Shown: positions 1 to 64,000 of the stretch, piece after piece
How the letters are laid out: every line of letters begins with the position of its first letter
How positions within the stretch are numbered: position 1 is the stretch's first letter
Origin: Haliovirga abyssi
GTDB taxonomy: Bacteria > Fusobacteriota > Fusobacteriia > Fusobacteriales > Haliovirgaceae
DNA: 64,000 nt
Reading direction: 5' to 3'
Assembly: GCF_030295325.1 (NCBI RefSeq)
Contig: NZ_AP027059.1
Coordinates: 2,104,637 to 2,168,636, forward strand
The notes under the pieces: generated by a model
The model's database searches: none
Told to the model about the DNA's origin: nothing
The model's input: the letters and a program-made list of their open reading frames with translations, nothing else
Program-made: the position numbers and the translations under genes

Positions 1-1513
1 AATCAGGCAAATATTTTCCTAAAAATATAGCATATAACATTATTATAATAAATATTCCCATCCATAATATACCGCTTCCAAAACTTTCTTTTAATTTTGG
101 CTTTTTTAATCCTAAAGATTTTTTTATATCTGCCTTTAGATACCAAAGAGTGAATATAGGGAAAAATGCAAATATCACATACTGTATAATAAGAGTTCCT
201 AGCACCATATTTATTTTTGTTCCAAAAAACAGATTGCTATATATATACATTATTATTGCTATACAAAATATTAAAATAGCATCTTGCGGATCTATTACCC
301 TCTTCTTTTTAATTTCACTTCTTTTTAATCTAAAGTCAAAACTTTTTCCATTTCCAAATAATATTTTTTCTGTTCCAAATACTTTAAACATAAATAATAG
401 TCCTAATATAGATACAATTATATTTACAAATAAAGATATAGAAAAAAATGTTAAATTTAATTGATTTAATAAAGCTGATTTAATTATAAGCACAGAATTT
501 ACAATTGGTATAAATGAATAAAACTTACTCATTTTAATTCCATCTATCATACCTACATAAGTCGGTAACATAAATAAAAATGTTATTGGAGCAAACAAAG
601 CTGCACTCTCTTTATAACTATTTGCAAATAATCCAACTCCTAAAAACACACTAGTTGACAATATTACTAATGGCATCAGCATAAAAAATAATACCACAAA
701 TAACATTGGCGTTAATTCTAATTTTCCTTGTAAATTTCCTTGTACACTATTAAGTCTCGAAAGAGCAATACTCAGAGCAATCAAACTTGTAAATAGCGTG
801 GCAAGTCCCATAGTAAAACAAGCAAAAATTTTCGCTATTAATAGCTCCATTTTTTTTATTGGTACAGAAAATAATGTCTCTAGTGTTCCTCTCTCTTTTT
901 CCCCTGTTGTCATTTCAATGGCAAATCCAACTGTTGAAAGCATTGCGTATAATACCAAATACATTGGAACTACTCCACTAAAAGAGTGTTGAGTTATCTC
1001 TTTTTTTTCTGCAGTATCTATTGATTTTAATTCTGTTAAATTTAATATTGGCTCTTTTATATTTAACTTTTCAACTATATTTTCTTGCTTATATTTTTTA
1101 TATTTCTTAAATATTTCTAAAAATCTCTTTTTACTCTTTCCGCTATCAATATTACTTCCCCTATAAAAAATTTCTATTATCTCTTTTTTATTTTCTACTT
1201 TATAACTAATAGCTAAATCTAGTTTTTTAGTTTCAATATTTTTTTCATAATCTTTATTCTTTAAATTATAAACCTTAAATTTCCCTTCATATTTTATTAA
1301 TTCTTTTAATTTATTAGGAATATTTGTAATATAATATATTCTACTTATTTTATCTTTTGATATCTGTTTATCTTTTTCTGCAAAATGAGATATTACATTT
1401 ATCATTAAAGGCAATATTATTAATGGCAAAAATATAGATATTACATTTCTTTTATCTCTTATTATACTTATTATCTCTTTTATATAAACTGTTTTTATAT
1501 TTGATAATTTCAT
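1..1513 (-). CDS. ABC-2 type permease, probably fused to a CPBP-like membrane domain (3' end beyond window)
   Basis: An open frame runs from an ATG at 1511-1513 to the window edge without a stop, about 504 codons. It is preceded by a strong AGGAGG. The N-terminal part has the NatB/ABC-2 exporter layout: one TM helix, a long Lys-rich extracytoplasmic segment, the conserved TTGEKERGTLETLFS-type coupling motif, then several TM helices. After a basic linker (about residues 400-415) a second hydrophobic block begins, with the pattern of ABC permeases fused to CPBP (CAAX protease-like) intramembrane domains. The protease motifs would lie outside the window, so the fusion is inferred. It is the third gene of the operon, 4 bp after a homologous permease, and probably forms a heterodimeric membrane part with it. 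Substrate unknown. Confidence 0.8.
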   Translation of the reverse strand, partial: MKLSNIKTVYIKEIISIIRDKRNVISIFLPLIILPLMINVISHFAEKDKQISKDKISRIYYITNIPNKLKELIKYEGKFKVYNLKNKDYEKNIETKKLDLAISYKVENKKEIIEIFYRGSNIDSGKSKKRFLEIFKKYKKYKQENIVEKLNIKEPILNLTELKSIDTAEKKEITQHSFSGVVPMYLVLYAMLSTVGFAIEMTTGEKERGTLETLFSVPIKKMELLIAKIFACFTMGLATLFTSLIALSIALSRLNSVQGNLQGKLELTPMLFVVLFFMLMPLVILSTSVFLGVGLFANSYKESAALFAPITFLFMLPTYVGMIDGIKMSKFYSFIPIVNSVLIIKSALLNQLNLTFFSISLFVNIIVSILGLLFMFKVFGTEKILFGNGKSFDFRLKRSEIKKKRVIDPQDAILIFCIAIIMYIYSNLFFGTKINMVLGTLIIQYVIFAFFPIFTLWYLKADIKKSLGLKKPKLKESFGSGILWMGIFIIIMLYAIFLGKYLPD

Positions 1514-1517
1514 TAAT

Positions 1518-2759
1518 TTACCTCCTGTCTTTTGTTTTTTTCTTTGTGTAACTTTGGCTCCTTCGCGTCTTTGTGCTGAAATTATTTTTTCCACCTGTTC
1601 CAAATATAACTTTTTCTGATTTAAATATATAAGTCATAAATATAATAGATATAATTGAAACTATTATATTTGTAATATTTGCTATTAATAAATTTAATAT
1701 ATTATAATTGCCTATTAACATATTTCTCATAGATATAATTCCACCAGATATCGGTATCATTGCTGTACACAATGTTAATTTAAAATTAGGAAAAATAGCT
1801 ACATAACAAGGTAACATTAATATTAATAATACTGGAGATAAATAAGATTGAGCTTCTTTATATGAATTTGCAAAAAATCCAACGCCTATTATTATTGAAC
1901 TTGATAATATTATAATTGGAATTAACATAAAAAACATTATTACCATTCTAAATATATCTATCTGAAATGAAAATTTGGGTATTGCAATCATTATTCCCAT
2001 TAATAATGGTATAACTGCTAAAATATTTATAAAACAACTTATTATTCCCACAGAACTACTTGCTAATAGTTTCCCAAATATTATTTCTGATTTTTTTACA
2101 GGAATGCTAAAAATTGTTTCCAAAGTTCCTCTCTCTTTTTCTCCAGCAGTCAAATCAATGCTAATAGCATAAATCCCCATTATTGAGTATATTGTTAATA
2201 AAAATGGAAGTAAACTCCCTAAAATCATTTCTGTATAATCTTTACTTTTTGAAAGATCATTTGATTTTAATTGTACAGCATCTAAAATAGGAACTTTTAT
2301 ATTCAACTCTTTTATTTTGTTTTTTTCTAATTCTACCTTATATTCATCAAATAATTTATCAATTCTCTTTTTAGCAAGTTTACTTTTTGTTATTGTTGAA
2401 TTATACAAAATTTTTATTTTTTCTGGTGAATTTTTATTTGTATTTGTAAATTCAATTTCCATATCTATTTTTTCATTTTTTATAAGTTTTTTATAATTTG
2501 AATCTTCTGAATTTAATATTTTAAATTTATCACTTAAATTTATTTTTTTTAAGAAAAGTGATGGTATTTCATTTTTTATAATTATTCTACTTTTTTCCGA
2601 TTTTAATTTATTGCTAACTGTACTCTGTAATTCAAATATGAAAATTAAAATTATTGGATAAATTATTATTGGTAAAAACATAGCTATTAATGCTTTTTTA
2701 TCTCTTAGTAACTCTTTAAAATCTTTTTTAAATATCAAAACTACTTTATTCAAATTCAT
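1518..2759 (-). CDS. ABC-2 type permease (NatB-like), with a repeat-derived C-terminal tail
   Basis: This 413-residue membrane protein has an N-terminal TM helix (about residues 24-46), a charged extracytoplasmic stretch, the GEKERGTLETIFSIP coupling motif in the middle and five or so TM helices in the C-terminal half. This is the standard plan of NatB-type subunits of Na+/drug/peptide exporters. The gene overlaps the upstream ATPase gene by 14 bp and precedes a second permease by 4 bp, so the three are one transport unit. The last roughly 22 residues (from NNFSTKTRR onward) are very basic and are encoded by a dispersed DNA repeat (about 1533-1595) that recurs between genes at 18600-18655. 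The original stop was probably displaced by that insertion. Confidence 0.88.
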   Translation of the reverse strand: MNLNKVVLIFKKDFKELLRDKKALIAMFLPIIIYPIILIFIFELQSTVSNKLKSEKSRIIIKNEIPSLFLKKINLSDKFKILNSEDSNYKKLIKNEKIDMEIEFTNTNKNSPEKIKILYNSTITKSKLAKKRIDKLFDEYKVELEKNKIKELNIKVPILDAVQLKSNDLSKSKDYTEMILGSLLPFLLTIYSIMGIYAISIDLTAGEKERGTLETIFSIPVKKSEIIFGKLLASSSVGIISCFINILAVIPLLMGIMIAIPKFSFQIDIFRMVIMFFMLIPIIILSSSIIIGVGFFANSYKEAQSYLSPVLLILMLPCYVAIFPNFKLTLCTAMIPISGGIISMRNMLIGNYNILNLLIANITNIIVSIISIIFMTYIFKSEKVIFGTGGKNNFSTKTRRSQSYTKKKTKDRR

Positions 2760-3504
2760 CTTTTATATTCTCCTCTCTATCAATATACTCAAGAAAAATA
2801 TCTCTAATATTATCTTTTCCAGTTTTTTTCTTTAAATTTTCTACCTTACCTGTTTCTACTATTTTCCCTTTATGAATAAGTGCTATTCTATCACATAACA
2901 TTTCCGCTTCTTCCATATAATGTGTTGAAAATATAATAGTTTTTCCCTCTTCTTTTTTTCTTTTTATAAATTCTATTATTGTTCTACTTGTTAATATATC
3001 TAATCCTAAGGTTGGTTCATCTAATATATATATTTCTGGATTATGTATCATACATCTTGCGATTGAACTTTTTTGAGTTTGACCAGTTGATAGTTTTTCG
3101 ACTATTCTATCTTTAAAATCATTCATATCTAATATATCTAATATCTCTTTTGTCCTTTTTTTAATAATATCTTTATCTAAATCATAAAGTCCGCCAAAGA
3201 ATTTTATTGTTTCAACAGGTGTTAATTTTTTATATAATTTAGTATTTCCAGATAAAAAACCTATTGATTTTTTTACTTCTTCTGGATTTTTTATTATATC
3301 AAATCCATTTATTACTGCTTCTCCATTAGTTGGTTCCATAATTGTAGAAATAATTCGTAAAAGTGTAGTTTTTCCTGCTCCATTAGGCCCTAAAAGTCCA
3401 AATATTTCACCTTTTTTAACTTCAAATGAAGCATTTTTTACTGCATAAAATTCCCCTAATTTTTTGTCATAAAATTTTTTACTTACATTTTTCACATTTA
3501 TCAT
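2746..3504 (-). CDS. ABC transporter ATP-binding protein (NatA-like)
   Basis: This 252-residue cytoplasmic ATPase energises the two permeases that follow. It shows Walker A GPNGAGKTT (about residue 39), a signature written LSTGQ in place of LSGGQ, Walker B IYILDEP, and the switch histidine in STHYMEEAE. The shape matches the NatA/CcmA/DrrA class of exporter ATPases. The start is supported by AAAAGGAGTGAT upstream. It is the first gene of the exporter operon and overlaps the permease by 14 bp, which suggests translational coupling. Exported substrate cannot be read from sequence. Confidence 0.93.
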   Translation of the reverse strand: MINVKNVSKKFYDKKLGEFYAVKNASFEVKKGEIFGLLGPNGAGKTTLLRIISTIMEPTNGEAVINGFDIIKNPEEVKKSIGFLSGNTKLYKKLTPVETIKFFGGLYDLDKDIIKKRTKEILDILDMNDFKDRIVEKLSTGQTQKSSIARCMIHNPEIYILDEPTLGLDILTSRTIIEFIKRKKEEGKTIIFSTHYMEEAEMLCDRIALIHKGKIVETGKVENLKKKTGKDNIRDIFLEYIDREENIKDEFE

Positions 3505-3898
3505 TTTTTATTATCACTCCTTTTCAATATTAATTTTTTCACATTATCCTGCTTTTTATTTTAAAATTCTGATTCTTTATTATCTTAATTTTTTATGATA
3601 AAATATGATTTTATGACATTTAAGAGTGGCTTAAAAATAGATTATATATTTAATGATAAAATATTTTTCACACTCCTTCTAATTTTAAAAATTAATTTTT
3701 CAAAGTTATTCGCAATTAATAATTAAACTTATGAAAGAAAAGTTTCTAAATACGATTTTTTTATAATTAATTATAGCACAAATTAATTTTTATTTTAAGT
3801 TAAAAAAAATTAATTTATGTTAAAATTTTACAATATAACAAAAGACAGGTTCACACCTGCCTTTTATAATCCTATAAATATATTTTAACTTAAAAATA
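3505..3898. other. Gene-free stretch between lipoprotein and ABC operon
   Basis: No coding frame is visible. It holds the leader of the ABC exporter operon, a short imperfect hairpin at about 3624-3678 (GAGTGGCTTAAAAATA facing TATTTTTCACACTC) that resembles the intergenic Family A palindromes, and the terminator of the neighbouring lipoprotein gene at 3841-3864. Confidence 0.6.
3841..3864 (-). terminator. Rho-independent terminator of the 3899-4642 gene
   Basis: On the minus strand, AAAGGCAGG-TGTGAA-CCTGTCTTT forms a 9-bp stem with flanking A and T runs, about 35 nt after the stop codon. The same 24-bp hairpin recurs at 4958-4982. Confidence 0.85.
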
Positions 3899-4642
3899 TT
3901 ATTTTAAGTTTAACCTATCCATTCTATATATCATATCTCTCCACTTTATTTGATTTAAAGAATATGTATTTGTTCTTCTAACCCTTCCTGATGTACTTAT
4001 TATAACTTTTTTCATTCTTTTTGGAAAATTTAAAACTGCTCGCACTACACCTTGATAACCATTTCCTAAATAATATTTAACCTTTTTATTATTATATGTC
4101 CTTATTTTTTTATTTTCCCCTAATAGATAATAATTTAAGTCATATACCATTTTATAAACTACCGCTTCATTTATAAGATTTTTACCACTTCCAGAAAAAG
4201 GCTTATTCACAAACACTGCAAATCTATCTTGAAATTTTATTTCATTATTACTTCTATCTTTTAATATCAAAACTATTTCAGTTACAATTCCATAACCTTC
4301 TGCAATTATATAATTTGGAATAAGTATTTTAATACTATACTCGCTTTTGTCTCCTCTTTCAGCTAAAGAACACATTTCATTTAATTTCAAACTTTCTTTT
4401 AAAGAATCTCTCATAGCTTTAGCATCTTTTTCATTAAATTTATTTTTTTCAGAAAATCCATTTGTTTCTTGAGCTAATGGAGTAATGTCAATATTGTTGT
4501 ATTTTATATATTTTGGCTCAGAAACATATACAGTTTTTTTAGTTTTTACAGCATTTGTGACCGTTATTACCTTTTTTTCTACTAGTGAACTACATCCTAA
4601 TTGTGTTAATAAAATTAAAACTCCTAATACTATTTTTTTCAT
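3899..4642 (-). CDS. Predicted lipoprotein, function unknown
   Basis: This 247-residue protein starts with a lipoprotein signal peptide whose lipobox (LTQLGC) puts the acylated Cys at residue 17. The mature part is mixed alpha/beta and basic at the C-terminus, with no motif I can assign. It is a single gene with its own terminator (3841-3864), downstream of the giant hybrid kinase. I do not recognise the family. The signal peptide and good SD (GGAGGTAAAA) make it a real gene. Confidence 0.8.
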   Translation of the reverse strand: MKKIVLGVLILLTQLGCSSLVEKKVITVTNAVKTKKTVYVSEPKYIKYNNIDITPLAQETNGFSEKNKFNEKDAKAMRDSLKESLKLNEMCSLAERGDKSEYSIKILIPNYIIAEGYGIVTEIVLILKDRSNNEIKFQDRFAVFVNKPFSGSGKNLINEAVVYKMVYDLNYYLLGENKKIRTYNNKKVKYYLGNGYQGVVRAVLNFPKRMKKVIISTSGRVRRTNTYSLNQIKWRDMIYRMDRLNLK

Positions 4643-4920
4643 TTTTACCTCCAGTTTATTATTGTTATATACTTTTTCTATTACAAATAAATTTACATTT
4701 TCCTAATAATTAAAAGATATATAAGAGAATCAGAACCCAAAATATAATTTTCTAACTCAAATATACGATTAGATAATTTTAAAAATTAAATTTTTTGAAT
4801 ATAAATTTTATTCTCATTTTTTACTTTCTTAGTATACCACTTTTCCTATTTTTTATGCAAGATTTTTTTTATATATGCTTTTTTTTTATATCTATAGCTC
4901 CATCTTAGTTACTTTAGAAC

Positions 4921-4942
4921 TAGTTCATCTAATTAGATGAAC
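4921..4942. repeat. Perfect 22-bp palindrome
   Basis: AGTTCATCTAATTAGATGAACT-type sequence is exactly self-complementary over 22 bp. It lies past the kinase terminator and upstream of the lipoprotein gene, so it may be an operator or a second hairpin. Confidence 0.7.
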
Positions 4943-4957
4943 TGTCTTATCATAACA

Positions 4958-4982
4958 AAAAGACAGGTTCACACCTGCCTTT
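4958..4982 (-). terminator. Terminator of the hybrid kinase gene
   Basis: The AAAGGCAGG / CCTGTCTTT hairpin lies about 35 nt after the stop of the 5016-11498 gene and ends in a T run on the minus strand. Its sequence matches the terminator at 3841-3864. Confidence 0.85.
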
Positions 4983-5015
4983 CTAATGCTCCAGATATTA
5001 TTATAAAAATAAAAT

Positions 5016-8000
5016 TCAATTATCTTGCACAATTAAACCTTCCTCTGTTTCCTCCACTAAATATAAATTTTTCATTATCAGATTCAACTCTTTGCTAAAT
5101 TCATCTGATAATTTAATCATCTTCTCATTATCACCTTCAAAAATAGAATTTTCCAATGCTCTAATTATTTTATCTAATTTTTTAGCACCTATAGTTCCAG
5201 CAGTTCCTTTTATTTTATGAACTAACCCTTTTGCTTCTTTCAAATCACCATCTTCTATTAACTTTTCTATTTGTTTATCTATTCCATTGTAATTTTCACA
5301 AAATTTTATTATAAACCGTTCTAATAACGCATCTCCTAATGTAGTTCTCATATCTTCTGTAATCTCTATTCCATAATATTTATTTTTACTCTTATCCAAT
5401 TTTGTATCACTCATTTCTGCCACCCCCTTCTTTTCCAACCATTTATTTAATGTTATAAATAAATATTTAGGAGAAATAGGTTTTGATATATAACCATCCA
5501 TTCCTGCTTTTTTACATACATCTTCATAACCAGGCATTGCATTTGCAGTCATTGCAATTATCGGAATCTTATCATACCTTTCATTCTTTCTTAAATTTTC
5601 TGTTGCTTCAAATCCATTCATAACTGGCATTTGTACATCCATTAATATCATATCAAAATCATTATCTTCTTCTAAGATTTCTATTGCTTCTTTTCCATTA
5701 TTTGCTATTTTAACTTTAATATTTATTTGATTTAATATTGCTTCAGCTATCTCCTGATTTATTTCATTGTCTTCTACCAATAATATTCTGTTTCCTGCTA
5801 AATCTTCATATTCATCTTCTTTTCTCTTGATTTTGTAATTTAAATGTGAGTTTTTATCTTTTTTCAAAACTTTTTTTATCACATTTAAAATTTCAGAACT
5901 GTATATAGGTTTTTCTAAATATCCATCTATTCCATGTTCTTTCCCTTTTTCTTTTATTTCATCCACATCATACGAAGATATTACTATTATAGATGGTAGC
6001 TTTTCTATATCTTTTTCTTCTTTTAATCTTTTTATTGTTTCTAACCCATCCATCTTTGGCATTTTCCAATCCATAATTATAAGTTCAAATGGATTATCTT
6101 TTTTTTCTTTTATTAGATTTATTGCCTCTTCTCCAGATGAAGCTACTTCCACAATTCCACCATAACTTTCTAAATAATTTTTGGCAATTTCAACAGATAT
6201 TTTGCTATCATCTACAACTAAAATTCTCATATCCTCAATATCTACAAAATCTATTTTTAATTTTTCTCCTAATTTTTGTTCTTTTAATAAAACATTAAAA
6301 ATAAATTTACTTCCTTTTTCATATTCACTTTCTACATTAATTTCTCCACCATACATTTTGACAATTTTTTTACTTATAGCTAGCCCCAATCCTGTCCCAC
6401 CATATTTACGTGAAATTGAAGAATTCGCTTGAGTAAATGTATTAAAAAGCTTATTTTGTTGTTCTTTTTTCATTCCAATCCCTGTATCTATTATGCTAAA
6501 TTGAATATTTAATTCTCCATTTACCCTATTCAAAAGCTTCCCTTTTATCATTACATACCCTTTTTCAGTAAATTTAATAGCATTTCCTGTTAAATTTATT
6601 AAAACTTGTTGTAACCTTGTTGGATCGCCTATTAAATATTGTGGTATATTAGTATCTATATCAAACAATAAATCTATCCCTTTTTTCCTTGCATTTTGAA
6701 GTACTATTGTAGAAATATTCTTCAAAATATCATCTAATTCAAATTCAATATTTTCCATACTCATTTTTCCAGCTTCTATTTTGGAAAAGTCAAGTATATC
6801 ATTTATTAGCGATAACAGATGATTTGCAGAACTATTAATTTTTCCTAAATAATCATATTGTTTTTCATTTAAATTAGTTTGTTTCATTAAATATGTTAAT
6901 CCTAATATTCCATTCATCGGCGTTCTTATTTCATGACTCATATTTGCTAAAAATTCTGATTTTACAACTGCTGCTACCTCTGCTTTTTCTTTTGCAATTT
7001 CCAATTCAGCTGTTCTTTTTTTTACTTTTTCTTCCAACGATTCGTTTATTTGTTTTAATTCTTTATAAAGAACTGCATTTTCAATTGAAATTACCATTTC
7101 AGAAGACAACATTTTTAATATGCTAATTCTATCTTTAGTAAATGCACCTTTAACTAAATTATTTTCTAAATACAAAATAGAGATAATCTTTTTTTTGCTA
7201 TTAAAAAGTGGCATACAAAGTATCGAACTATTCAAATTCATATTTTCATTTTCAAATATATTTTCAAAAGAGTTATCTCCAAAGATAAAATTTTCTCCTG
7301 TAGTTATAACTTTTTCAACTATCAATTTCAACTGTTCATTCGGGTACTTTTCTAACTCTATATGAGCTAAAATATTTTCAACTTTTTCTTTTTCTTCTCC
7401 ATCACTTTCAAATTCAGCTTCAATATAAAATTTCTTATCTTCTCTTAGTAATAATAAGCCACTTTGAGCACCTGCATTTTTTATAACTACATTCATTAAT
7501 TGACTAAGAAGATTTTCTAACTCAATCTCTTTTGATAAAATATTTGCAGCTTCTAAAATACTAAATATATCTGTGTTTTTCATCATATTTTCTTGCTTAT
7601 ATTTTTTCATCTCTAAAATTCCAGAATATTTTTCCAACATATTTTCTACTTTTGAAATAGCTCCCCATTCTTCATAGCATTCCAAAGCTTCTTTTAAATA
7701 TAATTTAGATATTTTTTCATTGTTTTGTTCTAAATAAAATCTTCCAGCTAATTCATTAGATATTGCCTCTTCATTTTTAAATCCATTTTGTTTAGCTTTT
7801 TCTATTGCCAAATCATAAAATCTCATTGCTTTATTATATTTTTTCAGAACTCTATTTTTTTCGGCTTCCACAATTAAAAATTTATGTTCAAAATTCATTG
7901 GAGCATTTTTACTCCATATTTTTTGTCTAATTTGATTAGCAAATATTTTTCCAAATCCAACAATTTTATTTTTGATAGACAATTTATCATATTCTCTAAA

Positions 8001-11000
8001 AAATATTAATGAATCATAAAAAAAATACTCTGGATATGGAATAAATCCTAATGCAGATGACAAATATTTTTTAGCTTTATGGCTATTTTCATCTATAATT
8101 TTTTCATTCTCAAAAATATACCCTAATATCATTTTCATCAAATGATAATTAAATATAATATGTTTATCATTTGATTTAATATTTTGAGGTAATACCTCTT
8201 TTTCATTATAATTAGGACCATTAAATTCAAAAATATTCTCCACATCTTCTGACAAATTATATGCCATTTGAGCAAACAATTGATTATAATTATATTGAGT
8301 ATTTTGACCATAGCTTTTAAAAGCCTCACTAAAATTATTAGTTGATTTATAATATTCCTCCAAACTTTTCCCTTGAAAAAAAGAGTTATACCCATAAACC
8401 GCTCCATTATAAGTTCCATATTCAAAATCGCCTGTTTCTATTCCAACTTTATATCCTCTAATTAATGAAGGAAATGTATTTTTCAAAGGTTCTTTATAAT
8501 ATCTTATTGTTGTATTATAAACCATCAAAACTTTAGCTTCTAATTCTTTTGCATCAAATTTTTCTATTAAATATAGTGCCAATTTACCAAACTCATATCC
8601 TCCATTTATCATATATAATGCTCCTGTTAAAATAAGTCCATAATTAACATACGCAAATGCAGAATAAGAGATATTTCCATACTTTATCGATAGTTTAACC
8701 ATTTTTATAACTAATAATAAATATAAATCTGTATTTACAATAAAGGCTGCTGCTGCAATACTTGTTAATATTCTCATTACAGCAATAATCTTTTCATTTT
8801 CCATATTTGGAAGCTCTCTTAACTCTTTTATATCTTTTTTCATCATCTTTAATTGTACATCACCAATATTTTTTAATACAGTTAATCTATTTGGATTTTT
8901 CGAAATCCTTATTTTTAAAAGTTTTAATACATCCAATGCTAAATCAACAGCTTTCTGTGGCCTGCTTCTTGCCACATAAGATTGTATCACTATTTCATAT
9001 GCTTTCACTTTATCCAATAATATATTTCCATTTTTTAAAATAGTATCAAAATAAATATCCATAATATTAAAATATTTATTTAAATACGCTGTTTCACAAG
9101 AATTTATATACAATCCCAATGTTAATTCATAACTGTTTTCCCAATCTTCTTTTTCTAAATAATTTACCCCTTTTTTAAAATAATTATATGCACTGAAATA
9201 GGCAGCAGATCTTTTAGCAATTATTCCACTTTTAAAATTCATTTCTGCTAACCAAACTCTTTTTTCACTATATTCTCTTTCATTAAAAGATTCTTTTGCT
9301 ATATTAAAATGTTCTGTAATATTAAAAATATTTTTATTCTTATACTCTTCAGAAGAATTTTCTTGCATCATTTCTCCAATTCTTCTATGTAATAATTGTA
9401 ACTCTTTTTTTGAAATTATATCATATACCGCTCGAAATATTTCATCATGTACAAATTTAAAATTTACATATCCATCTTTTTCATAACTTAAAGATTCATA
9501 AAAATTTGATACTGGAACTATAATCTCAGCTTTTATTGCTCCCCATAAATCTTCTCTTATCTCTTTTAGTGGTTTTTTCATTATTTTAGATACAATATTT
9601 ATATCAAATTCATTTCCAATGCAAACACCATATTTTAATATCTCTTTTGTATTTTCTGACAGTATATATATTTTACTTTTTAAAATTTCACTTAAATTCT
9701 CTTTTAAATTTGATATTTTTTCTAAATCAAACTTCCAATTTCCATTTTTCAAATTAAATTTTAATAAATTAGAATTATATAGAAACTCTAATAAATGTTT
9801 TAAATTAAAAGGATTCCCTAAAGTTTTTTCATAACATATTTTTTCTAAATCACTTATATCTTTTTCTTTTTCAAAATTTTTAAAAGAATCTCTAATAAAT
9901 TTCTTAATGTTTTTTTCTGATAACGCCGTTAAATATAATTCTTTAAAATTCCTATTTTCTTTCTTTAATTCCTCCATTAACAAACTCAAAGAGTGAGTTG
10001 GAGACACTTCATTATTTCTATAAGTTCCAATAAAACATAAATATTTTACTGATTTATCATTAATTAAAAATTTTATTAAACTTAGCGACTCTAAATCTGC
10101 CCATTGTAAATCATCAATAAAAATAATAAGCGGATTAGATTGAATAGCCCATATTTTTATAAATTTAACAAAAGTAGATTTTAATCTATTTCGAGATTCT
10201 GTAGGAGACAGTTCTTTCATTTCTGGCAAATCTCCTATTAACAATTTTAGTTCTGGAATTATATCTATTATCGCTCTTGCCCCATTCCCTAAACTATTTA
10301 ATAGTTTTTCCTTCCAATATTCTTTTTCATCAGAGTTGATTTTTTTTAAAATCAATTCTCTAAAAGCCTCTATAAAAGCTTTATATGGAATGTCTTTTCT
10401 TAATTTTTCAAATTTACCTGATATCAAAACCCCATTATTCTCCATAGATGACAAATTAGCTTCATTTACTAAAGAAGTTTTTCCTATTCCTGGATGTCCT
10501 CCTATGAACAAAACTTCAAAATTCCCTTTTGAAATTTTATTATAGCTATCTTTAATAGCCTCTATCTCTTTTTCTCTTCCATAATATTTATTAGATATTA
10601 AAAATTTATCTGTAATATCATTTTTCCCTATTTCAAATCTGTTTATAAATCCATTTTCTGCAATATCAGAAATACATTTTTCTAAATCAAATAATATTCC
10701 TTCATAACTTTGATATCTATCTTCTGGATTTTTATTTAATAATTTTAAAATTATATCTGAAATTATTTCAGGTATTCCAATAGAGATATCATTTAATTTT
10801 AATGGCTTTTTCGCTAAATGAAAATATATTATTTCTGATGGAACATTTGAAATTATTGGCATTTTTCCTGCTAACATTTCATAAAATATAATACCAAATG
10901 AATAAAAATCACTCCTATAATCAACACTTCTTGCTAATCTTCCCGTTTGTTCAGGAGATATATATGGCAAAACCATAAGTGGAAAATCAATTTCCTCTAA

Positions 11001-11498
11001 AGCATTATAAACCTTAAAATCAACTTTAAAATTAAATTCAAAATTCAAAATTTTCATCTCATTGGTTACCAAATTATACATTATTGAATATGGAGTAATT
11101 AACTTATTAATATTATTTATATTACTTATATTACTTATATTTTTAGAAATAGATAATATTTTTATTGCAACTTTTAAAAATTTATCTATATTTAAAAATA
11201 TTTTTTTATCTACATCTTTTAATAATACTCCTTCGAAATTTTCCATAGTGAAATAATCTATATTTTCTTTTGTTACATAATCAATTGGTTTTATTATATC
11301 ATCTACTTCTTCAGATGATTTTTTTAATAAATTGTACTCATCTTTAAGTTTCATCTCTTCTTTTTTGTTATCTGATTTTTCCAACAATTTTATCAAAATT
11401 CTTTTATTCTCCACATTATCCCATACTCTATATATTTTAATATTTTTAAGTTCCCAGATTTTCTCTTTTATTTCATATCTATTATCTAACATCTCCAT
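5016..11498 (-). CDS. Giant hybrid sensor: Ser/Thr kinase-like + ATPase + GAF + histidine kinase + 2 receivers + HPt
   Basis: The protein has 2160 residues. Domains in order: Ser/Thr kinase fold (about 8-275), MalT/AAA-like ATPase (Walker [10 protein letters not shown] near 337; Walker [12 protein letters not shown]), a long helical TPR-like region (about 600-1260), GAF (about 1290-1440), coiled coil, HisKA with phospho-His 1522 (NMSHEIRTP), HATPase ([14 protein letters not shown]), receiver 1 (Asp 1810), receiver 2 (Asp 1954) and HPt (His 2094, HKIKGTAG). This is the HstK-type architecture known mainly from cyanobacteria and myxobacteria, with a full internal phosphorelay added. The kinase domain looks inactive: the catalytic loop reads NKLITPYSI where HxDxxPxN is expected, DFG reads NFE, and no glycine loop is visible, although the ISPEQTGR segment is kept. 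No TM segment, so cytoplasmic. No output regulator lies beside it. Confidence 0.92.
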
Positions 11499-11916
11499 AA
11501 TATCTCCTCTCTAAAACAAAGGGCTATTCAGTGCCAAATTTTGTTTCTATACAATAATTTCTAATGTAATTTTAAATACTTTTCAGACCTCATCTCCACC
11601 CCTTCTCCCAATGTCGTCAAGTTAATGACAATTTATAATTTTATATCGGGTTTGCCAACGGCAAAACCCCTACATTATAAAATAAATTAATACTGTAGGG
11701 GCTTGCCGTTGGCAAGCCCAGTTCTTAGCTTGATGACATTGCCCCTTCTCCTCTCTTAGGAGAAGGGAGCAAAACAACAAACCCAATATCCACACTATAG
11801 TTTCCTCCTAAGTTAGGAGAAAACGACAACAAGGAATGAGGTCTGTTAGCATAAATTATTCTTGTAAGGGCAATTCATGAATTGCCCCTACACAAAAGCT
11901 AGATATTTTCAATTCT
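11499..11916. repeat. Island of nested palindromes
   Basis: The 418-bp gap holds no ORF. It contains an outer inverted pair (CAGACCTCAT at 11586-11595, ATGAGGTCTG at 11836-11845), an inner pair around AATGTCGTCAAG (about 11612) and TTGATGACATT (about 11730-11740), two hairpins carrying TTGCC-GGCAA arms (11648-11669 and 11698-11719), a CCCCTTCTCC/GGAGAAGGG hairpin (about 11742-11768) and a perfect 20-bp palindrome GGGCAATTCATGAATTGCCC (11868-11887). It is GC-richer than its surroundings and resembles mobile palindromic repeats with TAGGGGC ends seen in unrelated bacteria. Confidence 0.8.
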
Positions 11917-12831
11917 TTACTCTTTTTTAGAAAAAATCAAATCTTCTATTTTAAATGTCATATCTATCCCTAACATTTTTTCCCAATTTTTTCTTGTTTG
12001 ATAATCCAAATTATATATATTATTAAGCTCAAGATAACAAGACAAATCACATTGGTTACAATCACAACTATCATCAAAACTACTTACCATACAGGTATTA
12101 TCCTGCTCTCCTGCACTATTAACTGTTGTTAGCAGCCAATAATCACACTTTTTTTTCTTTCCTACACTTTTTAATGTTTTATATGAATTAAAAATATTAT
12201 ATCCCTCTTTTTTTAATTTCATAATAAATTCTGCACTTTCTATCTTTTCTTCTTTGCTCATAGAAGAAACGTCTGTACTTTTATATCCATATAACCAATT
12301 AAAATATATTGGAAACTCTTTAAATTCTTCCACAAATTCTTTTATATTATACTGATTAAAAGAGTTTATCATTGATAAAATAACTATATTTTTATCTCTG
12401 TTAGCTAATATATTCTTTTTTATAATATTATAAATATTTTCTCCTCTTACTTTTTCATGAAACTCTTTAGTGCCATCAACACTTATCCAAACTGTATCTG
12501 AATTAATATGTGAAAAATCATTCACTCCATTAGTAATAGTAATCGTATACAATTTTAACAATTTACTATAATTAATAATCTCTTTAATATCTTTTCTTAA
12601 TGTAGGTTCTCCTCCTTCAAAAACTACAATTTTTATTCCACTTTTCTTTAATTCCAATAACTTACTTTTCCATTCTTGTGTTGATAAAACTCTATTTTTT
12701 TCACTTCTTATAGAAGGATTACACATTTTACAGTTCAAATTACATACATTTATAATTTTTATATTTGCTACAATAGGAGATTTTATCCCTAATCTCCATT
12801 TTATTTGCCTATGAATTAAAGACATATCCAT
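11917..12831 (-). CDS. Radical SAM protein with C-terminal Cys cluster, unknown product
   Basis: This 304-residue protein has the radical SAM [4Fe-4S] motif CNLNCKMC (about residues 31-38) and the SAM-binding FEGGEPT (about 75), in a MoaA/SPASM-type frame. The C-terminal third adds about seven more cysteines (C-DYW, CMV, CDCNQCDLSC), consistent with one auxiliary Fe-S cluster. It begins 14 bp after the FAD-dependent oxidoreductase gene, so both enzymes are likely to act on one substrate or pathway. No precursor peptide gene is visible beside it. HpnH-like or lipid-modifying roles are possible because the partner resembles isoprenoid reductases, but this is inference. Confidence 0.85.
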   Translation of the reverse strand: MDMSLIHRQIKWRLGIKSPIVANIKIINVCNLNCKMCNPSIRSEKNRVLSTQEWKSKLLELKKSGIKIVVFEGGEPTLRKDIKEIINYSKLLKLYTITITNGVNDFSHINSDTVWISVDGTKEFHEKVRGENIYNIIKKNILANRDKNIVILSMINSFNQYNIKEFVEEFKEFPIYFNWLYGYKSTDVSSMSKEEKIESAEFIMKLKKEGYNIFNSYKTLKSVGKKKKCDYWLLTTVNSAGEQDNTCMVSSFDDSCDCNQCDLSCYLELNNIYNLDYQTRKNWEKMLGIDMTFKIEDLIFSKKE

Positions 12832-12845
12832 ATTTAATAACCCCT

Positions 12846-14189
12846 TTACATTATTTTTTCAATTGAATCTATTATTCTTGAGACAGTCCCTTCCAATTTA
12901 TCGCTCAATTCTTCTTTTAACCATTTAATATCTTCAACAGTAAATATCTTTTTCAAAATATCAAATTCTAAATTTTTAATTAATTCTACAATTATTGAAA
13001 TAATATCTTCTGTTGTTATTGTAAGCGTAAATGTTTTTTCGCAATATATAAATCCAATTTTATTAAAAAGAAGAATTATTTTATCCAATAATTCTGTATC
13101 TCCAATTGATAAAATTCTCGTAGCTACCTTATTAAAAAGTATTTGGAATTTTTCATCTGTTTTTAATCCAATTAAAGAGTCTAACGTATCTTTATCAAAT
13201 TCATTTTTTTCAAAAGCAGTTATCAAATTTCTAGCATATCTTTTATAATTTTTTACAATAAATGCAAATCCCCACCCACAAGGTGTTGTCCAACATGCAG
13301 CATCTCCTACAAATGTTACATTGTCTTCTGCTATATATTGTGATACTCCACCTGATGGATACCATCCATATTTTATTTCTTGAATTTCGCAATCATTATA
13401 TTTTGACATAACTTTTTTTTCTTTCATTACTTCATTAAAAGTATCTTTCATTATGTCAAATGAAACCTGACTATCTTTCAAAAAAAGTATTAACGGAAAT
13501 GAACTATTTTCATCTAAAACTTCATATTCAAACACTGGCCTGCCTTCATTAAGTGATGTACTAACATCTGGATTAGTGTTTTTAAATGTCTGCCAAAACA
13601 TATAATCTCCAACTTTCATATCTTGAGGAATTCCATCTTTATGTTTCATTATTGCTCCATATACAGACCACCAATAAAGTTTTTCATCTTTCAAATGATA
13701 TTTTTCTCTTATTAACGAATCATATCCAGAAGCATCTACTAATAATTTAGATTCAAAATTTCCTTTAGTTGTATGTATAGTTACTGGATACTCTTTTTCT
13801 TTTTCTACTTGATGATCTAAATAATTACATTCCAACAATATCTCAGAACTGTTTTTTGTAATTATTTCACCCCAGTATTCCAGTACCTCATGTTCTTTTA
13901 TATAAAGATATCCACCCTCTAATTCACTTTCCCATGCTTTATCTTTAACTCCTGTAAAAGTATCCGCCAAAAATCTTTTTACTCCAGGATAAGTATATTC
14001 TAAAATATCACCTGCTTCTCCAATATCACAAACTTCTTTTGGTACAAACCAAGACTTTGTAGTTTTTGAAATAGAAGATTTCCCATCAACCACCAATACT
14101 TTAAGCTCTTTAGATAATTCTGAGGCAACAGATAATCCTGCAGGACCTGCCCCCACTACTATTACATCATATTTTTTAATTTCTAACAT
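12846..14189 (-). CDS. FAD-dependent oxidoreductase, geranylgeranyl reductase / lycopene cyclase / halogenase-like
   Basis: This 447-residue flavoprotein has an N-terminal Rossmann motif VGAGPAGLS (about residue 12), the DASGYDS segment (about 152) and the second FAD motif FVGDAACWTTPCGWGFA (about 290), as in the p-hydroxybenzoate hydroxylase superfamily branch that includes geranylgeranyl reductases, lycopene cyclases and flavin halogenases. The roughly 110-residue helical C-terminal region has no recognised motif. It is the first gene of a two-gene unit with the radical SAM protein. Substrate unknown; a membrane-lipid or polyene substrate is plausible from the family only. Confidence 0.82.
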   Translation of the reverse strand: MLEIKKYDVIVVGAGPAGLSVASELSKELKVLVVDGKSSISKTTKSWFVPKEVCDIGEAGDILEYTYPGVKRFLADTFTGVKDKAWESELEGGYLYIKEHEVLEYWGEIITKNSSEILLECNYLDHQVEKEKEYPVTIHTTKGNFESKLLVDASGYDSLIREKYHLKDEKLYWWSVYGAIMKHKDGIPQDMKVGDYMFWQTFKNTNPDVSTSLNEGRPVFEYEVLDENSSFPLILFLKDSQVSFDIMKDTFNEVMKEKKVMSKYNDCEIQEIKYGWYPSGGVSQYIAEDNVTFVGDAACWTTPCGWGFAFIVKNYKRYARNLITAFEKNEFDKDTLDSLIGLKTDEKFQILFNKVATRILSIGDTELLDKIILLFNKIGFIYCEKTFTLTITTEDIISIIVELIKNLEFDILKKIFTVEDIKWLKEELSDKLEGTVSRIIDSIEKIM

Positions 14190-14271
14190 AAATTTTTCAC
14201 TCCCCTTTTATTTTAATTTTATACTTTTAATTTTAACACATAAATTTAGAATAATCAAAATTTCATTTTTT

Positions 14272-14301
14272 AATACAAAAGACGAACATTTTAGTTCGCC
14301 C
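14272..14301 (-). terminator. Terminator of the 14347-15255 lipoprotein gene
   Basis: On the minus strand GGCGAAC-TAAAAT-GTTCGTC is followed by TTTTGTATT. It separates the lipoproteins from the FAD/radical SAM unit. Confidence 0.85.
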
Positions 14302-14346
14302 CATAAATAAATTATATCAAAATTTCTTTTTCACTTCATCAATCTC

Positions 14347-15255
14347 CTATTCCCCTTTTATATATTGCATCTGTACATCATGCAGTGTTATTGCTCCTGC
14401 TGTCACAGCGACTATATTCTCTGAACCAGGAGAAGGTTGATACATTCCAGGAGACTTTACACTTATTTGACTTTTACCTTCTGGAATCCCATATAAAGTA
14501 TATTTCCCATTAGTATCTGCTACTGTAAATTGATACTCCTTACTCCCCTCTTGGCCCCATACAACTAAAGAATGTCCACACAATTCTTTATTAAATCCAC
14601 TTATTCCACCTTTAATCGTTCCATATTTTATTGTTGTATCTTCTCTTATTTCAACACTCACTTCTTTATTACTTGAAAGATTTATCCTTCCAGTAGAATA
14701 TGCTGTATAGCCATCTTTAAAAGCATATATATTGATATTTCCACCTGGAATTTTATCAAATACAAAGACTCCATTTGAATCTGTAACTTTCTTAAAACTT
14801 TCTCCAGAAAAAACTCCATTTACAATTACAGTTACCCCTTCTAAAATTTTCCCTGTATTATCTCTAGCTACTCCATTTATAGAATAAATTTTATCAGAGG
14901 CCTTTGGTGTTAAATATCCTATTAAATTTTTCTGTCCATAACTAAATACAGATACTCCAGTTTCTCCATAATACCCATCTTTCTTCATACTATATCCATC
15001 TCCAGAGGCTTTTGGTATAATATAAGGTTGAGTCTCGCTATCTCTTACTAGCGGGAAATATCCATCATTGTCAGTTACAAACGTTACATCTTGAACTCTT
15101 ATTGTTACTTGTCCTAAAGTTTGATTGGTTAATATATCTTTAACATATCCCTCTATTATTCCCACTTTTTTCACTTCTGGAAATCCGCCAAAACATCCTC
15201 CTAAAGTAATTGATAATATTATAACTAAAATTATTTTTTTTCCCATTTTACTCAT
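14347..15255 (-). CDS. Lipoprotein with carboxypeptidase-regulatory-like repeats
   Basis: This 302-residue protein has a signal peptide with lipobox TLGGC (Cys about 21). The mature part is built from three beta-sandwich units of the carboxypeptidase-regulatory (CarboxypepD_reg, SdrD B-like) type: each has the pattern G-x-V-x-D-x-x-(T/G)-x-x-x-L-x-x-V-x-V followed by TDxxGxF or TNGxY (for example around residues 33, 127 and 215). Such modules serve as structural stalks or adhesion domains at the cell surface. It lies 90 bp after the PKD lipoprotein gene, from which it is separated by a terminator. No enzyme domain is present. Confidence 0.82.
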   Translation of the reverse strand: MSKMGKKIILVIILSITLGGCFGGFPEVKKVGIIEGYVKDILTNQTLGQVTIRVQDVTFVTDNDGYFPLVRDSETQPYIIPKASGDGYSMKKDGYYGETGVSVFSYGQKNLIGYLTPKASDKIYSINGVARDNTGKILEGVTVIVNGVFSGESFKKVTDSNGVFVFDKIPGGNINIYAFKDGYTAYSTGRINLSSNKEVSVEIREDTTIKYGTIKGGISGFNKELCGHSLVVWGQEGSKEYQFTVADTNGKYTLYGIPEGKSQISVKSPGMYQPSPGSENIVAVTAGAITLHDVQMQYIKGE

Positions 15256-15304
15256 TTATCACACCTCTTCTATTTATATATTTCCCTTCTATTATAATCG
15301 AATT

Positions 15305-15342
15305 TTAAAAAAAAAACTTGAGAGCAAATACTCTCAAGTTTT
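15305..15342 (-). terminator. Terminator of the PKD lipoprotein gene
   Basis: The stem AACTTGAGAG / CTCTCAAGTT is followed by a run of at least eight T on the minus strand, directly after the stop at 15346. Confidence 0.93.
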
Positions 15343-15345
15343 AAA

Positions 15346-18237
15346 TTATTTAACTGTTATACCTATTGTTGCTGTTCCAATATTACCATTTACATCTGTA
15401 ACTGTTAATGTAGCAGTATAACTTCCTGCAGTTGAATATGTATGTTCAGGACTTGCAGAACCATTTGGAGCCGTTCCATCTCCAAAATTCCATGAATATG
15501 ATTTTATCATATAATTATCACTTGAACCACTTCCATCAAAAGCAATCCTACCGCCTACACTTATAGTGGTTATTCCATCTCTTACTCCTGCTATAGCCAC
15601 TGGAGCTATTGTATCTTGTACTGTAATCAGTATCGTTGCAGTTGCAGGCCCATTGTTACTCATATCATTGACCTGTAATGTAACTTTATAAATTCCTGGT
15701 TTATCATATGAATGATGTATTATTCCGCCAGGTACAGATTCATCTACTCCATTAGCACTATCAAAATCCCATGAATAATATCTTATTTTATCATTATCAG
15801 TTGAACCAGTTCCATCAAATACTATATCTTCTCCAATTTCCACTGTAGTTTTAGAAGCTGAGATCACTGCTACTGGTGGCACAGTATCATCTACCGTTAT
15901 GACATCTCCATATCTAGGGAGATTATCCGTCAAAACTTCTTTTGATATATCATCATATCCTGTTGCTTCTCCTGAAATTATTATATCTCCTAACAAATCT
16001 GTTCCATCACCAATATTTTCTCTTAATTTATAATATCCAGTTAAAGTCAATACACTTCCTTTTAACAAAATTGTATTATCTCTTATTGTCGTATCTGTTA
16101 AAGTCCATCTATCTGATACATCTACTCCGTTTTGTGTAAATACTGCTTTTATACTTGTTATTTTCACATCTTCATTCCCACTGTTTTCTAAATCAAATTT
16201 TATAGGTATTCCATCTCTTCCAGGTTTTACATTCTCCCAATCACAATAAACATTTTTAAGAGCCAAAGCTCCTGGCAATTTTATATCCACAGTATAATTT
16301 TTTTCTAAATCACAAATTGTAGCTTCATTTGTATTTTGATTTATAGGTGTTTCTACTACTTTAAATTTCACACTTCCTATTCTTGGAACTGTAGGTGCAT
16401 TTAATTTCCAAATAGCTTTTTGTCCAACAGGAACAACTTTTTCAATTGTCTCTCCCGCAGCTAATTTCAAATCTGCAACACTTGATATATCTATTGCTAC
16501 TTTTACATTCCCAGAAACTACATTACTATTTGCATTATTTGCTATTGCATACATAGAAAATTCTTTTCCTGTTCTTAATAATCCATCATTTCCACCATAA
16601 TTATCTGTTTCTATACCAACTTCTAAGTTTAATTTTGATTTTTCCTGTACAGTTAATGGAATCACTTTTTCCGTACTAACAAAACTTATCTCTTGTTTTG
16701 TTTTGCTATCCACAGGCTTTTTAGTTATTTTTAATTTTATATTCCCAACTATTGGAATTTTACTAGCTTTCAATGTCCATGTCATTTGCTTGTTCATTGT
16801 TAATGTTGTTTTTGAAACCCCAGATAATAATGTTATTCCATCTAAATCAGACAAATCTAATTCTATTTCTCCTTGAGTAGAAAATGTTAATTCTCCATTA
16901 TAATTTACAATTCCATATACTGTAAATTCTTGTTCTGTCTCAACTACTCCATCTTTTGCTCCCTCAGGAGAAGCAATCCATAAATTTAAACTTCCAGTCC
17001 CTTTAGCTAATACTTTCACTGTATCCAAAACTTCTGCTCCACTGTCGCTTATTTTCAGCCCAAAACTATTACTCAATATCGCATTTACAGTTGCGTCACA
17101 AAATACGTCTCCTGTTGTTGCTGTTGAAGCTAAATTATACCTTTTTGATATAGTTCCTAATCCCCCTGCTGGTATTGTAGTTAATCTATCTGAATCCCCT
17201 GTGGCTTGCCACTCTGACGACACATCTGTCCCATCTGGTTTATAAAATTTACCAACTAAAGATTTTATTGATACCTCTACACTAGTATAGTTTTGTACAG
17301 TATATCTAATTAATATGTTTGATTGTCCTGGTGCAACTGTTTCATAAACTGCATCTACACTTTTCAACTTAACTTTTGCTTTGCTAGAGTCCACTACTGT
17401 AAAAGCTGGACTTTGAACTCCTGTTGAAGCTCCATTTTCTCCTAAAAATTCTACTTTTGTATTTGCATACATTAATTTTGTATAAAAATTTCCTTCTATT
17501 GTTCCAGGTAATATTGTATAAGTTTCTGTAAAAGTTATTGTAGAGTTCGCTGCTATTTTATCTGGCATATCTGTATTTGTAATTGTAAAACTTTCGTTTT
17601 TATCATTTGTTGTTACATATCCAGGTGTTGTATTAAATACAGGTTTCGTTAATAAAGAATACTCTTTATCGCTTGAATTTGTTAAATTATATATAACTTT
17701 TATCGAATCTCCAATATTATAACTTGATTTATCTGTTTTCACATAATTTAATTTAACATCAATGTTTTGAGTTGTATTTGTAGTTGTAAATTGATAAATA
17801 GCACTAGAGTTTGATATTTTACCCGTTTTTTTATTATATGCACTTACAGAAAAAGTATACTTTACCCCCTCTTTTAAACTTGAATAATATAACTTTTTAT
17901 TTGACACATACTCATCAGATTCCAATATATTTTCCGCTACGCTATTTCCTTCTCCCTGCAAGTCATAATGATATAAAAAATCATCTGAACTATATCCATC
18001 CTGTGAAGCTAAAAATTGAAATACTACAGATGTAGATGCCCCTGATATAGGTGGCTTACTTAATATTCTAATTATAAGATTACTGTCTTTTCCACCAGAA
18101 CTAATCACATCTTTTGTTGTTATTTGACTCTGATCTGTATTTGTTGTAACAGTATTTAATTTATTACTACTATCGCTAGAAAAACATCCTCCAAAACTAA
18201 AAACTAATAAAAATAACAACACTCCTTTTTTCCACAT
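15346..18237 (-). CDS. Large surface lipoprotein with two C-terminal PKD domains
   Basis: This 963-residue protein has a lipobox signal peptide (FSFGGC, Cys about 18). The N-terminal 700 residues are beta-rich and repetitive, with two related units that each contain an FTVYGIVN / FSMYAIAN segment and a WTLKAS / WKLNAP segment. Two PKD domains follow near residues 790-870 and 880-963, each with the YSWDF or YSWNFGDG core and a Y-x-x-x-G-x-Y strand. PKD proteins usually bind glycans or other proteins outside the cell. Together with the 302-residue lipoprotein it suggests a surface structure. No catalytic domain is seen. Confidence 0.85.
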   Translation of the reverse strand: MWKKGVLLFLLVFSFGGCFSSDSSNKLNTVTTNTDQSQITTKDVISSGGKDSNLIIRILSKPPISGASTSVVFQFLASQDGYSSDDFLYHYDLQGEGNSVAENILESDEYVSNKKLYYSSLKEGVKYTFSVSAYNKKTGKISNSSAIYQFTTTNTTQNIDVKLNYVKTDKSSYNIGDSIKVIYNLTNSSDKEYSLLTKPVFNTTPGYVTTNDKNESFTITNTDMPDKIAANSTITFTETYTILPGTIEGNFYTKLMYANTKVEFLGENGASTGVQSPAFTVVDSSKAKVKLKSVDAVYETVAPGQSNILIRYTVQNYTSVEVSIKSLVGKFYKPDGTDVSSEWQATGDSDRLTTIPAGGLGTISKRYNLASTATTGDVFCDATVNAILSNSFGLKISDSGAEVLDTVKVLAKGTGSLNLWIASPEGAKDGVVETEQEFTVYGIVNYNGELTFSTQGEIELDLSDLDGITLLSGVSKTTLTMNKQMTWTLKASKIPIVGNIKLKITKKPVDSKTKQEISFVSTEKVIPLTVQEKSKLNLEVGIETDNYGGNDGLLRTGKEFSMYAIANNANSNVVSGNVKVAIDISSVADLKLAAGETIEKVVPVGQKAIWKLNAPTVPRIGSVKFKVVETPINQNTNEATICDLEKNYTVDIKLPGALALKNVYCDWENVKPGRDGIPIKFDLENSGNEDVKITSIKAVFTQNGVDVSDRWTLTDTTIRDNTILLKGSVLTLTGYYKLRENIGDGTDLLGDIIISGEATGYDDISKEVLTDNLPRYGDVITVDDTVPPVAVISASKTTVEIGEDIVFDGTGSTDNDKIRYYSWDFDSANGVDESVPGGIIHHSYDKPGIYKVTLQVNDMSNNGPATATILITVQDTIAPVAIAGVRDGITTISVGGRIAFDGSGSSDNYMIKSYSWNFGDGTAPNGSASPEHTYSTAGSYTATLTVTDVNGNIGTATIGITVK

Positions 18238-18599
18238 AATAATCTCCCCCTAAAAATATAAAATCCATATCCAAAATATCCTTGTTTATGAACAGCTTAA
18301 AAATAACTTCCATATTTATTTTTTAAAAGTTCTTTAAACCATTTCTTATTATAAAATTCTAGAATACCATTCATTAAATATCCTTTATCTTTACTCCTAA
18401 TTTATCGACATATTTTCTATTTTCTTAATTGAAAAATATAATAGTATCTACAAATTTTTTCAATTAATTTTAATATATTTATTTTGTTATGTACCTTACA
18501 TAACATATTTACGATTATAACTCAAAAATGTAATTTTCTAAAACTATATTTTTATTCATCAGTATTAATCTATGTTTATCTCATGGTTTTAAAAAATTT

Positions 18600-18655
18600 T
18601 TTCTTTGTGTAACTTTGCGTTCTTCTTTCTTTGTGCTGAAATTATTTTTCTAACA
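18600..18655. repeat. Dispersed CTTTGTG repeat, intergenic copy
   Basis: TTTCTTTGTGTAACTTTG, a variable 12-nt middle, then CTTTGTGCTGAAATTATTTT. The same blocks in the same order occur at 1533-1595, where they encode the C-terminus of an ABC permease. Confidence 0.8.
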
Positions 18656-18661
18656 AAAAAT

Positions 18662-18690
18662 AAAAAAAACAGGAAAATTTCCTGTTTATA
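18662..18690 (-). terminator. Terminator of the tRNA cluster
   Basis: Minus strand AAACAGGAAA-TTTTCCTGTTT with a following T run, just downstream of tRNA-Cys. Confidence 0.88.
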
Positions 18691-18707
18691 ATTTAAATTT
18701 TAATTTA

Positions 18708-18782
18708 TGGAGGCGACGAGCGGATTTGAACCGCTGAATAAGAGTTTTGCAGACTCCTGCCTTACCACTTGGCCACGTCGCC
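18708..18782 (-). tRNA. tRNA-Cys (GCA)
   Basis: Folds as a cloverleaf on the minus strand; anticodon loop CTGCAAA gives GCA. The T loop GTTCAAATCC is present and CCA is encoded. Last gene of a four-tRNA operon. Confidence 0.96.
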
Positions 18783-18789
18783 ATAAAAG

Positions 18790-18866
18790 TGGTGCCCAGA
18801 CGCGGAATCGAACCACGGACACGGGGATTTTCAGTCCCCTGCTCTACCGACTGAGCTATCTGGGCA
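18790..18866 (-). tRNA. tRNA-Phe (GAA)
   Basis: Cloverleaf on the minus strand with anticodon loop CTGAAAA, T loop GTTCGATTCC and encoded CCA. Third of the four-tRNA cluster, 7 bp from tRNA-Cys. Confidence 0.96.
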
Positions 18867-18905
18867 TAATCTAAAAAAAAAAAGCCAAAAGGCCTTGTGT
18901 ATCAA

Positions 18906-18983
18906 TGGCGGGGCCGACGAGGGTCGAACTCGCGACCTCTGGCGTGACAGGCCAGCGCTCTAACCAAACTGAGCTACGACCCC
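18906..18983 (-). tRNA. tRNA-Asp (GTC)
   Basis: Cloverleaf on the minus strand with anticodon loop CTGTCAC, T loop GTTCGACCC and encoded CCA. Confidence 0.96.
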
Positions 18984-18993
18984 AAGGTATAAA

Positions 18994-19069
18994 TGGTGGG
19001 AACAACAGGGCTCGAACCTGTGACCCCCTGCTTGTAAGGCAGGTGCTCTCCCAGCTGAGCTATGCTCCC
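18994..19069 (-). tRNA. tRNA-Val (TAC)
   Basis: Cloverleaf on the minus strand with anticodon loop CTTACAA, T loop GTTCGAGCCC and encoded CCA. First gene of the tRNA operon. Confidence 0.96.
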
Positions 19070-19083
19070 TTTATCGCAAAATG

Positions 19084-19112
19084 ATTATACTATATATCTT
19101 AATCTTTATCAA
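19084..19112 (-). promoter_or_regulatory. Promoter of the tRNA Val-Asp-Phe-Cys operon
   Basis: Minus strand TTGATA, 17-nt spacer, TATAAT, about 15 nt upstream of mature tRNA-Val. Confidence 0.82.
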
Positions 19113-19251
19113 TACAGCTTACACCTAGTTTTGACACTATACAAGAGATTATTTCTTTATACACTGTTTTTCGCTCTATTTCTTACGATACATATATTTA
19201 CACATAGATAAAACTTTTGCTGCTTTTATCTATATTATCACTTTTATTAAT

Positions 19252-19297
19252 AAAAAAAGAAGCTATCTTAAATATTATTTAAAATAGCTTCTTTTTA
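19252..19297 (-). terminator. Terminator of the PpiD/SurA-like gene
   Basis: GAAGCTATTTTAAAT / ATTTAAGATAGCTTC stem with A run on one side and T run on the other; lies just after the stop at 19304. Confidence 0.88.
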
Positions 19298-19303
19298 TTT
19301 ATT

Positions 19304-21094
19304 TTATTTTAATTTACTTTTTAAATCTTCATCCAAAATTTCAACTTTTACTTTTGGTCCTAATTCTTTTTTTAATTTAGATATTTTATCAGCAACTTTT
19401 TCATTTAAAAAATTATAAATAACTTCATCTTTTTTCTCCTCTAAAGTAGCTGCTTTAAATGGAGTATAACCTGTAAGATTTAATATATAATCCCCTTTAT
19501 CTGTAGATATTACTTTAAAATCTCCTTTTTTCATTTTAAATAGTTCTTCAGTTAATTTTTTATCGTATCCTACACCAGCTATATATCCACCTTTTTCTAT
19601 TGAATCTATCTCTTTTTTAGTAGAAGCTTCTGAGTATTTTTTCATAGCTTCATCTATTTTTATTTTTCCTGATTGTATATCTTTTAATATACCATTTGCT
19701 TTTTTAGTTAATTCTTCTTTTGTTTTAGCTCCTACATCTTCTTTTATTAAAATATGACTTGCTTTTACTTTTTTATCTTTTGTATTAATATCTTCTACTT
19801 TTATTATATGATACCCAAATTGTGTTTTTACTACTTCAGGATAAACTTTTCCTTTTTCTCCCTTAAATGCAGCATCTGCAAATTCTTTAACCATTTGTTT
19901 TTGCGTGAACCATCCAAGTTCCCCACCATTAGGTCCACTTGGTCCTTCAGAATATTTCTTAGCTAACTCTGAAAATTTTGTTTTTCCTGCTAAAGCTTCT
20001 TTTAATATTTTTTCTGCTTTTGCCTTTGCTGCTGCTTTATCTGCATCACTTGGTTTTAATTTTAATAATATAATATTTGCTTTTGCTGTTTCTTTTTGAT
20101 CATATTTAGAATGATTTTTATTAAAATATTCTTTTAAATCCTTATCACTATATTTATAATTTTTTCTAATACTTTTTTTTAATTTTTCTCCCAAATCAGC
20201 TATTTGATCACTTACAACATAATTTTCATTAGTTTCTTCACCTGATTTTATTGCCTCTTGAGCTAAAGCTACATTTTCTTTTAAAGCTTCTAATGCTTTT
20301 TTATATGCATCTGCTTCATCTTTTGCTCCAAATAATCTTTTTGAAAATACTGTAGTTAAAAAATACATATTATCAATAGTATAATTTCCTGCTTTAATAA
20401 CATCTTTATTCAAATATTTATTATAATATGCTTCCATTATTTCTATATTTGTGGCTTCTAATTTATCAGCTAACCATTTACTATAATATTTTTGAGATAG
20501 TGTGTCCTTTAACTCTTTTTCTATTCCCTTTTTTTCATCTGCATATTTTTTACCTTTATATCTCCCAAATTTATTATTTTCATAATATTCTTTCACTTTA
20601 GTTTCTGGAAGTTTATATTCAGCTTTTACAGCTTTTTTTACTTTATTTGCTAATGTTTCATCTTTTATATCTTTTTTCAAATCAGCAATAGTCAACCCTT
20701 GATATTTTAATATTGTTCTTAATTGTTTTTGACTTGTAATCCCAGAAGTAGCTTTGTTATAAGCTGCTCTAAATTCTTTTCCTGACAACTTTACTTTTAA
20801 TTTTTTTGCAGATTCAATTAAAATTTCTTGTTCTATAATCCCATTAAAAGTCATAACTTTTACAATTTCAGGATCGACCTTATCTTTATAATACTGTCTA
20901 TAACTATTTATACTATTTTCGAAAAGCCTTTCTACTTTTGTAACCTCAATTTTTTTCTTTCCAACTTTTACGGCAAATCTTTTGTTCACGCTACCTATTG
21001 TTCCTGCTGCTCCAATAAAAAATACTGATATAACAAATGCGATAGTAAGTACCCAAATTACTGGTTTTAATGTTTTTCTAAGTTTTCTTATCAC
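19304..21094 (-). CDS. Membrane-anchored peptidyl-prolyl isomerase, PpiD/SurA-like
   Basis: This 596-residue protein has one N-terminal TM helix (about residues 13-35, VIWVLTIAFVISVFFIG), a SurA_N-like helical chaperone part and two parvulin-type rotamase domains. The first (about 330-440) is well kept, with FSELAKKYSEGPSGPNGG, LGWF and QFGYHIIKV. The second (about 445-560) begins with KASHILI and has the weaker GGYIAGVGYD. It probably folds or releases exported proteins at the outer face of the inner membrane. It is a single gene between a TATAAT promoter and a terminator. PrsA-like secretion foldases share the domain but are usually lipoproteins, so PpiD-like is preferred. Confidence 0.88.
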   Translation of the reverse strand: MIRKLRKTLKPVIWVLTIAFVISVFFIGAAGTIGSVNKRFAVKVGKKKIEVTKVERLFENSINSYRQYYKDKVDPEIVKVMTFNGIIEQEILIESAKKLKVKLSGKEFRAAYNKATSGITSQKQLRTILKYQGLTIADLKKDIKDETLANKVKKAVKAEYKLPETKVKEYYENNKFGRYKGKKYADEKKGIEKELKDTLSQKYYSKWLADKLEATNIEIMEAYYNKYLNKDVIKAGNYTIDNMYFLTTVFSKRLFGAKDEADAYKKALEALKENVALAQEAIKSGEETNENYVVSDQIADLGEKLKKSIRKNYKYSDKDLKEYFNKNHSKYDQKETAKANIILLKLKPSDADKAAAKAKAEKILKEALAGKTKFSELAKKYSEGPSGPNGGELGWFTQKQMVKEFADAAFKGEKGKVYPEVVKTQFGYHIIKVEDINTKDKKVKASHILIKEDVGAKTKEELTKKANGILKDIQSGKIKIDEAMKKYSEASTKKEIDSIEKGGYIAGVGYDKKLTEELFKMKKGDFKVISTDKGDYILNLTGYTPFKAATLEEKKDEVIYNFLNEKVADKISKLKKELGPKVKVEILDEDLKSKLK

Positions 21095-21128
21095 TTTTTT
21101 GCCTCCTATTCTATTATTTTTGTACCAT

Positions 21129-21157
21129 ATTATAGCAATTCATGGGCTATTTTTCAA
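21129..21157 (-). promoter_or_regulatory. Promoter of the PpiD/SurA-like gene
   Basis: Minus strand TTGAAA, 17-nt spacer, TATAAT, about 35 nt before the start codon. Confidence 0.78.
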
Positions 21158-21246
21158 CTAATATTTTTATTAATTTTTTTTAATTTAAATTTATTACAAA
21201 TTTTTACTATAATCACTCTTTTATAATCACTTTAAAATTCCTCATA

Positions 21247-21348
21247 AAGAACGTTTAAAAAATAATGTTCTCATATTTTGTTATAAAAACGCTTAAAACA
21301 TTGCGTATTTTAAAACAAAACGGGAATGTTATTTTTAAGCCATTCCTA
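21247..21348. repeat. Family A palindromic repeat, copy 1
   Basis: Ends AAGAACGTTTAAAAAATAA and TTATTTTTAAGCCATTCCT are imperfect inverses and enclose TTTTGTTATAAAAACGC facing GCGTATTTTAAAACAAAA. The whole 100 bp can form one long hairpin. It follows the argG 3' end. Confidence 0.9.
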
Positions 21349-21355
21349 AAGCACA

Positions 21356-21386
21356 TTTAGGGAAAAGCCACGTGCTTTTCCCTAAA
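21356..21386 (-). terminator. Hairpin after argG
   Basis: Perfect 12-bp stem TTAGGGAAAAGC / GCTTTTCCCTAA about 15 nt after the argG stop. The T run behind it is weak, so it may be a terminator or an RNA 3'-end stabiliser. Confidence 0.7.
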
Positions 21387-21401
21387 TACAATCTTTTCTA
21401 T

Positions 21402-22619
21402 CTATTTTTTCTTATTTTTTAACATTGCTCTTACTTTTAACGGCAATCCAAATAATCTTATAAATCCATTAGCATCTTTTTGATCATATAATTCTGTATC
21501 TGCAAATGATGCAATCTCCTCAGAATATAAAGAATAATCTGATTTTGTACCTGCCAATACTATATTTCCTTTATATAGTTTCAATTTTACTGTTCCAGTT
21601 ACTGTTTCTTGAGTAACATTTACAAAAGCATCTAACGATTCTCTTAATGGAGTAAACCAAGTCCCATTATAAACTATTTCTGCATATTTTTTAGATATTA
21701 ATTCTTTATAATGTAAAGTTTCTTTATCCAAACAAAGTCTTTCCAATTCATTATGTGCATAATAAAGAATTGTTCCACCTGGAGTTTCATATACTCCACG
21801 AGATTTCATTCCTACTAATCTGTTTTCCACCATATCTATTTGACCAATTGCATTTTCTCCACCTATTTTATTTAATTTATCCATTAATTCTACTGCACCT
21901 AATTTTTCTCCATCAATAGATACAGGCTCTCCTTTTTCAAATCCTATTTCTATATATGTAGGCTTATCTGGTGCTTCTTCTATTGTTTTTGATAACATAA
22001 ATATATTATCTTTTGGTTCATTATAAGGATTTTCTAAATCTCCACCTTCATGAGATATATGCCATAAATTTCTATCTCTTGAATAAATTTTCTCTTTTGT
22101 TTGCTCCAATGGTATCTTTCTCTCTTTTGCATAATCAATAGCTGCTTCTCTTGATGTTAATGTCCATTTATCATCTTTCCAAGGAGCTATTATTTTTAAT
22201 TCTGGATTTAATGCCATATATCCAAGCTCAAATCTAACTTGATCATTTCCTTTTCCAGTAGCTCCATGTGCTACTGCATCTGCTCCCTCTTTTAATGCTA
22301 TTTCAACTTGTTTTTTAGCTATTAATGGTCTTGCAAATGAAGTTCCCAACAAATATTTCCCTTCATAAACTGCACCTGCTTTAAGTGTTGGCCATACATA
22401 TTCTTTTAAGAATTCTTCTCTCAAATCCTCTATATAAATTTTAATTGCTCCTGTTTCTATTGCTTTTTCATTTAAATGGTCTAGCTCTTCGCCCTGCCCT
22501 AAGTCAGCAGCAAAAGCTATAACTTCACAACCATAATTTTCTTTTAACCACGGTATCATTACTGAGGTATCTAATCCTCCAGAATATGCAAGTACAACTT
22601 TTTTTATTTTTTTATCCAT
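21402..22619 (-). CDS. argG: Argininosuccinate synthase
   Basis: This 405-residue enzyme joins citrulline and aspartate with ATP in arginine synthesis. It shows the N-type ATP pyrophosphatase loop AYSGGLDTS (about residue 10), [13 protein letters not shown] (about 117) and [17 protein letters not shown] (about 175), all as in ArgG. Length is normal. It is the last gene of the run ilvE-argF-argG. A Family A palindrome separates it from argF, so the two may be one mRNA with a processing hairpin. No argH lies in the window. Confidence 0.97.
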
Positions 22620-22669
22620 TTTTTACCCTCCAAATTTATTTTTGATAAATTTAAGCTCTAACACAACTC

Positions 22670-22770
22670 AAGAACGTTTAAAAAATAATGTTCTCATATT
22701 TTGTTATAAAAACGCTTAAAACATTGCGTATTTTATAACAAAATGGGAATGTTATTTTTAAGCCATTCCT
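22670..22770. repeat. Family A palindromic repeat, copy 2
   Basis: Starts AAGAACGTTTAAAAAATAATG and ends TTATTTTTAAGCCATTCCT; nearly identical to copy 1. It fills the argF-argG gap. Confidence 0.9.
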
Positions 22771-22792
22771 AAAAGCCCTTCTTTTTCTTAAT

Positions 22793-23728
22793 TTATCCCA
22801 TTATCAAAGCCATTATTGCTTTTTGTGCATGAAGTCTGTTTTCTGCTTCATCAAAAACAACTGATTGTGCTCCTTCTAATACCTCATCAGTAATCTCTTC
22901 CCCTCTATGAGCTGGTAAACAATGCATAACTATAGCATTTTCTTTTGCCATTCCTAATACTTTTGAATTTATTTGATAATCTTTCAAATCTTCAAATCTT
23001 TTTTTCATCTCTTCTTCTTTTCCCATGCTAACCCATATATCAGTATATAAAGCATCAGAACCTTTCACAGCTTCCTCTATATTGTCAGTGATAACTATTT
23101 TAGCTCCTGATTTTTTAGCAAATTTATTTGCTGTTGCTAAAATTTCATCTGTTGGTTGATATCCTTTTGGACATGCCAAAGATATATCAATTCCCATAAT
23201 ACTACTTCCAATTAATAAAGAGTTTGCAACATTAGCAGCATCTCCTATATATGCTATTTTTAATCCTTCTAATTTATGAAATTTTTCTCTCATAGTTTGA
23301 AAATCTGCCATAATTTGGCAAGGATGAAATTCATCTGTAAGTGCATTTATCACTGGTACATCTGAATATTTAGCCATCTCTTCTACAATCTCTTGTCCAT
23401 AAGTTCTTATCATTATTCCATCTACATATCTTGATAAAACTCTTGATGTATCTGCAATTGTTTCGCCTCTCCCTATTTGAATATCTCTAGAACTCAAATG
23501 AAGAGCTTCTCCACCTAATTGAGCCATTCCAACCTCAAATGATACTCTTGTTCTAGTAGATGATTTCTCAAATATCATTGCTAAAGTTTTTCCTTTTAAC
23601 ATCTCTTCTCTTATGCCTATTTTATGTCTCATTTTAATAAAATCTGCTGTATCTAAAATTTGAATTAATTCTTCCTTTGTAAAATCTTCTAATTTCAAAA
23701 AATGTCTTCCCTTTAAACTAACTGCCAT
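22793..23728 (-). CDS. argF: Ornithine carbamoyltransferase
   Basis: This 311-residue enzyme makes citrulline from ornithine and carbamoyl phosphate. Signatures are the carbamoyl-phosphate loop SSTRTRVSFE (about 55), HPCQIMAD (about 136) and the ornithine-binding MHCLPAHRGEE (about 268). Next to argG it is more likely biosynthetic (ArgF) than the catabolic arcB form. It starts 20 bp after ilvE and is co-transcribed with it. Confidence 0.96.
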   Translation of the reverse strand: MAVSLKGRHFLKLEDFTKEELIQILDTADFIKMRHKIGIREEMLKGKTLAMIFEKSSTRTRVSFEVGMAQLGGEALHLSSRDIQIGRGETIADTSRVLSRYVDGIMIRTYGQEIVEEMAKYSDVPVINALTDEFHPCQIMADFQTMREKFHKLEGLKIAYIGDAANVANSLLIGSSIMGIDISLACPKGYQPTDEILATANKFAKKSGAKIVITDNIEEAVKGSDALYTDIWVSMGKEEEMKKRFEDLKDYQINSKVLGMAKENAIVMHCLPAHRGEEITDEVLEGAQSVVFDEAENRLHAQKAIMALIMG

Positions 23729-23748
23729 ATTGTATCACTCCTTATTTT

Positions 23749-24672
23749 TTAAACATTATTTATAAATGTCAACCATCCATATTTATCTTCTTCTCTTCCT
23801 TCTACTATATCAAAAAATCTTTTTTGAATTTTTTCTGTTATAGCTCCTCTTTCCCCTGTTCCAATCACTATTTTATCTACACTACTTACTGGTGTAACTT
23901 CTGCTGCTGTCCCAGTAAAGAATAGTTCATCTGCTATATATAGCATTTCCCTTGGTATCCCTTGTTCTCTTATTTCATACCCTAAATCATTTGCTATTTT
24001 AATAATAGAATCTCTAGTAATTCCAGGTAAAGCTGATCCATTCATAGCTGGAGTATAAATAATCCCATTTTTTATTACAAACAGATTTTCTCCGCTTCCT
24101 TCACTTACATATCCATTATAATCTAAAGCAATCCCTTCATCATATCCATCTTCTAAAGCTTCCATTTTTATCAATTGAGAACTTAAATAATTTCCACTTG
24201 CTTTTGCCATAGTTGGCATTGTATCTGGTGCAAGCCTTCTCCAAGAAGATATTTTAACTTTTACCCCTTTTTTCATTGCCTCTTCTCCAAGATATTTCCC
24301 CCATGTCCAAGCAGCAATCATTACATCAACAGGGCAAGTTTTAGGATTTACTCCTAATTGATTATATCCTCTATATACAAGTGGTCTTATATATGCTTCT
24401 TCTAAATTATTAATATTTAATGTATCCATCATTGCTTTATTAACTTCTTCTTTAGTAAATGGAACCTCTGTTCTATATATTTTAGCACTATCAAATAGCC
24501 TATCTGTATGTTCTTTCAACCTAAATATTGCACTTCCTTTAGGAGTTTTATAACACCTTATTCCTTCAAAAAAACCTGATCCATAATGCAAAACGTGTGA
24601 AAGTACATGTACTTTTGCCTCATCATGTTCTACAAATTTTCCATTCATCCAAATCTTACCACTATCTATCAT
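23749..24672 (-). CDS. ilvE: Branched-chain amino acid aminotransferase
   Basis: This 307-residue PLP class IV aminotransferase performs the last step of Val/Leu/Ile synthesis. It has the [20 protein letters not shown] start, GSGFFEGIR (about 33), the PLP-lysine region [15 protein letters not shown] and [11 protein letters not shown], and the EGSGENLFV motif (about 191). Length is standard. It begins 80 bp downstream of the sensor kinase gene and precedes argF by 20 bp, linking branched-chain and arginine synthesis in one transcript. Confidence 0.95.
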
Positions 24673-24751
24673 CTTTATTATCCCCTTTCAAGAATTTGTA
24701 CTACTATTATATCACACCATTTTTCTTTTTTCAATCTAAATATTTTTGCTT

Positions 24752-26086
24752 TTATATTGGCAAATACAATCTAAATTCAGTTCCTCTATTAACTTCTGAT
24801 TCGACTTCTATATACCCATTATGACTTTCTATTATCTGCTTACAAATAGCTAATCCTAATCCAGTTCCTGTAGATTTTGTAGTATAAAAAGGCTCAAATA
24901 TCTCTTTTATTATCTCTTTTGGAATCCCACTTCCATTATCTTCTATTTTTATTTCAATATAACTATCAATTTTCACAACTCTCACCTTAATCTTTTTATC
25001 ATCTCTTTTCTTTAATGCTTCCATACTATTATTTATCAAATTAATCAAAACTTCCTTTATCTTTTCATTATCTAAAGATACTATCTTATTTTCCGCTAAT
25101 TCATAACTTAATTCCACTATTCTTTCATCATATAAATAAACAATATCTTTCATAAATTCAAATAAATTAACCTCATTCTTTTCTATTTTAATACCCTTTG
25201 TATATTCCAATATTTCATTTGATAATTTTTTCAATCTATTCGTTTCCTCTTTTAATACTTCAGAATATTTTCGTAACTTTTCATCATTAATTATTTCTAA
25301 TTTTTCTAATCTAAATTGCAAAAGCTGCAACATTCCGCTAATTGAATTTAAAGGATTTTTTATCTCATGTACTATTTTTGCAGCCATATTCCCAACTAAT
25401 TCTAACCTAGTTTTTCTAAATTTATTTATAACCAACATTCTATTATGAATGACTAATCCCAATTGCATTCCTACTACTTTCAAAAAATTAACTTCATCTA
25501 TTTCAAAAATCTTATTATTCTCTCTCTCGCTTAAATTTATAACACCAATAATATCATTTCCATGTTTTATGGGTATCGATGCAAATGAATTACTATTATA
25601 GCTCATTTTGTTTTTCATATTCAAATCCAATTCTATATCTTTTGCATAGATTATTTCTCCTTTTTCATATACTTTTCCTGCAATTCCTTCTCCAGGAATT
25701 ATTCTTATTTTATTTTTTATATTTTCATCTATCCCCAAAGAGCCAGCTATAAATAATTTTCCATCATCGCCTAACAATAATATACTTCCTTTTTTAGATT
25801 TAAACAGTTCAGAAATAATAGAAATTACTTCATCAAATATATCTTTATACTCTTCACTTCCATTAACAATATAACTTATTTTAAATAACACTTCTTTTCT
25901 TACTAACTCATTTTCTATATATTCATATTTTTTTTCTAATCTATTTTCTAATTCTGAAATTTTTAGAGTTTTTGTATCTTTTTCTAAAAATTTTGAAGAT
26001 AATTTTATAACTCTATTTTTTAATTTAAGATATATTTTTATAAGTAATATTATTATTATTAATTCTATAATCATAATTATTAACAT
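24752..26086 (-). CDS. Orphan sensor histidine kinase with GAF domain
   Basis: The 444-residue protein has an N-terminal TM helix (about residues 2-20), a short coiled coil, a GAF domain (about 60-205, with the GEGIAGKVYEKGE motif) and a kinase core: H-box KIVHEIKNPLN (His 240), N-box NLINNSMEAL, G1 DNGSGIPKEI, G2 GTGLGLAI. With no periplasmic loop it probably senses a cytoplasmic ligand. No response regulator gene is adjacent. It has its own TATAAT promoter and may read into ilvE-argF-argG. Confidence 0.93.
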   Translation of the reverse strand: MLIIMIIELIIIILLIKIYLKLKNRVIKLSSKFLEKDTKTLKISELENRLEKKYEYIENELVRKEVLFKISYIVNGSEEYKDIFDEVISIISELFKSKKGSILLLGDDGKLFIAGSLGIDENIKNKIRIIPGEGIAGKVYEKGEIIYAKDIELDLNMKNKMSYNSNSFASIPIKHGNDIIGVINLSERENNKIFEIDEVNFLKVVGMQLGLVIHNRMLVINKFRKTRLELVGNMAAKIVHEIKNPLNSISGMLQLLQFRLEKLEIINDEKLRKYSEVLKEETNRLKKLSNEILEYTKGIKIEKNEVNLFEFMKDIVYLYDERIVELSYELAENKIVSLDNEKIKEVLINLINNSMEALKKRDDKKIKVRVVKIDSYIEIKIEDNGSGIPKEIIKEIFEPFYTTKSTGTGLGLAICKQIIESHNGYIEVESEVNRGTEFRLYLPI

Positions 26087-26123
26087 TTATACGCCCCCAT
26101 TTTTTTATAATATTCAATATTTA

Positions 26124-26152
26124 ATTATACTCTATATTAATTCCAATTTCAA
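26124..26152 (-). promoter_or_regulatory. Promoter of the sensor kinase gene
   Basis: Minus strand TTGAAA, 17-nt spacer, TATAAT, about 40 nt before the start. Confidence 0.75.
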
Positions 26153-26164
26153 ATAAAAAAATGA

Positions 26165-26200
26165 TGTATCTTATTTTCTAAATAAATTTATAATTTCCTA
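26165..26200. repeat. Half copy of Family B repeat
   Basis: CTTATTTTCTAAATAAATTTATAATTTCCTA matches the right end of the Family B copies at 29886-29918 and 59572-59602. It abuts a Family A copy. Confidence 0.6.
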
Positions 26201-26202
26201 CT

Positions 26203-26305
26203 AAGGAACGTTTAAAAAATAAGTTTCTTCTATTTTGTTATAAAAACGCTTAAATTATTGCGTATTTTAAAACAAAATGGGGATGTTATTTTTAAGCCAT
26301 TCCTA
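26203..26305. repeat. Family A palindromic repeat, copy 3
   Basis: Starts AAGGAACGTTTAAAAAATAAG and ends TTATTTTTAAGCCATTCCT, with the same ATAAAAACGC / GCGTATTTTAAAACAAAA core. It lies between the amylase terminator and the sensor kinase promoter region. Confidence 0.9.
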
Positions 26306-26310
26306 AATAA

Positions 26311-26345
26311 AAAAAGCTACTAACTTTTCAATTAGTAGCTTTTTT
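26311..26345 (-). terminator. Terminator of the alpha-amylase gene
   Basis: AAAAAGCTACTAA / TTAGTAGCTTTTT stem and T run just after the stop at 26349. Confidence 0.93.
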
Positions 26346-26348
26346 ATA

Positions 26349-28139
26349 TTATTCTTGTACCCAAACTGATGCAGAACCTCCATTTACTTTAAATTCTCCC
26401 CATCCATCTGAATTTGTATAAACTTTATCTGTCCTATTTCCTAAGTAATCATAAAATACTGCATTTGGTCTTCCTACGTCCATCCATTTACTTCCAGAAC
26501 CGCCATCAGTTAATATAACTGCCATAGCTTTAGAATGTGTTGCATCTCCTAATCTTGTCCAACCTATTACATCCCAATTATCCAAATAATCTTTTTGCAC
26601 TCCATAAGCATATAATTTTCTTGCTTTTATAATTTTACTCAAATTTGAAACAGGTGCCATATTTATATTATGCCCTTTATCAGTATAACTTGCTCCATAT
26701 ACATCTGGATAAAATACGCATGGATATCCTTCTTGTCTTAATAATATTATTGAATAAGCTAATGGTTTAAACCACCATTCCACAGGCGACTCTAAAGCTT
26801 GTAACGGTTGTGTATCGTGATTATCAACTATTGTCACTGCTTTGCTTGGATTATCTTTCATTAGAGTTCCATTTAAAATGTTTCTCATATCATAATTTCC
26901 ATTTGATTTTGAAGCACTATAAAAATTCATATGTAACGGTGCATCAAATAATGATATAACCCCTGATGTTTTTGTAATATAATTTTCTAATTTACCTACA
27001 TCATAGTTCCAATATTCTCCAACTGTGAATAATTCTTTTCCTGTTGCACTTCTTTCATAATTTACCCAATCTTTAAAAAAGCTAAATTTTATATGTTTTA
27101 CTGCATCAAGTCTAAATCCATCAACTCCCGTTGTGTCTACATACCATTTTCCCCAATTTTTAAGTTCTTGAACCACTTCTGGATGATCCATATCCAGATC
27201 AGCATACATTAAATAATCATAATTTCCATTTTCTCCATCTACTTCCCAATCCCAGCCTTTTCCTGTTCCGTCAAATCTAAAAATAGCTTTTTCTTTTGCA
27301 CTATCATCCCAATCCACTCCATCAAAGTGGTACCATCTCCATTTAAATGAAGAATATTTATTGTTTCTTCCAGGAAAATCAAATTTTGTCCATGCACTTA
27401 TCATTCTAGTTCCTAATTCTAAATTTCTATTATTCCAATCCACTTTTGTTGCTTCTACTGTTTCTGTAGCATCTGCTCCTCCACGATGATTAAAAACTAT
27501 ATCTCCATAAACTTGCAATCCTGCACTATGAGCATTACTAATAGCATTTATATACTGATCTTTAGTCCCATATTTTGTTCTAATAGTTCCTTTTTGATTA
27601 AATTCTCCCAAGTCATACATATCATAAACCCCATACCCTACATCTGATGCTCCACCTGCTCCTTTATATGCTGGTGGAAGCCAAAGAGCTGTAATTCCCA
27701 TCTTAGATAGATTAGAAGCCTCTGTTGAAACTTTATTCCATAAACTTCCATCTGCAGGATAATACCAATGAAAATATTGCATCATTGTTCCATTTATTGC
27801 AGTTGGTGTTGGCGCTGGTGCAGGTTCTGTAACTTCTGTAACTGAAATATTATGAGTGTCATCATAAAATGTAATTTTATATGTCTTATAATCAGTTACT
27901 TGATAATCTTGTGCTGGATAATTTTCACTCCAGTCTCCATAATGGTCAATTTTAAATCTTGCTGGTGAACTTTCCCCATTAAATGTCACCTCTGTTTGCC
28001 ATGTGTTTGTTGAAATTTTGCTCATAGCTGTTGTTCCCCAACCATTTGCTGTACCTCTAAAATATGCTTGAGTCCATTCAGATCCACTTGCTATAAAAGT
28101 CATTAAAACCAATAAAATACCTACATAAATTTTCCTCAT
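26349..28139 (-). CDS. Secreted alpha-amylase, GH13 (subfamily 5-like), with N-terminal starch-binding-like domain
   Basis: This 596-residue enzyme hydrolyses alpha-1,4-glucans outside the cytoplasm. A signal peptide (about 1-19) leads into a beta domain (about 20-105, FRGTANGWG) resembling starch-binding modules, then a Pro/Ala/Thr linker and the GH13 barrel. Catalytic residues are visible: nucleophile Asp 345 (GFRLDAVKH), acid Glu 375 (GEYWNYD), Asp 442 (VDNHDTQ); the DIVFNHRGGADATE segment is typical of the liquefying-type GH13_5. A C-terminal beta domain ends in VWVQE. Monocistronic, with promoter and terminator. Confidence 0.93.
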   Translation of the reverse strand: MRKIYVGILLVLMTFIASGSEWTQAYFRGTANGWGTTAMSKISTNTWQTEVTFNGESSPARFKIDHYGDWSENYPAQDYQVTDYKTYKITFYDDTHNISVTEVTEPAPAPTPTAINGTMMQYFHWYYPADGSLWNKVSTEASNLSKMGITALWLPPAYKGAGGASDVGYGVYDMYDLGEFNQKGTIRTKYGTKDQYINAISNAHSAGLQVYGDIVFNHRGGADATETVEATKVDWNNRNLELGTRMISAWTKFDFPGRNNKYSSFKWRWYHFDGVDWDDSAKEKAIFRFDGTGKGWDWEVDGENGNYDYLMYADLDMDHPEVVQELKNWGKWYVDTTGVDGFRLDAVKHIKFSFFKDWVNYERSATGKELFTVGEYWNYDVGKLENYITKTSGVISLFDAPLHMNFYSASKSNGNYDMRNILNGTLMKDNPSKAVTIVDNHDTQPLQALESPVEWWFKPLAYSIILLRQEGYPCVFYPDVYGASYTDKGHNINMAPVSNLSKIIKARKLYAYGVQKDYLDNWDVIGWTRLGDATHSKAMAVILTDGGSGSKWMDVGRPNAVFYDYLGNRTDKVYTNSDGWGEFKVNGGSASVWVQE

Positions 28140-28179
28140 TTTTAATTTCCCCTTTCATTTTTTCATTCTCCCTAATATA

Positions 28180-28208
28180 TTTATACCACCTTTTTTATGT
28201 TTTGTCAA
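28180..28208 (-). promoter_or_regulatory. Promoter of the alpha-amylase gene
   Basis: Minus strand TTGACA, 17-nt spacer, TATAAA, about 40 nt before the start. Confidence 0.8.
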
Positions 28209-28287
28209 CAACTTTGGTTAATTTTTAATCTTTTTATGCTCTTTTTCTTCTCTGTGTCCTGTTTGCGGACGTAATTTTTTATTTTTA

Positions 28288-28312
28288 TAAAAAAATAAGC
28301 TACACTTTATAC
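28288..28312. repeat. Left part of an IS-split Family B repeat
   Basis: AAAAAATAAGCTACACTTTAT equals the left end of the intact copy at 59466; the rest continues after the IS at 29789. Confidence 0.8.
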
Positions 28313-29788
28313 TGTACCCTATAAGATGGACATTTAAAAAAAAGTTGCATCAGATATGGTATTTTTATATAATATCTATAATGTTAATTTAATAGATTGG
28401 AGGATTTCATGAGCAACAAAATATTCACAAAAAAAGAGATTGAAATTTTATCAAAAAATAAATATGTCAAAACTATAAGTTCTAAGGCAATCACATATAC
28501 ATCAGAATTCAGAAGAATTTTTATTGCAGAAAGTCAAGATAAAATTTTACCTAGAGCAATATTTGAAAAATATGGATTTGACGTACAAGTATTAGGGATG
28601 AAAAGGATTCGATCAGCAGCAGCAAGATGGAGACGTGCCTATAAAGAGCAAGGAGTATTAGGGTTAGATGATAGAAGAAAAGAGAACTCTGGACGACCTT
28701 TAGAAAGAGAGCTATCTTTAGAAGAGAAATATGAAAGGCTTCAAGTAAAAAATGATTATCTTCAAGCGGAGATTGATTTGCTAAAAAAGCTAGACGTGCG
28801 AGAAAGAGAGGTGAACGGTAAATTAATTGAATTATCGCCATCAGAAAAGTTTGTTATAATCAAAGATGTAATAGAAACAAGTGGTGTAAAAAATATTATA
28901 AAATATTTATGTGAAGTTGCAGAAATTTCTAGAACAAGTTATTATAACTATTTGTCTGAAACTTCCAAAACAAATAAAAGCAATCAAGAATTAGAAGATG
29001 AAAAAGCAAGAGATTTAATCATAAAAGCATATGAATTCAAAGGTAGGCAAAAGGGAGCTAGACAGATAAAAATGACTTTAGAAAATGAATTTGCTACAAT
29101 TTTTAATCTGAAAAAAATCAGAAGAATTATGAAAAAATATAGTATTGTATGTACGATTAGAAAGGCAAATCCTTATAAGAGAATAGCAAAGGCTACAAAA
29201 GAGCATACAACTATTCCAAATAAATTGAATAGGGAATTTAAACAAGAAATACCAGGGAAAATATTATTAACAGATATAACATACCTATCATATGGTAATG
29301 GTCAACGTGCGTATTTATCAACTATTAAGGATAGTTCAACAGGAGAAATACCTGCATATGTATTATCTAAAAATATTAAGTTAGAAATTGCAACAGAAAC
29401 AATAAGAACTCTTATGGAAAACAAAAGCTTTAAAATTCATAAGGATGCATTAATACATTCTGATCAAGGAGTCCATTATACAAGCCCAACATTTCAAAAA
29501 TTAGTTAAAAATAGTGGCTTAGATCAGTCAATGTCAAGAAGAGGTAATTGCTGGGACAATGCTCCTCAAGAATCATTTTTTGGCCACTTTAAAGATGAAG
29601 CAAATATTAAAGAATGTAATACATTTGAAGAATTAATTAATGAGATTGATGATTATATGGATTATTATAATAATTATAGATGTCAGTGGGGATTAAAAAA
29701 GATGACTCCTATAAAATATAGAAATCATCTTTTAGAAAATAAATCAGCTTAACTACTTTTTTTTTAAATGTACTTGACAAAGGGTACA
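28313..29788 (+). mobile_element. IS3-family (IS150-like) insertion sequence
   Basis: Terminal inverted repeats are visible: left TGTACCCT...ACATTTAAAAAAAAGT (28313-28345) and right ACTTTTTTTTTAAATGTAC...AGGGTACA (ending 29788). The element is 1476 bp with one transposase gene. It sits inside a Family B palindrome whose two halves flank it. CTTTAT on the left and CTTCAT on the right may be a diverged target duplication, a few bases outside the TG...CA ends. Confidence 0.9.
28409..29752 (+). CDS. IS3-family transposase, single uninterrupted ORF
   Basis: The 447-residue protein joins an N-terminal helix-turn-helix part (about 1-110, with the basic AAARWRRAYKEQG segment), a coiled coil (LEEKYERLQVKNDYLQAEID) and a DDE integrase core: Asp in LLTDITYLSYG, Asp in HSDQGVHYTSP, Glu in NAPQESFFGHFK, then YNNYRCQWGLKKMTPIKYR. 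Most IS3 elements need a -1 frameshift between orfA and orfB; here both parts are in one frame. ATG at 28409 has GGAGG 6-10 nt upstream, better than the TTG at 28397. The only plus-strand gene in the window, apparently intact. Confidence 0.94.
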   Translation: MSNKIFTKKEIEILSKNKYVKTISSKAITYTSEFRRIFIAESQDKILPRAIFEKYGFDVQVLGMKRIRSAAARWRRAYKEQGVLGLDDRRKENSGRPLERELSLEEKYERLQVKNDYLQAEIDLLKKLDVREREVNGKLIELSPSEKFVIIKDVIETSGVKNIIKYLCEVAEISRTSYYNYLSETSKTNKSNQELEDEKARDLIIKAYEFKGRQKGARQIKMTLENEFATIFNLKKIRRIMKKYSIVCTIRKANPYKRIAKATKEHTTIPNKLNREFKQEIPGKILLTDITYLSYGNGQRAYLSTIKDSSTGEIPAYVLSKNIKLEIATETIRTLMENKSFKIHKDALIHSDQGVHYTSPTFQKLVKNSGLDQSMSRRGNCWDNAPQESFFGHFKDEANIKECNTFEELINEIDDYMDYYNNYRCQWGLKKMTPIKYRNHLLENKSA

Positions 29789-29921
29789 GATTACTTCATC
29801 TCGTAAAACATAAATATTTTTCTAAATTTTTGGGTTCTGAAAAATTTTGCTTTGAAAAATTGCATATTTCAAAAAAACGGCGTAGCTTATTTTCTGAATA
29901 AATTTACACTTTCCTATTAAA
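29789..29921. repeat. Right part of the IS-split Family B repeat
   Basis: TCTCGTAAAACATAAATA through GGCGTAGCTTATTTTCTGAAT matches the intact copy at 59490-59600 with point differences. Confidence 0.82.
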
Positions 29922-29931
29922 TCAAAAACAT

Positions 29932-29964
29932 AAAAAAAGGCGAACAAAATTATTCGCCTTTTTC
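29932..29964 (-). terminator. Terminator of the pyrophosphatase gene
   Basis: Stem AAAGGCGAA / TTCGCCTTT with T run, about 20 nt after the stop. Confidence 0.9.
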
Positions 29965-29982
29965 TATATTTTTTTATTTAAT

Positions 29983-31965
29983 TTATCTTACAAATAATGG
30001 AACTAATACTAATGATACTATTGACATTAATTTAATTAATATATTTAATGATGGTCCAGAAGTATCTTTAAATGGATCTCCTACTGTATCTCCAATAACT
30101 GCTGCTTTATGTCTATCAGAGCCTTTCCCATCACCTTTATATCCACCTTCTATTTGTTTCTTTGCATTATCCCATGCTCCACCTGCATTAGCCATCATAA
30201 TAGCCATTAATACTCCTGTTACTAAAGATCCTGCAAGTAATCCTCCTAATGCTCTTACATCCCATAGTCCCATTAGTAAAGGAACAATTACTGCTAAAAC
30301 TCCAGGAACTACCATTTCTCTCAATGCTGAACTAGTAGATATTTCTACACATTTTCTATGATCAGGTTTTCCAGTCCCTTCCATTATTCCAGGTATTTCT
30401 CTAAATTGTCTTCTTACTTCTTCAACCATTTCCATTGCTGCTTTTCCTACTGCAGTCATTGTAAGTGCTGAGAATAAGAATGTTAACATTCCACCTATAA
30501 ATAATCCTGCTATTACTTTAGGATCAGTTACGTCTATTGCTAGTTTTTTTCCTGTTAAATGTTCTATTGAAGATTTGTATGCTACAAATAAAGATAACGC
30601 TGTAAGTGCTGCTGATCCAATTGCAAATCCTTTTCCTACTGCTGCTGTTGAATTTCCAACTGCATCTAATTCATCTGTAATTTCTCTTACTTCAGGTGGT
30701 AATGCTGACATTTCTGCTATTCCACCAGCATTATCTGCTACTGGTCCATAAGCATCAACTGCTACTACCATTCCTGTAGTTGCAAGCATACCTACTGCTG
30801 CTACTGCTATTCCATATAATCCTGCAAATTGGAAAGCTACTATTATTGCTACTGCTATTATTAATATTGGAGCTACTGTAGATTCCATACCTACTGCTAG
30901 TCCTTGAATTATTGTAGTTGCTCCTCCAGTTTGTGCTGCATCAGCTATTGAGTTAACTGGTTTTTTATCTTTTTCTGTATAGTATCCTGTTACAGATGCT
31001 ATTCCTAATCCAGCCACAAGTCCTGCTACTATTGCATAAAATATTCCCATATCCATACCTAAATAATATATTACACCAAATGCTCCAATTATAGATAAAA
31101 TTCCCGCAATTCTTGTACCATTTTCAAGTTTAGAATGTACTTGTTTTGGATCTGTTGTTTTTACTGTAAATGCTGCTATTATACTAGATATTATTCCAAC
31201 TGCTGCTATTAATATTGGAGCTATCATATGAGCTTTACTCATTGTAGCACCTAAAGCCATAGTTGCAATTAATGAGTTTACATATGATTCAAATAGATCT
31301 GCTCCCATTCCTGCAACGTCTCCAACGTTATCTCCAACATTATCTGCTATTGTAGCTGGATTTCTTGGATCATCTTCTGGTATTCCTGCTTCAACTTTTC
31401 CAACTAAATCTGCCCCAACATCAGCTGCTTTTGTATAAATTCCTCCTCCAACTCTTGCAAATAAAGCTATTGAAGAAGCTCCCATTCCAAAACCAGTTAT
31501 TATTGCCATATCCCATTTAAATACCAAAGTTAATATTGAAACTCCTAACATTCCAAGTCCTACTACTGCCATTCCCATTACTGCTCCACCTGCAAATGCT
31601 ACATCTAATGCTTTAGCAAGTCCGCCATCTTTTGCTGCTACTGCTGTTCTTCCATTTGCTCTTGTAGCTATTCTCATTCCTATATTTCCTGCTACTGCAG
31701 AAGTTATTGCTCCCAATACAAATGTTAATGCTACCATTTTGTCTGGCATAAATATTCCCAAAAGAATTGCTACTCCTAATACAAACCAAACTAACATTTT
31801 GTATTCTGCCAAAAGAAAAGCCATTGCCCCTTCTCTTATAGCTTCTGTAATCTCTTCTACTTTAGGAATATTGATTTCAAATCTTCCTACTTTTGCTGAA
31901 TAAAATGCCGCTGTAATTACTGCAAATACTCCTGCTAAAACACCAAAATAAACTAAACCTTCCAC
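29983..31965 (-). CDS. hppA: Membrane-bound ion-pumping pyrophosphatase, K+-dependent type
   Basis: This protein of about 660 residues and about 16 TM helices couples PPi hydrolysis to Na+ and/or H+ export. Diagnostic motifs: [23 protein letters not shown] (in part), [20 protein letters not shown], and the C-terminal [32 protein letters not shown] (about residue 441) carries Ala where K+-independent enzymes have Lys, so K+-dependent. Na+ versus H+ cannot be settled by eye. The longest frame begins 33 nt further up, but GGAGGAAACAGA precedes the GTG at 31965, which gives the family-typical VEGLVYFG start. Confidence 0.95.
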
Positions 31966-32224
31966 TCTGTTTCCTCCTTTAGATTTTAGAGTCCTCACAA
32001 AAAATATAGAGCTCTTGAAAGAACTATAATGCTTACTATCTTTGCACTATAACTTCGTCCAATTCCCCCTCTAAATCCCTCTCTGTTAAAAAAAGAATTT
32101 TGTTTTAACTCATCCCCTTATTAAGGAAAAGGTTTTGTGGAGGTGCATTTAATTTTTTCTGAGAATCCTCTTTTATTTTCTTTATAAGTTTAACATATTT
32201 ACTGATTTTTTTGAATTATATTTT
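31966..32224. other. Gap with remnant of a foreign-type palindromic repeat
   Basis: No gene is seen. Around 32060-32150 are blocks such as AATTCCCCCTCTAAATCCCTCTC and CATCCCCTTATTAAGGAAAAGG, like the pyrimidine-rich palindromic repeats at 11586-11845. They are too decayed to bound. Confidence 0.4.
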
Positions 32225-32437
32225 TTATTTTTTTATTATATTTATAATTATAGTAACTAATACAGTTAAAATTACAGTTGTTGTTAATGGTATATATATT
32301 TTTATTGCTTTTGTTTTTATCATTAAATCCCCAGGTAGTTTTCCTATAAATGGAACTTTATCAAACAAAAATAAAATTGCCCCTAACATAAATATAATTG
32401 TTCCTATCACAATTAAAACTTTTGCTATCCCTTCCAT
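32225..32437 (-). CDS. DUF2905 family small membrane protein
   Basis: This 70-residue protein has two TM helices (about 3-25 and 47-68) separated by the KVPFIGKLPGDLMIKTKAIKIYIPL loop, where GxLPGD and the following F/Y-x-P identify DUF2905. Function is unknown. It follows the HAD gene by 2 bp, so it is the last gene of the panD-apbE run. Confidence 0.9.
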   Translation of the reverse strand: MEGIAKVLIVIGTIIFMLGAILFLFDKVPFIGKLPGDLMIKTKAIKIYIPLTTTVILTVLVTIIINIIKK

Positions 32438-32439
32438 TA

Positions 32440-33051
32440 TTATTCTACCTCCTCAAATTTATCAAAAGAGATAAACTCAATATTTTCTTCTTTTAATTTT
32501 AGTTCAAGGTAACTTGCTCTTTTAGCATAAACTTTATCTGCATATCTTGCAGTACATATATCGGTTATTCCATCTCCTACATAAACTATATAATCGTATT
32601 CTTTTTTATATTCATTTAATATATTAGTTTTACAAACTCCGCACTTACCACATTTTTCATTATAATATCTACTATTAATCTTAATTCTATTATTTTCTAT
32701 AAAAGTCAAATCATTTCCATATATTTCTATATTATCTATTCCATAATTTCCAAGAATATTCTCTATATTATATATAAATCCACCACTTACAATTTTAACT
32801 TCCTTACCTTTTATAAATTCTTTAAATGTTTCATCTATTTCAATTTCTTTTAATAATTCTAAATATAATTTTTCTTCTGTTTTAAAAGTTGCTTCAAAAG
32901 ATTTTAGCCAATCTTTAACTGTAAAATCTCCATTCATAATTTTTTCTGCCCATTCTTTATATTCCTTTGGATGAAATTTATTAGCAATATAATCCAAAGT
33001 ATCCTGCTTTGTTATAGTCCCATCAAAATCAATCAAATAAATTTTTTTCAT
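32440..33051 (-). CDS. HAD-superfamily phosphatase, MtnX/SerB-like
   Basis: This 203-residue cytoplasmic enzyme has HAD motif I DFDGTITKQDT (nucleophile Asp 8), motif II VSGGF, a lysine region and motif IV VYVGDGITDICTA. The DFDGTIT start and a CGKCGVCK insert match the MtnX-like branch of HAD-IB phosphatases, which act on small phosphorylated sugars or amino acids. The gene overlaps apbE by 4 bp. With no methionine-salvage genes here, the substrate stays open. Confidence 0.85.
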   Translation of the reverse strand: MKKIYLIDFDGTITKQDTLDYIANKFHPKEYKEWAEKIMNGDFTVKDWLKSFEATFKTEEKLYLELLKEIEIDETFKEFIKGKEVKIVSGGFIYNIENILGNYGIDNIEIYGNDLTFIENNRIKINSRYYNEKCGKCGVCKTNILNEYKKEYDYIVYVGDGITDICTARYADKVYAKRASYLELKLKEENIEFISFDKFEEVE

Positions 33052-34034
33052 TTTTTCTCCTTAGAAATATAATTCTCAAAATTACTAGAATAACTTATAT
33101 TCATATTTTTATCTACTATCATCGCTTCTAAATCTTTATTAAAATTTACTATTTTTAATATTTTTTCTTTTTTCAATGGAAATAATGCCGTAGAGTATAA
33201 ATCTGCAATATAACTATTTTTAGCTAAAATAACTACCATTTTATTTTCTCTTGCAGGATAACCTGTAGTTGCATCTATTAAATGATGATATTTTTTACCA
33301 TTTATTATTTTATATGTTTGATAATCTCCTGAAACCCCTATAGATACATTACTTACTTCTAAAATTTTTAATATTTTTTCTTTATTTTCGGGATTTTGAA
33401 TTCCTATTTTCCATTTTTTATTATTTGGTTTTTCTCCTATTACTTCTATACTACTTATTGCACTTATAAATGCTGATTTTATTCCATTTTTCTTTAATAT
33501 TTCTCTTGCTCTATAGATAGCGTATCCTTTCAAAAAAGAACCTGTATCTATTTCTTGATTTTTTCCTATTTTTACAAAATTATTATCTATTTTTATTTTT
33601 TTATAATCTACTAAATTTAATTTTTCTTTTAATTTCTTTTGATTTGGAAGTGCCTTTGCTTTCTCTTCTTTAAAATTCCATAATTTCATAATTGGTGCAA
33701 TTGTAATATCATATTTCCCATTTGTTAATTCTGACATTTTTATAGCATCTTTTAACATCATTATCTCTTCATTAGAAACTTTTATATATTTTCCACTATT
33801 GTGATTTAAATTATAAAATTTACTTCCCTTTTTATAAGGATTATATTCATCTTGAACTCTTGTAATCTCATCAAAAGCTTTTTTTACTGAATTTTCTGCT
33901 AATGTTTTATTTTCAGAAAAAACTGTTATTTTTATAAATGTTCCAAATAAAAATTTTTCTTTTTCTATTTTTTTTATTGAATTACATCCAAACAAATTAA
34001 ATAGAATAATTAAACTTATTAATATATTTTTCAT
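33048..34034 (-). CDS. apbE: ApbE-like FAD:protein FMN transferase, divergent lipoprotein
   Basis: The 328-residue protein has a lipobox (LFNLFGC, Cys 17) and the ApbE fold: MGTxxxI-like FGTFIKITV, YNPYKKGSKFYNLN, IDTGSFLKGYA, HHLIDATTGYPA and the C-terminal metal site YIADLYSTALF. ApbE attaches FMN to Thr of Rnf/Nqr/NosR-type proteins in the periplasm. Two glycine motifs are altered: LGGIAKG reads TGSFLKG, and the usual N-x-GGN/D-I strand reads SAISSIEVIG, so activity or cofactor binding may differ. It lies 45 bp after panD. No flavinylation target is encoded in the window. Confidence 0.88.
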   Translation of the reverse strand: MKNILISLIILFNLFGCNSIKKIEKEKFLFGTFIKITVFSENKTLAENSVKKAFDEITRVQDEYNPYKKGSKFYNLNHNSGKYIKVSNEEIMMLKDAIKMSELTNGKYDITIAPIMKLWNFKEEKAKALPNQKKLKEKLNLVDYKKIKIDNNFVKIGKNQEIDTGSFLKGYAIYRAREILKKNGIKSAFISAISSIEVIGEKPNNKKWKIGIQNPENKEKILKILEVSNVSIGVSGDYQTYKIINGKKYHHLIDATTGYPARENKMVVILAKNSYIADLYSTALFPLKKEKILKIVNFNKDLEAMIVDKNMNISYSSNFENYISKEKK

Positions 34035-34079
34035 TTTTTTCCTTCTTTATCTATATTTTATTTTATATTTTTAATATCT

Positions 34080-34439
34080 TTATTTTATTACCTCTTTAAT
34101 TTTATTTTTTTCATCTACTATAACTGCTTTGGGTTTTAATTTTTTTGCATCTTCAGAACTAAAAATCCCATATGAAATTATTATTACAACATCTCCAGGA
34201 TGTGCTAGCCTAGCTGCTGCACCATTCAGACATATTATGCCACTTCCTCTTTCTCCTGCAATTACATATGTTTCAAATCTAGCGCCATTATTATTATTTA
34301 CTATTTGTACTTTTTCATTTGCATAAATATCTGCTGCATCTATTAAGTCTTCATCTATTGTAATACTTCCAACATAATTTAAATTTGCATCTGTAACTGT
34401 TGCTCTATGAATTTTAGCTTTATACATTGTTCTATACAT
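34080..34439 (-). CDS. panD: Aspartate 1-decarboxylase precursor
   Basis: This 119-residue pyruvoyl enzyme makes beta-alanine for pantothenate. The self-cleavage site is Gly24-Ser25 in NYVGSITID, and [29 protein letters not shown] and IISYG are family motifs. It lies 10 bp after coaBC, so beta-alanine supply and CoA assembly are co-expressed. ATG at 34439 has AAGGAGA upstream. Confidence 0.97.
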
Positions 34440-34449
34440 ATTACTCTCC

Positions 34450-35634
34450 TTATAGATTAATCTTATATTCTATAATTTTATCCAAAATTTTAAATGCAAG
34501 TTCATTTTTTTGCATTGTTTCCAACTCTATAATTTTATTTTCATCTAAAATTATATATGCTTTATTTTCATCACTAGAAAATCCAGATACATTATTTGCA
34601 ATTATCATATCCAAATTTTTTCTTTTAAGCTTTCCTAAACTATTTTTTATTAAATTAGAACTTTCTGCTGCAAATCCTACTAAATATTGATTTTTTTTCA
34701 TTTTTCCTAATTCAAATAAAATATCAGGATTTCTTGTTAATTTTAAAGTCAAATCATCATCTTGCTTTTTTATTTTTTCATTTGAATATTCTTTCACTTT
34801 ATAATCTGCAACTGCTGCACTCATTATAACTAAATCCATATTATCATACTTTTTTAAAGTTTCTTCATACATCTCATTTGCAGTTTTTATATTAATAGTT
34901 TTTATACCATCTATCTTTTTTAAATTAGTAGGACCAGATATTAATGTTACATCTGCTCCATATAATTTAGCTGCTTTTGCTAAACTATACCCCATTTTTC
35001 CAGTTGATCTATTTGACATATATCTTATTGGATCAATTGCTTCTTCCGTTCTCCCTGCTGTAATTAAAACTTTTTTCCCTTTAAGAATATCCTTCTTATT
35101 AAAATAATTTTCTATTTTAATAACAATATCCTCTGGTTCAGCCATTCTTCCTTTTCCTATTGTTTTACAAGCTAGTTCTCCACTAGTTGCATCAATAAAT
35201 TTATATCCATTATTTTTCAATTTAACTATATTTTCTTGTAAAATTGGATTTTCATACATATTTGTATTCATTGCTAGCGCAAAAAATTTATCTTTTTTAA
35301 AAGCTGATATTACAGTTGTCAACATATCATCTGCTATTCCATTTGCAATTTTCCCAATTATATTATAAGTAGCAGGAGCTACAACTATCAAATCTACTTT
35401 TTTAGCTAATTCAATATGCTCTACTTCTGTATAATCTATTTGCTTAAACATTTCAACATAAACTTTATTTCCAGTTAATGTTTCAAAAACAATAGGTGAT
35501 ATGATTTTAGTAGCATTTTCTGTCATAACAACATAAATATCATAACCTAATTTTTTTAGTTTAGAAGCTATTATAGCTGATTTATATGCTGCAATCCCTC
35601 CTGTAATCCCAAGAAGTATTTTCCTATTCTGCAT
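34450..35634 (-). CDS. coaBC: Bifunctional phosphopantothenoylcysteine decarboxylase / phosphopantothenate-cysteine ligase
   Basis: The 394-residue protein performs two consecutive steps of CoA synthesis. The N-terminal flavoprotein CoaC domain (1-180) has [11 protein letters not shown], the [20 protein letters not shown] segment, [11 protein letters not shown] and [13 protein letters not shown]. The C-terminal CoaB domain has [25 protein letters not shown] and [13 protein letters not shown]. Its start overlaps rpoZ by 11 bp, as in many bacteria with the gmk-rpoZ-coaBC order. Confidence 0.96.
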
Positions 35635-35818
35635 CTTGTACTCCTATTTTTCCTTCTAATATTTCTAATAAAACATTTTTAATTGTGCTGTTATTTTTTT
35701 CATTTACTAATAATTTTTCTCCAGCTAATATTTCTCTAAATCTTTTCCCAGACACAATTGATAATATATATTTATTAGGTATTTCTTCCAATAAAGTATC
35801 GATACTTAGTTCTCTCAT
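35624..35818 (-). CDS. rpoZ: RNA polymerase omega subunit
   Basis: This 64-residue protein assists RNA polymerase assembly. The SIDTLLEEIPNKYILSIVSGKRFREI start and the following helix match omega, including the conserved Y/V-x-x-x-x-x-GKRAR-like segment. GGAAGGGGTTG precedes the ATG at 35818; the upstream TTG in the same frame lies within this SD region. It sits between gmk (101 bp) and coaBC (overlap). Confidence 0.92.
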   Translation of the reverse strand: MRELSIDTLLEEIPNKYILSIVSGKRFREILAGEKLLVNEKNNSTIKNVLLEILEGKIGVQDAE

Positions 35819-35919
35819 TTTTTTCAACCCCTTCCTATTAGATAAAAAAATAAACTATGATTCCTTTAGTAAATATGATAACTGCCTTAAACATTCCTAA
35901 TGTCTATTTTTTCTATTCC

Positions 35920-36471
35920 TTAATTTCCTAATATTAGATCTCCTAATTTTTTTAATGCTTTTTCAAAATTATCATTTACAATTACATATTTATAATCCTT
36001 CTCATATTTAAGTTCTTCTAAACTATTTTTTAATCTTAAATTTATTACCTCTTCTGTATCAGTATCCCTCTTCTTTAATCTTTCTTTTAACTCTGTTTCA
36101 GAAGGTGCTTTTATAAATATTAATACTGCATCATCAAATTTTTCTTTTATTTGAATTCCACCTTGCACATCTATTTCAAGTAATAAATTTTTTCCAGCTT
36201 TAATTTTTTTTAAAACTTCATCTTTTAATGTCCCATAAAAATTCCCATGAACTAAAGCATATTCTAAAAAACCATCTTCTTCTATTTTTTGTTTAAAAGT
36301 TTTTTCATCTAAAAAATGATAATCTATATTATCTTTTTCTCCTTTTCTAGGTTTTCTAGTTGTCGCAGATATTGATAACTCTAAATTATCTAATTTTTTA
36401 ACTACATCTTTAGTTAATGTAGATTTTCCAGCTCCACTTGGGCCAGATACTACAAATAATTTTCCCATCAT
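35920..36471 (-). CDS. gmk: Guanylate kinase
   Basis: This 183-residue enzyme phosphorylates GMP to GDP. Visible are P-loop [10 protein letters not shown] (about 9), [19 protein letters not shown] (about 35), LVHGNFYGT (about 73), and LLEIDVQGG (about 95). Length is normal. It overlaps the remA-like gene by 4 bp. Confidence 0.97.
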
Positions 36472-36716
36472 TTTTTGTCATCCTTTTTTTCTATTCTAGA
36501 AGATATTGTTTCTGGATTAATTGCAGACAAGATTATATGTCCACTATCAACTATAATTAAAGCTCTTGTTTTTCTTCCAAAAGTAGCATCAACCAATCTA
36601 TGCTGATTTTTTGCTTCTTCTTTCAATCTTTTACTTGGTGCTGATTCTGGACTAATTACCGCTATTATTCTTTCATCTACTACTATATTTCCAAATCCTA
36701 TTCCAATAGGCCTCAT
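36468..36716 (-). CDS. RemA/DUF370 family regulatory protein
   Basis: This 82-residue protein belongs to the DUF370/RemA family, DNA-binding regulators of matrix genes in Bacillus. Conserved [29 protein letters not shown] and [18 protein letters not shown] are present. AGGAGGAAGTTA precedes the ATG at 36716; the longer frame from a TTG includes that SD and is rejected. It lies between yicC and gmk, the order typical of clostridia and fusobacteria. What it controls here is unknown. Confidence 0.93.
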
Positions 36717-36726
36717 TAACTTCCTC

Positions 36727-37599
36727 CTACTCAATATTCTGAACTTGTTCTCTTATTTTTTCAAGTTCAGCTTTACTTTCCACCACTAATTTTGATATAT
36801 CATAATAATTTGATTTTACCCCTGCTGTGTTCAATTCTCTGAATATCTCCTGAATTAAAAAATCTAATTTTTTTCCATTACTATTCTTTTCTATTTCAAC
36901 ATTTAACTGTTCTAAATGACTATTTAATCTAGAAACCTCTTCTGATATATCACTTCTATCTGCAAATAATAAAATCTCTTTTAATATATCTTCTTCATTA
37001 TATTTTATATCTGAATTTATTTTCTCTAATCTATCTAAAAGTCTTTTTTTATGTTCCTTTACCACTAATTCTTTATAATCATCTATTTTTATTACGCTTT
37101 TACTTAATATTTCTATTCTCTCAATTAAATATTCTTTTAATTTTTCTCCTTCAAATTCTCTCATCTCATTTAATTTTAACAATGCTTCTTCTAATCTTGG
37201 AATTATAAAATTTTCATATTCTTTTTCATCTATATTTAATTCTTTTTTCTTTATTATATTAGGATATTTTATTAATAGCTCTGCTTTATTTATGAACTTT
37301 TCTGAAAATTCTAATTCTATCTTTTCCAAAAGTTTCATATAACTTTTAGCTATATTTTCTTTATACTCAAAAAGTTCTTCTGATTCTCTCTTATCCTCAA
37401 AATCTATTCTTAATTCTACATAACCTCTTTTTATAAATTCTGAAACTTTTGTCCTAATTTTATTTTCTAAAAAATTCAATATATAATTTGATTTATATTT
37501 TAAATTTAAATATTTATTATTTACGCTTTTCAGTTCTATCTTAATTTTGAAATCTTCATTTTCAAAACTGACTTTTGAATATCCTGTCATACTTTTCAT
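36727..37599 (-). CDS. yicC: YicC family endoribonuclease
   Basis: This 290-residue protein starts MKSMTGYSK, the family signature, and ends with [19 protein letters not shown]. YicC proteins are endoribonucleases that act in RNA decay. The open frame extends 29 codons further upstream, but that part is translated Family A repeat; GGAGGTTTTTTAT precedes the ATG at 37599. It leads the yicC-remA-gmk-rpoZ-coaBC-panD series. Confidence 0.95.
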
Positions 37600-37612
37600 A
37601 TAAAAAACCTCC

Positions 37613-37714
37613 AAAGAATGTTTAAAAAATAATGTTCTCATATTTGTTTGTAAAAATGCTTGAAACATTGCATATTTTATAAACAAATAGAAAGGTTATT
37701 TTTAAACCATTCCT
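37613..37714. repeat. Family A palindromic repeat, copy 4
   Basis: Starts AAAGAATGTTTAAAAAATAATG and ends TTATTTTTAAACCATTCCTA; core TTTGTTTGTAAAAATGC / GCATATTTTATAAACAAAT has paired changes. Its end touches the stop codon (TAG) of the STAS gene and its start lies 14 bp from the yicC ATG. Confidence 0.9.
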
Positions 37715-38036
37715 AACTTTCATAAAAATTAAAATATGTATCCAAAGATAATAATGAAAATATTTTCATAACTATTTTTGGCGTATTTAAAAAATCAAAT
37801 TCTACTTCCATTTTCTTTAAATCTGATTTTAATTTCACAAAATAACTTATTCCAATACTATCTATATAAGTTATATTTTGTAAATCAATTTGCAACTTTT
37901 TTATTTTTTTATCCTTTATTTTGTTGATAACTTCTGCAAAATTCTCTTGAAGCCTTTCTCTTACGTCTATTGATATTTCCCCTGATAATCCTACTATTAT
38001 GATTTCATCTAATTCCTTTAAAATTTTAAAATCCAT
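37713..38036 (-). CDS. STAS-domain anti-sigma-factor antagonist-like protein
   Basis: The 107-residue protein is a single STAS domain (SpoIIAA/RsbV type). The segment LQNITYIDSIGISYFVKL holds the Asp-Ser pair (about residues 67-68) at which partner kinases phosphorylate such proteins. No anti-sigma kinase or sigma factor gene is adjacent. It may belong to the yicC transcript or be separate. Confidence 0.85.
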   Translation of the reverse strand: MDFKILKELDEIIIVGLSGEISIDVRERLQENFAEVINKIKDKKIKKLQIDLQNITYIDSIGISYFVKLKSDLKKMEVEFDFLNTPKIVMKIFSLLSLDTYFNFYES

Positions 38037-38129
38037 TTTTACACCTCACTTACCTTTTTAATTTGATTAGTTAATTTTTCACAACAATATTAAAAAGGAT
38101 ATTCCCAAAATTAATTTCTTAAATTCATC

Positions 38130-38172
38130 TTAAACTATGCTAAAAACATGATATATTTTTAGCATAGTTTTT
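38130..38172. terminator. Strong hairpin between rpoC and the STAS gene
   Basis: AAACTATGCTAAAAA / TTTTTAGCATAGTTT is a 15-bp perfect stem. It lies 150 nt after the rpoC stop and 95 nt before the STAS start. It probably ends the rpoBC transcript, but the T run is better on the plus strand. Confidence 0.6.
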
Positions 38173-38275
38173 AGGAACATCTTAAAAATAACATCTCTAT
38201 TTTGTTTAAAACAGGCAACTATTTACTCATTTTTATAACCAAATATAAGAAACTTAGTTTTTAAATGTTCTTTAA
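38173..38275. repeat. Family A palindromic repeat, inverted and diverged copy
   Basis: Starts AGGAACATCTTAAAAATAACAT and ends GTTTTTAAATGTTCTTTA, which is the family consensus read on the opposite strand, with a changed core. Confidence 0.7.
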
Positions 38276-38318
38276 AGATAAATATATTCAATTTATTTTC
38301 CTTAATATATAATAAACT

Positions 38319-41300
38319 TTATTCTTCTATTTCTTCAACTGTTTCTTCAACCATTTTTAATGGTTCTTTCTTTGCATATTTGAAAAATCCAGTTCCTGCA
38401 GGAATTCTTTTTCCAATTATTACATTTTCTTTTAATCCTTCTAATTTATCTACTTTTCCTTTTATTGCTGCATTTGCTAATACTTTTGTTGTTTCTTGGA
38501 ATGAAGCTGCCGATATAAAGCTCTCTGTATTAACTGCTGCTTTTGTAATTCCTTGTATTACCGGAATATATTCTATTTTTCTTTTTCCTTCTGCTTCTAA
38601 TCTCTCATTTTCTATATCTATTTTTCTTTTTTCTATCACTTCATCTTCTAAATACAAAGAATCACCTGATTTTTTTATTTTAACTTTTTTAAACATTTGT
38701 TTTACTATTATTTCTATATGTTTATCACTAATAGAAACCCCTTGTTCCCTATATACTTGTTGTACTGATTCAAGTAAATATTGTTCTGCCGCTACGACTC
38801 CTTTTATCGCTAAAATATCATGAGGAGAAATTACCCCTTCTGTTATTCTATCCCCAGCTACAATTTTCATTTTATCAGTAACTAATAAATGTTCTCCAAA
38901 TGGTATCAAATATTCTTTAAATTTACTTTCATCTTCAATAGCTCTTACAATTACAACTCTCATCCCTTTTTTCATTTTTTCAACAAACTCTACTACACCT
39001 GATATTTCAGAAACTATTGCTCTTCCTTTTGGATTTCTTGCTTCAAATAGTTCTGTTACCCTTGGAAGACCTCCTGTAATATCCTTAGTTCCTTCTCCAA
39101 CTTTTATTATTTTGGATAATATTTCACCTTTTCTTACTTTTTCATTTTCTTTTACCATTAGATATGCTCCATATGGAATAGTATATTCAGCTAATATTTT
39201 TTTCTCTTCTTCACTATATATTACTATTCTAGGATTTATATCTCCTTTTTCCATTGGTTTTACCGCTAATCTCTCTGTTACATTATATTTTTTATCTTTA
39301 TTTTCTTTAATATATATCTCTTTATATTTTACTATACCATCTGCTTCTGATATTATAGGTACATGATATGGATCAAATTCTACTAATACTTGATCTCTTT
39401 TTACATCTTCTCCATCTTCAACTTTAAGTACACTTCCAGAAGGAACATCATATTCAACATTGTTAATTATTAATTTTGCATTTTGAGATACTATTACTTT
39501 ATCAGTTTCTCCCTCTTTTATTATAAATCTTACATCTTGATATTTAACTGCCCCTTTTTCATCAGATTTTATATCTGTTTGGACATTTCCTTTTTCAGCT
39601 ACTCCTCCTGTATGGAAAGTTCTCATTGTAAGCTGTGTCCCAGGTTCTCCAATTGATTGAGCTGCTATTACTCCTACAGCTTCTCCTAACATTATCTTTT
39701 TATGATTAGAAAGATCTAATCCATAACATTTTTCACATACACCTTTTTCCAAACTACATGTTAGAGGAGATCTTATTTCTACTTTTCTTATTTCTAATTC
39801 TGTTATTTTCTTAGCTAATTTTGGAGTAATTAAATCATTTTTTTTCAAAAATATTTCTCCATTATACATTAAATCAGATGCTAAATATCTTCCTTTAATT
39901 CTTTCTTCTAATTTTTCTATTACTTCTCCACCTACTACTAAATCACTAACTATAATTCCACCGTCAGTTCCACAATCTTCTGTATTAACAATAACTTCAT
40001 GTGATACATCAACTAATCTTCTTGTCAAATATCCTGAATCTGCTGTTCTTAATGCTGTATCTGCAAGCCCTTTTCTAGCTCCATGTGAAGACATGAAAAA
40101 TTCTAATATATTTAACCCTTCTCTAAAGTTTGCTTTTATTGGAATTTCTATAATTTTCCCTTGTGTATTGGCCATTAATCCTCTCATACCACCAAGTTGT
40201 CTCATTTGTCTTACATTACCTCTAGCTCCAGACATTGCCATCATATATACTGGATTAAAATCATCTAGATGTTCCATCATTTTATCTGTAATATCATTTA
40301 CTGCTTTATCCCAAATATCAACTGTTATTCTATATCTTTCTTCATTAATAATTGTTCCTCTTCTATATTCTTGCTCTATCTCATGCACATCTATTTCTGC
40401 TTTATCTAATATCGCTTTCTTTTCTTCTGGTATTTCCAAATCTTCTATTCCAACAGTTATCCCACCTATAGCTGCATAATGATATCCAAAATTTTTCACT
40501 CTATCTATATAATCAGCTGTTTTAGAAAAACCATATTCATTATACATTTCATTCAATAACTCTTTTAACCCTTTTTTACCATATGTTTTATGATAATTTC
40601 TTATCTCCGCTGGCAATACTTCATTAAATAAAACTCTACCAACAGTTGTTGTTACCATTTTATTATCTATTCTAACATCTATTATTGCATGTACTTCTAT
40701 ATTTTTAGTTTCATAAGCTAATATAGCTTCTTTTTTATTTGCAAACTTTTTCCCTTCTCCTTTTGCTCCTTTTCTATCTTTAGTCATATAGTAACATCCC
40801 ATTACCATATCTTGAGAAGGTACTGCTATAGGCTCTCCACTTGCTGGAGATATTAAGTTATTTGATGCAAGCATAAGAAGATTTGCTTCCATAATTGCTT
40901 CTGGCGAAAGAACCAAATGAACTGCCATTTGATCTCCATCAAAATCGGCATTAAAAGCACTACATACTAACGGATGTAATCTTATTGCTTTTCCTTCTAT
41001 TAACACAGGTTCAAAAGCTTGAATACTTAATCTATGTAATGTTGGGGCTCTATTTAATAACACTGGATGATTTTTTATTACCTCTTCAACTATTCCCCAT
41101 ACTCTATCATCTTCATTTTCAACCATTCTTTTTGCTGTTTTTATATTTGTAGCAATTTTTCTTTTTACTAATTCTCTCATAATAAATGGTTTATACAATT
41201 CTAAAGCCATTTTTTTAGGAATACCACATTGATGCATTTTTAAATTTGGACCTACAACTATAACTGAACGTCCTGAATAATCTACCCGTTTTCCCAATAA

Positions 41301-42290
41301 GTTTTGTCTAAATCTTCCTTGTTTACCTTTTAAAGTATCACTAAGAGATTTCAATTCTCTATTGTTTTGTGTAACTACTGGTTTTCCTTTTCGACCATTA
41401 TCAATTAAAGCATCTACAGCTTCTTGTAACATTCTTTTTTCGTTCTTAACTACAATTTCTGGAGCTCTAATTTCTAATAATTTTTTTAATCTATTATTTC
41501 TATTTATTACTCTTCTATATAAATCATTTAAATCAGAAGTAGCAAATCTTCCTCCATCCAATTGAACCATTGGTCTAAGATCTGCTGGTATAACAGGTAC
41601 CGCATTTAATACCATCCATTCTGGTCTATTACCTGAATTGTTAAAATCTCTTACTATTTTTAATCTTTTTACAAGTTTTTTTCGTTTTTGAACACTATTA
41701 GTTTTTTCTAATTCTTCTGTTAATTCAACTTCTAATTTTTCTAAATTTATATTTTTTAATAAATTTAATATAGCTTCTGCTCCCATAGCAGCTTTAAATT
41801 TATTTCCATATTGACTTTTATATAATTTATATTCTCTTTCAGTTAAAATCTTCCCAGAAGCTAAATTAGTATCTCCGCCTTCGATTACTATATATCTTGA
41901 AAAATAAAGTACATGCTCTAATTCTTTAGGCGTTATTCCTAAAACAAGTCCCATTTTATTAGGCGTACCTTTAGAATACCATATATGAGCAACTGGAGTT
42001 GCTAATCCAATATGTCCCATTCTTTCTCTTCTTACTTTTGATTTTGTTACTTCCACTCCACATTTTTCGCAGACTAGACCTTTATATCTCATTCTTTTAT
42101 ATTTTCCACAAGCACATTCCCAATCTTTTACTGGGCCAAATATTTTTTCGCAAAACAATCCATCCATTTCAGGATTTAACGTTCTATAATTTATAGTTTC
42201 TGGTTTCGTTACCTCTCCATGTGACCACTCTCTTATTTTTTCCGGTGATGCAAGTCCAATCCTTATTTTATCAAAATCTTTTATTCTCAT
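38319..42290 (-). CDS. rpoC: RNA polymerase beta' subunit
   Basis: This 1323-residue subunit carries the active site [12 protein letters not shown] (about residue 450) and two zinc sites: [19 protein letters not shown] near 60-80 and CGTDGG...[13 protein letters not shown] near 800-890. The bridge helix and trigger-loop segments ([36 protein letters not shown]-like) are intact. Length is on the short side but normal for genomes without large lineage inserts. It follows rpoB by 202 bp, a gap filled by hairpin repeats. Confidence 0.99.
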
Positions 42291-42321
42291 ATAACAAAAG
42301 GCCTCCTTTTACTAATTTTAG

Positions 42322-42382
42322 GCTATCAAAGAATAGCTAAAAATAATATACTCAAATTTAGATATTATTTTTAAGCCATCCC
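42322..42382. repeat. Short Family A-type hairpin in the rpoB-rpoC gap
   Basis: GAATAGCTAAAAATAATA faces TATTATTTTTAAGCCATCCCT around an AT loop; the 3' half has the Family A end. A full copy follows directly. Confidence 0.7.
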
Positions 42383-42383
42383 T

Positions 42384-42485
42384 AAAGAACGTTTAAAAAA
42401 TATTTTTCTTATATTTTGTTATAAAAATGGTTGAAATATCACATATTTTAAAACAAAATCTAAATGTTATTTTTAAGCCATTCCT
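42384..42485. repeat. Family A palindromic repeat, copy 5
   Basis: Starts AAAGAACGTTTAAAAAATA and ends TTATTTTTAAGCCATTCCT, placed between rpoB and rpoC, within one operon. Confidence 0.9.
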
Positions 42486-42492
42486 AATTAAA

Positions 42493-45400
42493 TTATTCTT
42501 CTTCGTTTTTCAAATCTGCCAAAGAAAATTCCATAATACTTTCATCTTTTATTGTATCTTCATCTAAAGGAATAACTTCTCCTTCAGTATCATATAACTG
42601 TACATCCAACCCTAAACTTTGGAACTCTTTTATTAACACTTTAAATGATTCTGGAATATCTGGATCAGGCATTGGTTCACCTTTTATGATTGCTTCATAT
42701 GTTTTTGTCCTTCCATTTACATCATCTGATTTTACTGTTAACATTTCTTGAAGTATGTTAGAAGCTCCATATGCTTCTAATGCCCAAACTTCCATTTCTC
42801 CTAATCTTTGTCCACCAAATTGTGCTTTTCCTCCTAATGGTTGTTGGGTTACTAATGAATACGGTCCAATAGCTCTCGCATGCATTTTATCTTCTACCAA
42901 ATGATGAAGTTTTAATACATACATATAACCTACTGTTACTGGATTATCAAATTTTTCTCCAGTTCTTCCATCAATAAGATCTACTTTTCCACTTCTGTCT
43001 ATTCCTGCTTCAGTCAACCATTCTTTTATCTCTTCTTCAGTTGCTCCATCAAATACTGGAGTTGCTATATATTTCCCTAATCTTCCTGCTGCTAATCCTA
43101 AATGTGTTTCTAGTACTTGTCCTATATTCATACGACTTGGTACCCCTAGTGGATTTAAAACTACATCTACAGGTGTTCCATCTTCTAAAAACGGCATATC
43201 TTCTACTGGTAATATCCTTGATATAACCCCTTTATTTCCATGTCTTCCAGAAACCTTATCTCCAACTGTTATTTTTCTTTTTTCAGCTATATATATTCTA
43301 ATTACTTTATTTACTCCTGCTGGTAATTCATCACCTTTATCTCTTGATAATTCTAATACTTCTACTATTGTACCCTTTGCTCCATGTGGTAATTTTAAAG
43401 ATGTATCTCTAACATCTCTTGCTTTTTCTCCAAAAATAGCTCTCAATAATTTTTCTTCTGCAGCTGGTTCTGTTTCTCCTTTTGGAGTTGTTTTCCCTAC
43501 TAATATATCTCCTGCTGTTACTTTTGCACCTACTCTTATAATTCCTCTTTCATCTAAATCTTTTAATGTTTCTTCTCCTACATTAGGAACTTCTCTAGTT
43601 ATTTCTTCATCTCCAAGCTTTGTACTTCTTGCTTGAATTTCATATTCATCTATATGAATTGAAGTATATACATCTTCTTTTACTAAACGTTCGCTTATAA
43701 GTATCGCATCTTCGTAATTATACCCTTCCCAAGGCATAAATGCTATTAAAGCATTTCTTCCTAATGCTAAATCTCCACCAGCAGTAGCTGGCCCATCTGC
43801 TATTACAGCTCCTTTTTCAACTTTTTGTCCTAAATCTACTAATGGTTTTTGATGTAAACACATATCTTGATTTGATCTTTCAAAGTTTAAAAGTCTATAT
43901 TTTTCTATTCTATTGTCATCAGTTTCTATTTCAATTCTTCTTGCATCTACATATCTTACTGTTCCTGCTGATTTTGTAATAGTTACAGCTCCAGAATCCA
44001 CAGCAACTTTTCTTTCAATACCAGTTCCTATAAATGGAGCTTCTGTTCTAAGTAATGGAACTGCTTGTCTTTGCATATTTGATCCCATCAACGCTCTATT
44101 TGCATCATCATGTTCCAAGAATGGTATAAGTGCTGCTGATACTGATACCAACTGTTTAGGTGATACATCTAAATAATTAACTTTTTCTTTCTCTATATAA
44201 ACAATTTCTTCTTCTATTCTACATACAACTTCATCAGATAAAATTTCTCCATTTTCATCAAATTTTGTATCTGCCTGTGCGATGAACATTCCCTCTTCTT
44301 CATCTGCAGCTAAATACTCTATTTTATCTAATAAAGCTTTTCCATTTTCTACTTTTATAAATGGAGTCTCCAAAAATCCATATTTATTAACTTTTGCATA
44401 TGTAGATAAAGAAGCTATCAATCCAATATTTGGTCCTTCTGGTGTTTCTATTGGACAAATTCTTCCATAATGAGAATCATGTACATCTCTTACTTCAAAT
44501 CCAGCTCTTTCTCTTGAAAGTCCTCCAGGTCCTAACGCACTAATTCTTCTTTTATTAGTTAATTCTGCTAATGGATTACTTTGATCCATAAATTGAGATA
44601 GTTGTCCACTCCCAAAGAAATCTAAAATCATTGCATTTAATGGTCTTGTATTAAGTAATGATTGTGGTGTTAATGCCCCAATATCTTGAATGGTCATTTT
44701 TTCTTTTACCATTTTTTCCATTTTAACAAGTCCACTTTTAATTTGCATTGCTAATAATTCTCCAACGCCTCTTACTCTTCTGTTAGATAAATTATCTATA
44801 TCATCTGTATGCCCAATTCCGTTATATAAATTTAATATATAATTTATTACAGCAATAAAATCCTCTTTTGTTAATTGAGTATAATCTTCTGGCAAATTTA
44901 CCTTTAATCTTTTGTTTATTTTAAATCTACCAACTTCTGCCAAATCATATCTTTGTCCATTAAAAAACATTTGTTTAATTAAATTTTTAGAACTATCTAA
45001 CGTAACTAAATCTCCAGGTCTCAATTTTTTAAAAACTGTAACTGCAGCTTCATCTATATTTACAGTTTGATCTTCTGCTAAAGAATTTGCAAGTGGTTTT
45101 TTTTCTGGTTTAACTTCCCAGTATATTATTTCTCCAACTTCCAATTCTATCATTTGAGAAATTTTTTCTTCATCAATTATATCTTTTGATTCTAAAAGTA
45201 TTTCTCCTGTTTCCTCATCTATAACATCTTCTTTTATAAAGCTTCCCTCTATTTCTGTTCTTAACGCTTCTAAAGATTCTTCTGGTGTTGAAAACTCTTT
45301 TAAAAATTCGTTAATATTTAAAGTTTTGCTCTCAAGAAATGTATCCATAATTTCTTCATTGCTTTCAAAAAATCCTATTGCTTTCAAAAATGTTGTTAAT

Positions 45401-46002
45401 AAAACTTTTTTCTTTCTATCTATTTTTACATTAAAAAAGTCATTTTTATCTGTTTCAAATTCCAGCCATGTTCCTTTATAAGGAATAATTTTCCCCACAA
45501 AAACTTCTTTTCCTGTTTGAGGATGTGCACTTTTATTAAATGATATTCCAGGTGATCTATGCAATTGAGAAACTACAACTCTTTCTGCTCCATTTATGAT
45601 AAAAGTAGCTTTATCAGTCATTAGAGGAATTTCTCCAAAATATACTAAAGATTCTTGAATTTCATCTGTTTTTTTATTGATTAATCTTAAGTTCACTTTT
45701 AATGAACCTGAGTAAGTTTTCCCTCTCTTTTTACATTCTAATTCATCATTTAAAGGAAACTCATTTTCAAATATATCATACCATAAATATTCTAGTCGAA
45801 TATCGCCATTAGAAGATTCTATAGGAAAAGTTTCTTTAAAAGATCTTTCTAATCCTTTAACTTCCCTATTTGTTGCCGCTTTTTTAGATTGTAAAAATTC
45901 ATCATAAGAATTCAATTGAAATTCTAAAAAATGTGGCATTACTCCTCTTTCTTTAATTTTTCCAAAATCAAACCTTTTTATAAGTCTTTCCACTCGCTTC
46001 AC
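42493..46002 (-). CDS. rpoB: RNA polymerase beta subunit
   Basis: This 1169-residue catalytic subunit has the usual landmarks: the rifampicin-pocket region [20 protein letters not shown] (about 462-481), [27 protein letters not shown] and the C-terminal [22 protein letters not shown] (in part). At Asn 483, codon 44554-44556, most bacteria have His (E. coli His526). That exchange is associated with rifampicin resistance elsewhere. ATG at 46002 follows a GGGGTGAAG SD. It lies after rplL, separated by an attenuator hairpin. Confidence 0.99.
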
Positions 46003-46020
46003 CCCTCACAATTGATAAAA

Positions 46021-46077
46021 TGGTTAAAAATTAATACTTTGTGGTAATACAAAGCTCAAAATACTAATTTTTAACCA
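46021..46077. repeat. Hairpin in the rpoB leader
   Basis: TGGTTAAAAATTA at 46021 faces TAATTTTTAACCA ending at 46077; a 13-bp perfect stem directly upstream of rpoB, possibly an RNA processing site. Confidence 0.65.
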
Positions 46078-46094
46078 CTTTCTTTAAAAAAAGA

Positions 46095-46126
46095 GTAAAA
46101 AGACACTCCTTAAAAGAGTGCCTCTT
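46095..46126 (-). terminator. Attenuator between rplL and rpoB
   Basis: Minus strand GGCACTC-TTTTAAG-GAGTGTC followed by TTTTTACTCTTTTTTT. Placed as the known partial terminator that lowers rpoBC relative to rplJL. Confidence 0.85.
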
Positions 46127-46139
46127 TATTTAAATTTTC

Positions 46140-46508
46140 TTACTTAACTTCTACTTCAGCTCCAGCTTCTTCTAATTGTTTTTTAATATCTTCTGATTCA
46201 TCTTTAGATACTGCTTCTTTTAATGTAGCAGGTGCTCCATCAACTAATGCTTTTGCATCTTTTAATCCTAATCCTGTAATTGCTCTTACTGCTTTTATTA
46301 CGTTTATTTTTTTAGCTCCTGCTGATTTTAAGATTACATCAAATTCTGTTTTTTCTTCAACTGCTGCCCCTGCAACTGCTCCTGCTGCTGCAACTGGTGC
46401 TGCTGCTGATACTCCAAATTCATCCTCGATTAATTTTACTAATTCAGCCAATTCTAATACTGTCATTGACTTCAAATCTTCTATAAACTGTTCTTTATTG
46501 AATGCCAT
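46140..46508 (-). CDS. rplL: Ribosomal protein L7/L12
   Basis: 122 residues. N-terminal dimerisation helices ([16 protein letters not shown]), Ala/Gly hinge ([14 protein letters not shown]), and C-terminal factor-binding domain ([24 protein letters not shown]). It forms the ribosome stalk with L10, whose gene lies 28 bp upstream. Confidence 0.98.
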
Positions 46509-46536
46509 TTTATTCCTCCTATATTATTTTATTTTA

Positions 46537-47043
46537 TTATTCTGCTTGTTCCTCTTGTCCTTCTTTTGATTCTTTAACTGCATTTACTGCATATGCAACT
46601 TTTGTAATAATAGACATTAAGCTTCCTGCCACTTGACCAAGCAATCCTTCTCTTGATGGAAGTTTAGCAAGAGCTTCTATTTCTGCTAATTCTACTCTTT
46701 TTCCTTCTATATACCCAGCTTTAATATTAAATATATCTTTTCCTTTACCAAATTCATATGCAATTTTAGCAGGTGCAACCACATCCCCATAACTAAACGC
46801 AAAAGCTGTAGTTCCTTCTAAAACATCATCAAAACTATCTTCTACTCCAGCTTCTTGCAATGCTATTTTAAACAATCTATTTTTAGCTACTATATATTCT
46901 ACTTCAGCTTCTCTAAAGTTTTTTCTAACTTCTGTATCTTCCGAAACTTTAATACCTTTATAGTCAACTAATACTATAGCATTTGCTTTTTTTATTTTTT
47001 CCAATAATCCTTTTACCGCTTCTACTTTCTTTTGATTTGCCAC
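46537..47043 (-). CDS. rplJ: Ribosomal protein L10
   Basis: 168 residues. It anchors L7/L12 dimers to 23S rRNA. KANAIVLVDYKGIKVSE and VVAPAKIAYEFGK-type segments are typical, and the C-terminal helix ends in acidic residues. An L10 leader with an attenuator lies upstream (47171-47262), so the L10/L12 complex likely represses its own operon. Confidence 0.97.
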   Translation of the reverse strand: MANQKKVEAVKGLLEKIKKANAIVLVDYKGIKVSEDTEVRKNFREAEVEYIVAKNRLFKIALQEAGVEDSFDDVLEGTTAFAFSYGDVVAPAKIAYEFGKGKDIFNIKAGYIEGKRVELAEIEALAKLPSREGLLGQVAGSLMSIITKVAYAVNAVKESKEGQEEQAE

Positions 47044-47067
47044 TGTTTCACCTCCCTAATTTTTCCT

Positions 47068-47160
47068 TATAGAATATTTAAAAAATAATATTTTTATATT
47101 TTATAATATAATGTTTAATAATATCCAACATATTAAAAAATATAAATACTATTTTTATAT
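47068..47160. repeat. Diverged Family A-like inverted repeat
   Basis: AGAATATTTAAAAAATAATATTTT near 47070 faces AATACTATTTTTATATACTTCT near 47155. Very AT-rich, so less certain than other copies. Confidence 0.45.
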
Positions 47161-47170
47161 ACTTCTATAT

Positions 47171-47262
47171 AAAAAACCTTCGCAAAGACACGAAGGTTAA
47201 TCAAAGTTCCTACCCTGAATACCTCGGCAGGAAATTAAGCAATGCACCTGCTGTCTTTGGTT
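47171..47262 (-). promoter_or_regulatory. Ribosomal protein L10 leader with attenuator
   Basis: Minus strand reads AACCAAAGACAGCAGGTGC, then CTTAATTTCCTGCCGAGGT, the conserved core of the L10(L12)4-binding leader, followed by a terminator hairpin AACCTTCG-TGTCTTTG-CGAAGGTTTTTT. It lies between rplA and rplJ. Repression by L10/L12 is known for this element. Confidence 0.92.
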
Positions 47263-47302
47263 ATAGAACGGTTTAAAAATAGAATATTCCCAAACCATTC
47301 TT
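47258..47302. repeat. Short Family A-type hairpin after rplA
   Basis: AGAACGGTTTAAAAATAG faces CCCAAACCATTCT, a short version of the Family A ends, overlapping the 5' side of the L10 leader. Confidence 0.6.
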
Positions 47303-47319
47303 ATATATATTTTTTATAT

Positions 47320-48027
47320 TTAAGCTTCTACAAATTTAGTTACTAATATAGGATCTATCTTTATTCCAGGTCCCATTGTTAATGATACTGCTACAGTCCT
47401 TAAATATTGTCCCTTTGAAGATGCAGGTTTCATTTTTACTATTGTATCCATAAAAGTCTTAAAATTTTCTACTACTTTATCTTCTGCAAAATCAGCTTTC
47501 CCAATTGGAACATGAATTGAACCAAATTTATCAACTTTAAACGCTAATTTTCCTTTTTTAAATTCTGAAACAGCATTAGCTATATCTGTTGTTACTGTTC
47601 CTGATTTTGGATTTGGCATTAGCCCTTTTGGTCCTAAGACTCTTCCCAATCTACCTAATTTAGGCATCATATCAGGAGTTGCAATTATCAAATCAAAATC
47701 CAACCAACCTTGTTGTAACTTTTCTACATATTCGTCCGATCCAACGTAATCAGCACCAGCTTCTTTCGCTTTGTCCACATTATCTCCTTGAGTTAATGCT
47801 AGTATTTTTATTGTCTTTCCTGTTCCATTTGGTAAAACAACAGTTCCTCTAACTTGTTGCTCTGCATGTCTAGGATCTACTCCCAAACGTAATGCAACCT
47901 CTATAGTTTCTACAAATTTTGCACTTTTTGTATCTAATACTAATTTCAATCCCTCTTCAGGGCTATATAGTTTACTTTTATCTACTTTTTTCGATACTTC
48001 TACAAATCTTTTTCCAGCTTTTGCCAT
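47320..48027 (-). CDS. rplA: Ribosomal protein L1
   Basis: 235 residues of full length. [50 protein letters not shown] and VPIGKADF are L1 signatures. It forms the mobile L1 stalk and often represses rplKA translation; candidate L1-binding hairpins occur before both rplK and rplA. Confidence 0.98.
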
Positions 48028-48042
48028 TTCTAACTCCCTTCT

Positions 48043-48067
48043 GTGGTTACGCGGATTATCCTACCAC
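48043..48067 (-). promoter_or_regulatory. Candidate L1-binding hairpin before rplA
   Basis: Minus strand GTGGT-AGGAT-A-ATCC-GCGTA-ACCAC in the 51-bp rplK-rplA gap imitates the L1 site of 23S rRNA (GTGG...TAACCAC). Confidence 0.6.
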
Positions 48068-48078
48068 TAATTTCTTAA

Positions 48079-48504
48079 TTAATCTTCTATTTCTATTCCC
48101 ATACTTCTTGCAGAACCAGATATAATACTAATAGCTGCTTCCATTGTACCTGCATTCAAGTCAGGCATTTTAGTTTCTGCAATTTCTTGAACTTTAGCTC
48201 TTGATATTTTAGCCACTTTTTCTGTTAATGAATTTGCAGAACCTTTTTTTATTCCAGCTGCTTTTTTTAATAAATCTGATGCAGGTGGAGTTTTTAATAT
48301 AAAGCTAAAACTTCTATCTTTATATACAGATATTTCTACAGGAATTATAAATCCTGCTTTATCTTGTGTTTTTGCATTAAAAGCTTTACAAAATTCCATA
48401 ATATTCACACCATGTTGTCCCAATGCTGGTCCTACTGGTGGAGCTGGATTCGCTTTTCCTGCAGATAATTGTAATTTTATTTTCCCTATAACTTCTTTTG
48501 CCAT
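48079..48504 (-). CDS. rplK: Ribosomal protein L11
   Basis: 141 residues. [21 protein letters not shown] and the C-terminal RNA-binding domain with [20 protein letters not shown] are typical. It forms the GTPase-associated centre with 23S rRNA. Confidence 0.98.
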
Positions 48505-48530
48505 TTAATTATTTACACCTCCTAAAAATT

Positions 48531-48553
48531 GTGGTTATAGATTTCTCTCCCAC
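48531..48553 (-). promoter_or_regulatory. Candidate L1-binding site in the rplK leader
   Basis: Minus strand GTGGGAG-AGAAATCTA-TAACCAC, about 27 nt before rplK, has the GTGGGAG/TTACCAC shape of known L1 autoregulatory sites. Confidence 0.7.
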
Positions 48554-48578
48554 TTTGATACATAATTTAACTTTTTAA

Positions 48579-48630
48579 ATTTGTATCAAAAACAAAGATA
48601 AATATATTTATCTTTATTTTTGATACAAAT
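48579..48630. repeat. Long hairpin between nusG and rplK
   Basis: TTTGTATCAAAAA-C-AAAGATAAATA faces TATTTATCTTTATTTTTGATACAAA; nearly perfect over 24 bp. Possible terminator-like or RNase III processing hairpin. Confidence 0.75.
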
Positions 48631-48664
48631 AAAATTCAGTTGATATTTCCCATCATTCTTTTAA

Positions 48665-49267
48665 TTAAAGCTTATCAACACCTTCAAAACCAACTTCTGT
48701 TGGAGTCATTCTTCCAAAAATATCTATCATAACTTTAACTTTTTTATGTTCATAATCTATACTTGCAACCTCTCCAATACTATTCTCAAAAGGTCCTTCG
48801 ATTATTTTTACTTTTTCATTTACTTTATAAGGTAACTCTATTACAGTCCCTTTGTTTTTATCTGATTTTTCTATTATTCCAATTTTTCTTAATAAATGTA
48901 CAGCTTCTTCATCTTCTAAAGGTATCGGTTCTGCTCCAATCCCAACAAATCCAGTTACTCCAGCTGTATTCCTTATTACATACCAAACATCACTATCAAC
49001 TTTATGTCCTATTCCTTCTAAAGTCTCTTCTTTTTTAACAAGCATTTCAACCATTACATAACCAGGAAATAATTTTCTAGCAACTTTTTTCTTTTTCCCT
49101 CTTACCATCTCTATTTTTTCTTCTTCTGGCACTATTATTCTAAACACTTTATCTGTAAAGTTAAGACTTTCTACTCTTTTTTCTAAGTCAGTTTTTACTT
49201 TTTTTTCATAACCAGAATAAGTATGAATTATATACCATTTTTTTACAAAATTTTGACTCTCCGCCAT
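48665..49267 (-). CDS. nusG: Transcription termination/antitermination protein NusG
   Basis: 200 residues. The NGN domain has KKWYIIHTYSGYEKKVK and RKLFPGYVMVEM; the C-terminal KOW domain has EKVKIIEGPFENSIGEV. It binds RNA polymerase and links it to Rho or ribosomes. GGAGGAAATA precedes the ATG at 49267; four extra codons further up in frame are rejected. It follows secE by 14 bp. Confidence 0.98.
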   Translation of the reverse strand: MAESQNFVKKWYIIHTYSGYEKKVKTDLEKRVESLNFTDKVFRIIVPEEEKIEMVRGKKKKVARKLFPGYVMVEMLVKKEETLEGIGHKVDSDVWYVIRNTAGVTGFVGIGAEPIPLEDEEAVHLLRKIGIIEKSDKNKGTVIELPYKVNEKVKIIEGPFENSIGEVASIDYEHKKVKVMIDIFGRMTPTEVGFEGVDKL

Positions 49268-49281
49268 TATTTCCTCCACCT

Positions 49282-49455
49282 CTATCTAATAAAAAAGTTT
49301 AACAACTTAGAAAAAAACACATCAAACACGCCTAAATATAAAGAAGTAGCTACACCTAAAGCAATAACTAAAGCTGTCGCATTTTTAGCTTCTGTTACAG
49401 TTGGCCATGAAACTTTTGAAAATTCCCCTTTTACCTCTGTTAAAAATTTTTTCAC
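49282..49455 (-). CDS. secE: Protein translocase subunit SecE
   Basis: 57-residue single-TM subunit of SecYEG. KKFLTEVKGEFSKVSWPTVTEAKNATALVI is the SecE signature in part, followed by one TM helix. The frame stays open back into tRNA-Trp, but the family-typical start is the GTG at 49455, with GGGGTGATA upstream. Confidence 0.93.
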   Translation of the reverse strand: MKKFLTEVKGEFSKVSWPTVTEAKNATALVIALGVATSLYLGVFDVFFSKLLNFFIR

Positions 49456-49487
49456 TTCAATATCACCCCATTTGAATATAATAAAAA

Positions 49488-49563
49488 TGGCAGGTCCAGA
49501 GGGAATCGAACCCCCAACCCTCGGTTTTGGAGACCGATGCTCTACCAATTGAGCCATGGACCT
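49488..49563 (-). tRNA. tRNA-Trp (CCA)
   Basis: Cloverleaf on the minus strand with anticodon loop CTCCAAA, T loop GTTCGATTCC and encoded CCA. It lies between rpmG and secE, a widely conserved order. Confidence 0.97.
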
Positions 49564-49575
49564 GCATTTTATATG

Positions 49576-49725
49576 TTATTTTGTTTCTTTGTGAACTGTT
49601 GTTGTTTTACAAAATTTACAATACTTTTTCAACTCAAGTCTCCCAGTTGTATTCTTTTTATTTTTTTCTGTACTATAGTTTCTTCTTTTACACTCAGTAC
49701 ATTCTAATTGTATATTTACTCTCAC
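49576..49725 (-). CDS. rpmG: Ribosomal protein L33
   Basis: A 49-residue frame starting with GTG at 49725 (GGAGGTGT upstream) reads [18 protein letters not shown], with CxxC pairs ECTEC and YCKFC, and ends VHKETK. These are L33 of the four-Cys, zinc-binding type. Short and GTG-started, so easily missed. First gene of the rpmG-trnW-secE-nusG unit. Confidence 0.95.
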
Positions 49726-49758
49726 TTATGACACCTCCATAATATAAATCGGAACTAA

Positions 49759-49787
49759 ATTTTATCATATTTTTTTTTAAAAGTCAA
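49759..49787 (-). promoter_or_regulatory. Promoter of rpmG-trnW-secE-nusG
   Basis: Minus strand TTGACT, 17-nt spacer, TAAAAT, about 35 nt before the rpmG start and abutting the rRNA terminator. Confidence 0.8.
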
Positions 49788-49790
49788 TAA

Positions 49791-49835
49791 TATATTTTAA
49801 GGTAATAAAAAAATCACCTTAAAATATATTATAAA
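49791..49835 (-). terminator. Terminator of the rRNA operon
   Basis: TTTTAAGGTGAT / TTACCTTAAAA stem with a T-rich loop, about 75 nt after 5S rRNA. Confidence 0.8.
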
Positions 49836-49907
49836 AAAAAGGGGGGTAGTCTATTTAAATTACTTCATAGCTATCTGCTAATAACAAACACCTAAAAAAT
49901 AAATTAA

Positions 49908-50028
49908 AGCTTGGCAGGGACCTATCCTCCCAGACCGCTACCAGTCAAGTACTTTCGGCGCATAAAGGCTTAACTACCAGGTTCGAAATGTAAACTGGGT
50001 GTACCCCTTTAGCTATACCCACCAAGCT
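49908..50028 (-). rRNA. rrf: 5S ribosomal RNA
   Basis: About 121 nt. Ends AGCTTGG and CCAAGCT pair; CGAACC(T)GGTAGTTAAGCC and the TGCGCCGAAAGTA loop-E region are present on the minus strand. Last gene of the rRNA operon. Confidence 0.96.
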
Positions 50029-50045
50029 AAATAATAATTGGTTTA

Positions 50046-50092
50046 TGAACGTTTAAAAATAAAGTTACCTTACTCTTTAAACAATTCTTTAA
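50046..50092. repeat. Short Family A-type hairpin in the 23S-5S spacer
   Basis: GAACGTTTAAAAATAAAGTTA faces CTTTAAACAATTCTTTA. The end GAACGTTTAAAAA equals the Family A start. Confidence 0.55.
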
Positions 50093-50165
50093 TATTCTTT
50101 TTTTAAAAAGAGATTCAAAATTGTATAGTAATATTACAAGCAGTTTTAATCAAAGAAACTATTTA

Positions 50166-53104
<2,939 letters not shown>

Positions 53105-53208
53105 TTATTTTTCTTCTTTTCTTCTGCTTATTATTACTACTATACAATTCCCAATGTCCTTTTATTTCTAAAAGACTTGCTTAATAGAGAGAAGCTATTA
53201 TACTCCTT

Positions 53209-54730
<1,522 letters not shown>

Positions 54731-54824
54731 TATTTTTTTACACCTTTTTGTCTTTTTCTTGGTTTGCTTTACTTCTCTCTATTAAGTTTTCAATGTCCTT
54801 TGCCCTCTCTCGAGGACGAGATTA

Positions 54825-54853
54825 ATATTACCACACTTATCTCATTTTGTCAA
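54825..54853 (-). promoter_or_regulatory. rRNA operon promoter
   Basis: Minus strand consensus TTGACA, 17-nt spacer, TAATAT, about 95 nt before mature 16S, with an A/T-rich tract upstream. Confidence 0.92.
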
Positions 54854-55088
54854 ATACTTTTTTTGCATTTTTTTATATTTTTACATAACATCCTTTGAAA
54901 CCTTTTAAAATCAACGGATTATTCAACTTTATTTTTTCGATATATTTGATTTCTTCAATAAATATATTTTATTTTTTATTAAAATAAATATGCTTTTTTT
55001 ACTTTTTTATCCCAAACACTACTTTTACACTTAAAAAATAAAAATAATAAAAACATTATAAACATTAATACTTTTTTATTTTTTTATA

Positions 55089-55123
55089 CAAAAGTCTTCT
55101 ATACACTAATGTATAGAAGACCT
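55089..55123 (-). terminator. Terminator of metE
   Basis: GTCTTCTATACAT / GTGTATAGAAGAC stem with a following TTTTGTAT tract, directly after the stop at 55128. Confidence 0.92.
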
Positions 55124-55127
55124 AAAA

Positions 55128-57404
55128 TCAAATCTCTTTTCTAATTTCTTTTACAGATGCAACCATATTTTTTAGACTTTTTATAGCTTCTGATTCTGCT
55201 CTAGTTTTTAGTCCACAATCTGGATTTATCCACAATTTGTTAAGATCATTCTTTTCTATAATCTTTTTTATAACAATCTTAAATTCATCTATCCCAGGTA
55301 CTCTTGGAGAATGAATGTCATATACGCCAGGCCCTATCTCTTTATCATAATTATTTTCTGCCAACACATCTAACATTGATAAATCAGATTTTGCAGCTTC
55401 TATAGTAATTACATCTGCATCCATAGATTTTATTTCAGATATTATATCTTCAAATTCACTATAACACATATGCGTATGAATTTGCGTTTTTAAATCAACT
55501 TTAAAATTAGTAACTTTGAAAGCTTTTATAGCCCAATCTAAATATTTTTCTTTCCAATCCTTCTTTCTAATTGGTAATTTTTCTCTTAGTGCAGCTTCAT
55601 CTATTTGAATGATTTTTATGCCTGCTCTTTCTAAGTCTAAAACCTCTTCTTGGATAGCTAATCCTATTTGATACGCTATCTCTTCTAATGGTAAATCCTC
55701 TCTTGGAAACGACCAATTTAATATTGTTATAGGACCAGTAAGCATTCCTTTCAAAGGTTTTTTAGTTAAACTTTGAGCATAGCTTATCCAATCTACTGTA
55801 AACGCTTTTTTCCTTTTTATATCCCCAAAAATTATTGGTGGTTTTACCCCTCTTGTTCCATACGACTGAACCCATCCATTTTCCGTTATTAAAAAACCTT
55901 CTAAATATTCTCCAAAATACTCAACCATATCAGTTCTCTCAAATTCTCCATGAACCAATACATCTAAATCAATTTCTTCTTGTATTTGTATTACATTTTT
56001 GATTTTTTCTTTTATATACATTTCATATTCTTTGGAATTTATATCACCATTTTTATATTTTCTTCTAATTTTTCTAATTTCAACAGTTTGAGGAAAAGAA
56101 CCTATTGTTGTAGTTGGTAATTTCGGTAAATTCAACACCTCTTTTTGTTTTATAATCCTCTCTTCAAATTTTTCTTTTCTATTAAAATCTTCTTCTTTTA
56201 GAACTTTAACCTCATTTCTAACATCTTCAAATTGAAATTCAGCCAATTCTTTCTTATCTTTTATTATTCCTTGATTTTGGATAAATTTTGAATTCTCTTT
56301 ATAATTTTCGTCACAAAACAGTTCTTTTAACTCTTCTAATTCTTTTAATTTTTCTTCTGCAAAAGCTAAATATCTTTTATACTTTTTAGCTAACTTAGTT
56401 TCACTTTTTAACGTATATGGCACATGCAATAAAGAACACGATGTGTTAATTACCAAAGTATATTTTTTTATCTTATTCAATATATCTATGCTTTTTTTAT
56501 AATCATTCTTCCAAATATTTTTTCCATTTACTAAACCAACAAACAAAGTTTTATTTTCTGAAAATCCATATTTATCAATTAATTCTAAATTTTTTTCTCC
56601 CTCTACAAAATCTAATCCAATTCCATAAAAATTTAAATCCAACAACTCTCTATATATATCTCTTACATCTCCAAAATAGGTTTGCAATATTATTTTAAGT
56701 TTTGACTCATCTTTCAAAATTTCATTATAAATAAGTTTAAAATTCTTAATATCTTCTTCTGTTAAATCTGTAACTAATATAGGTTCTTCTATTTGTAGAT
56801 ACTCAACTCCTAATTCATTTAATTTATCTATAACTTCAATATAAGCAGATGTTAACATCTGTACATACTCATCATAACTTTCCTCTGAACTAATTTTAGA
56901 TAACTTCAAAAACGTTAATGGGCCAATCAGAACCGGTTTTGTATCCACTCCTATCTTTTTAGCCTCTAAATATTCATAAAAGATCTTATTTCCATTTAAC
57001 TTAATTTCCATATCTTTTTTCAATTCAGGAACCAAATAATGATAATTTGTATTAAACCACTTTTTCATAGCTAACGCTTTTACATCTTTGTTTCCACTTT
57101 GATATCCTTTAGCCATAGCAAAATATGTGTCTAATTCATTCAATCCTAGCTCTTTATATTGTGTAGGTATCGCATTAATCAATATCATCGTATCTAACAT
57201 AGTATCATAATATGAAAAATCATTTGATGATATAAATTCTATTCCATTGTTTTTTTGAATTTTCCAATGTCTTTCTTTTAATTTTTTTGCTTTTAATTCT
57301 AACTCATTTTGACTAATTTCATTTTTCAAATAGCTCTCTACCAATTTTTTTAGTTCTCTTTTTTCTCCTATTCTAGGAAATCCTATTGTCGAAATTTTAA
57401 CCAT
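55128..57404 (-). CDS. metE: Cobalamin-independent methionine synthase
   Basis: The 758-residue enzyme transfers methyl from 5-methyl-THF-triglutamate to homocysteine without B12. N-terminal domain ISTIGFPRIGEKRELKK; C-terminal catalytic domain with TTTIGSFPQT, the zinc ligands in IHTHMCYSEFED and NPDCGLKTR, and PGVYDIHSPRVP. Length is standard. The leader carries a cobalamin riboswitch, so it is expected to be off when B12 is available. GGAGGAG precedes the ATG, which overlaps the stop of a 30-codon ORF. Confidence 0.98.
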   Translation of the reverse strand: MVKISTIGFPRIGEKRELKKLVESYLKNEISQNELELKAKKLKERHWKIQKNNGIEFISSNDFSYYDTMLDTMILINAIPTQYKELGLNELDTYFAMAKGYQSGNKDVKALAMKKWFNTNYHYLVPELKKDMEIKLNGNKIFYEYLEAKKIGVDTKPVLIGPLTFLKLSKISSEESYDEYVQMLTSAYIEVIDKLNELGVEYLQIEEPILVTDLTEEDIKNFKLIYNEILKDESKLKIILQTYFGDVRDIYRELLDLNFYGIGLDFVEGEKNLELIDKYGFSENKTLFVGLVNGKNIWKNDYKKSIDILNKIKKYTLVINTSCSLLHVPYTLKSETKLAKKYKRYLAFAEEKLKELEELKELFCDENYKENSKFIQNQGIIKDKKELAEFQFEDVRNEVKVLKEEDFNRKEKFEERIIKQKEVLNLPKLPTTTIGSFPQTVEIRKIRRKYKNGDINSKEYEMYIKEKIKNVIQIQEEIDLDVLVHGEFERTDMVEYFGEYLEGFLITENGWVQSYGTRGVKPPIIFGDIKRKKAFTVDWISYAQSLTKKPLKGMLTGPITILNWSFPREDLPLEEIAYQIGLAIQEEVLDLERAGIKIIQIDEAALREKLPIRKKDWKEKYLDWAIKAFKVTNFKVDLKTQIHTHMCYSEFEDIISEIKSMDADVITIEAAKSDLSMLDVLAENNYDKEIGPGVYDIHSPRVPGIDEFKIVIKKIIEKNDLNKLWINPDCGLKTRAESEAIKSLKNMVASVKEIRKEI

Positions 57405-57496
57405 TATTTCTCCTCCGTTTTTATTATTTTTTTACTTTTCATTACACTTATAAAAATAATAAAACAGAGGGAAAACAAAAACTTTTCACACCTCAT
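57404..57496 (-). CDS. Possible 30-residue leader ORF ahead of metE
   Basis: ATG at 57494-57496 has AAGGTGG six nt upstream. The frame encodes MRCEKFLFSLCFIIFISVMK, then a Lys-rich end, and stops in TAATG, where the metE ATG begins. It lies between the riboswitch and metE, and spans the candidate terminator. It may couple translation to metE or be chance; no homologue is known to me. Confidence 0.4.
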   Translation of the reverse strand: MRCEKFLFSLCFIIFISVMKSKKIIKTEEK

Positions 57497-57514
57497 AATA
57501 TACCACCTTCCCTC
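57455..57514 (-). terminator. Candidate riboswitch-controlled terminator
   Basis: GAGGGAA and TTCCCTC arms (57508-57514 and 57467-57473) enclose a 34-nt loop and are followed on the minus strand by TGTTTTATTATTTTT. It could be the expression platform of the B12 switch. Confidence 0.5.
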
Positions 57515-57585
57515 CGAAGTTTTAAGAAATCTAAAAAGCAAATCCTATTTTTATGTTTTTTAGTTCTTAAAATAGAATTACTTTT

Positions 57586-57752
57586 TATAAATTAGGTAAG
57601 TCTCCTGACTTCGCATCATTCTCCCTTTCACCTTCCCAGATATTATATTTATCCAGTGGTATTTAAAAGTTCGTCCACGTCACAGTAGCGGGGGCTGCTC
57701 TAGATTTTCGCTAGATTCCTTGTTATGCTTTTTACAGCACCTAATTTATATT
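57586..57752 (-). promoter_or_regulatory. Cobalamin (B12) riboswitch
   Basis: Minus strand shows the closing stem ATAAATTAGGT / ACCTAATTTAT, AGCAGCCCCCGCTACTGTGA, CCACTGG, GGGAAGG and the B12 box AAGTCAGGAGACTTACC in the right order. It lies about 90 nt before the leader ORF and 180 nt before metE. Confidence 0.95.
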
Positions 57753-57756
57753 TTGC

Positions 57757-57785
57757 ATTATATCAGAATTAGTTGATTAAGACAA
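57757..57785 (-). promoter_or_regulatory. metE promoter
   Basis: Minus strand TTGTCT, 17-nt spacer, TATAAT, just upstream of the riboswitch. Confidence 0.83.
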
Positions 57786-57843
57786 TAGTCTAATGTAAGA
57801 ATATTTTAAAAGTTTAAAAATCTTTAGAGAACATTTAAATTAC

Positions 57844-57872
57844 AAAAGGAGCGTTATAAATAACGCCCCTTT
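57844..57872 (-). terminator. Terminator of eno
   Basis: AAAGGGGCGTTAT / ATAACGCTCCTTT stem with T-rich tail, about 35 nt after the stop. Confidence 0.88.
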
Positions 57873-57906
57873 CGCATAACACCTTATATTCGTTTATTAA
57901 TATTGA

Positions 57907-59214
<1,308 letters not shown>

Positions 59215-59392
59215 CTATTTTTTTAGTCTTCTTAGAAATTACGAAGACTTATGTTATTGCTATTTTTCTATTTAGAAATAACTTAAAAACAATTAATCAA
59301 TTTAATAATAGAATATTAAACATCTTAAATATTTTTATAATTAAATTTGAGAAATTATTCCTTAAGCATTCTTTCATGTTCTGAGCAATTCA

Positions 59393-59421
59393 ATTTTAAC
59401 ACATTTTAATATCTATGTAAA
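59393..59421 (-). promoter_or_regulatory. Promoter of eno
   Basis: Minus strand TTTACA, 17-nt spacer, TAAAAT. This gives a leader of about 190 nt. Confidence 0.65.
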
Positions 59422-59465
59422 GTAATTTTTTTCTCAATCTTTTTCAATTTTTCCTCTATTGTAAT

Positions 59466-59605
59466 AAAAAAATAAGCTACGCTTTATCTAGTAAAATATA
59501 AATATTTTTCTAAATTTTCAGCTCCTAAAAAATTTTGCTTTGAAAAATCAGATATTTCAAAAACAGCGCAGCTTGTTTTCTGAATTAATTTATATTTTCC
59601 TAGCA
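59466..59605. repeat. Family B palindromic repeat, intact copy
   Basis: AATAAGCTACGCTTT at the left faces AACAGCGCAGCTTGTT at the right; the inside reads TAAATATTTTTCTAAATTTT, then AAAAAATTTTGCTTTGAAAAAT. The same order of blocks flanks the IS at 28288-28312 and 29789-29921. Confidence 0.85.
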
Positions 59606-59612
59606 AATTAAA

Positions 59613-59642
59613 AAGAAAGCCTACTTTTCAGCAAACTTTCTT
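59613..59642 (-). terminator. Terminator of the DUF4912 gene
   Basis: AAGAAAGTTTGCTG / AGTAGGCTTTCTT imperfect stem followed by a T run; about 35 nt after the stop. Confidence 0.75.
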
Positions 59643-59674
59643 AATTTTTTCATTTTATCATTATCTTTTAACTA

Positions 59675-60949
59675 TTATACTTCGTTATCTACTTTTTTCT
59701 TAGTTCTATCAACCACAGGTGTAGCTCTTCTAACTTCATCTCCATCTGCAGATACTGCAACTACAGGTAATTCATAATGCCCAATCGGCAAAGCATATCT
59801 ACAACTAAATGTCCCGTCTGAATTTAATTTCACTTCTCTTCCCATAACCGTTAATTTAGCATCTGGTTCTGTTGCTCCATATAAGATTAGTTCTGTACCA
59901 ACTTTTAGCCAAAAATCTTTATTTTTTCCATTATCTTTTTCAATATTTCCTTTTGTTGCTTCTCCTTGTGAAATACTTAAGCTTCCAGCCGATAAACTTC
60001 CCACTGATAAACTTCCTGCGCTAATACTTCCTGCTGTTATTGATCCCATTGCATTTTCTAAATGAGCAATCAATTTCTCTCTTCTTACTCCTTTTTCTAA
60101 AAATAATTTTTTTAATAAAAGGGCAACCATTTGCTCAGAAGAACCAAGAACTGCTCCAGAAGCTCCCATTCCACCTATCCATTCTCCATTTACAATTCTT
60201 CCTGCTGCTGATTTATCTAATATTTTTTTGAAATATTCTTCTACTATCATCCACTCTTCATCTACAACATTAGATATTTGATTACTTGGAGTTCCTACAC
60301 TATTCGATCTTGATAATGTTATAAATTCATTATTAGAAGTTTTTAATCCTATATCTGCAATATAGGTAGCTTTTGGATTTAATCCTCCTATAAACCATTC
60401 TCTTACACCATCTGGCAACTCTACATCAAAATAATTATTTGCATTTGTTCCATCAAATTCTTTTAAAGTCACATCATACATTCTAATTGTAGGTTTTGAT
60501 GCCTTTATATTCTCTTCTCCATATTGTTGTTTTGTTTTGTCAAAAACTTCTTGACTTATTTCCCAATACGCATATGCCCATTGAGGATTTTTTGGCATTA
60601 ATACTATTTTATTATCTCCATACCCTTCTGGCAACGGATCTCCATCAAAAAATACTGATCTTAGTCCCTCTTCTTTTTTTGTTTGTATATTTTCACCTGT
60701 TGTTCTATTTGCTAAAGAAACATCCAAACTAGATGGCAATACTTTGTCTGATGATCCTCCACCTACCATTGGTGTTCCTAAATCTAAAATTTCAGCTTCT
60801 ATTTGTGTTTTACCTTCATCTAAAATAATAGAAGATAGAGCACTAAAAAGTTCCTCTTTTGTCATTTCAGTTCTACCTTTTACTTGATATTCCCTTGCTA
60901 ATTCATATAACTCTTCTTTTGTTAAGTTTTTTAAATTTTCAATTTTCAT
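59675..60949 (-). CDS. DUF4912 protein with Rho_N-like start and serine-rich pentapeptide tract
   Basis: 424 residues. The start KIENLKNLTKEELYELAREY resembles the Rho N-terminal SAP-like helices (about 1-45). The centre holds a DUF4912 domain (about 95-230, NPQWAYAYWEIS and the REWFIGGLNP segment). At about 300-325 five-residue units S-(I/L)-(S/T)-(A/V)-G repeat five times, a probable surface or linker. A C-terminal beta domain carries YGATEPDAKLTVMGREV. Function unknown. ATG at 60949 follows GGGAGGAAC; an 11-codon longer frame is rejected. Confidence 0.85.
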   Translation of the reverse strand: MKIENLKNLTKEELYELAREYQVKGRTEMTKEELFSALSSIILDEGKTQIEAEILDLGTPMVGGGSSDKVLPSSLDVSLANRTTGENIQTKKEEGLRSVFFDGDPLPEGYGDNKIVLMPKNPQWAYAYWEISQEVFDKTKQQYGEENIKASKPTIRMYDVTLKEFDGTNANNYFDVELPDGVREWFIGGLNPKATYIADIGLKTSNNEFITLSRSNSVGTPSNQISNVVDEEWMIVEEYFKKILDKSAAGRIVNGEWIGGMGASGAVLGSSEQMVALLLKKLFLEKGVRREKLIAHLENAMGSITAGSISAGSLSVGSLSAGSLSISQGEATKGNIEKDNGKNKDFWLKVGTELILYGATEPDAKLTVMGREVKLNSDGTFSCRYALPIGHYELPVVAVSADGDEVRRATPVVDRTKKKVDNEV

Positions 60950-61006
60950 AATTGTTCCTCCCATTCTAAATTTTAGGATCACAAATTGTCCTAAAAAAGC
61001 ATCTAT

Positions 61007-61035
61007 ATTTTACTATATTTAAATATTATTGTCAA
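61007..61035 (-). promoter_or_regulatory. Promoter of the DUF4912 gene
   Basis: Minus strand TTGACA, 17-nt spacer, TAAAAT, about 55 nt before the start. Confidence 0.82.
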
Positions 61036-61069
61036 ATAACTTAAAAATATATTTTTACCTAATATAATA

Positions 61070-61103
61070 ACTGCCACGAACTATAAATTCATGGCAGTTT
61101 TTT
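61070..61103 (-). terminator. Terminator of hydE
   Basis: ACTGCCATGAA / TTCGTGGCAGT stem about 10 nt after the hydE stop, T-rich downstream. Confidence 0.88.
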
Positions 61104-61113
61104 ATATTTTTAT

Positions 61114-62190
61114 TTACATTTTTTTCTTATTTTTATAATGCAGCGAGTCTCCCCATTCTCCGTATCCTATTTTATCTCCTACTCCTTTTATTCTGTTTTC
61201 CAAACAAGCTTTACATTCAACAGCGTTATCATCAATACAAGGTTTGTTATCATAAAGTTGATAATCTTTTCTATAATTTTTATGCGTTATCACTGGCATT
61301 ATAATATTTGCTCCTGCTTTTAATCCAGCTTCTCTTCCAACGGGATTTAAAGCTTGTAGTGCTGTTGTAGCCGCTATATTTATATCTTTCAAATAAATTC
61401 TTGTTAAAGCTATCATTTTTAATCCTAATTCAAATCTCTTTTTCTTTATCTCTTTTGAATTTTGAGCTATTTCTCCTATTGGCGTTTTTTCACTAACAAT
61501 ATATGGGCCCATTCCTATCATATCTATGTCCATATCTTTAAAAAACAGTATGTCATCCACTAAATCTTCTTCTGTTTGTTCTGGAAGACCTATCATTACT
61601 CCTGTACCTACTTGATACCCTATTTTTTTTAAATCTTTCAAACAGTTTATTCTAGTTTCAAATTTATGATCTGCAGGATGTAATTTATTATACAGCTCTT
61701 TATTAGATGTTTCTATCCTCAATAAATAACGATGTGCCCCTGCATTATACCATTTTTCATACGTTTCAAATGTTTGTTCTCCTAAAGATAAAGTAATTCC
61801 TAGCTCTCCATTACTTAATTTCTTAATTTTTTCTATCAAACCAGTTACAAATTCAATATATTCTTCATCTTGTCTTTCACCCGATTGCAAAACAAGAGAG
61901 CCATAACTGTTTTCATATGACCATTTAGCACTTTCCAAAATCTCTTCTTCACTCATAGTAAATCTGTGGACATCGCTATTACTTTTTCTTATCCCGCAGT
62001 AATTACAATTTTTTTGACAAATATTACTAAACTCTATAATCCCTCTATAATAAACTTTATCTCCTACATTATCTAATTTTATTTTATATGCTTTTTTATA
62101 TAATTCTTTTAATTTTTCTTCATTTTCTTCTTTCATAAAAGATAATATTTCATTTCTCCCAAGCTCTTTTTCATTTGATACACTACTCAT
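61114..62190 (-). CDS. hydE: [FeFe]-hydrogenase maturase HydE (radical SAM)
   Basis: This 358-residue enzyme helps build the diiron part of the H-cluster. The radical SAM motif ICQKNCNYCGIR (Cys near 60-67), the LQSGERQDEEY and LSLGEQTFETYEKWYNAGAHRYLLR (in part) segments, GTGVMIGLPEQTEEDL and IMPVITHKNYRKDYQLY fit HydE rather than BioB or ThiH. ATG at 62190 with AAGGTGG is preferred over the GTG 9 nt earlier. HydF and HydG must lie elsewhere. A small ferredoxin gene precedes it. Confidence 0.93.
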   Translation of the reverse strand: MSSVSNEKELGRNEILSFMKEENEEKLKELYKKAYKIKLDNVGDKVYYRGIIEFSNICQKNCNYCGIRKSNSDVHRFTMSEEEILESAKWSYENSYGSLVLQSGERQDEEYIEFVTGLIEKIKKLSNGELGITLSLGEQTFETYEKWYNAGAHRYLLRIETSNKELYNKLHPADHKFETRINCLKDLKKIGYQVGTGVMIGLPEQTEEDLVDDILFFKDMDIDMIGMGPYIVSEKTPIGEIAQNSKEIKKKRFELGLKMIALTRIYLKDINIAATTALQALNPVGREAGLKAGANIIMPVITHKNYRKDYQLYDNKPCIDDNAVECKACLENRIKGVGDKIGYGEWGDSLHYKNKKKM

Positions 62191-62354
62191 TTTTACCACC
62201 TTGCCTTTTTTTATTTTATTTCCATCTATATATTTTGAATCGCCAAATAATATTCGCAGGAATTACAATTCAAATATACATACGATTTCAACAATAAAAT
62301 TATAACATATTTTTTTATTATTTTGAACTATTTTTTATAAAAAAAGTAAACAAT

Positions 62355-62606
62355 TTAGTGAGTGCCGCAACTGCAACTAGAGCCAGAAAAAGCTTTCATT
62401 ATGCTTTCATCAGTTCCATCAAAATAATTTATAACTTTTTCAGTACAAATATCACTACATTTTGTACATCCTACAGGACATTTTTCAGAATTAATTAAAT
62501 TTATTTGATTATTTTCATTCACTAAAAGTCCTAAAGGACAAACTACCACACACGCCATACATTTTGTACATTTTCCACTAATTATAGGATACCAATTTTT
62601 TGCCAT
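62355..62606 (-). CDS. Small 2[4Fe-4S] ferredoxin-like protein
   Basis: 83 residues. Two cluster motifs: CTKCMACVVVCP (about 13-24) and CPVGCTKCSDIC (about 43-54), the second with a CxxxC spacing at its start. A C-terminal CSCGTH tail adds two more Cys and one His, which could bind another metal. It starts at the ATG at 62606 after GGAGGG. It lies 165 bp upstream of hydE and could supply electrons to it or serve hydrogenase; this is inference. Confidence 0.88.
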   Translation of the reverse strand: MAKNWYPIISGKCTKCMACVVVCPLGLLVNENNQINLINSEKCPVGCTKCSDICTEKVINYFDGTDESIMKAFSGSSCSCGTH

Positions 62607-62757
62607 TTTTCCCTCCAAATTTTATTTTTTTATTTCCTAAAGTTTTTTTATCTTATATCGATAAATATAATATCCAAAGATATATCTCCCCGATGTATCT
62701 TAAAGAATGTTAAAAATTACAGAAATAGTATTTTTAACATTCAAATCCATGATATTT

Positions 62758-62791
62758 AGAAGAATAGGGCTTTTACCAGCTCTATTCTTCT
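62758..62791. terminator. Hairpin downstream of the HemZ-like gene
   Basis: AGAAGAATAG / CTATTCTTCT stem with a 14-nt loop. It may end the HemZ transcript or form part of the ferredoxin leader. Confidence 0.55.
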
Positions 62792-62819
62792 ATAAAAACA
62801 TCCCGTTTCGGATGATTTA

Positions 62820-62920
62820 AAGAACGTTTAAAAAATAAGTTTCTTGTATTTTGTTATAAAAACGCTTTAATCGTTGCGTATTTTATAATAAAATGATAAG
62901 GTTGTTTTTAAATCGTTCCT
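62820..62920. repeat. Family A palindromic repeat, copy 6
   Basis: Starts AAGAACGTTTAAAAAATAAG and ends TTGTTTTTAAATCGTTCCT; core ATAAAAACGC / GCGTATTTTATAATAAAAT. Confidence 0.88.
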
Positions 62921-62948
62921 AAGAAAGAGCTTAGTGTAGCTCTTTCTT
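62921..62948 (-). terminator. Hairpin overlapping the HemZ-like stop codon
   Basis: AAGAAAGAGC-TACACTAA-GCTCTTTCTT: a perfect 10-bp stem whose loop holds the TAA stop. Little T run follows, so it may be a 3'-end stabiliser. Confidence 0.6.
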
Positions 62949-64000
62949 TATTTTTTGTACTTTATTTTTTAATCTCTCATCAAATTCTTTAATGTATATT
63001 ATTGGATCTTTCGGATTTATTAATCTAGTTATATCTTCTCCATTTACAAATTTTGTTATTGCTCCTCCACCTATCCCTATTGTAGTTTGATTTTCTTCTA
63101 TTACTTGGATATTAAACACAGATTCTTTCCCTTTTACTGAATAACCTATATTCTCTCCCCAATCAGCACTATTTTTTTGTCTATACATATAATAAGGAGC
63201 TAATTTTTTTTCATTTAAAACCTCTTTTAATGCTTTTTCTAATTTTTCTCCATTCAATTCTTCAATTTCATGCCCTTTTTTATATAATTTAGATGCTTTT
63301 TTTAATGCTAACATATGAATTGTTAAATTTTCCATATCATATTTTTTTATATTTTTTATTGTTTCCAAAATATCTTCTGTTGTTTCTCCTGGAAGTCCGA
63401 TAATAAAATCCATATTTATTATAAGCCCTATCTTTTTAGATATTTCATACATTTTATCAAATTTTTCTCTATTAAACACTCTATTCACTTTCATTAAAGT
63501 ATCCTCATTAAACGTTTGAGGATTAAGGCTAATTCTATCAACTCCATATTTTTTTAATATTTCCAGTTTTTTTTCATTTAAAACATCACTTCTTCCTGCT
63601 TCAAAAGTAAATTCCTTCAAATTAGAAATATCGAAATTTTCTCTGACTTTTTTCAAAAGAGATTCCATTTCATATTCAGATAATATAGCCGGAGTTCCTC
63701 CACCTATATATATCGATTCTATTCCCACTTCTAATTCTTTTGTTAATTCACCAATTATTTTTATTTCTTCCAATAGTTTTTCCAAAAAATCTCCATAACG
63801 CTCTCCCATTTTTCCTTTTTTTTCATACGAAGCAAATGAACAATATGTACATTTTGTGGGACAATATGGTATCCCTATATAAACAGTTATAGCTTTTCTA
63901 TTTAAATATTTTAGTTCAGTCTCAACTATTTCTAATAACAGATCTATCTTATCCTCTGATACTAAATATATTTTTTCTAATAAATATTTGATTTTATCTA
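62931..64000 (-). CDS. hemZ: HemZ-like coproporphyrinogen dehydrogenase (radical SAM; 5' end beyond window)
   Basis: The frame stays open to the right edge, so about 356 codons are visible and the N-terminus is missing. It contains radical SAM CPTKCTYCSF, YIGGGTPAILS, RISLNPQTFNEDTL, MDFIIGLPGET and the HemN-family-type YYMYRQKN segment, followed by VFNIQVIEENQTTIGIGGGAITK, which marks the HemZ branch known in clostridia. The likely role is oxygen-independent porphyrin synthesis, although other HemN-like enzymes transfer heme or methyl groups. An internal ATG (63809) lies after the Cys motif and is not the start. Confidence 0.9.
   Translation of the reverse strand, partial: DKIKYLLEKIYLVSEDKIDLLLEIVETELKYLNRKAITVYIGIPYCPTKCTYCSFASYEKKGKMGERYGDFLEKLLEEIKIIGELTKELEVGIESIYIGGGTPAILSEYEMESLLKKVRENFDISNLKEFTFEAGRSDVLNEKKLEILKKYGVDRISLNPQTFNEDTLMKVNRVFNREKFDKMYEISKKIGLIINMDFIIGLPGETTEDILETIKNIKKYDMENLTIHMLALKKASKLYKKGHEIEELNGEKLEKALKEVLNEKKLAPYYMYRQKNSADWGENIGYSVKGKESVFNIQVIEENQTTIGIGGGAITKFVNGEDITRLINPKDPIIYIKEFDERLKNKVQKIKKELH

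Follow-up and report, generated by a model that had tools for sequence, protein, structure and literature searches.

A MITE-like family of 99-bp palindromic elements dispersed through the genome of the fusobacterium Haliovirga abyssi

The repeat unit of pneumococcus (RUP) is a 107-bp MITE, a non-autonomous DNA transposon, with about 108 intergenic copies and IS630-Spn1 as its proposed mover (PMC2229807). The repeat family described here from Haliovirga abyssi resembles RUP in being about 100 bp long, intergenic and non-coding, with terminal inverted repeats and a target duplication (PMC2229807); compared by description, it differs in that its target is 3 bp within YTWAR and no parent was found, whereas RUP uses a TA target and has an IS630 parent. 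The Correia/NEMIS elements of Neisseria and the ERIC elements of enterobacteria are likewise short intergenic hairpin MITEs co-transcribed with their neighbours (PMC2229807), for which RNase III or RNase E effects have been reported, whereas the present family is known from DNA alone. It also approaches the Rickettsia palindromic elements (105-146 bp) in size (PMC2229807), and the REP/BIME sequences associated with RAYT in consisting of high-copy intergenic palindromes near gene 3' ends, but it departs from REP/BIME in its 99-bp unit, its 3-bp duplications and the lack of any RAYT found in the genome. For most bacterial repeats called MITEs, an autonomous insertion sequence (IS) sharing their ends is missing or was unsought (PMC2229807).

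A further comparison is offered by the IS1031 subgroup of the IS5 family (e.g. ISLrh), which makes a 3-bp duplication at TNA and has 17-bp terminal repeats starting GAAC (PMC12016507). The family shares with this subgroup a TNA-like 3-bp duplication (TAA and TTA dominate and TCA is seen) and a GAAC-type repeat start, but the rest of the terminal-repeat letters differ and minority duplications of TAT, ATA and TTT occur. The IS3-type elements of this genome make 3-bp duplications as the IS1031 subgroup does, and profile searches of the genome with PF01609 and PF13586 gave no match and hence no IS5-type transposase with family ends. An affiliation with IS5/IS1031 is only a lead.

The window analysed is a 64,000-nucleotide stretch of the H. 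abyssi genome (GCF_030295325.1, contig NZ_AP027059.1, positions 2,104,637 to 2,168,636), and its copies are listed in Table 1. The six good copies of the initial annotation are all present, 1-2 bases from the starts it gave, as is the inverted, diverged copy that it placed at 38173. Of its short versions, those between rpoB and rpoC and beside the L10 leader are real short forms, but the one reported at 50046 is weak. The ends it described as common to the copies were recovered with one small correction, the adjoining TAA being target-site duplication (TSD). The L10 ribosomal protein leader (window positions 47161-47301) is overlapped at its 5' end over 14 nt by the adjoining short form.

Table 1. 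Family copies in the window and locations of the IS3-like element
Feature	Position	Strand	Flanks	Location and remarks
45-bp short form	18289..18333	+	TSD TTA/TTA	missed by the initial annotation
99-bp element	21248..21346	+	TSD TAA/TAA	gap from argG to SurA/PPIC-type foldase gene
99-bp element	22671..22769	+	TCA/TAA (inexact duplication)	argF-argG gap
99-bp element	26205..26303	+	TSD TAA/TAA	gap from alpha-amylase-type gene to histidine kinase gene
99-bp element	37615..37713	+		STAS-yicC; one end at STAS stop, other adjoins yicC start region
Diverged 98-bp element, inverted	38174..38271	-	TSD TAA/TAA	rpoC-STAS gap
53-bp short form	42330..42382	+		rpoB-rpoC intergenic; joins next copy via a common TAA
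99-bp element	42386..42484	+	TSD TAA/TAA	rpoB-rpoC intergenic
37-bp short form	47265..47301	+	TSD TAT/TAT	5' end of L10 leader
Possible degenerate short form (weak)	50056..50097	+		single end, by eye; unrecovered in end-pair search
99-bp element	62821..62919	+	TSD TAA/TAA	between two radical SAM genes
IS3-like element	window 28397-29752	+		
IS3-like copies	C1:1187069, 1604797, 2133885, 2170007, 2324773; C2:104083, 178672, 225512			

The covariance-model search of the genome and its relatives that had been proposed in the initial annotation placed the family far beyond the window. A model of the 99-bp family trained on 33 copies detected at least 132 copies at E<=0.001 across both replicons (61 on the plus and 60 on the minus strand of C1; 4 and 7 on C2), a lower bound, as 150 of 9780 candidates were scored with the model. 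With up to two mismatches allowed, the 2.73-Mb genome contains the 18-base left end 192 times, against 8 times for the reversed pattern. The repeat family is thus genome-wide and far above chance, and confinement to the window, which the initial annotation had named as a refuting outcome, does not apply. With the same model it was absent from 97 other genomes of the phylum, all from other families, the source genome being the only positive one among the 98. The window's 16S rRNA gene shares 84-86% identity with those of Ilyobacter, Fusobacterium and Cetobacterium, and this distance, together with the placement of the 97 other genomes in other families, marks a deep-branching fusobacterial lineage. 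As far as tested, the MITE family is confined to this deep, isolated lineage. Exact-pattern searches of viral contigs and genome contigs and a blastn search against plasmids did not find it, and Rfam had no match at family copies; judged from Rfam, papers, plasmids, and viral and genome contigs, it is apparently undescribed so far.

The 99-bp unit, GGAACGTTTAAAAAATAA...TTATTTTTAAGCCATTCC, consists of terminal inverted repeats of about 18 bp, which carry GGAAYGKYTWAAAAATAA at both ends, and an inner inverted repeat. Comparison of the copies together with their flanks shows that the element begins with GGAA or AGAA and finishes with TTCC, with three matching bases on either side. Reading frames entering the element meet in-frame stops close to both ends, and the family is short, non-coding and bounded by terminal inverted repeats, as MITEs are by definition. 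Family ends also delimit sequences of 35-62, 146 and about 200 bp. The 146-bp form has a longer loop and about 15 loci; it was considered as a relic of the parent and rejected, as its loop has 15 matches, and each match inspected proved to be an element of about 146 bp or a remnant of one. Many of the 35-62-bp forms have matching 3-bp flanks (16 of 31 end pairs lying 30-60 bp apart), but no two are alike, and mobility is not claimed for them because they all differ and resemble private internal deletions.

Evidence for mobility comes from the flanks. An exact 3-bp direct repeat borders 93 of the 119 intact-ended copies. Among non-nested copies the duplication is present in 74 of 95, where shuffled flanks gave 28 and never more than 39 in 2000 shuffles. 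The excess persists when TAA/TAA copies are excluded (35 of 56, with 11 by shuffling and at most 22 in 5000 shuffles); duplications of other lengths show no excess. The same flank reading, applied as a control to this genome, recovered 3-bp duplications at 8/8 IS3-like and 8-bp duplications at 3/3 IS6-like elements. Most duplications at family copies are TAA or TTA, and since TTA/TTA, TAT/TAT, ATA/ATA, TTT/TTT and TCA/TCA also occur, TAA belongs to the target and not to the element. The target YTWAR is found at 38 of 74 sites against a background of 2%, and the right flanks additionally favour T at +4 (78%) and A at +5 (68%), beyond the prediction for a symmetric target.

Copies have also inserted into one another. 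In about 17 intact composites a second element lies at the apex of the first, in the arrangement aaaaacgcTTAA[inner]TAAaccattgcg with TAA duplicated, and most composites have an outer duplication of their own (e.g. TAT/TAT, TAG/TAG, GCA/GCA). The uninterrupted loop of ordinary copies represents the empty site for these nested insertions, from which the empty-site evidence is drawn, within one genome of the species and family. The inner copies belong to few types that are hardly seen as single elements, suggesting that composites probably also moved as units. Among copies of exactly 99 bp, the nearest relative is at least 97% identical in 35 of 76 and identical in 11 of 76.

The TSDs, the insertions of copies into one another and the near-identity of copies at dispersed sites make it very probable that the family is a non-autonomous DNA transposon (MITE), and they bear out the MITE-like character proposed for it initially. 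The family has recently spread across both replicons, where it occupies at least 132 sites. Its movement would have been due to a transposase, supplied in trans, that recognised the terminal repeats, made a 3-bp staggered cut at the target and integrated the element there, as DDE transposases do; the source IS may since have been lost, or may have escaped recognition.

An IS with the same ends, which had been suggested as a check, was not found in the families and the approximately 600 kb searched: searches for rve-type, IS200, DDE_Tnp_1 and DDE_Tnp_1_2 proteins revealed no insertion sequence or transposase with family ends, and paired family ends up to 3.5 kb apart in the 600 kb enclosed no IS. 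A 2.26-kb candidate parent (C1:1744201-1746463), picked up when unusual or unpaired ends were examined, is an ABC exporter operon and not an IS. The PF00665 search recovered the IS3-like (8 copies) and IS6-like (3 copies) elements, and these rve-type elements were rejected as parents on account of their ends, TATACTGTACCC and GGTAGTGTCAAA, which are unlike those of the family. The sole Y1 transposase found belongs to an IS200 element whose ends also differ from the family ends.

This Y1 gene, 0.85 kb from a family copy, bears on the other affinity suggested in the initial annotation, that of a REP/BIME system with a RAYT (Y1) transposase as its mover. Palindromic, intergenic, close to gene 3' ends and present in more than 100 copies, the family has the outward features of such a system. 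The Y1 protein is, however, an IS200 TnpA (NCBIfam IS200, 161.7 bits, cut-off 55) that scores 31 bits against REP_Tyr_transpos, where the cut-off is 80, so that the proposed search for a RAYT-type transposase yielded none. Family copies carry 3-bp duplications, which Y1 transposition is not known to make, and a REP-like tetranucleotide-tagged 20-40-mer unit is absent. The REP/BIME reading is therefore almost certainly wrong.

A second alternative is that an unfamiliar enzyme acts on the folded hairpin, in which case the 35-53-bp forms would be mobile units themselves. Their possession of both ends with matching 3-bp flanks would fit such an enzyme, as would the invariable position of nested insertions at the apex and the failure of the searches made to find an autonomous partner. 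However, the short forms differ from one another in the way expected of private internal deletions that retained the old flanks, and the apex has a TTAAA target and is the sole spot where an insertion keeps the outer ends usable, which makes this enzyme very unlikely. Equally little credence is given to its fuller version, a self-contained hairpin transposition with a minimum of about 35-43 bp, in which a hairpin-recognising enzyme would work without a recognisable IS parent and land at stops and at the elements' own tips.

The distribution of copies relative to genes agrees with a MITE inserting at TWA. In approximately 600 kb of stretches picked for holding copies, with simple gene calls made for this analysis, 0/132 copies lie inside ORFs, unlike the situation in Rickettsia, whose palindromic elements also insert in frame into proteins. 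Gaps between co-directional genes hold 115 of the 132, and 30 of these 115 are no more than 6 nt from a stop codon, against 7 expected from uniform placement in the gap, while 8 are 25 nt or less from a start codon, against 26 expected. The stop codon at the junction is often the duplicated TAA, or TA completed by the element's first base, as in the STAS-yicC copy, where the STAS stop TAG, read on the minus strand, consists of host TA and the element's first G. Reads entering the element usually meet a stop within about 12-15 nt.

Copies that hit genes would have been removed by selection, whereas those at TAA stops would have survived, as the duplicated TAA, or TA with the element's G or A, remakes the stop, and a read into either element end would usually meet TAA within about 12 nt. 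The TWA target together with selection against damage accounts for the stop-codon bias, and a regulatory role is unneeded. The positions within operons reported initially were located in rpoB-rpoC, argF-argG and STAS-yicC. Copies in rpoB-rpoC and argF-argG have to be transcribed through, and are therefore unlikely to be strong terminators.

A role in mRNA, in which the hairpin was spread by mobility and then kept because the operon transcript folds and is cut or blocks an exonuclease, setting gene levels, was weighed against these results. Copies in co-directional gaps lie antisense to the transcript more often than sense (73 against 42, p=0.005), and the sequence folds well beyond shuffles as RNA on both strands (z -8.6 and -6.8; single-stranded DNA, z -5.7). 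Among 50 diverse copies, 89.5% of cells are paired, against 47-56% in slid controls, with 10.5% of 1987 cells unpaired; cells changed on both sides number 46, against 23.9 by shuffle, and the covariation score is 0.123 against 0.097. The outer terminal repeats keep their sequence, and the inner stem persists as a stem with some letters changed, including in diverged lineages (e.g. TTTGATAAT/ATTATCAAA).

The matched arm changes noted initially are thus real and exceed both kinds of control, but one-side and broken cells are several times commoner than both-side cells, and the stretch between the terminal and inner repeats is frequently unpaired. Compensatory changes show no excess over single ones, an outcome that the initial annotation had named as refuting, since single and breaking changes outnumber them, and the selection for a hairpin that had been read from the matched changes does not follow. 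The arms of quasi-palindromes can correct each other by template switching, so covariation alone is no proof of selection on RNA. Location in operons is likewise no evidence for an mRNA role, because every copy in a co-transcribed gap gets transcribed, and the TWA target accounts for the bias towards stop codons. Retention for an mRNA role is accordingly considered unlikely. For a MITE, the arms may remain complementary because both ends need recognition and palindromes readily undergo template-switch correction, and a benefit from an RNA hairpin is not required to explain the family.

Long self-repeats considered as transposons proved instead to be duplications of a VgrG-like gene (C1:1635218-1636686 with 2276640-2278108, 97.9% over 1469 bp) and an S41-peptidase-like gene (C1:2019196-2020706 with 2038696-2040206, 95.7% over 1511 bp), names given from the translated sequence and not from a family search. 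In both, homology is lost at a family copy, and the S41 duplicates differ from each other within the element; in this sample, chosen around copies, the pattern suggests that recombination between family copies may have taken place at the two duplications.

Other repeats occur in the same genome. The IS3-like element (1486 bp) is present in 8 copies that are nearly identical and flanked by 3-bp duplications, often CTT/AAG; several of them sit within another dispersed repeat (AAGCTACRCTT ... GATGAAG). This second dispersed repeat family, seen in the window at 29794-29928 and 59482-59614 (84-87% alike), is seemingly a preferred landing site of the IS3-like element. The IS6/IS240-like element (1797 bp, ends GGTAGTGTCAAA, 8-bp duplications; C1:1120138, 2010919 and 2046808) encodes a protein in which cysteine pairs in the N-terminal half suggest zinc ribbons. 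A 234-bp tandem repeat of 4.3 copies at about 507.8-508.8 kb of C1 is possibly protein-coding, its period being divisible by 3.

The family illustrates cleanly how a preference for TWA targets and a 3-bp duplication together turn stop codons into safe landing sites, such that hairpins near stop codons need not imply regulation. It also counsels caution, as arm-matched changes in a mobile palindrome are weak evidence of a selected RNA structure. In H. abyssi the family probably also supplies portable homology for rearrangement.
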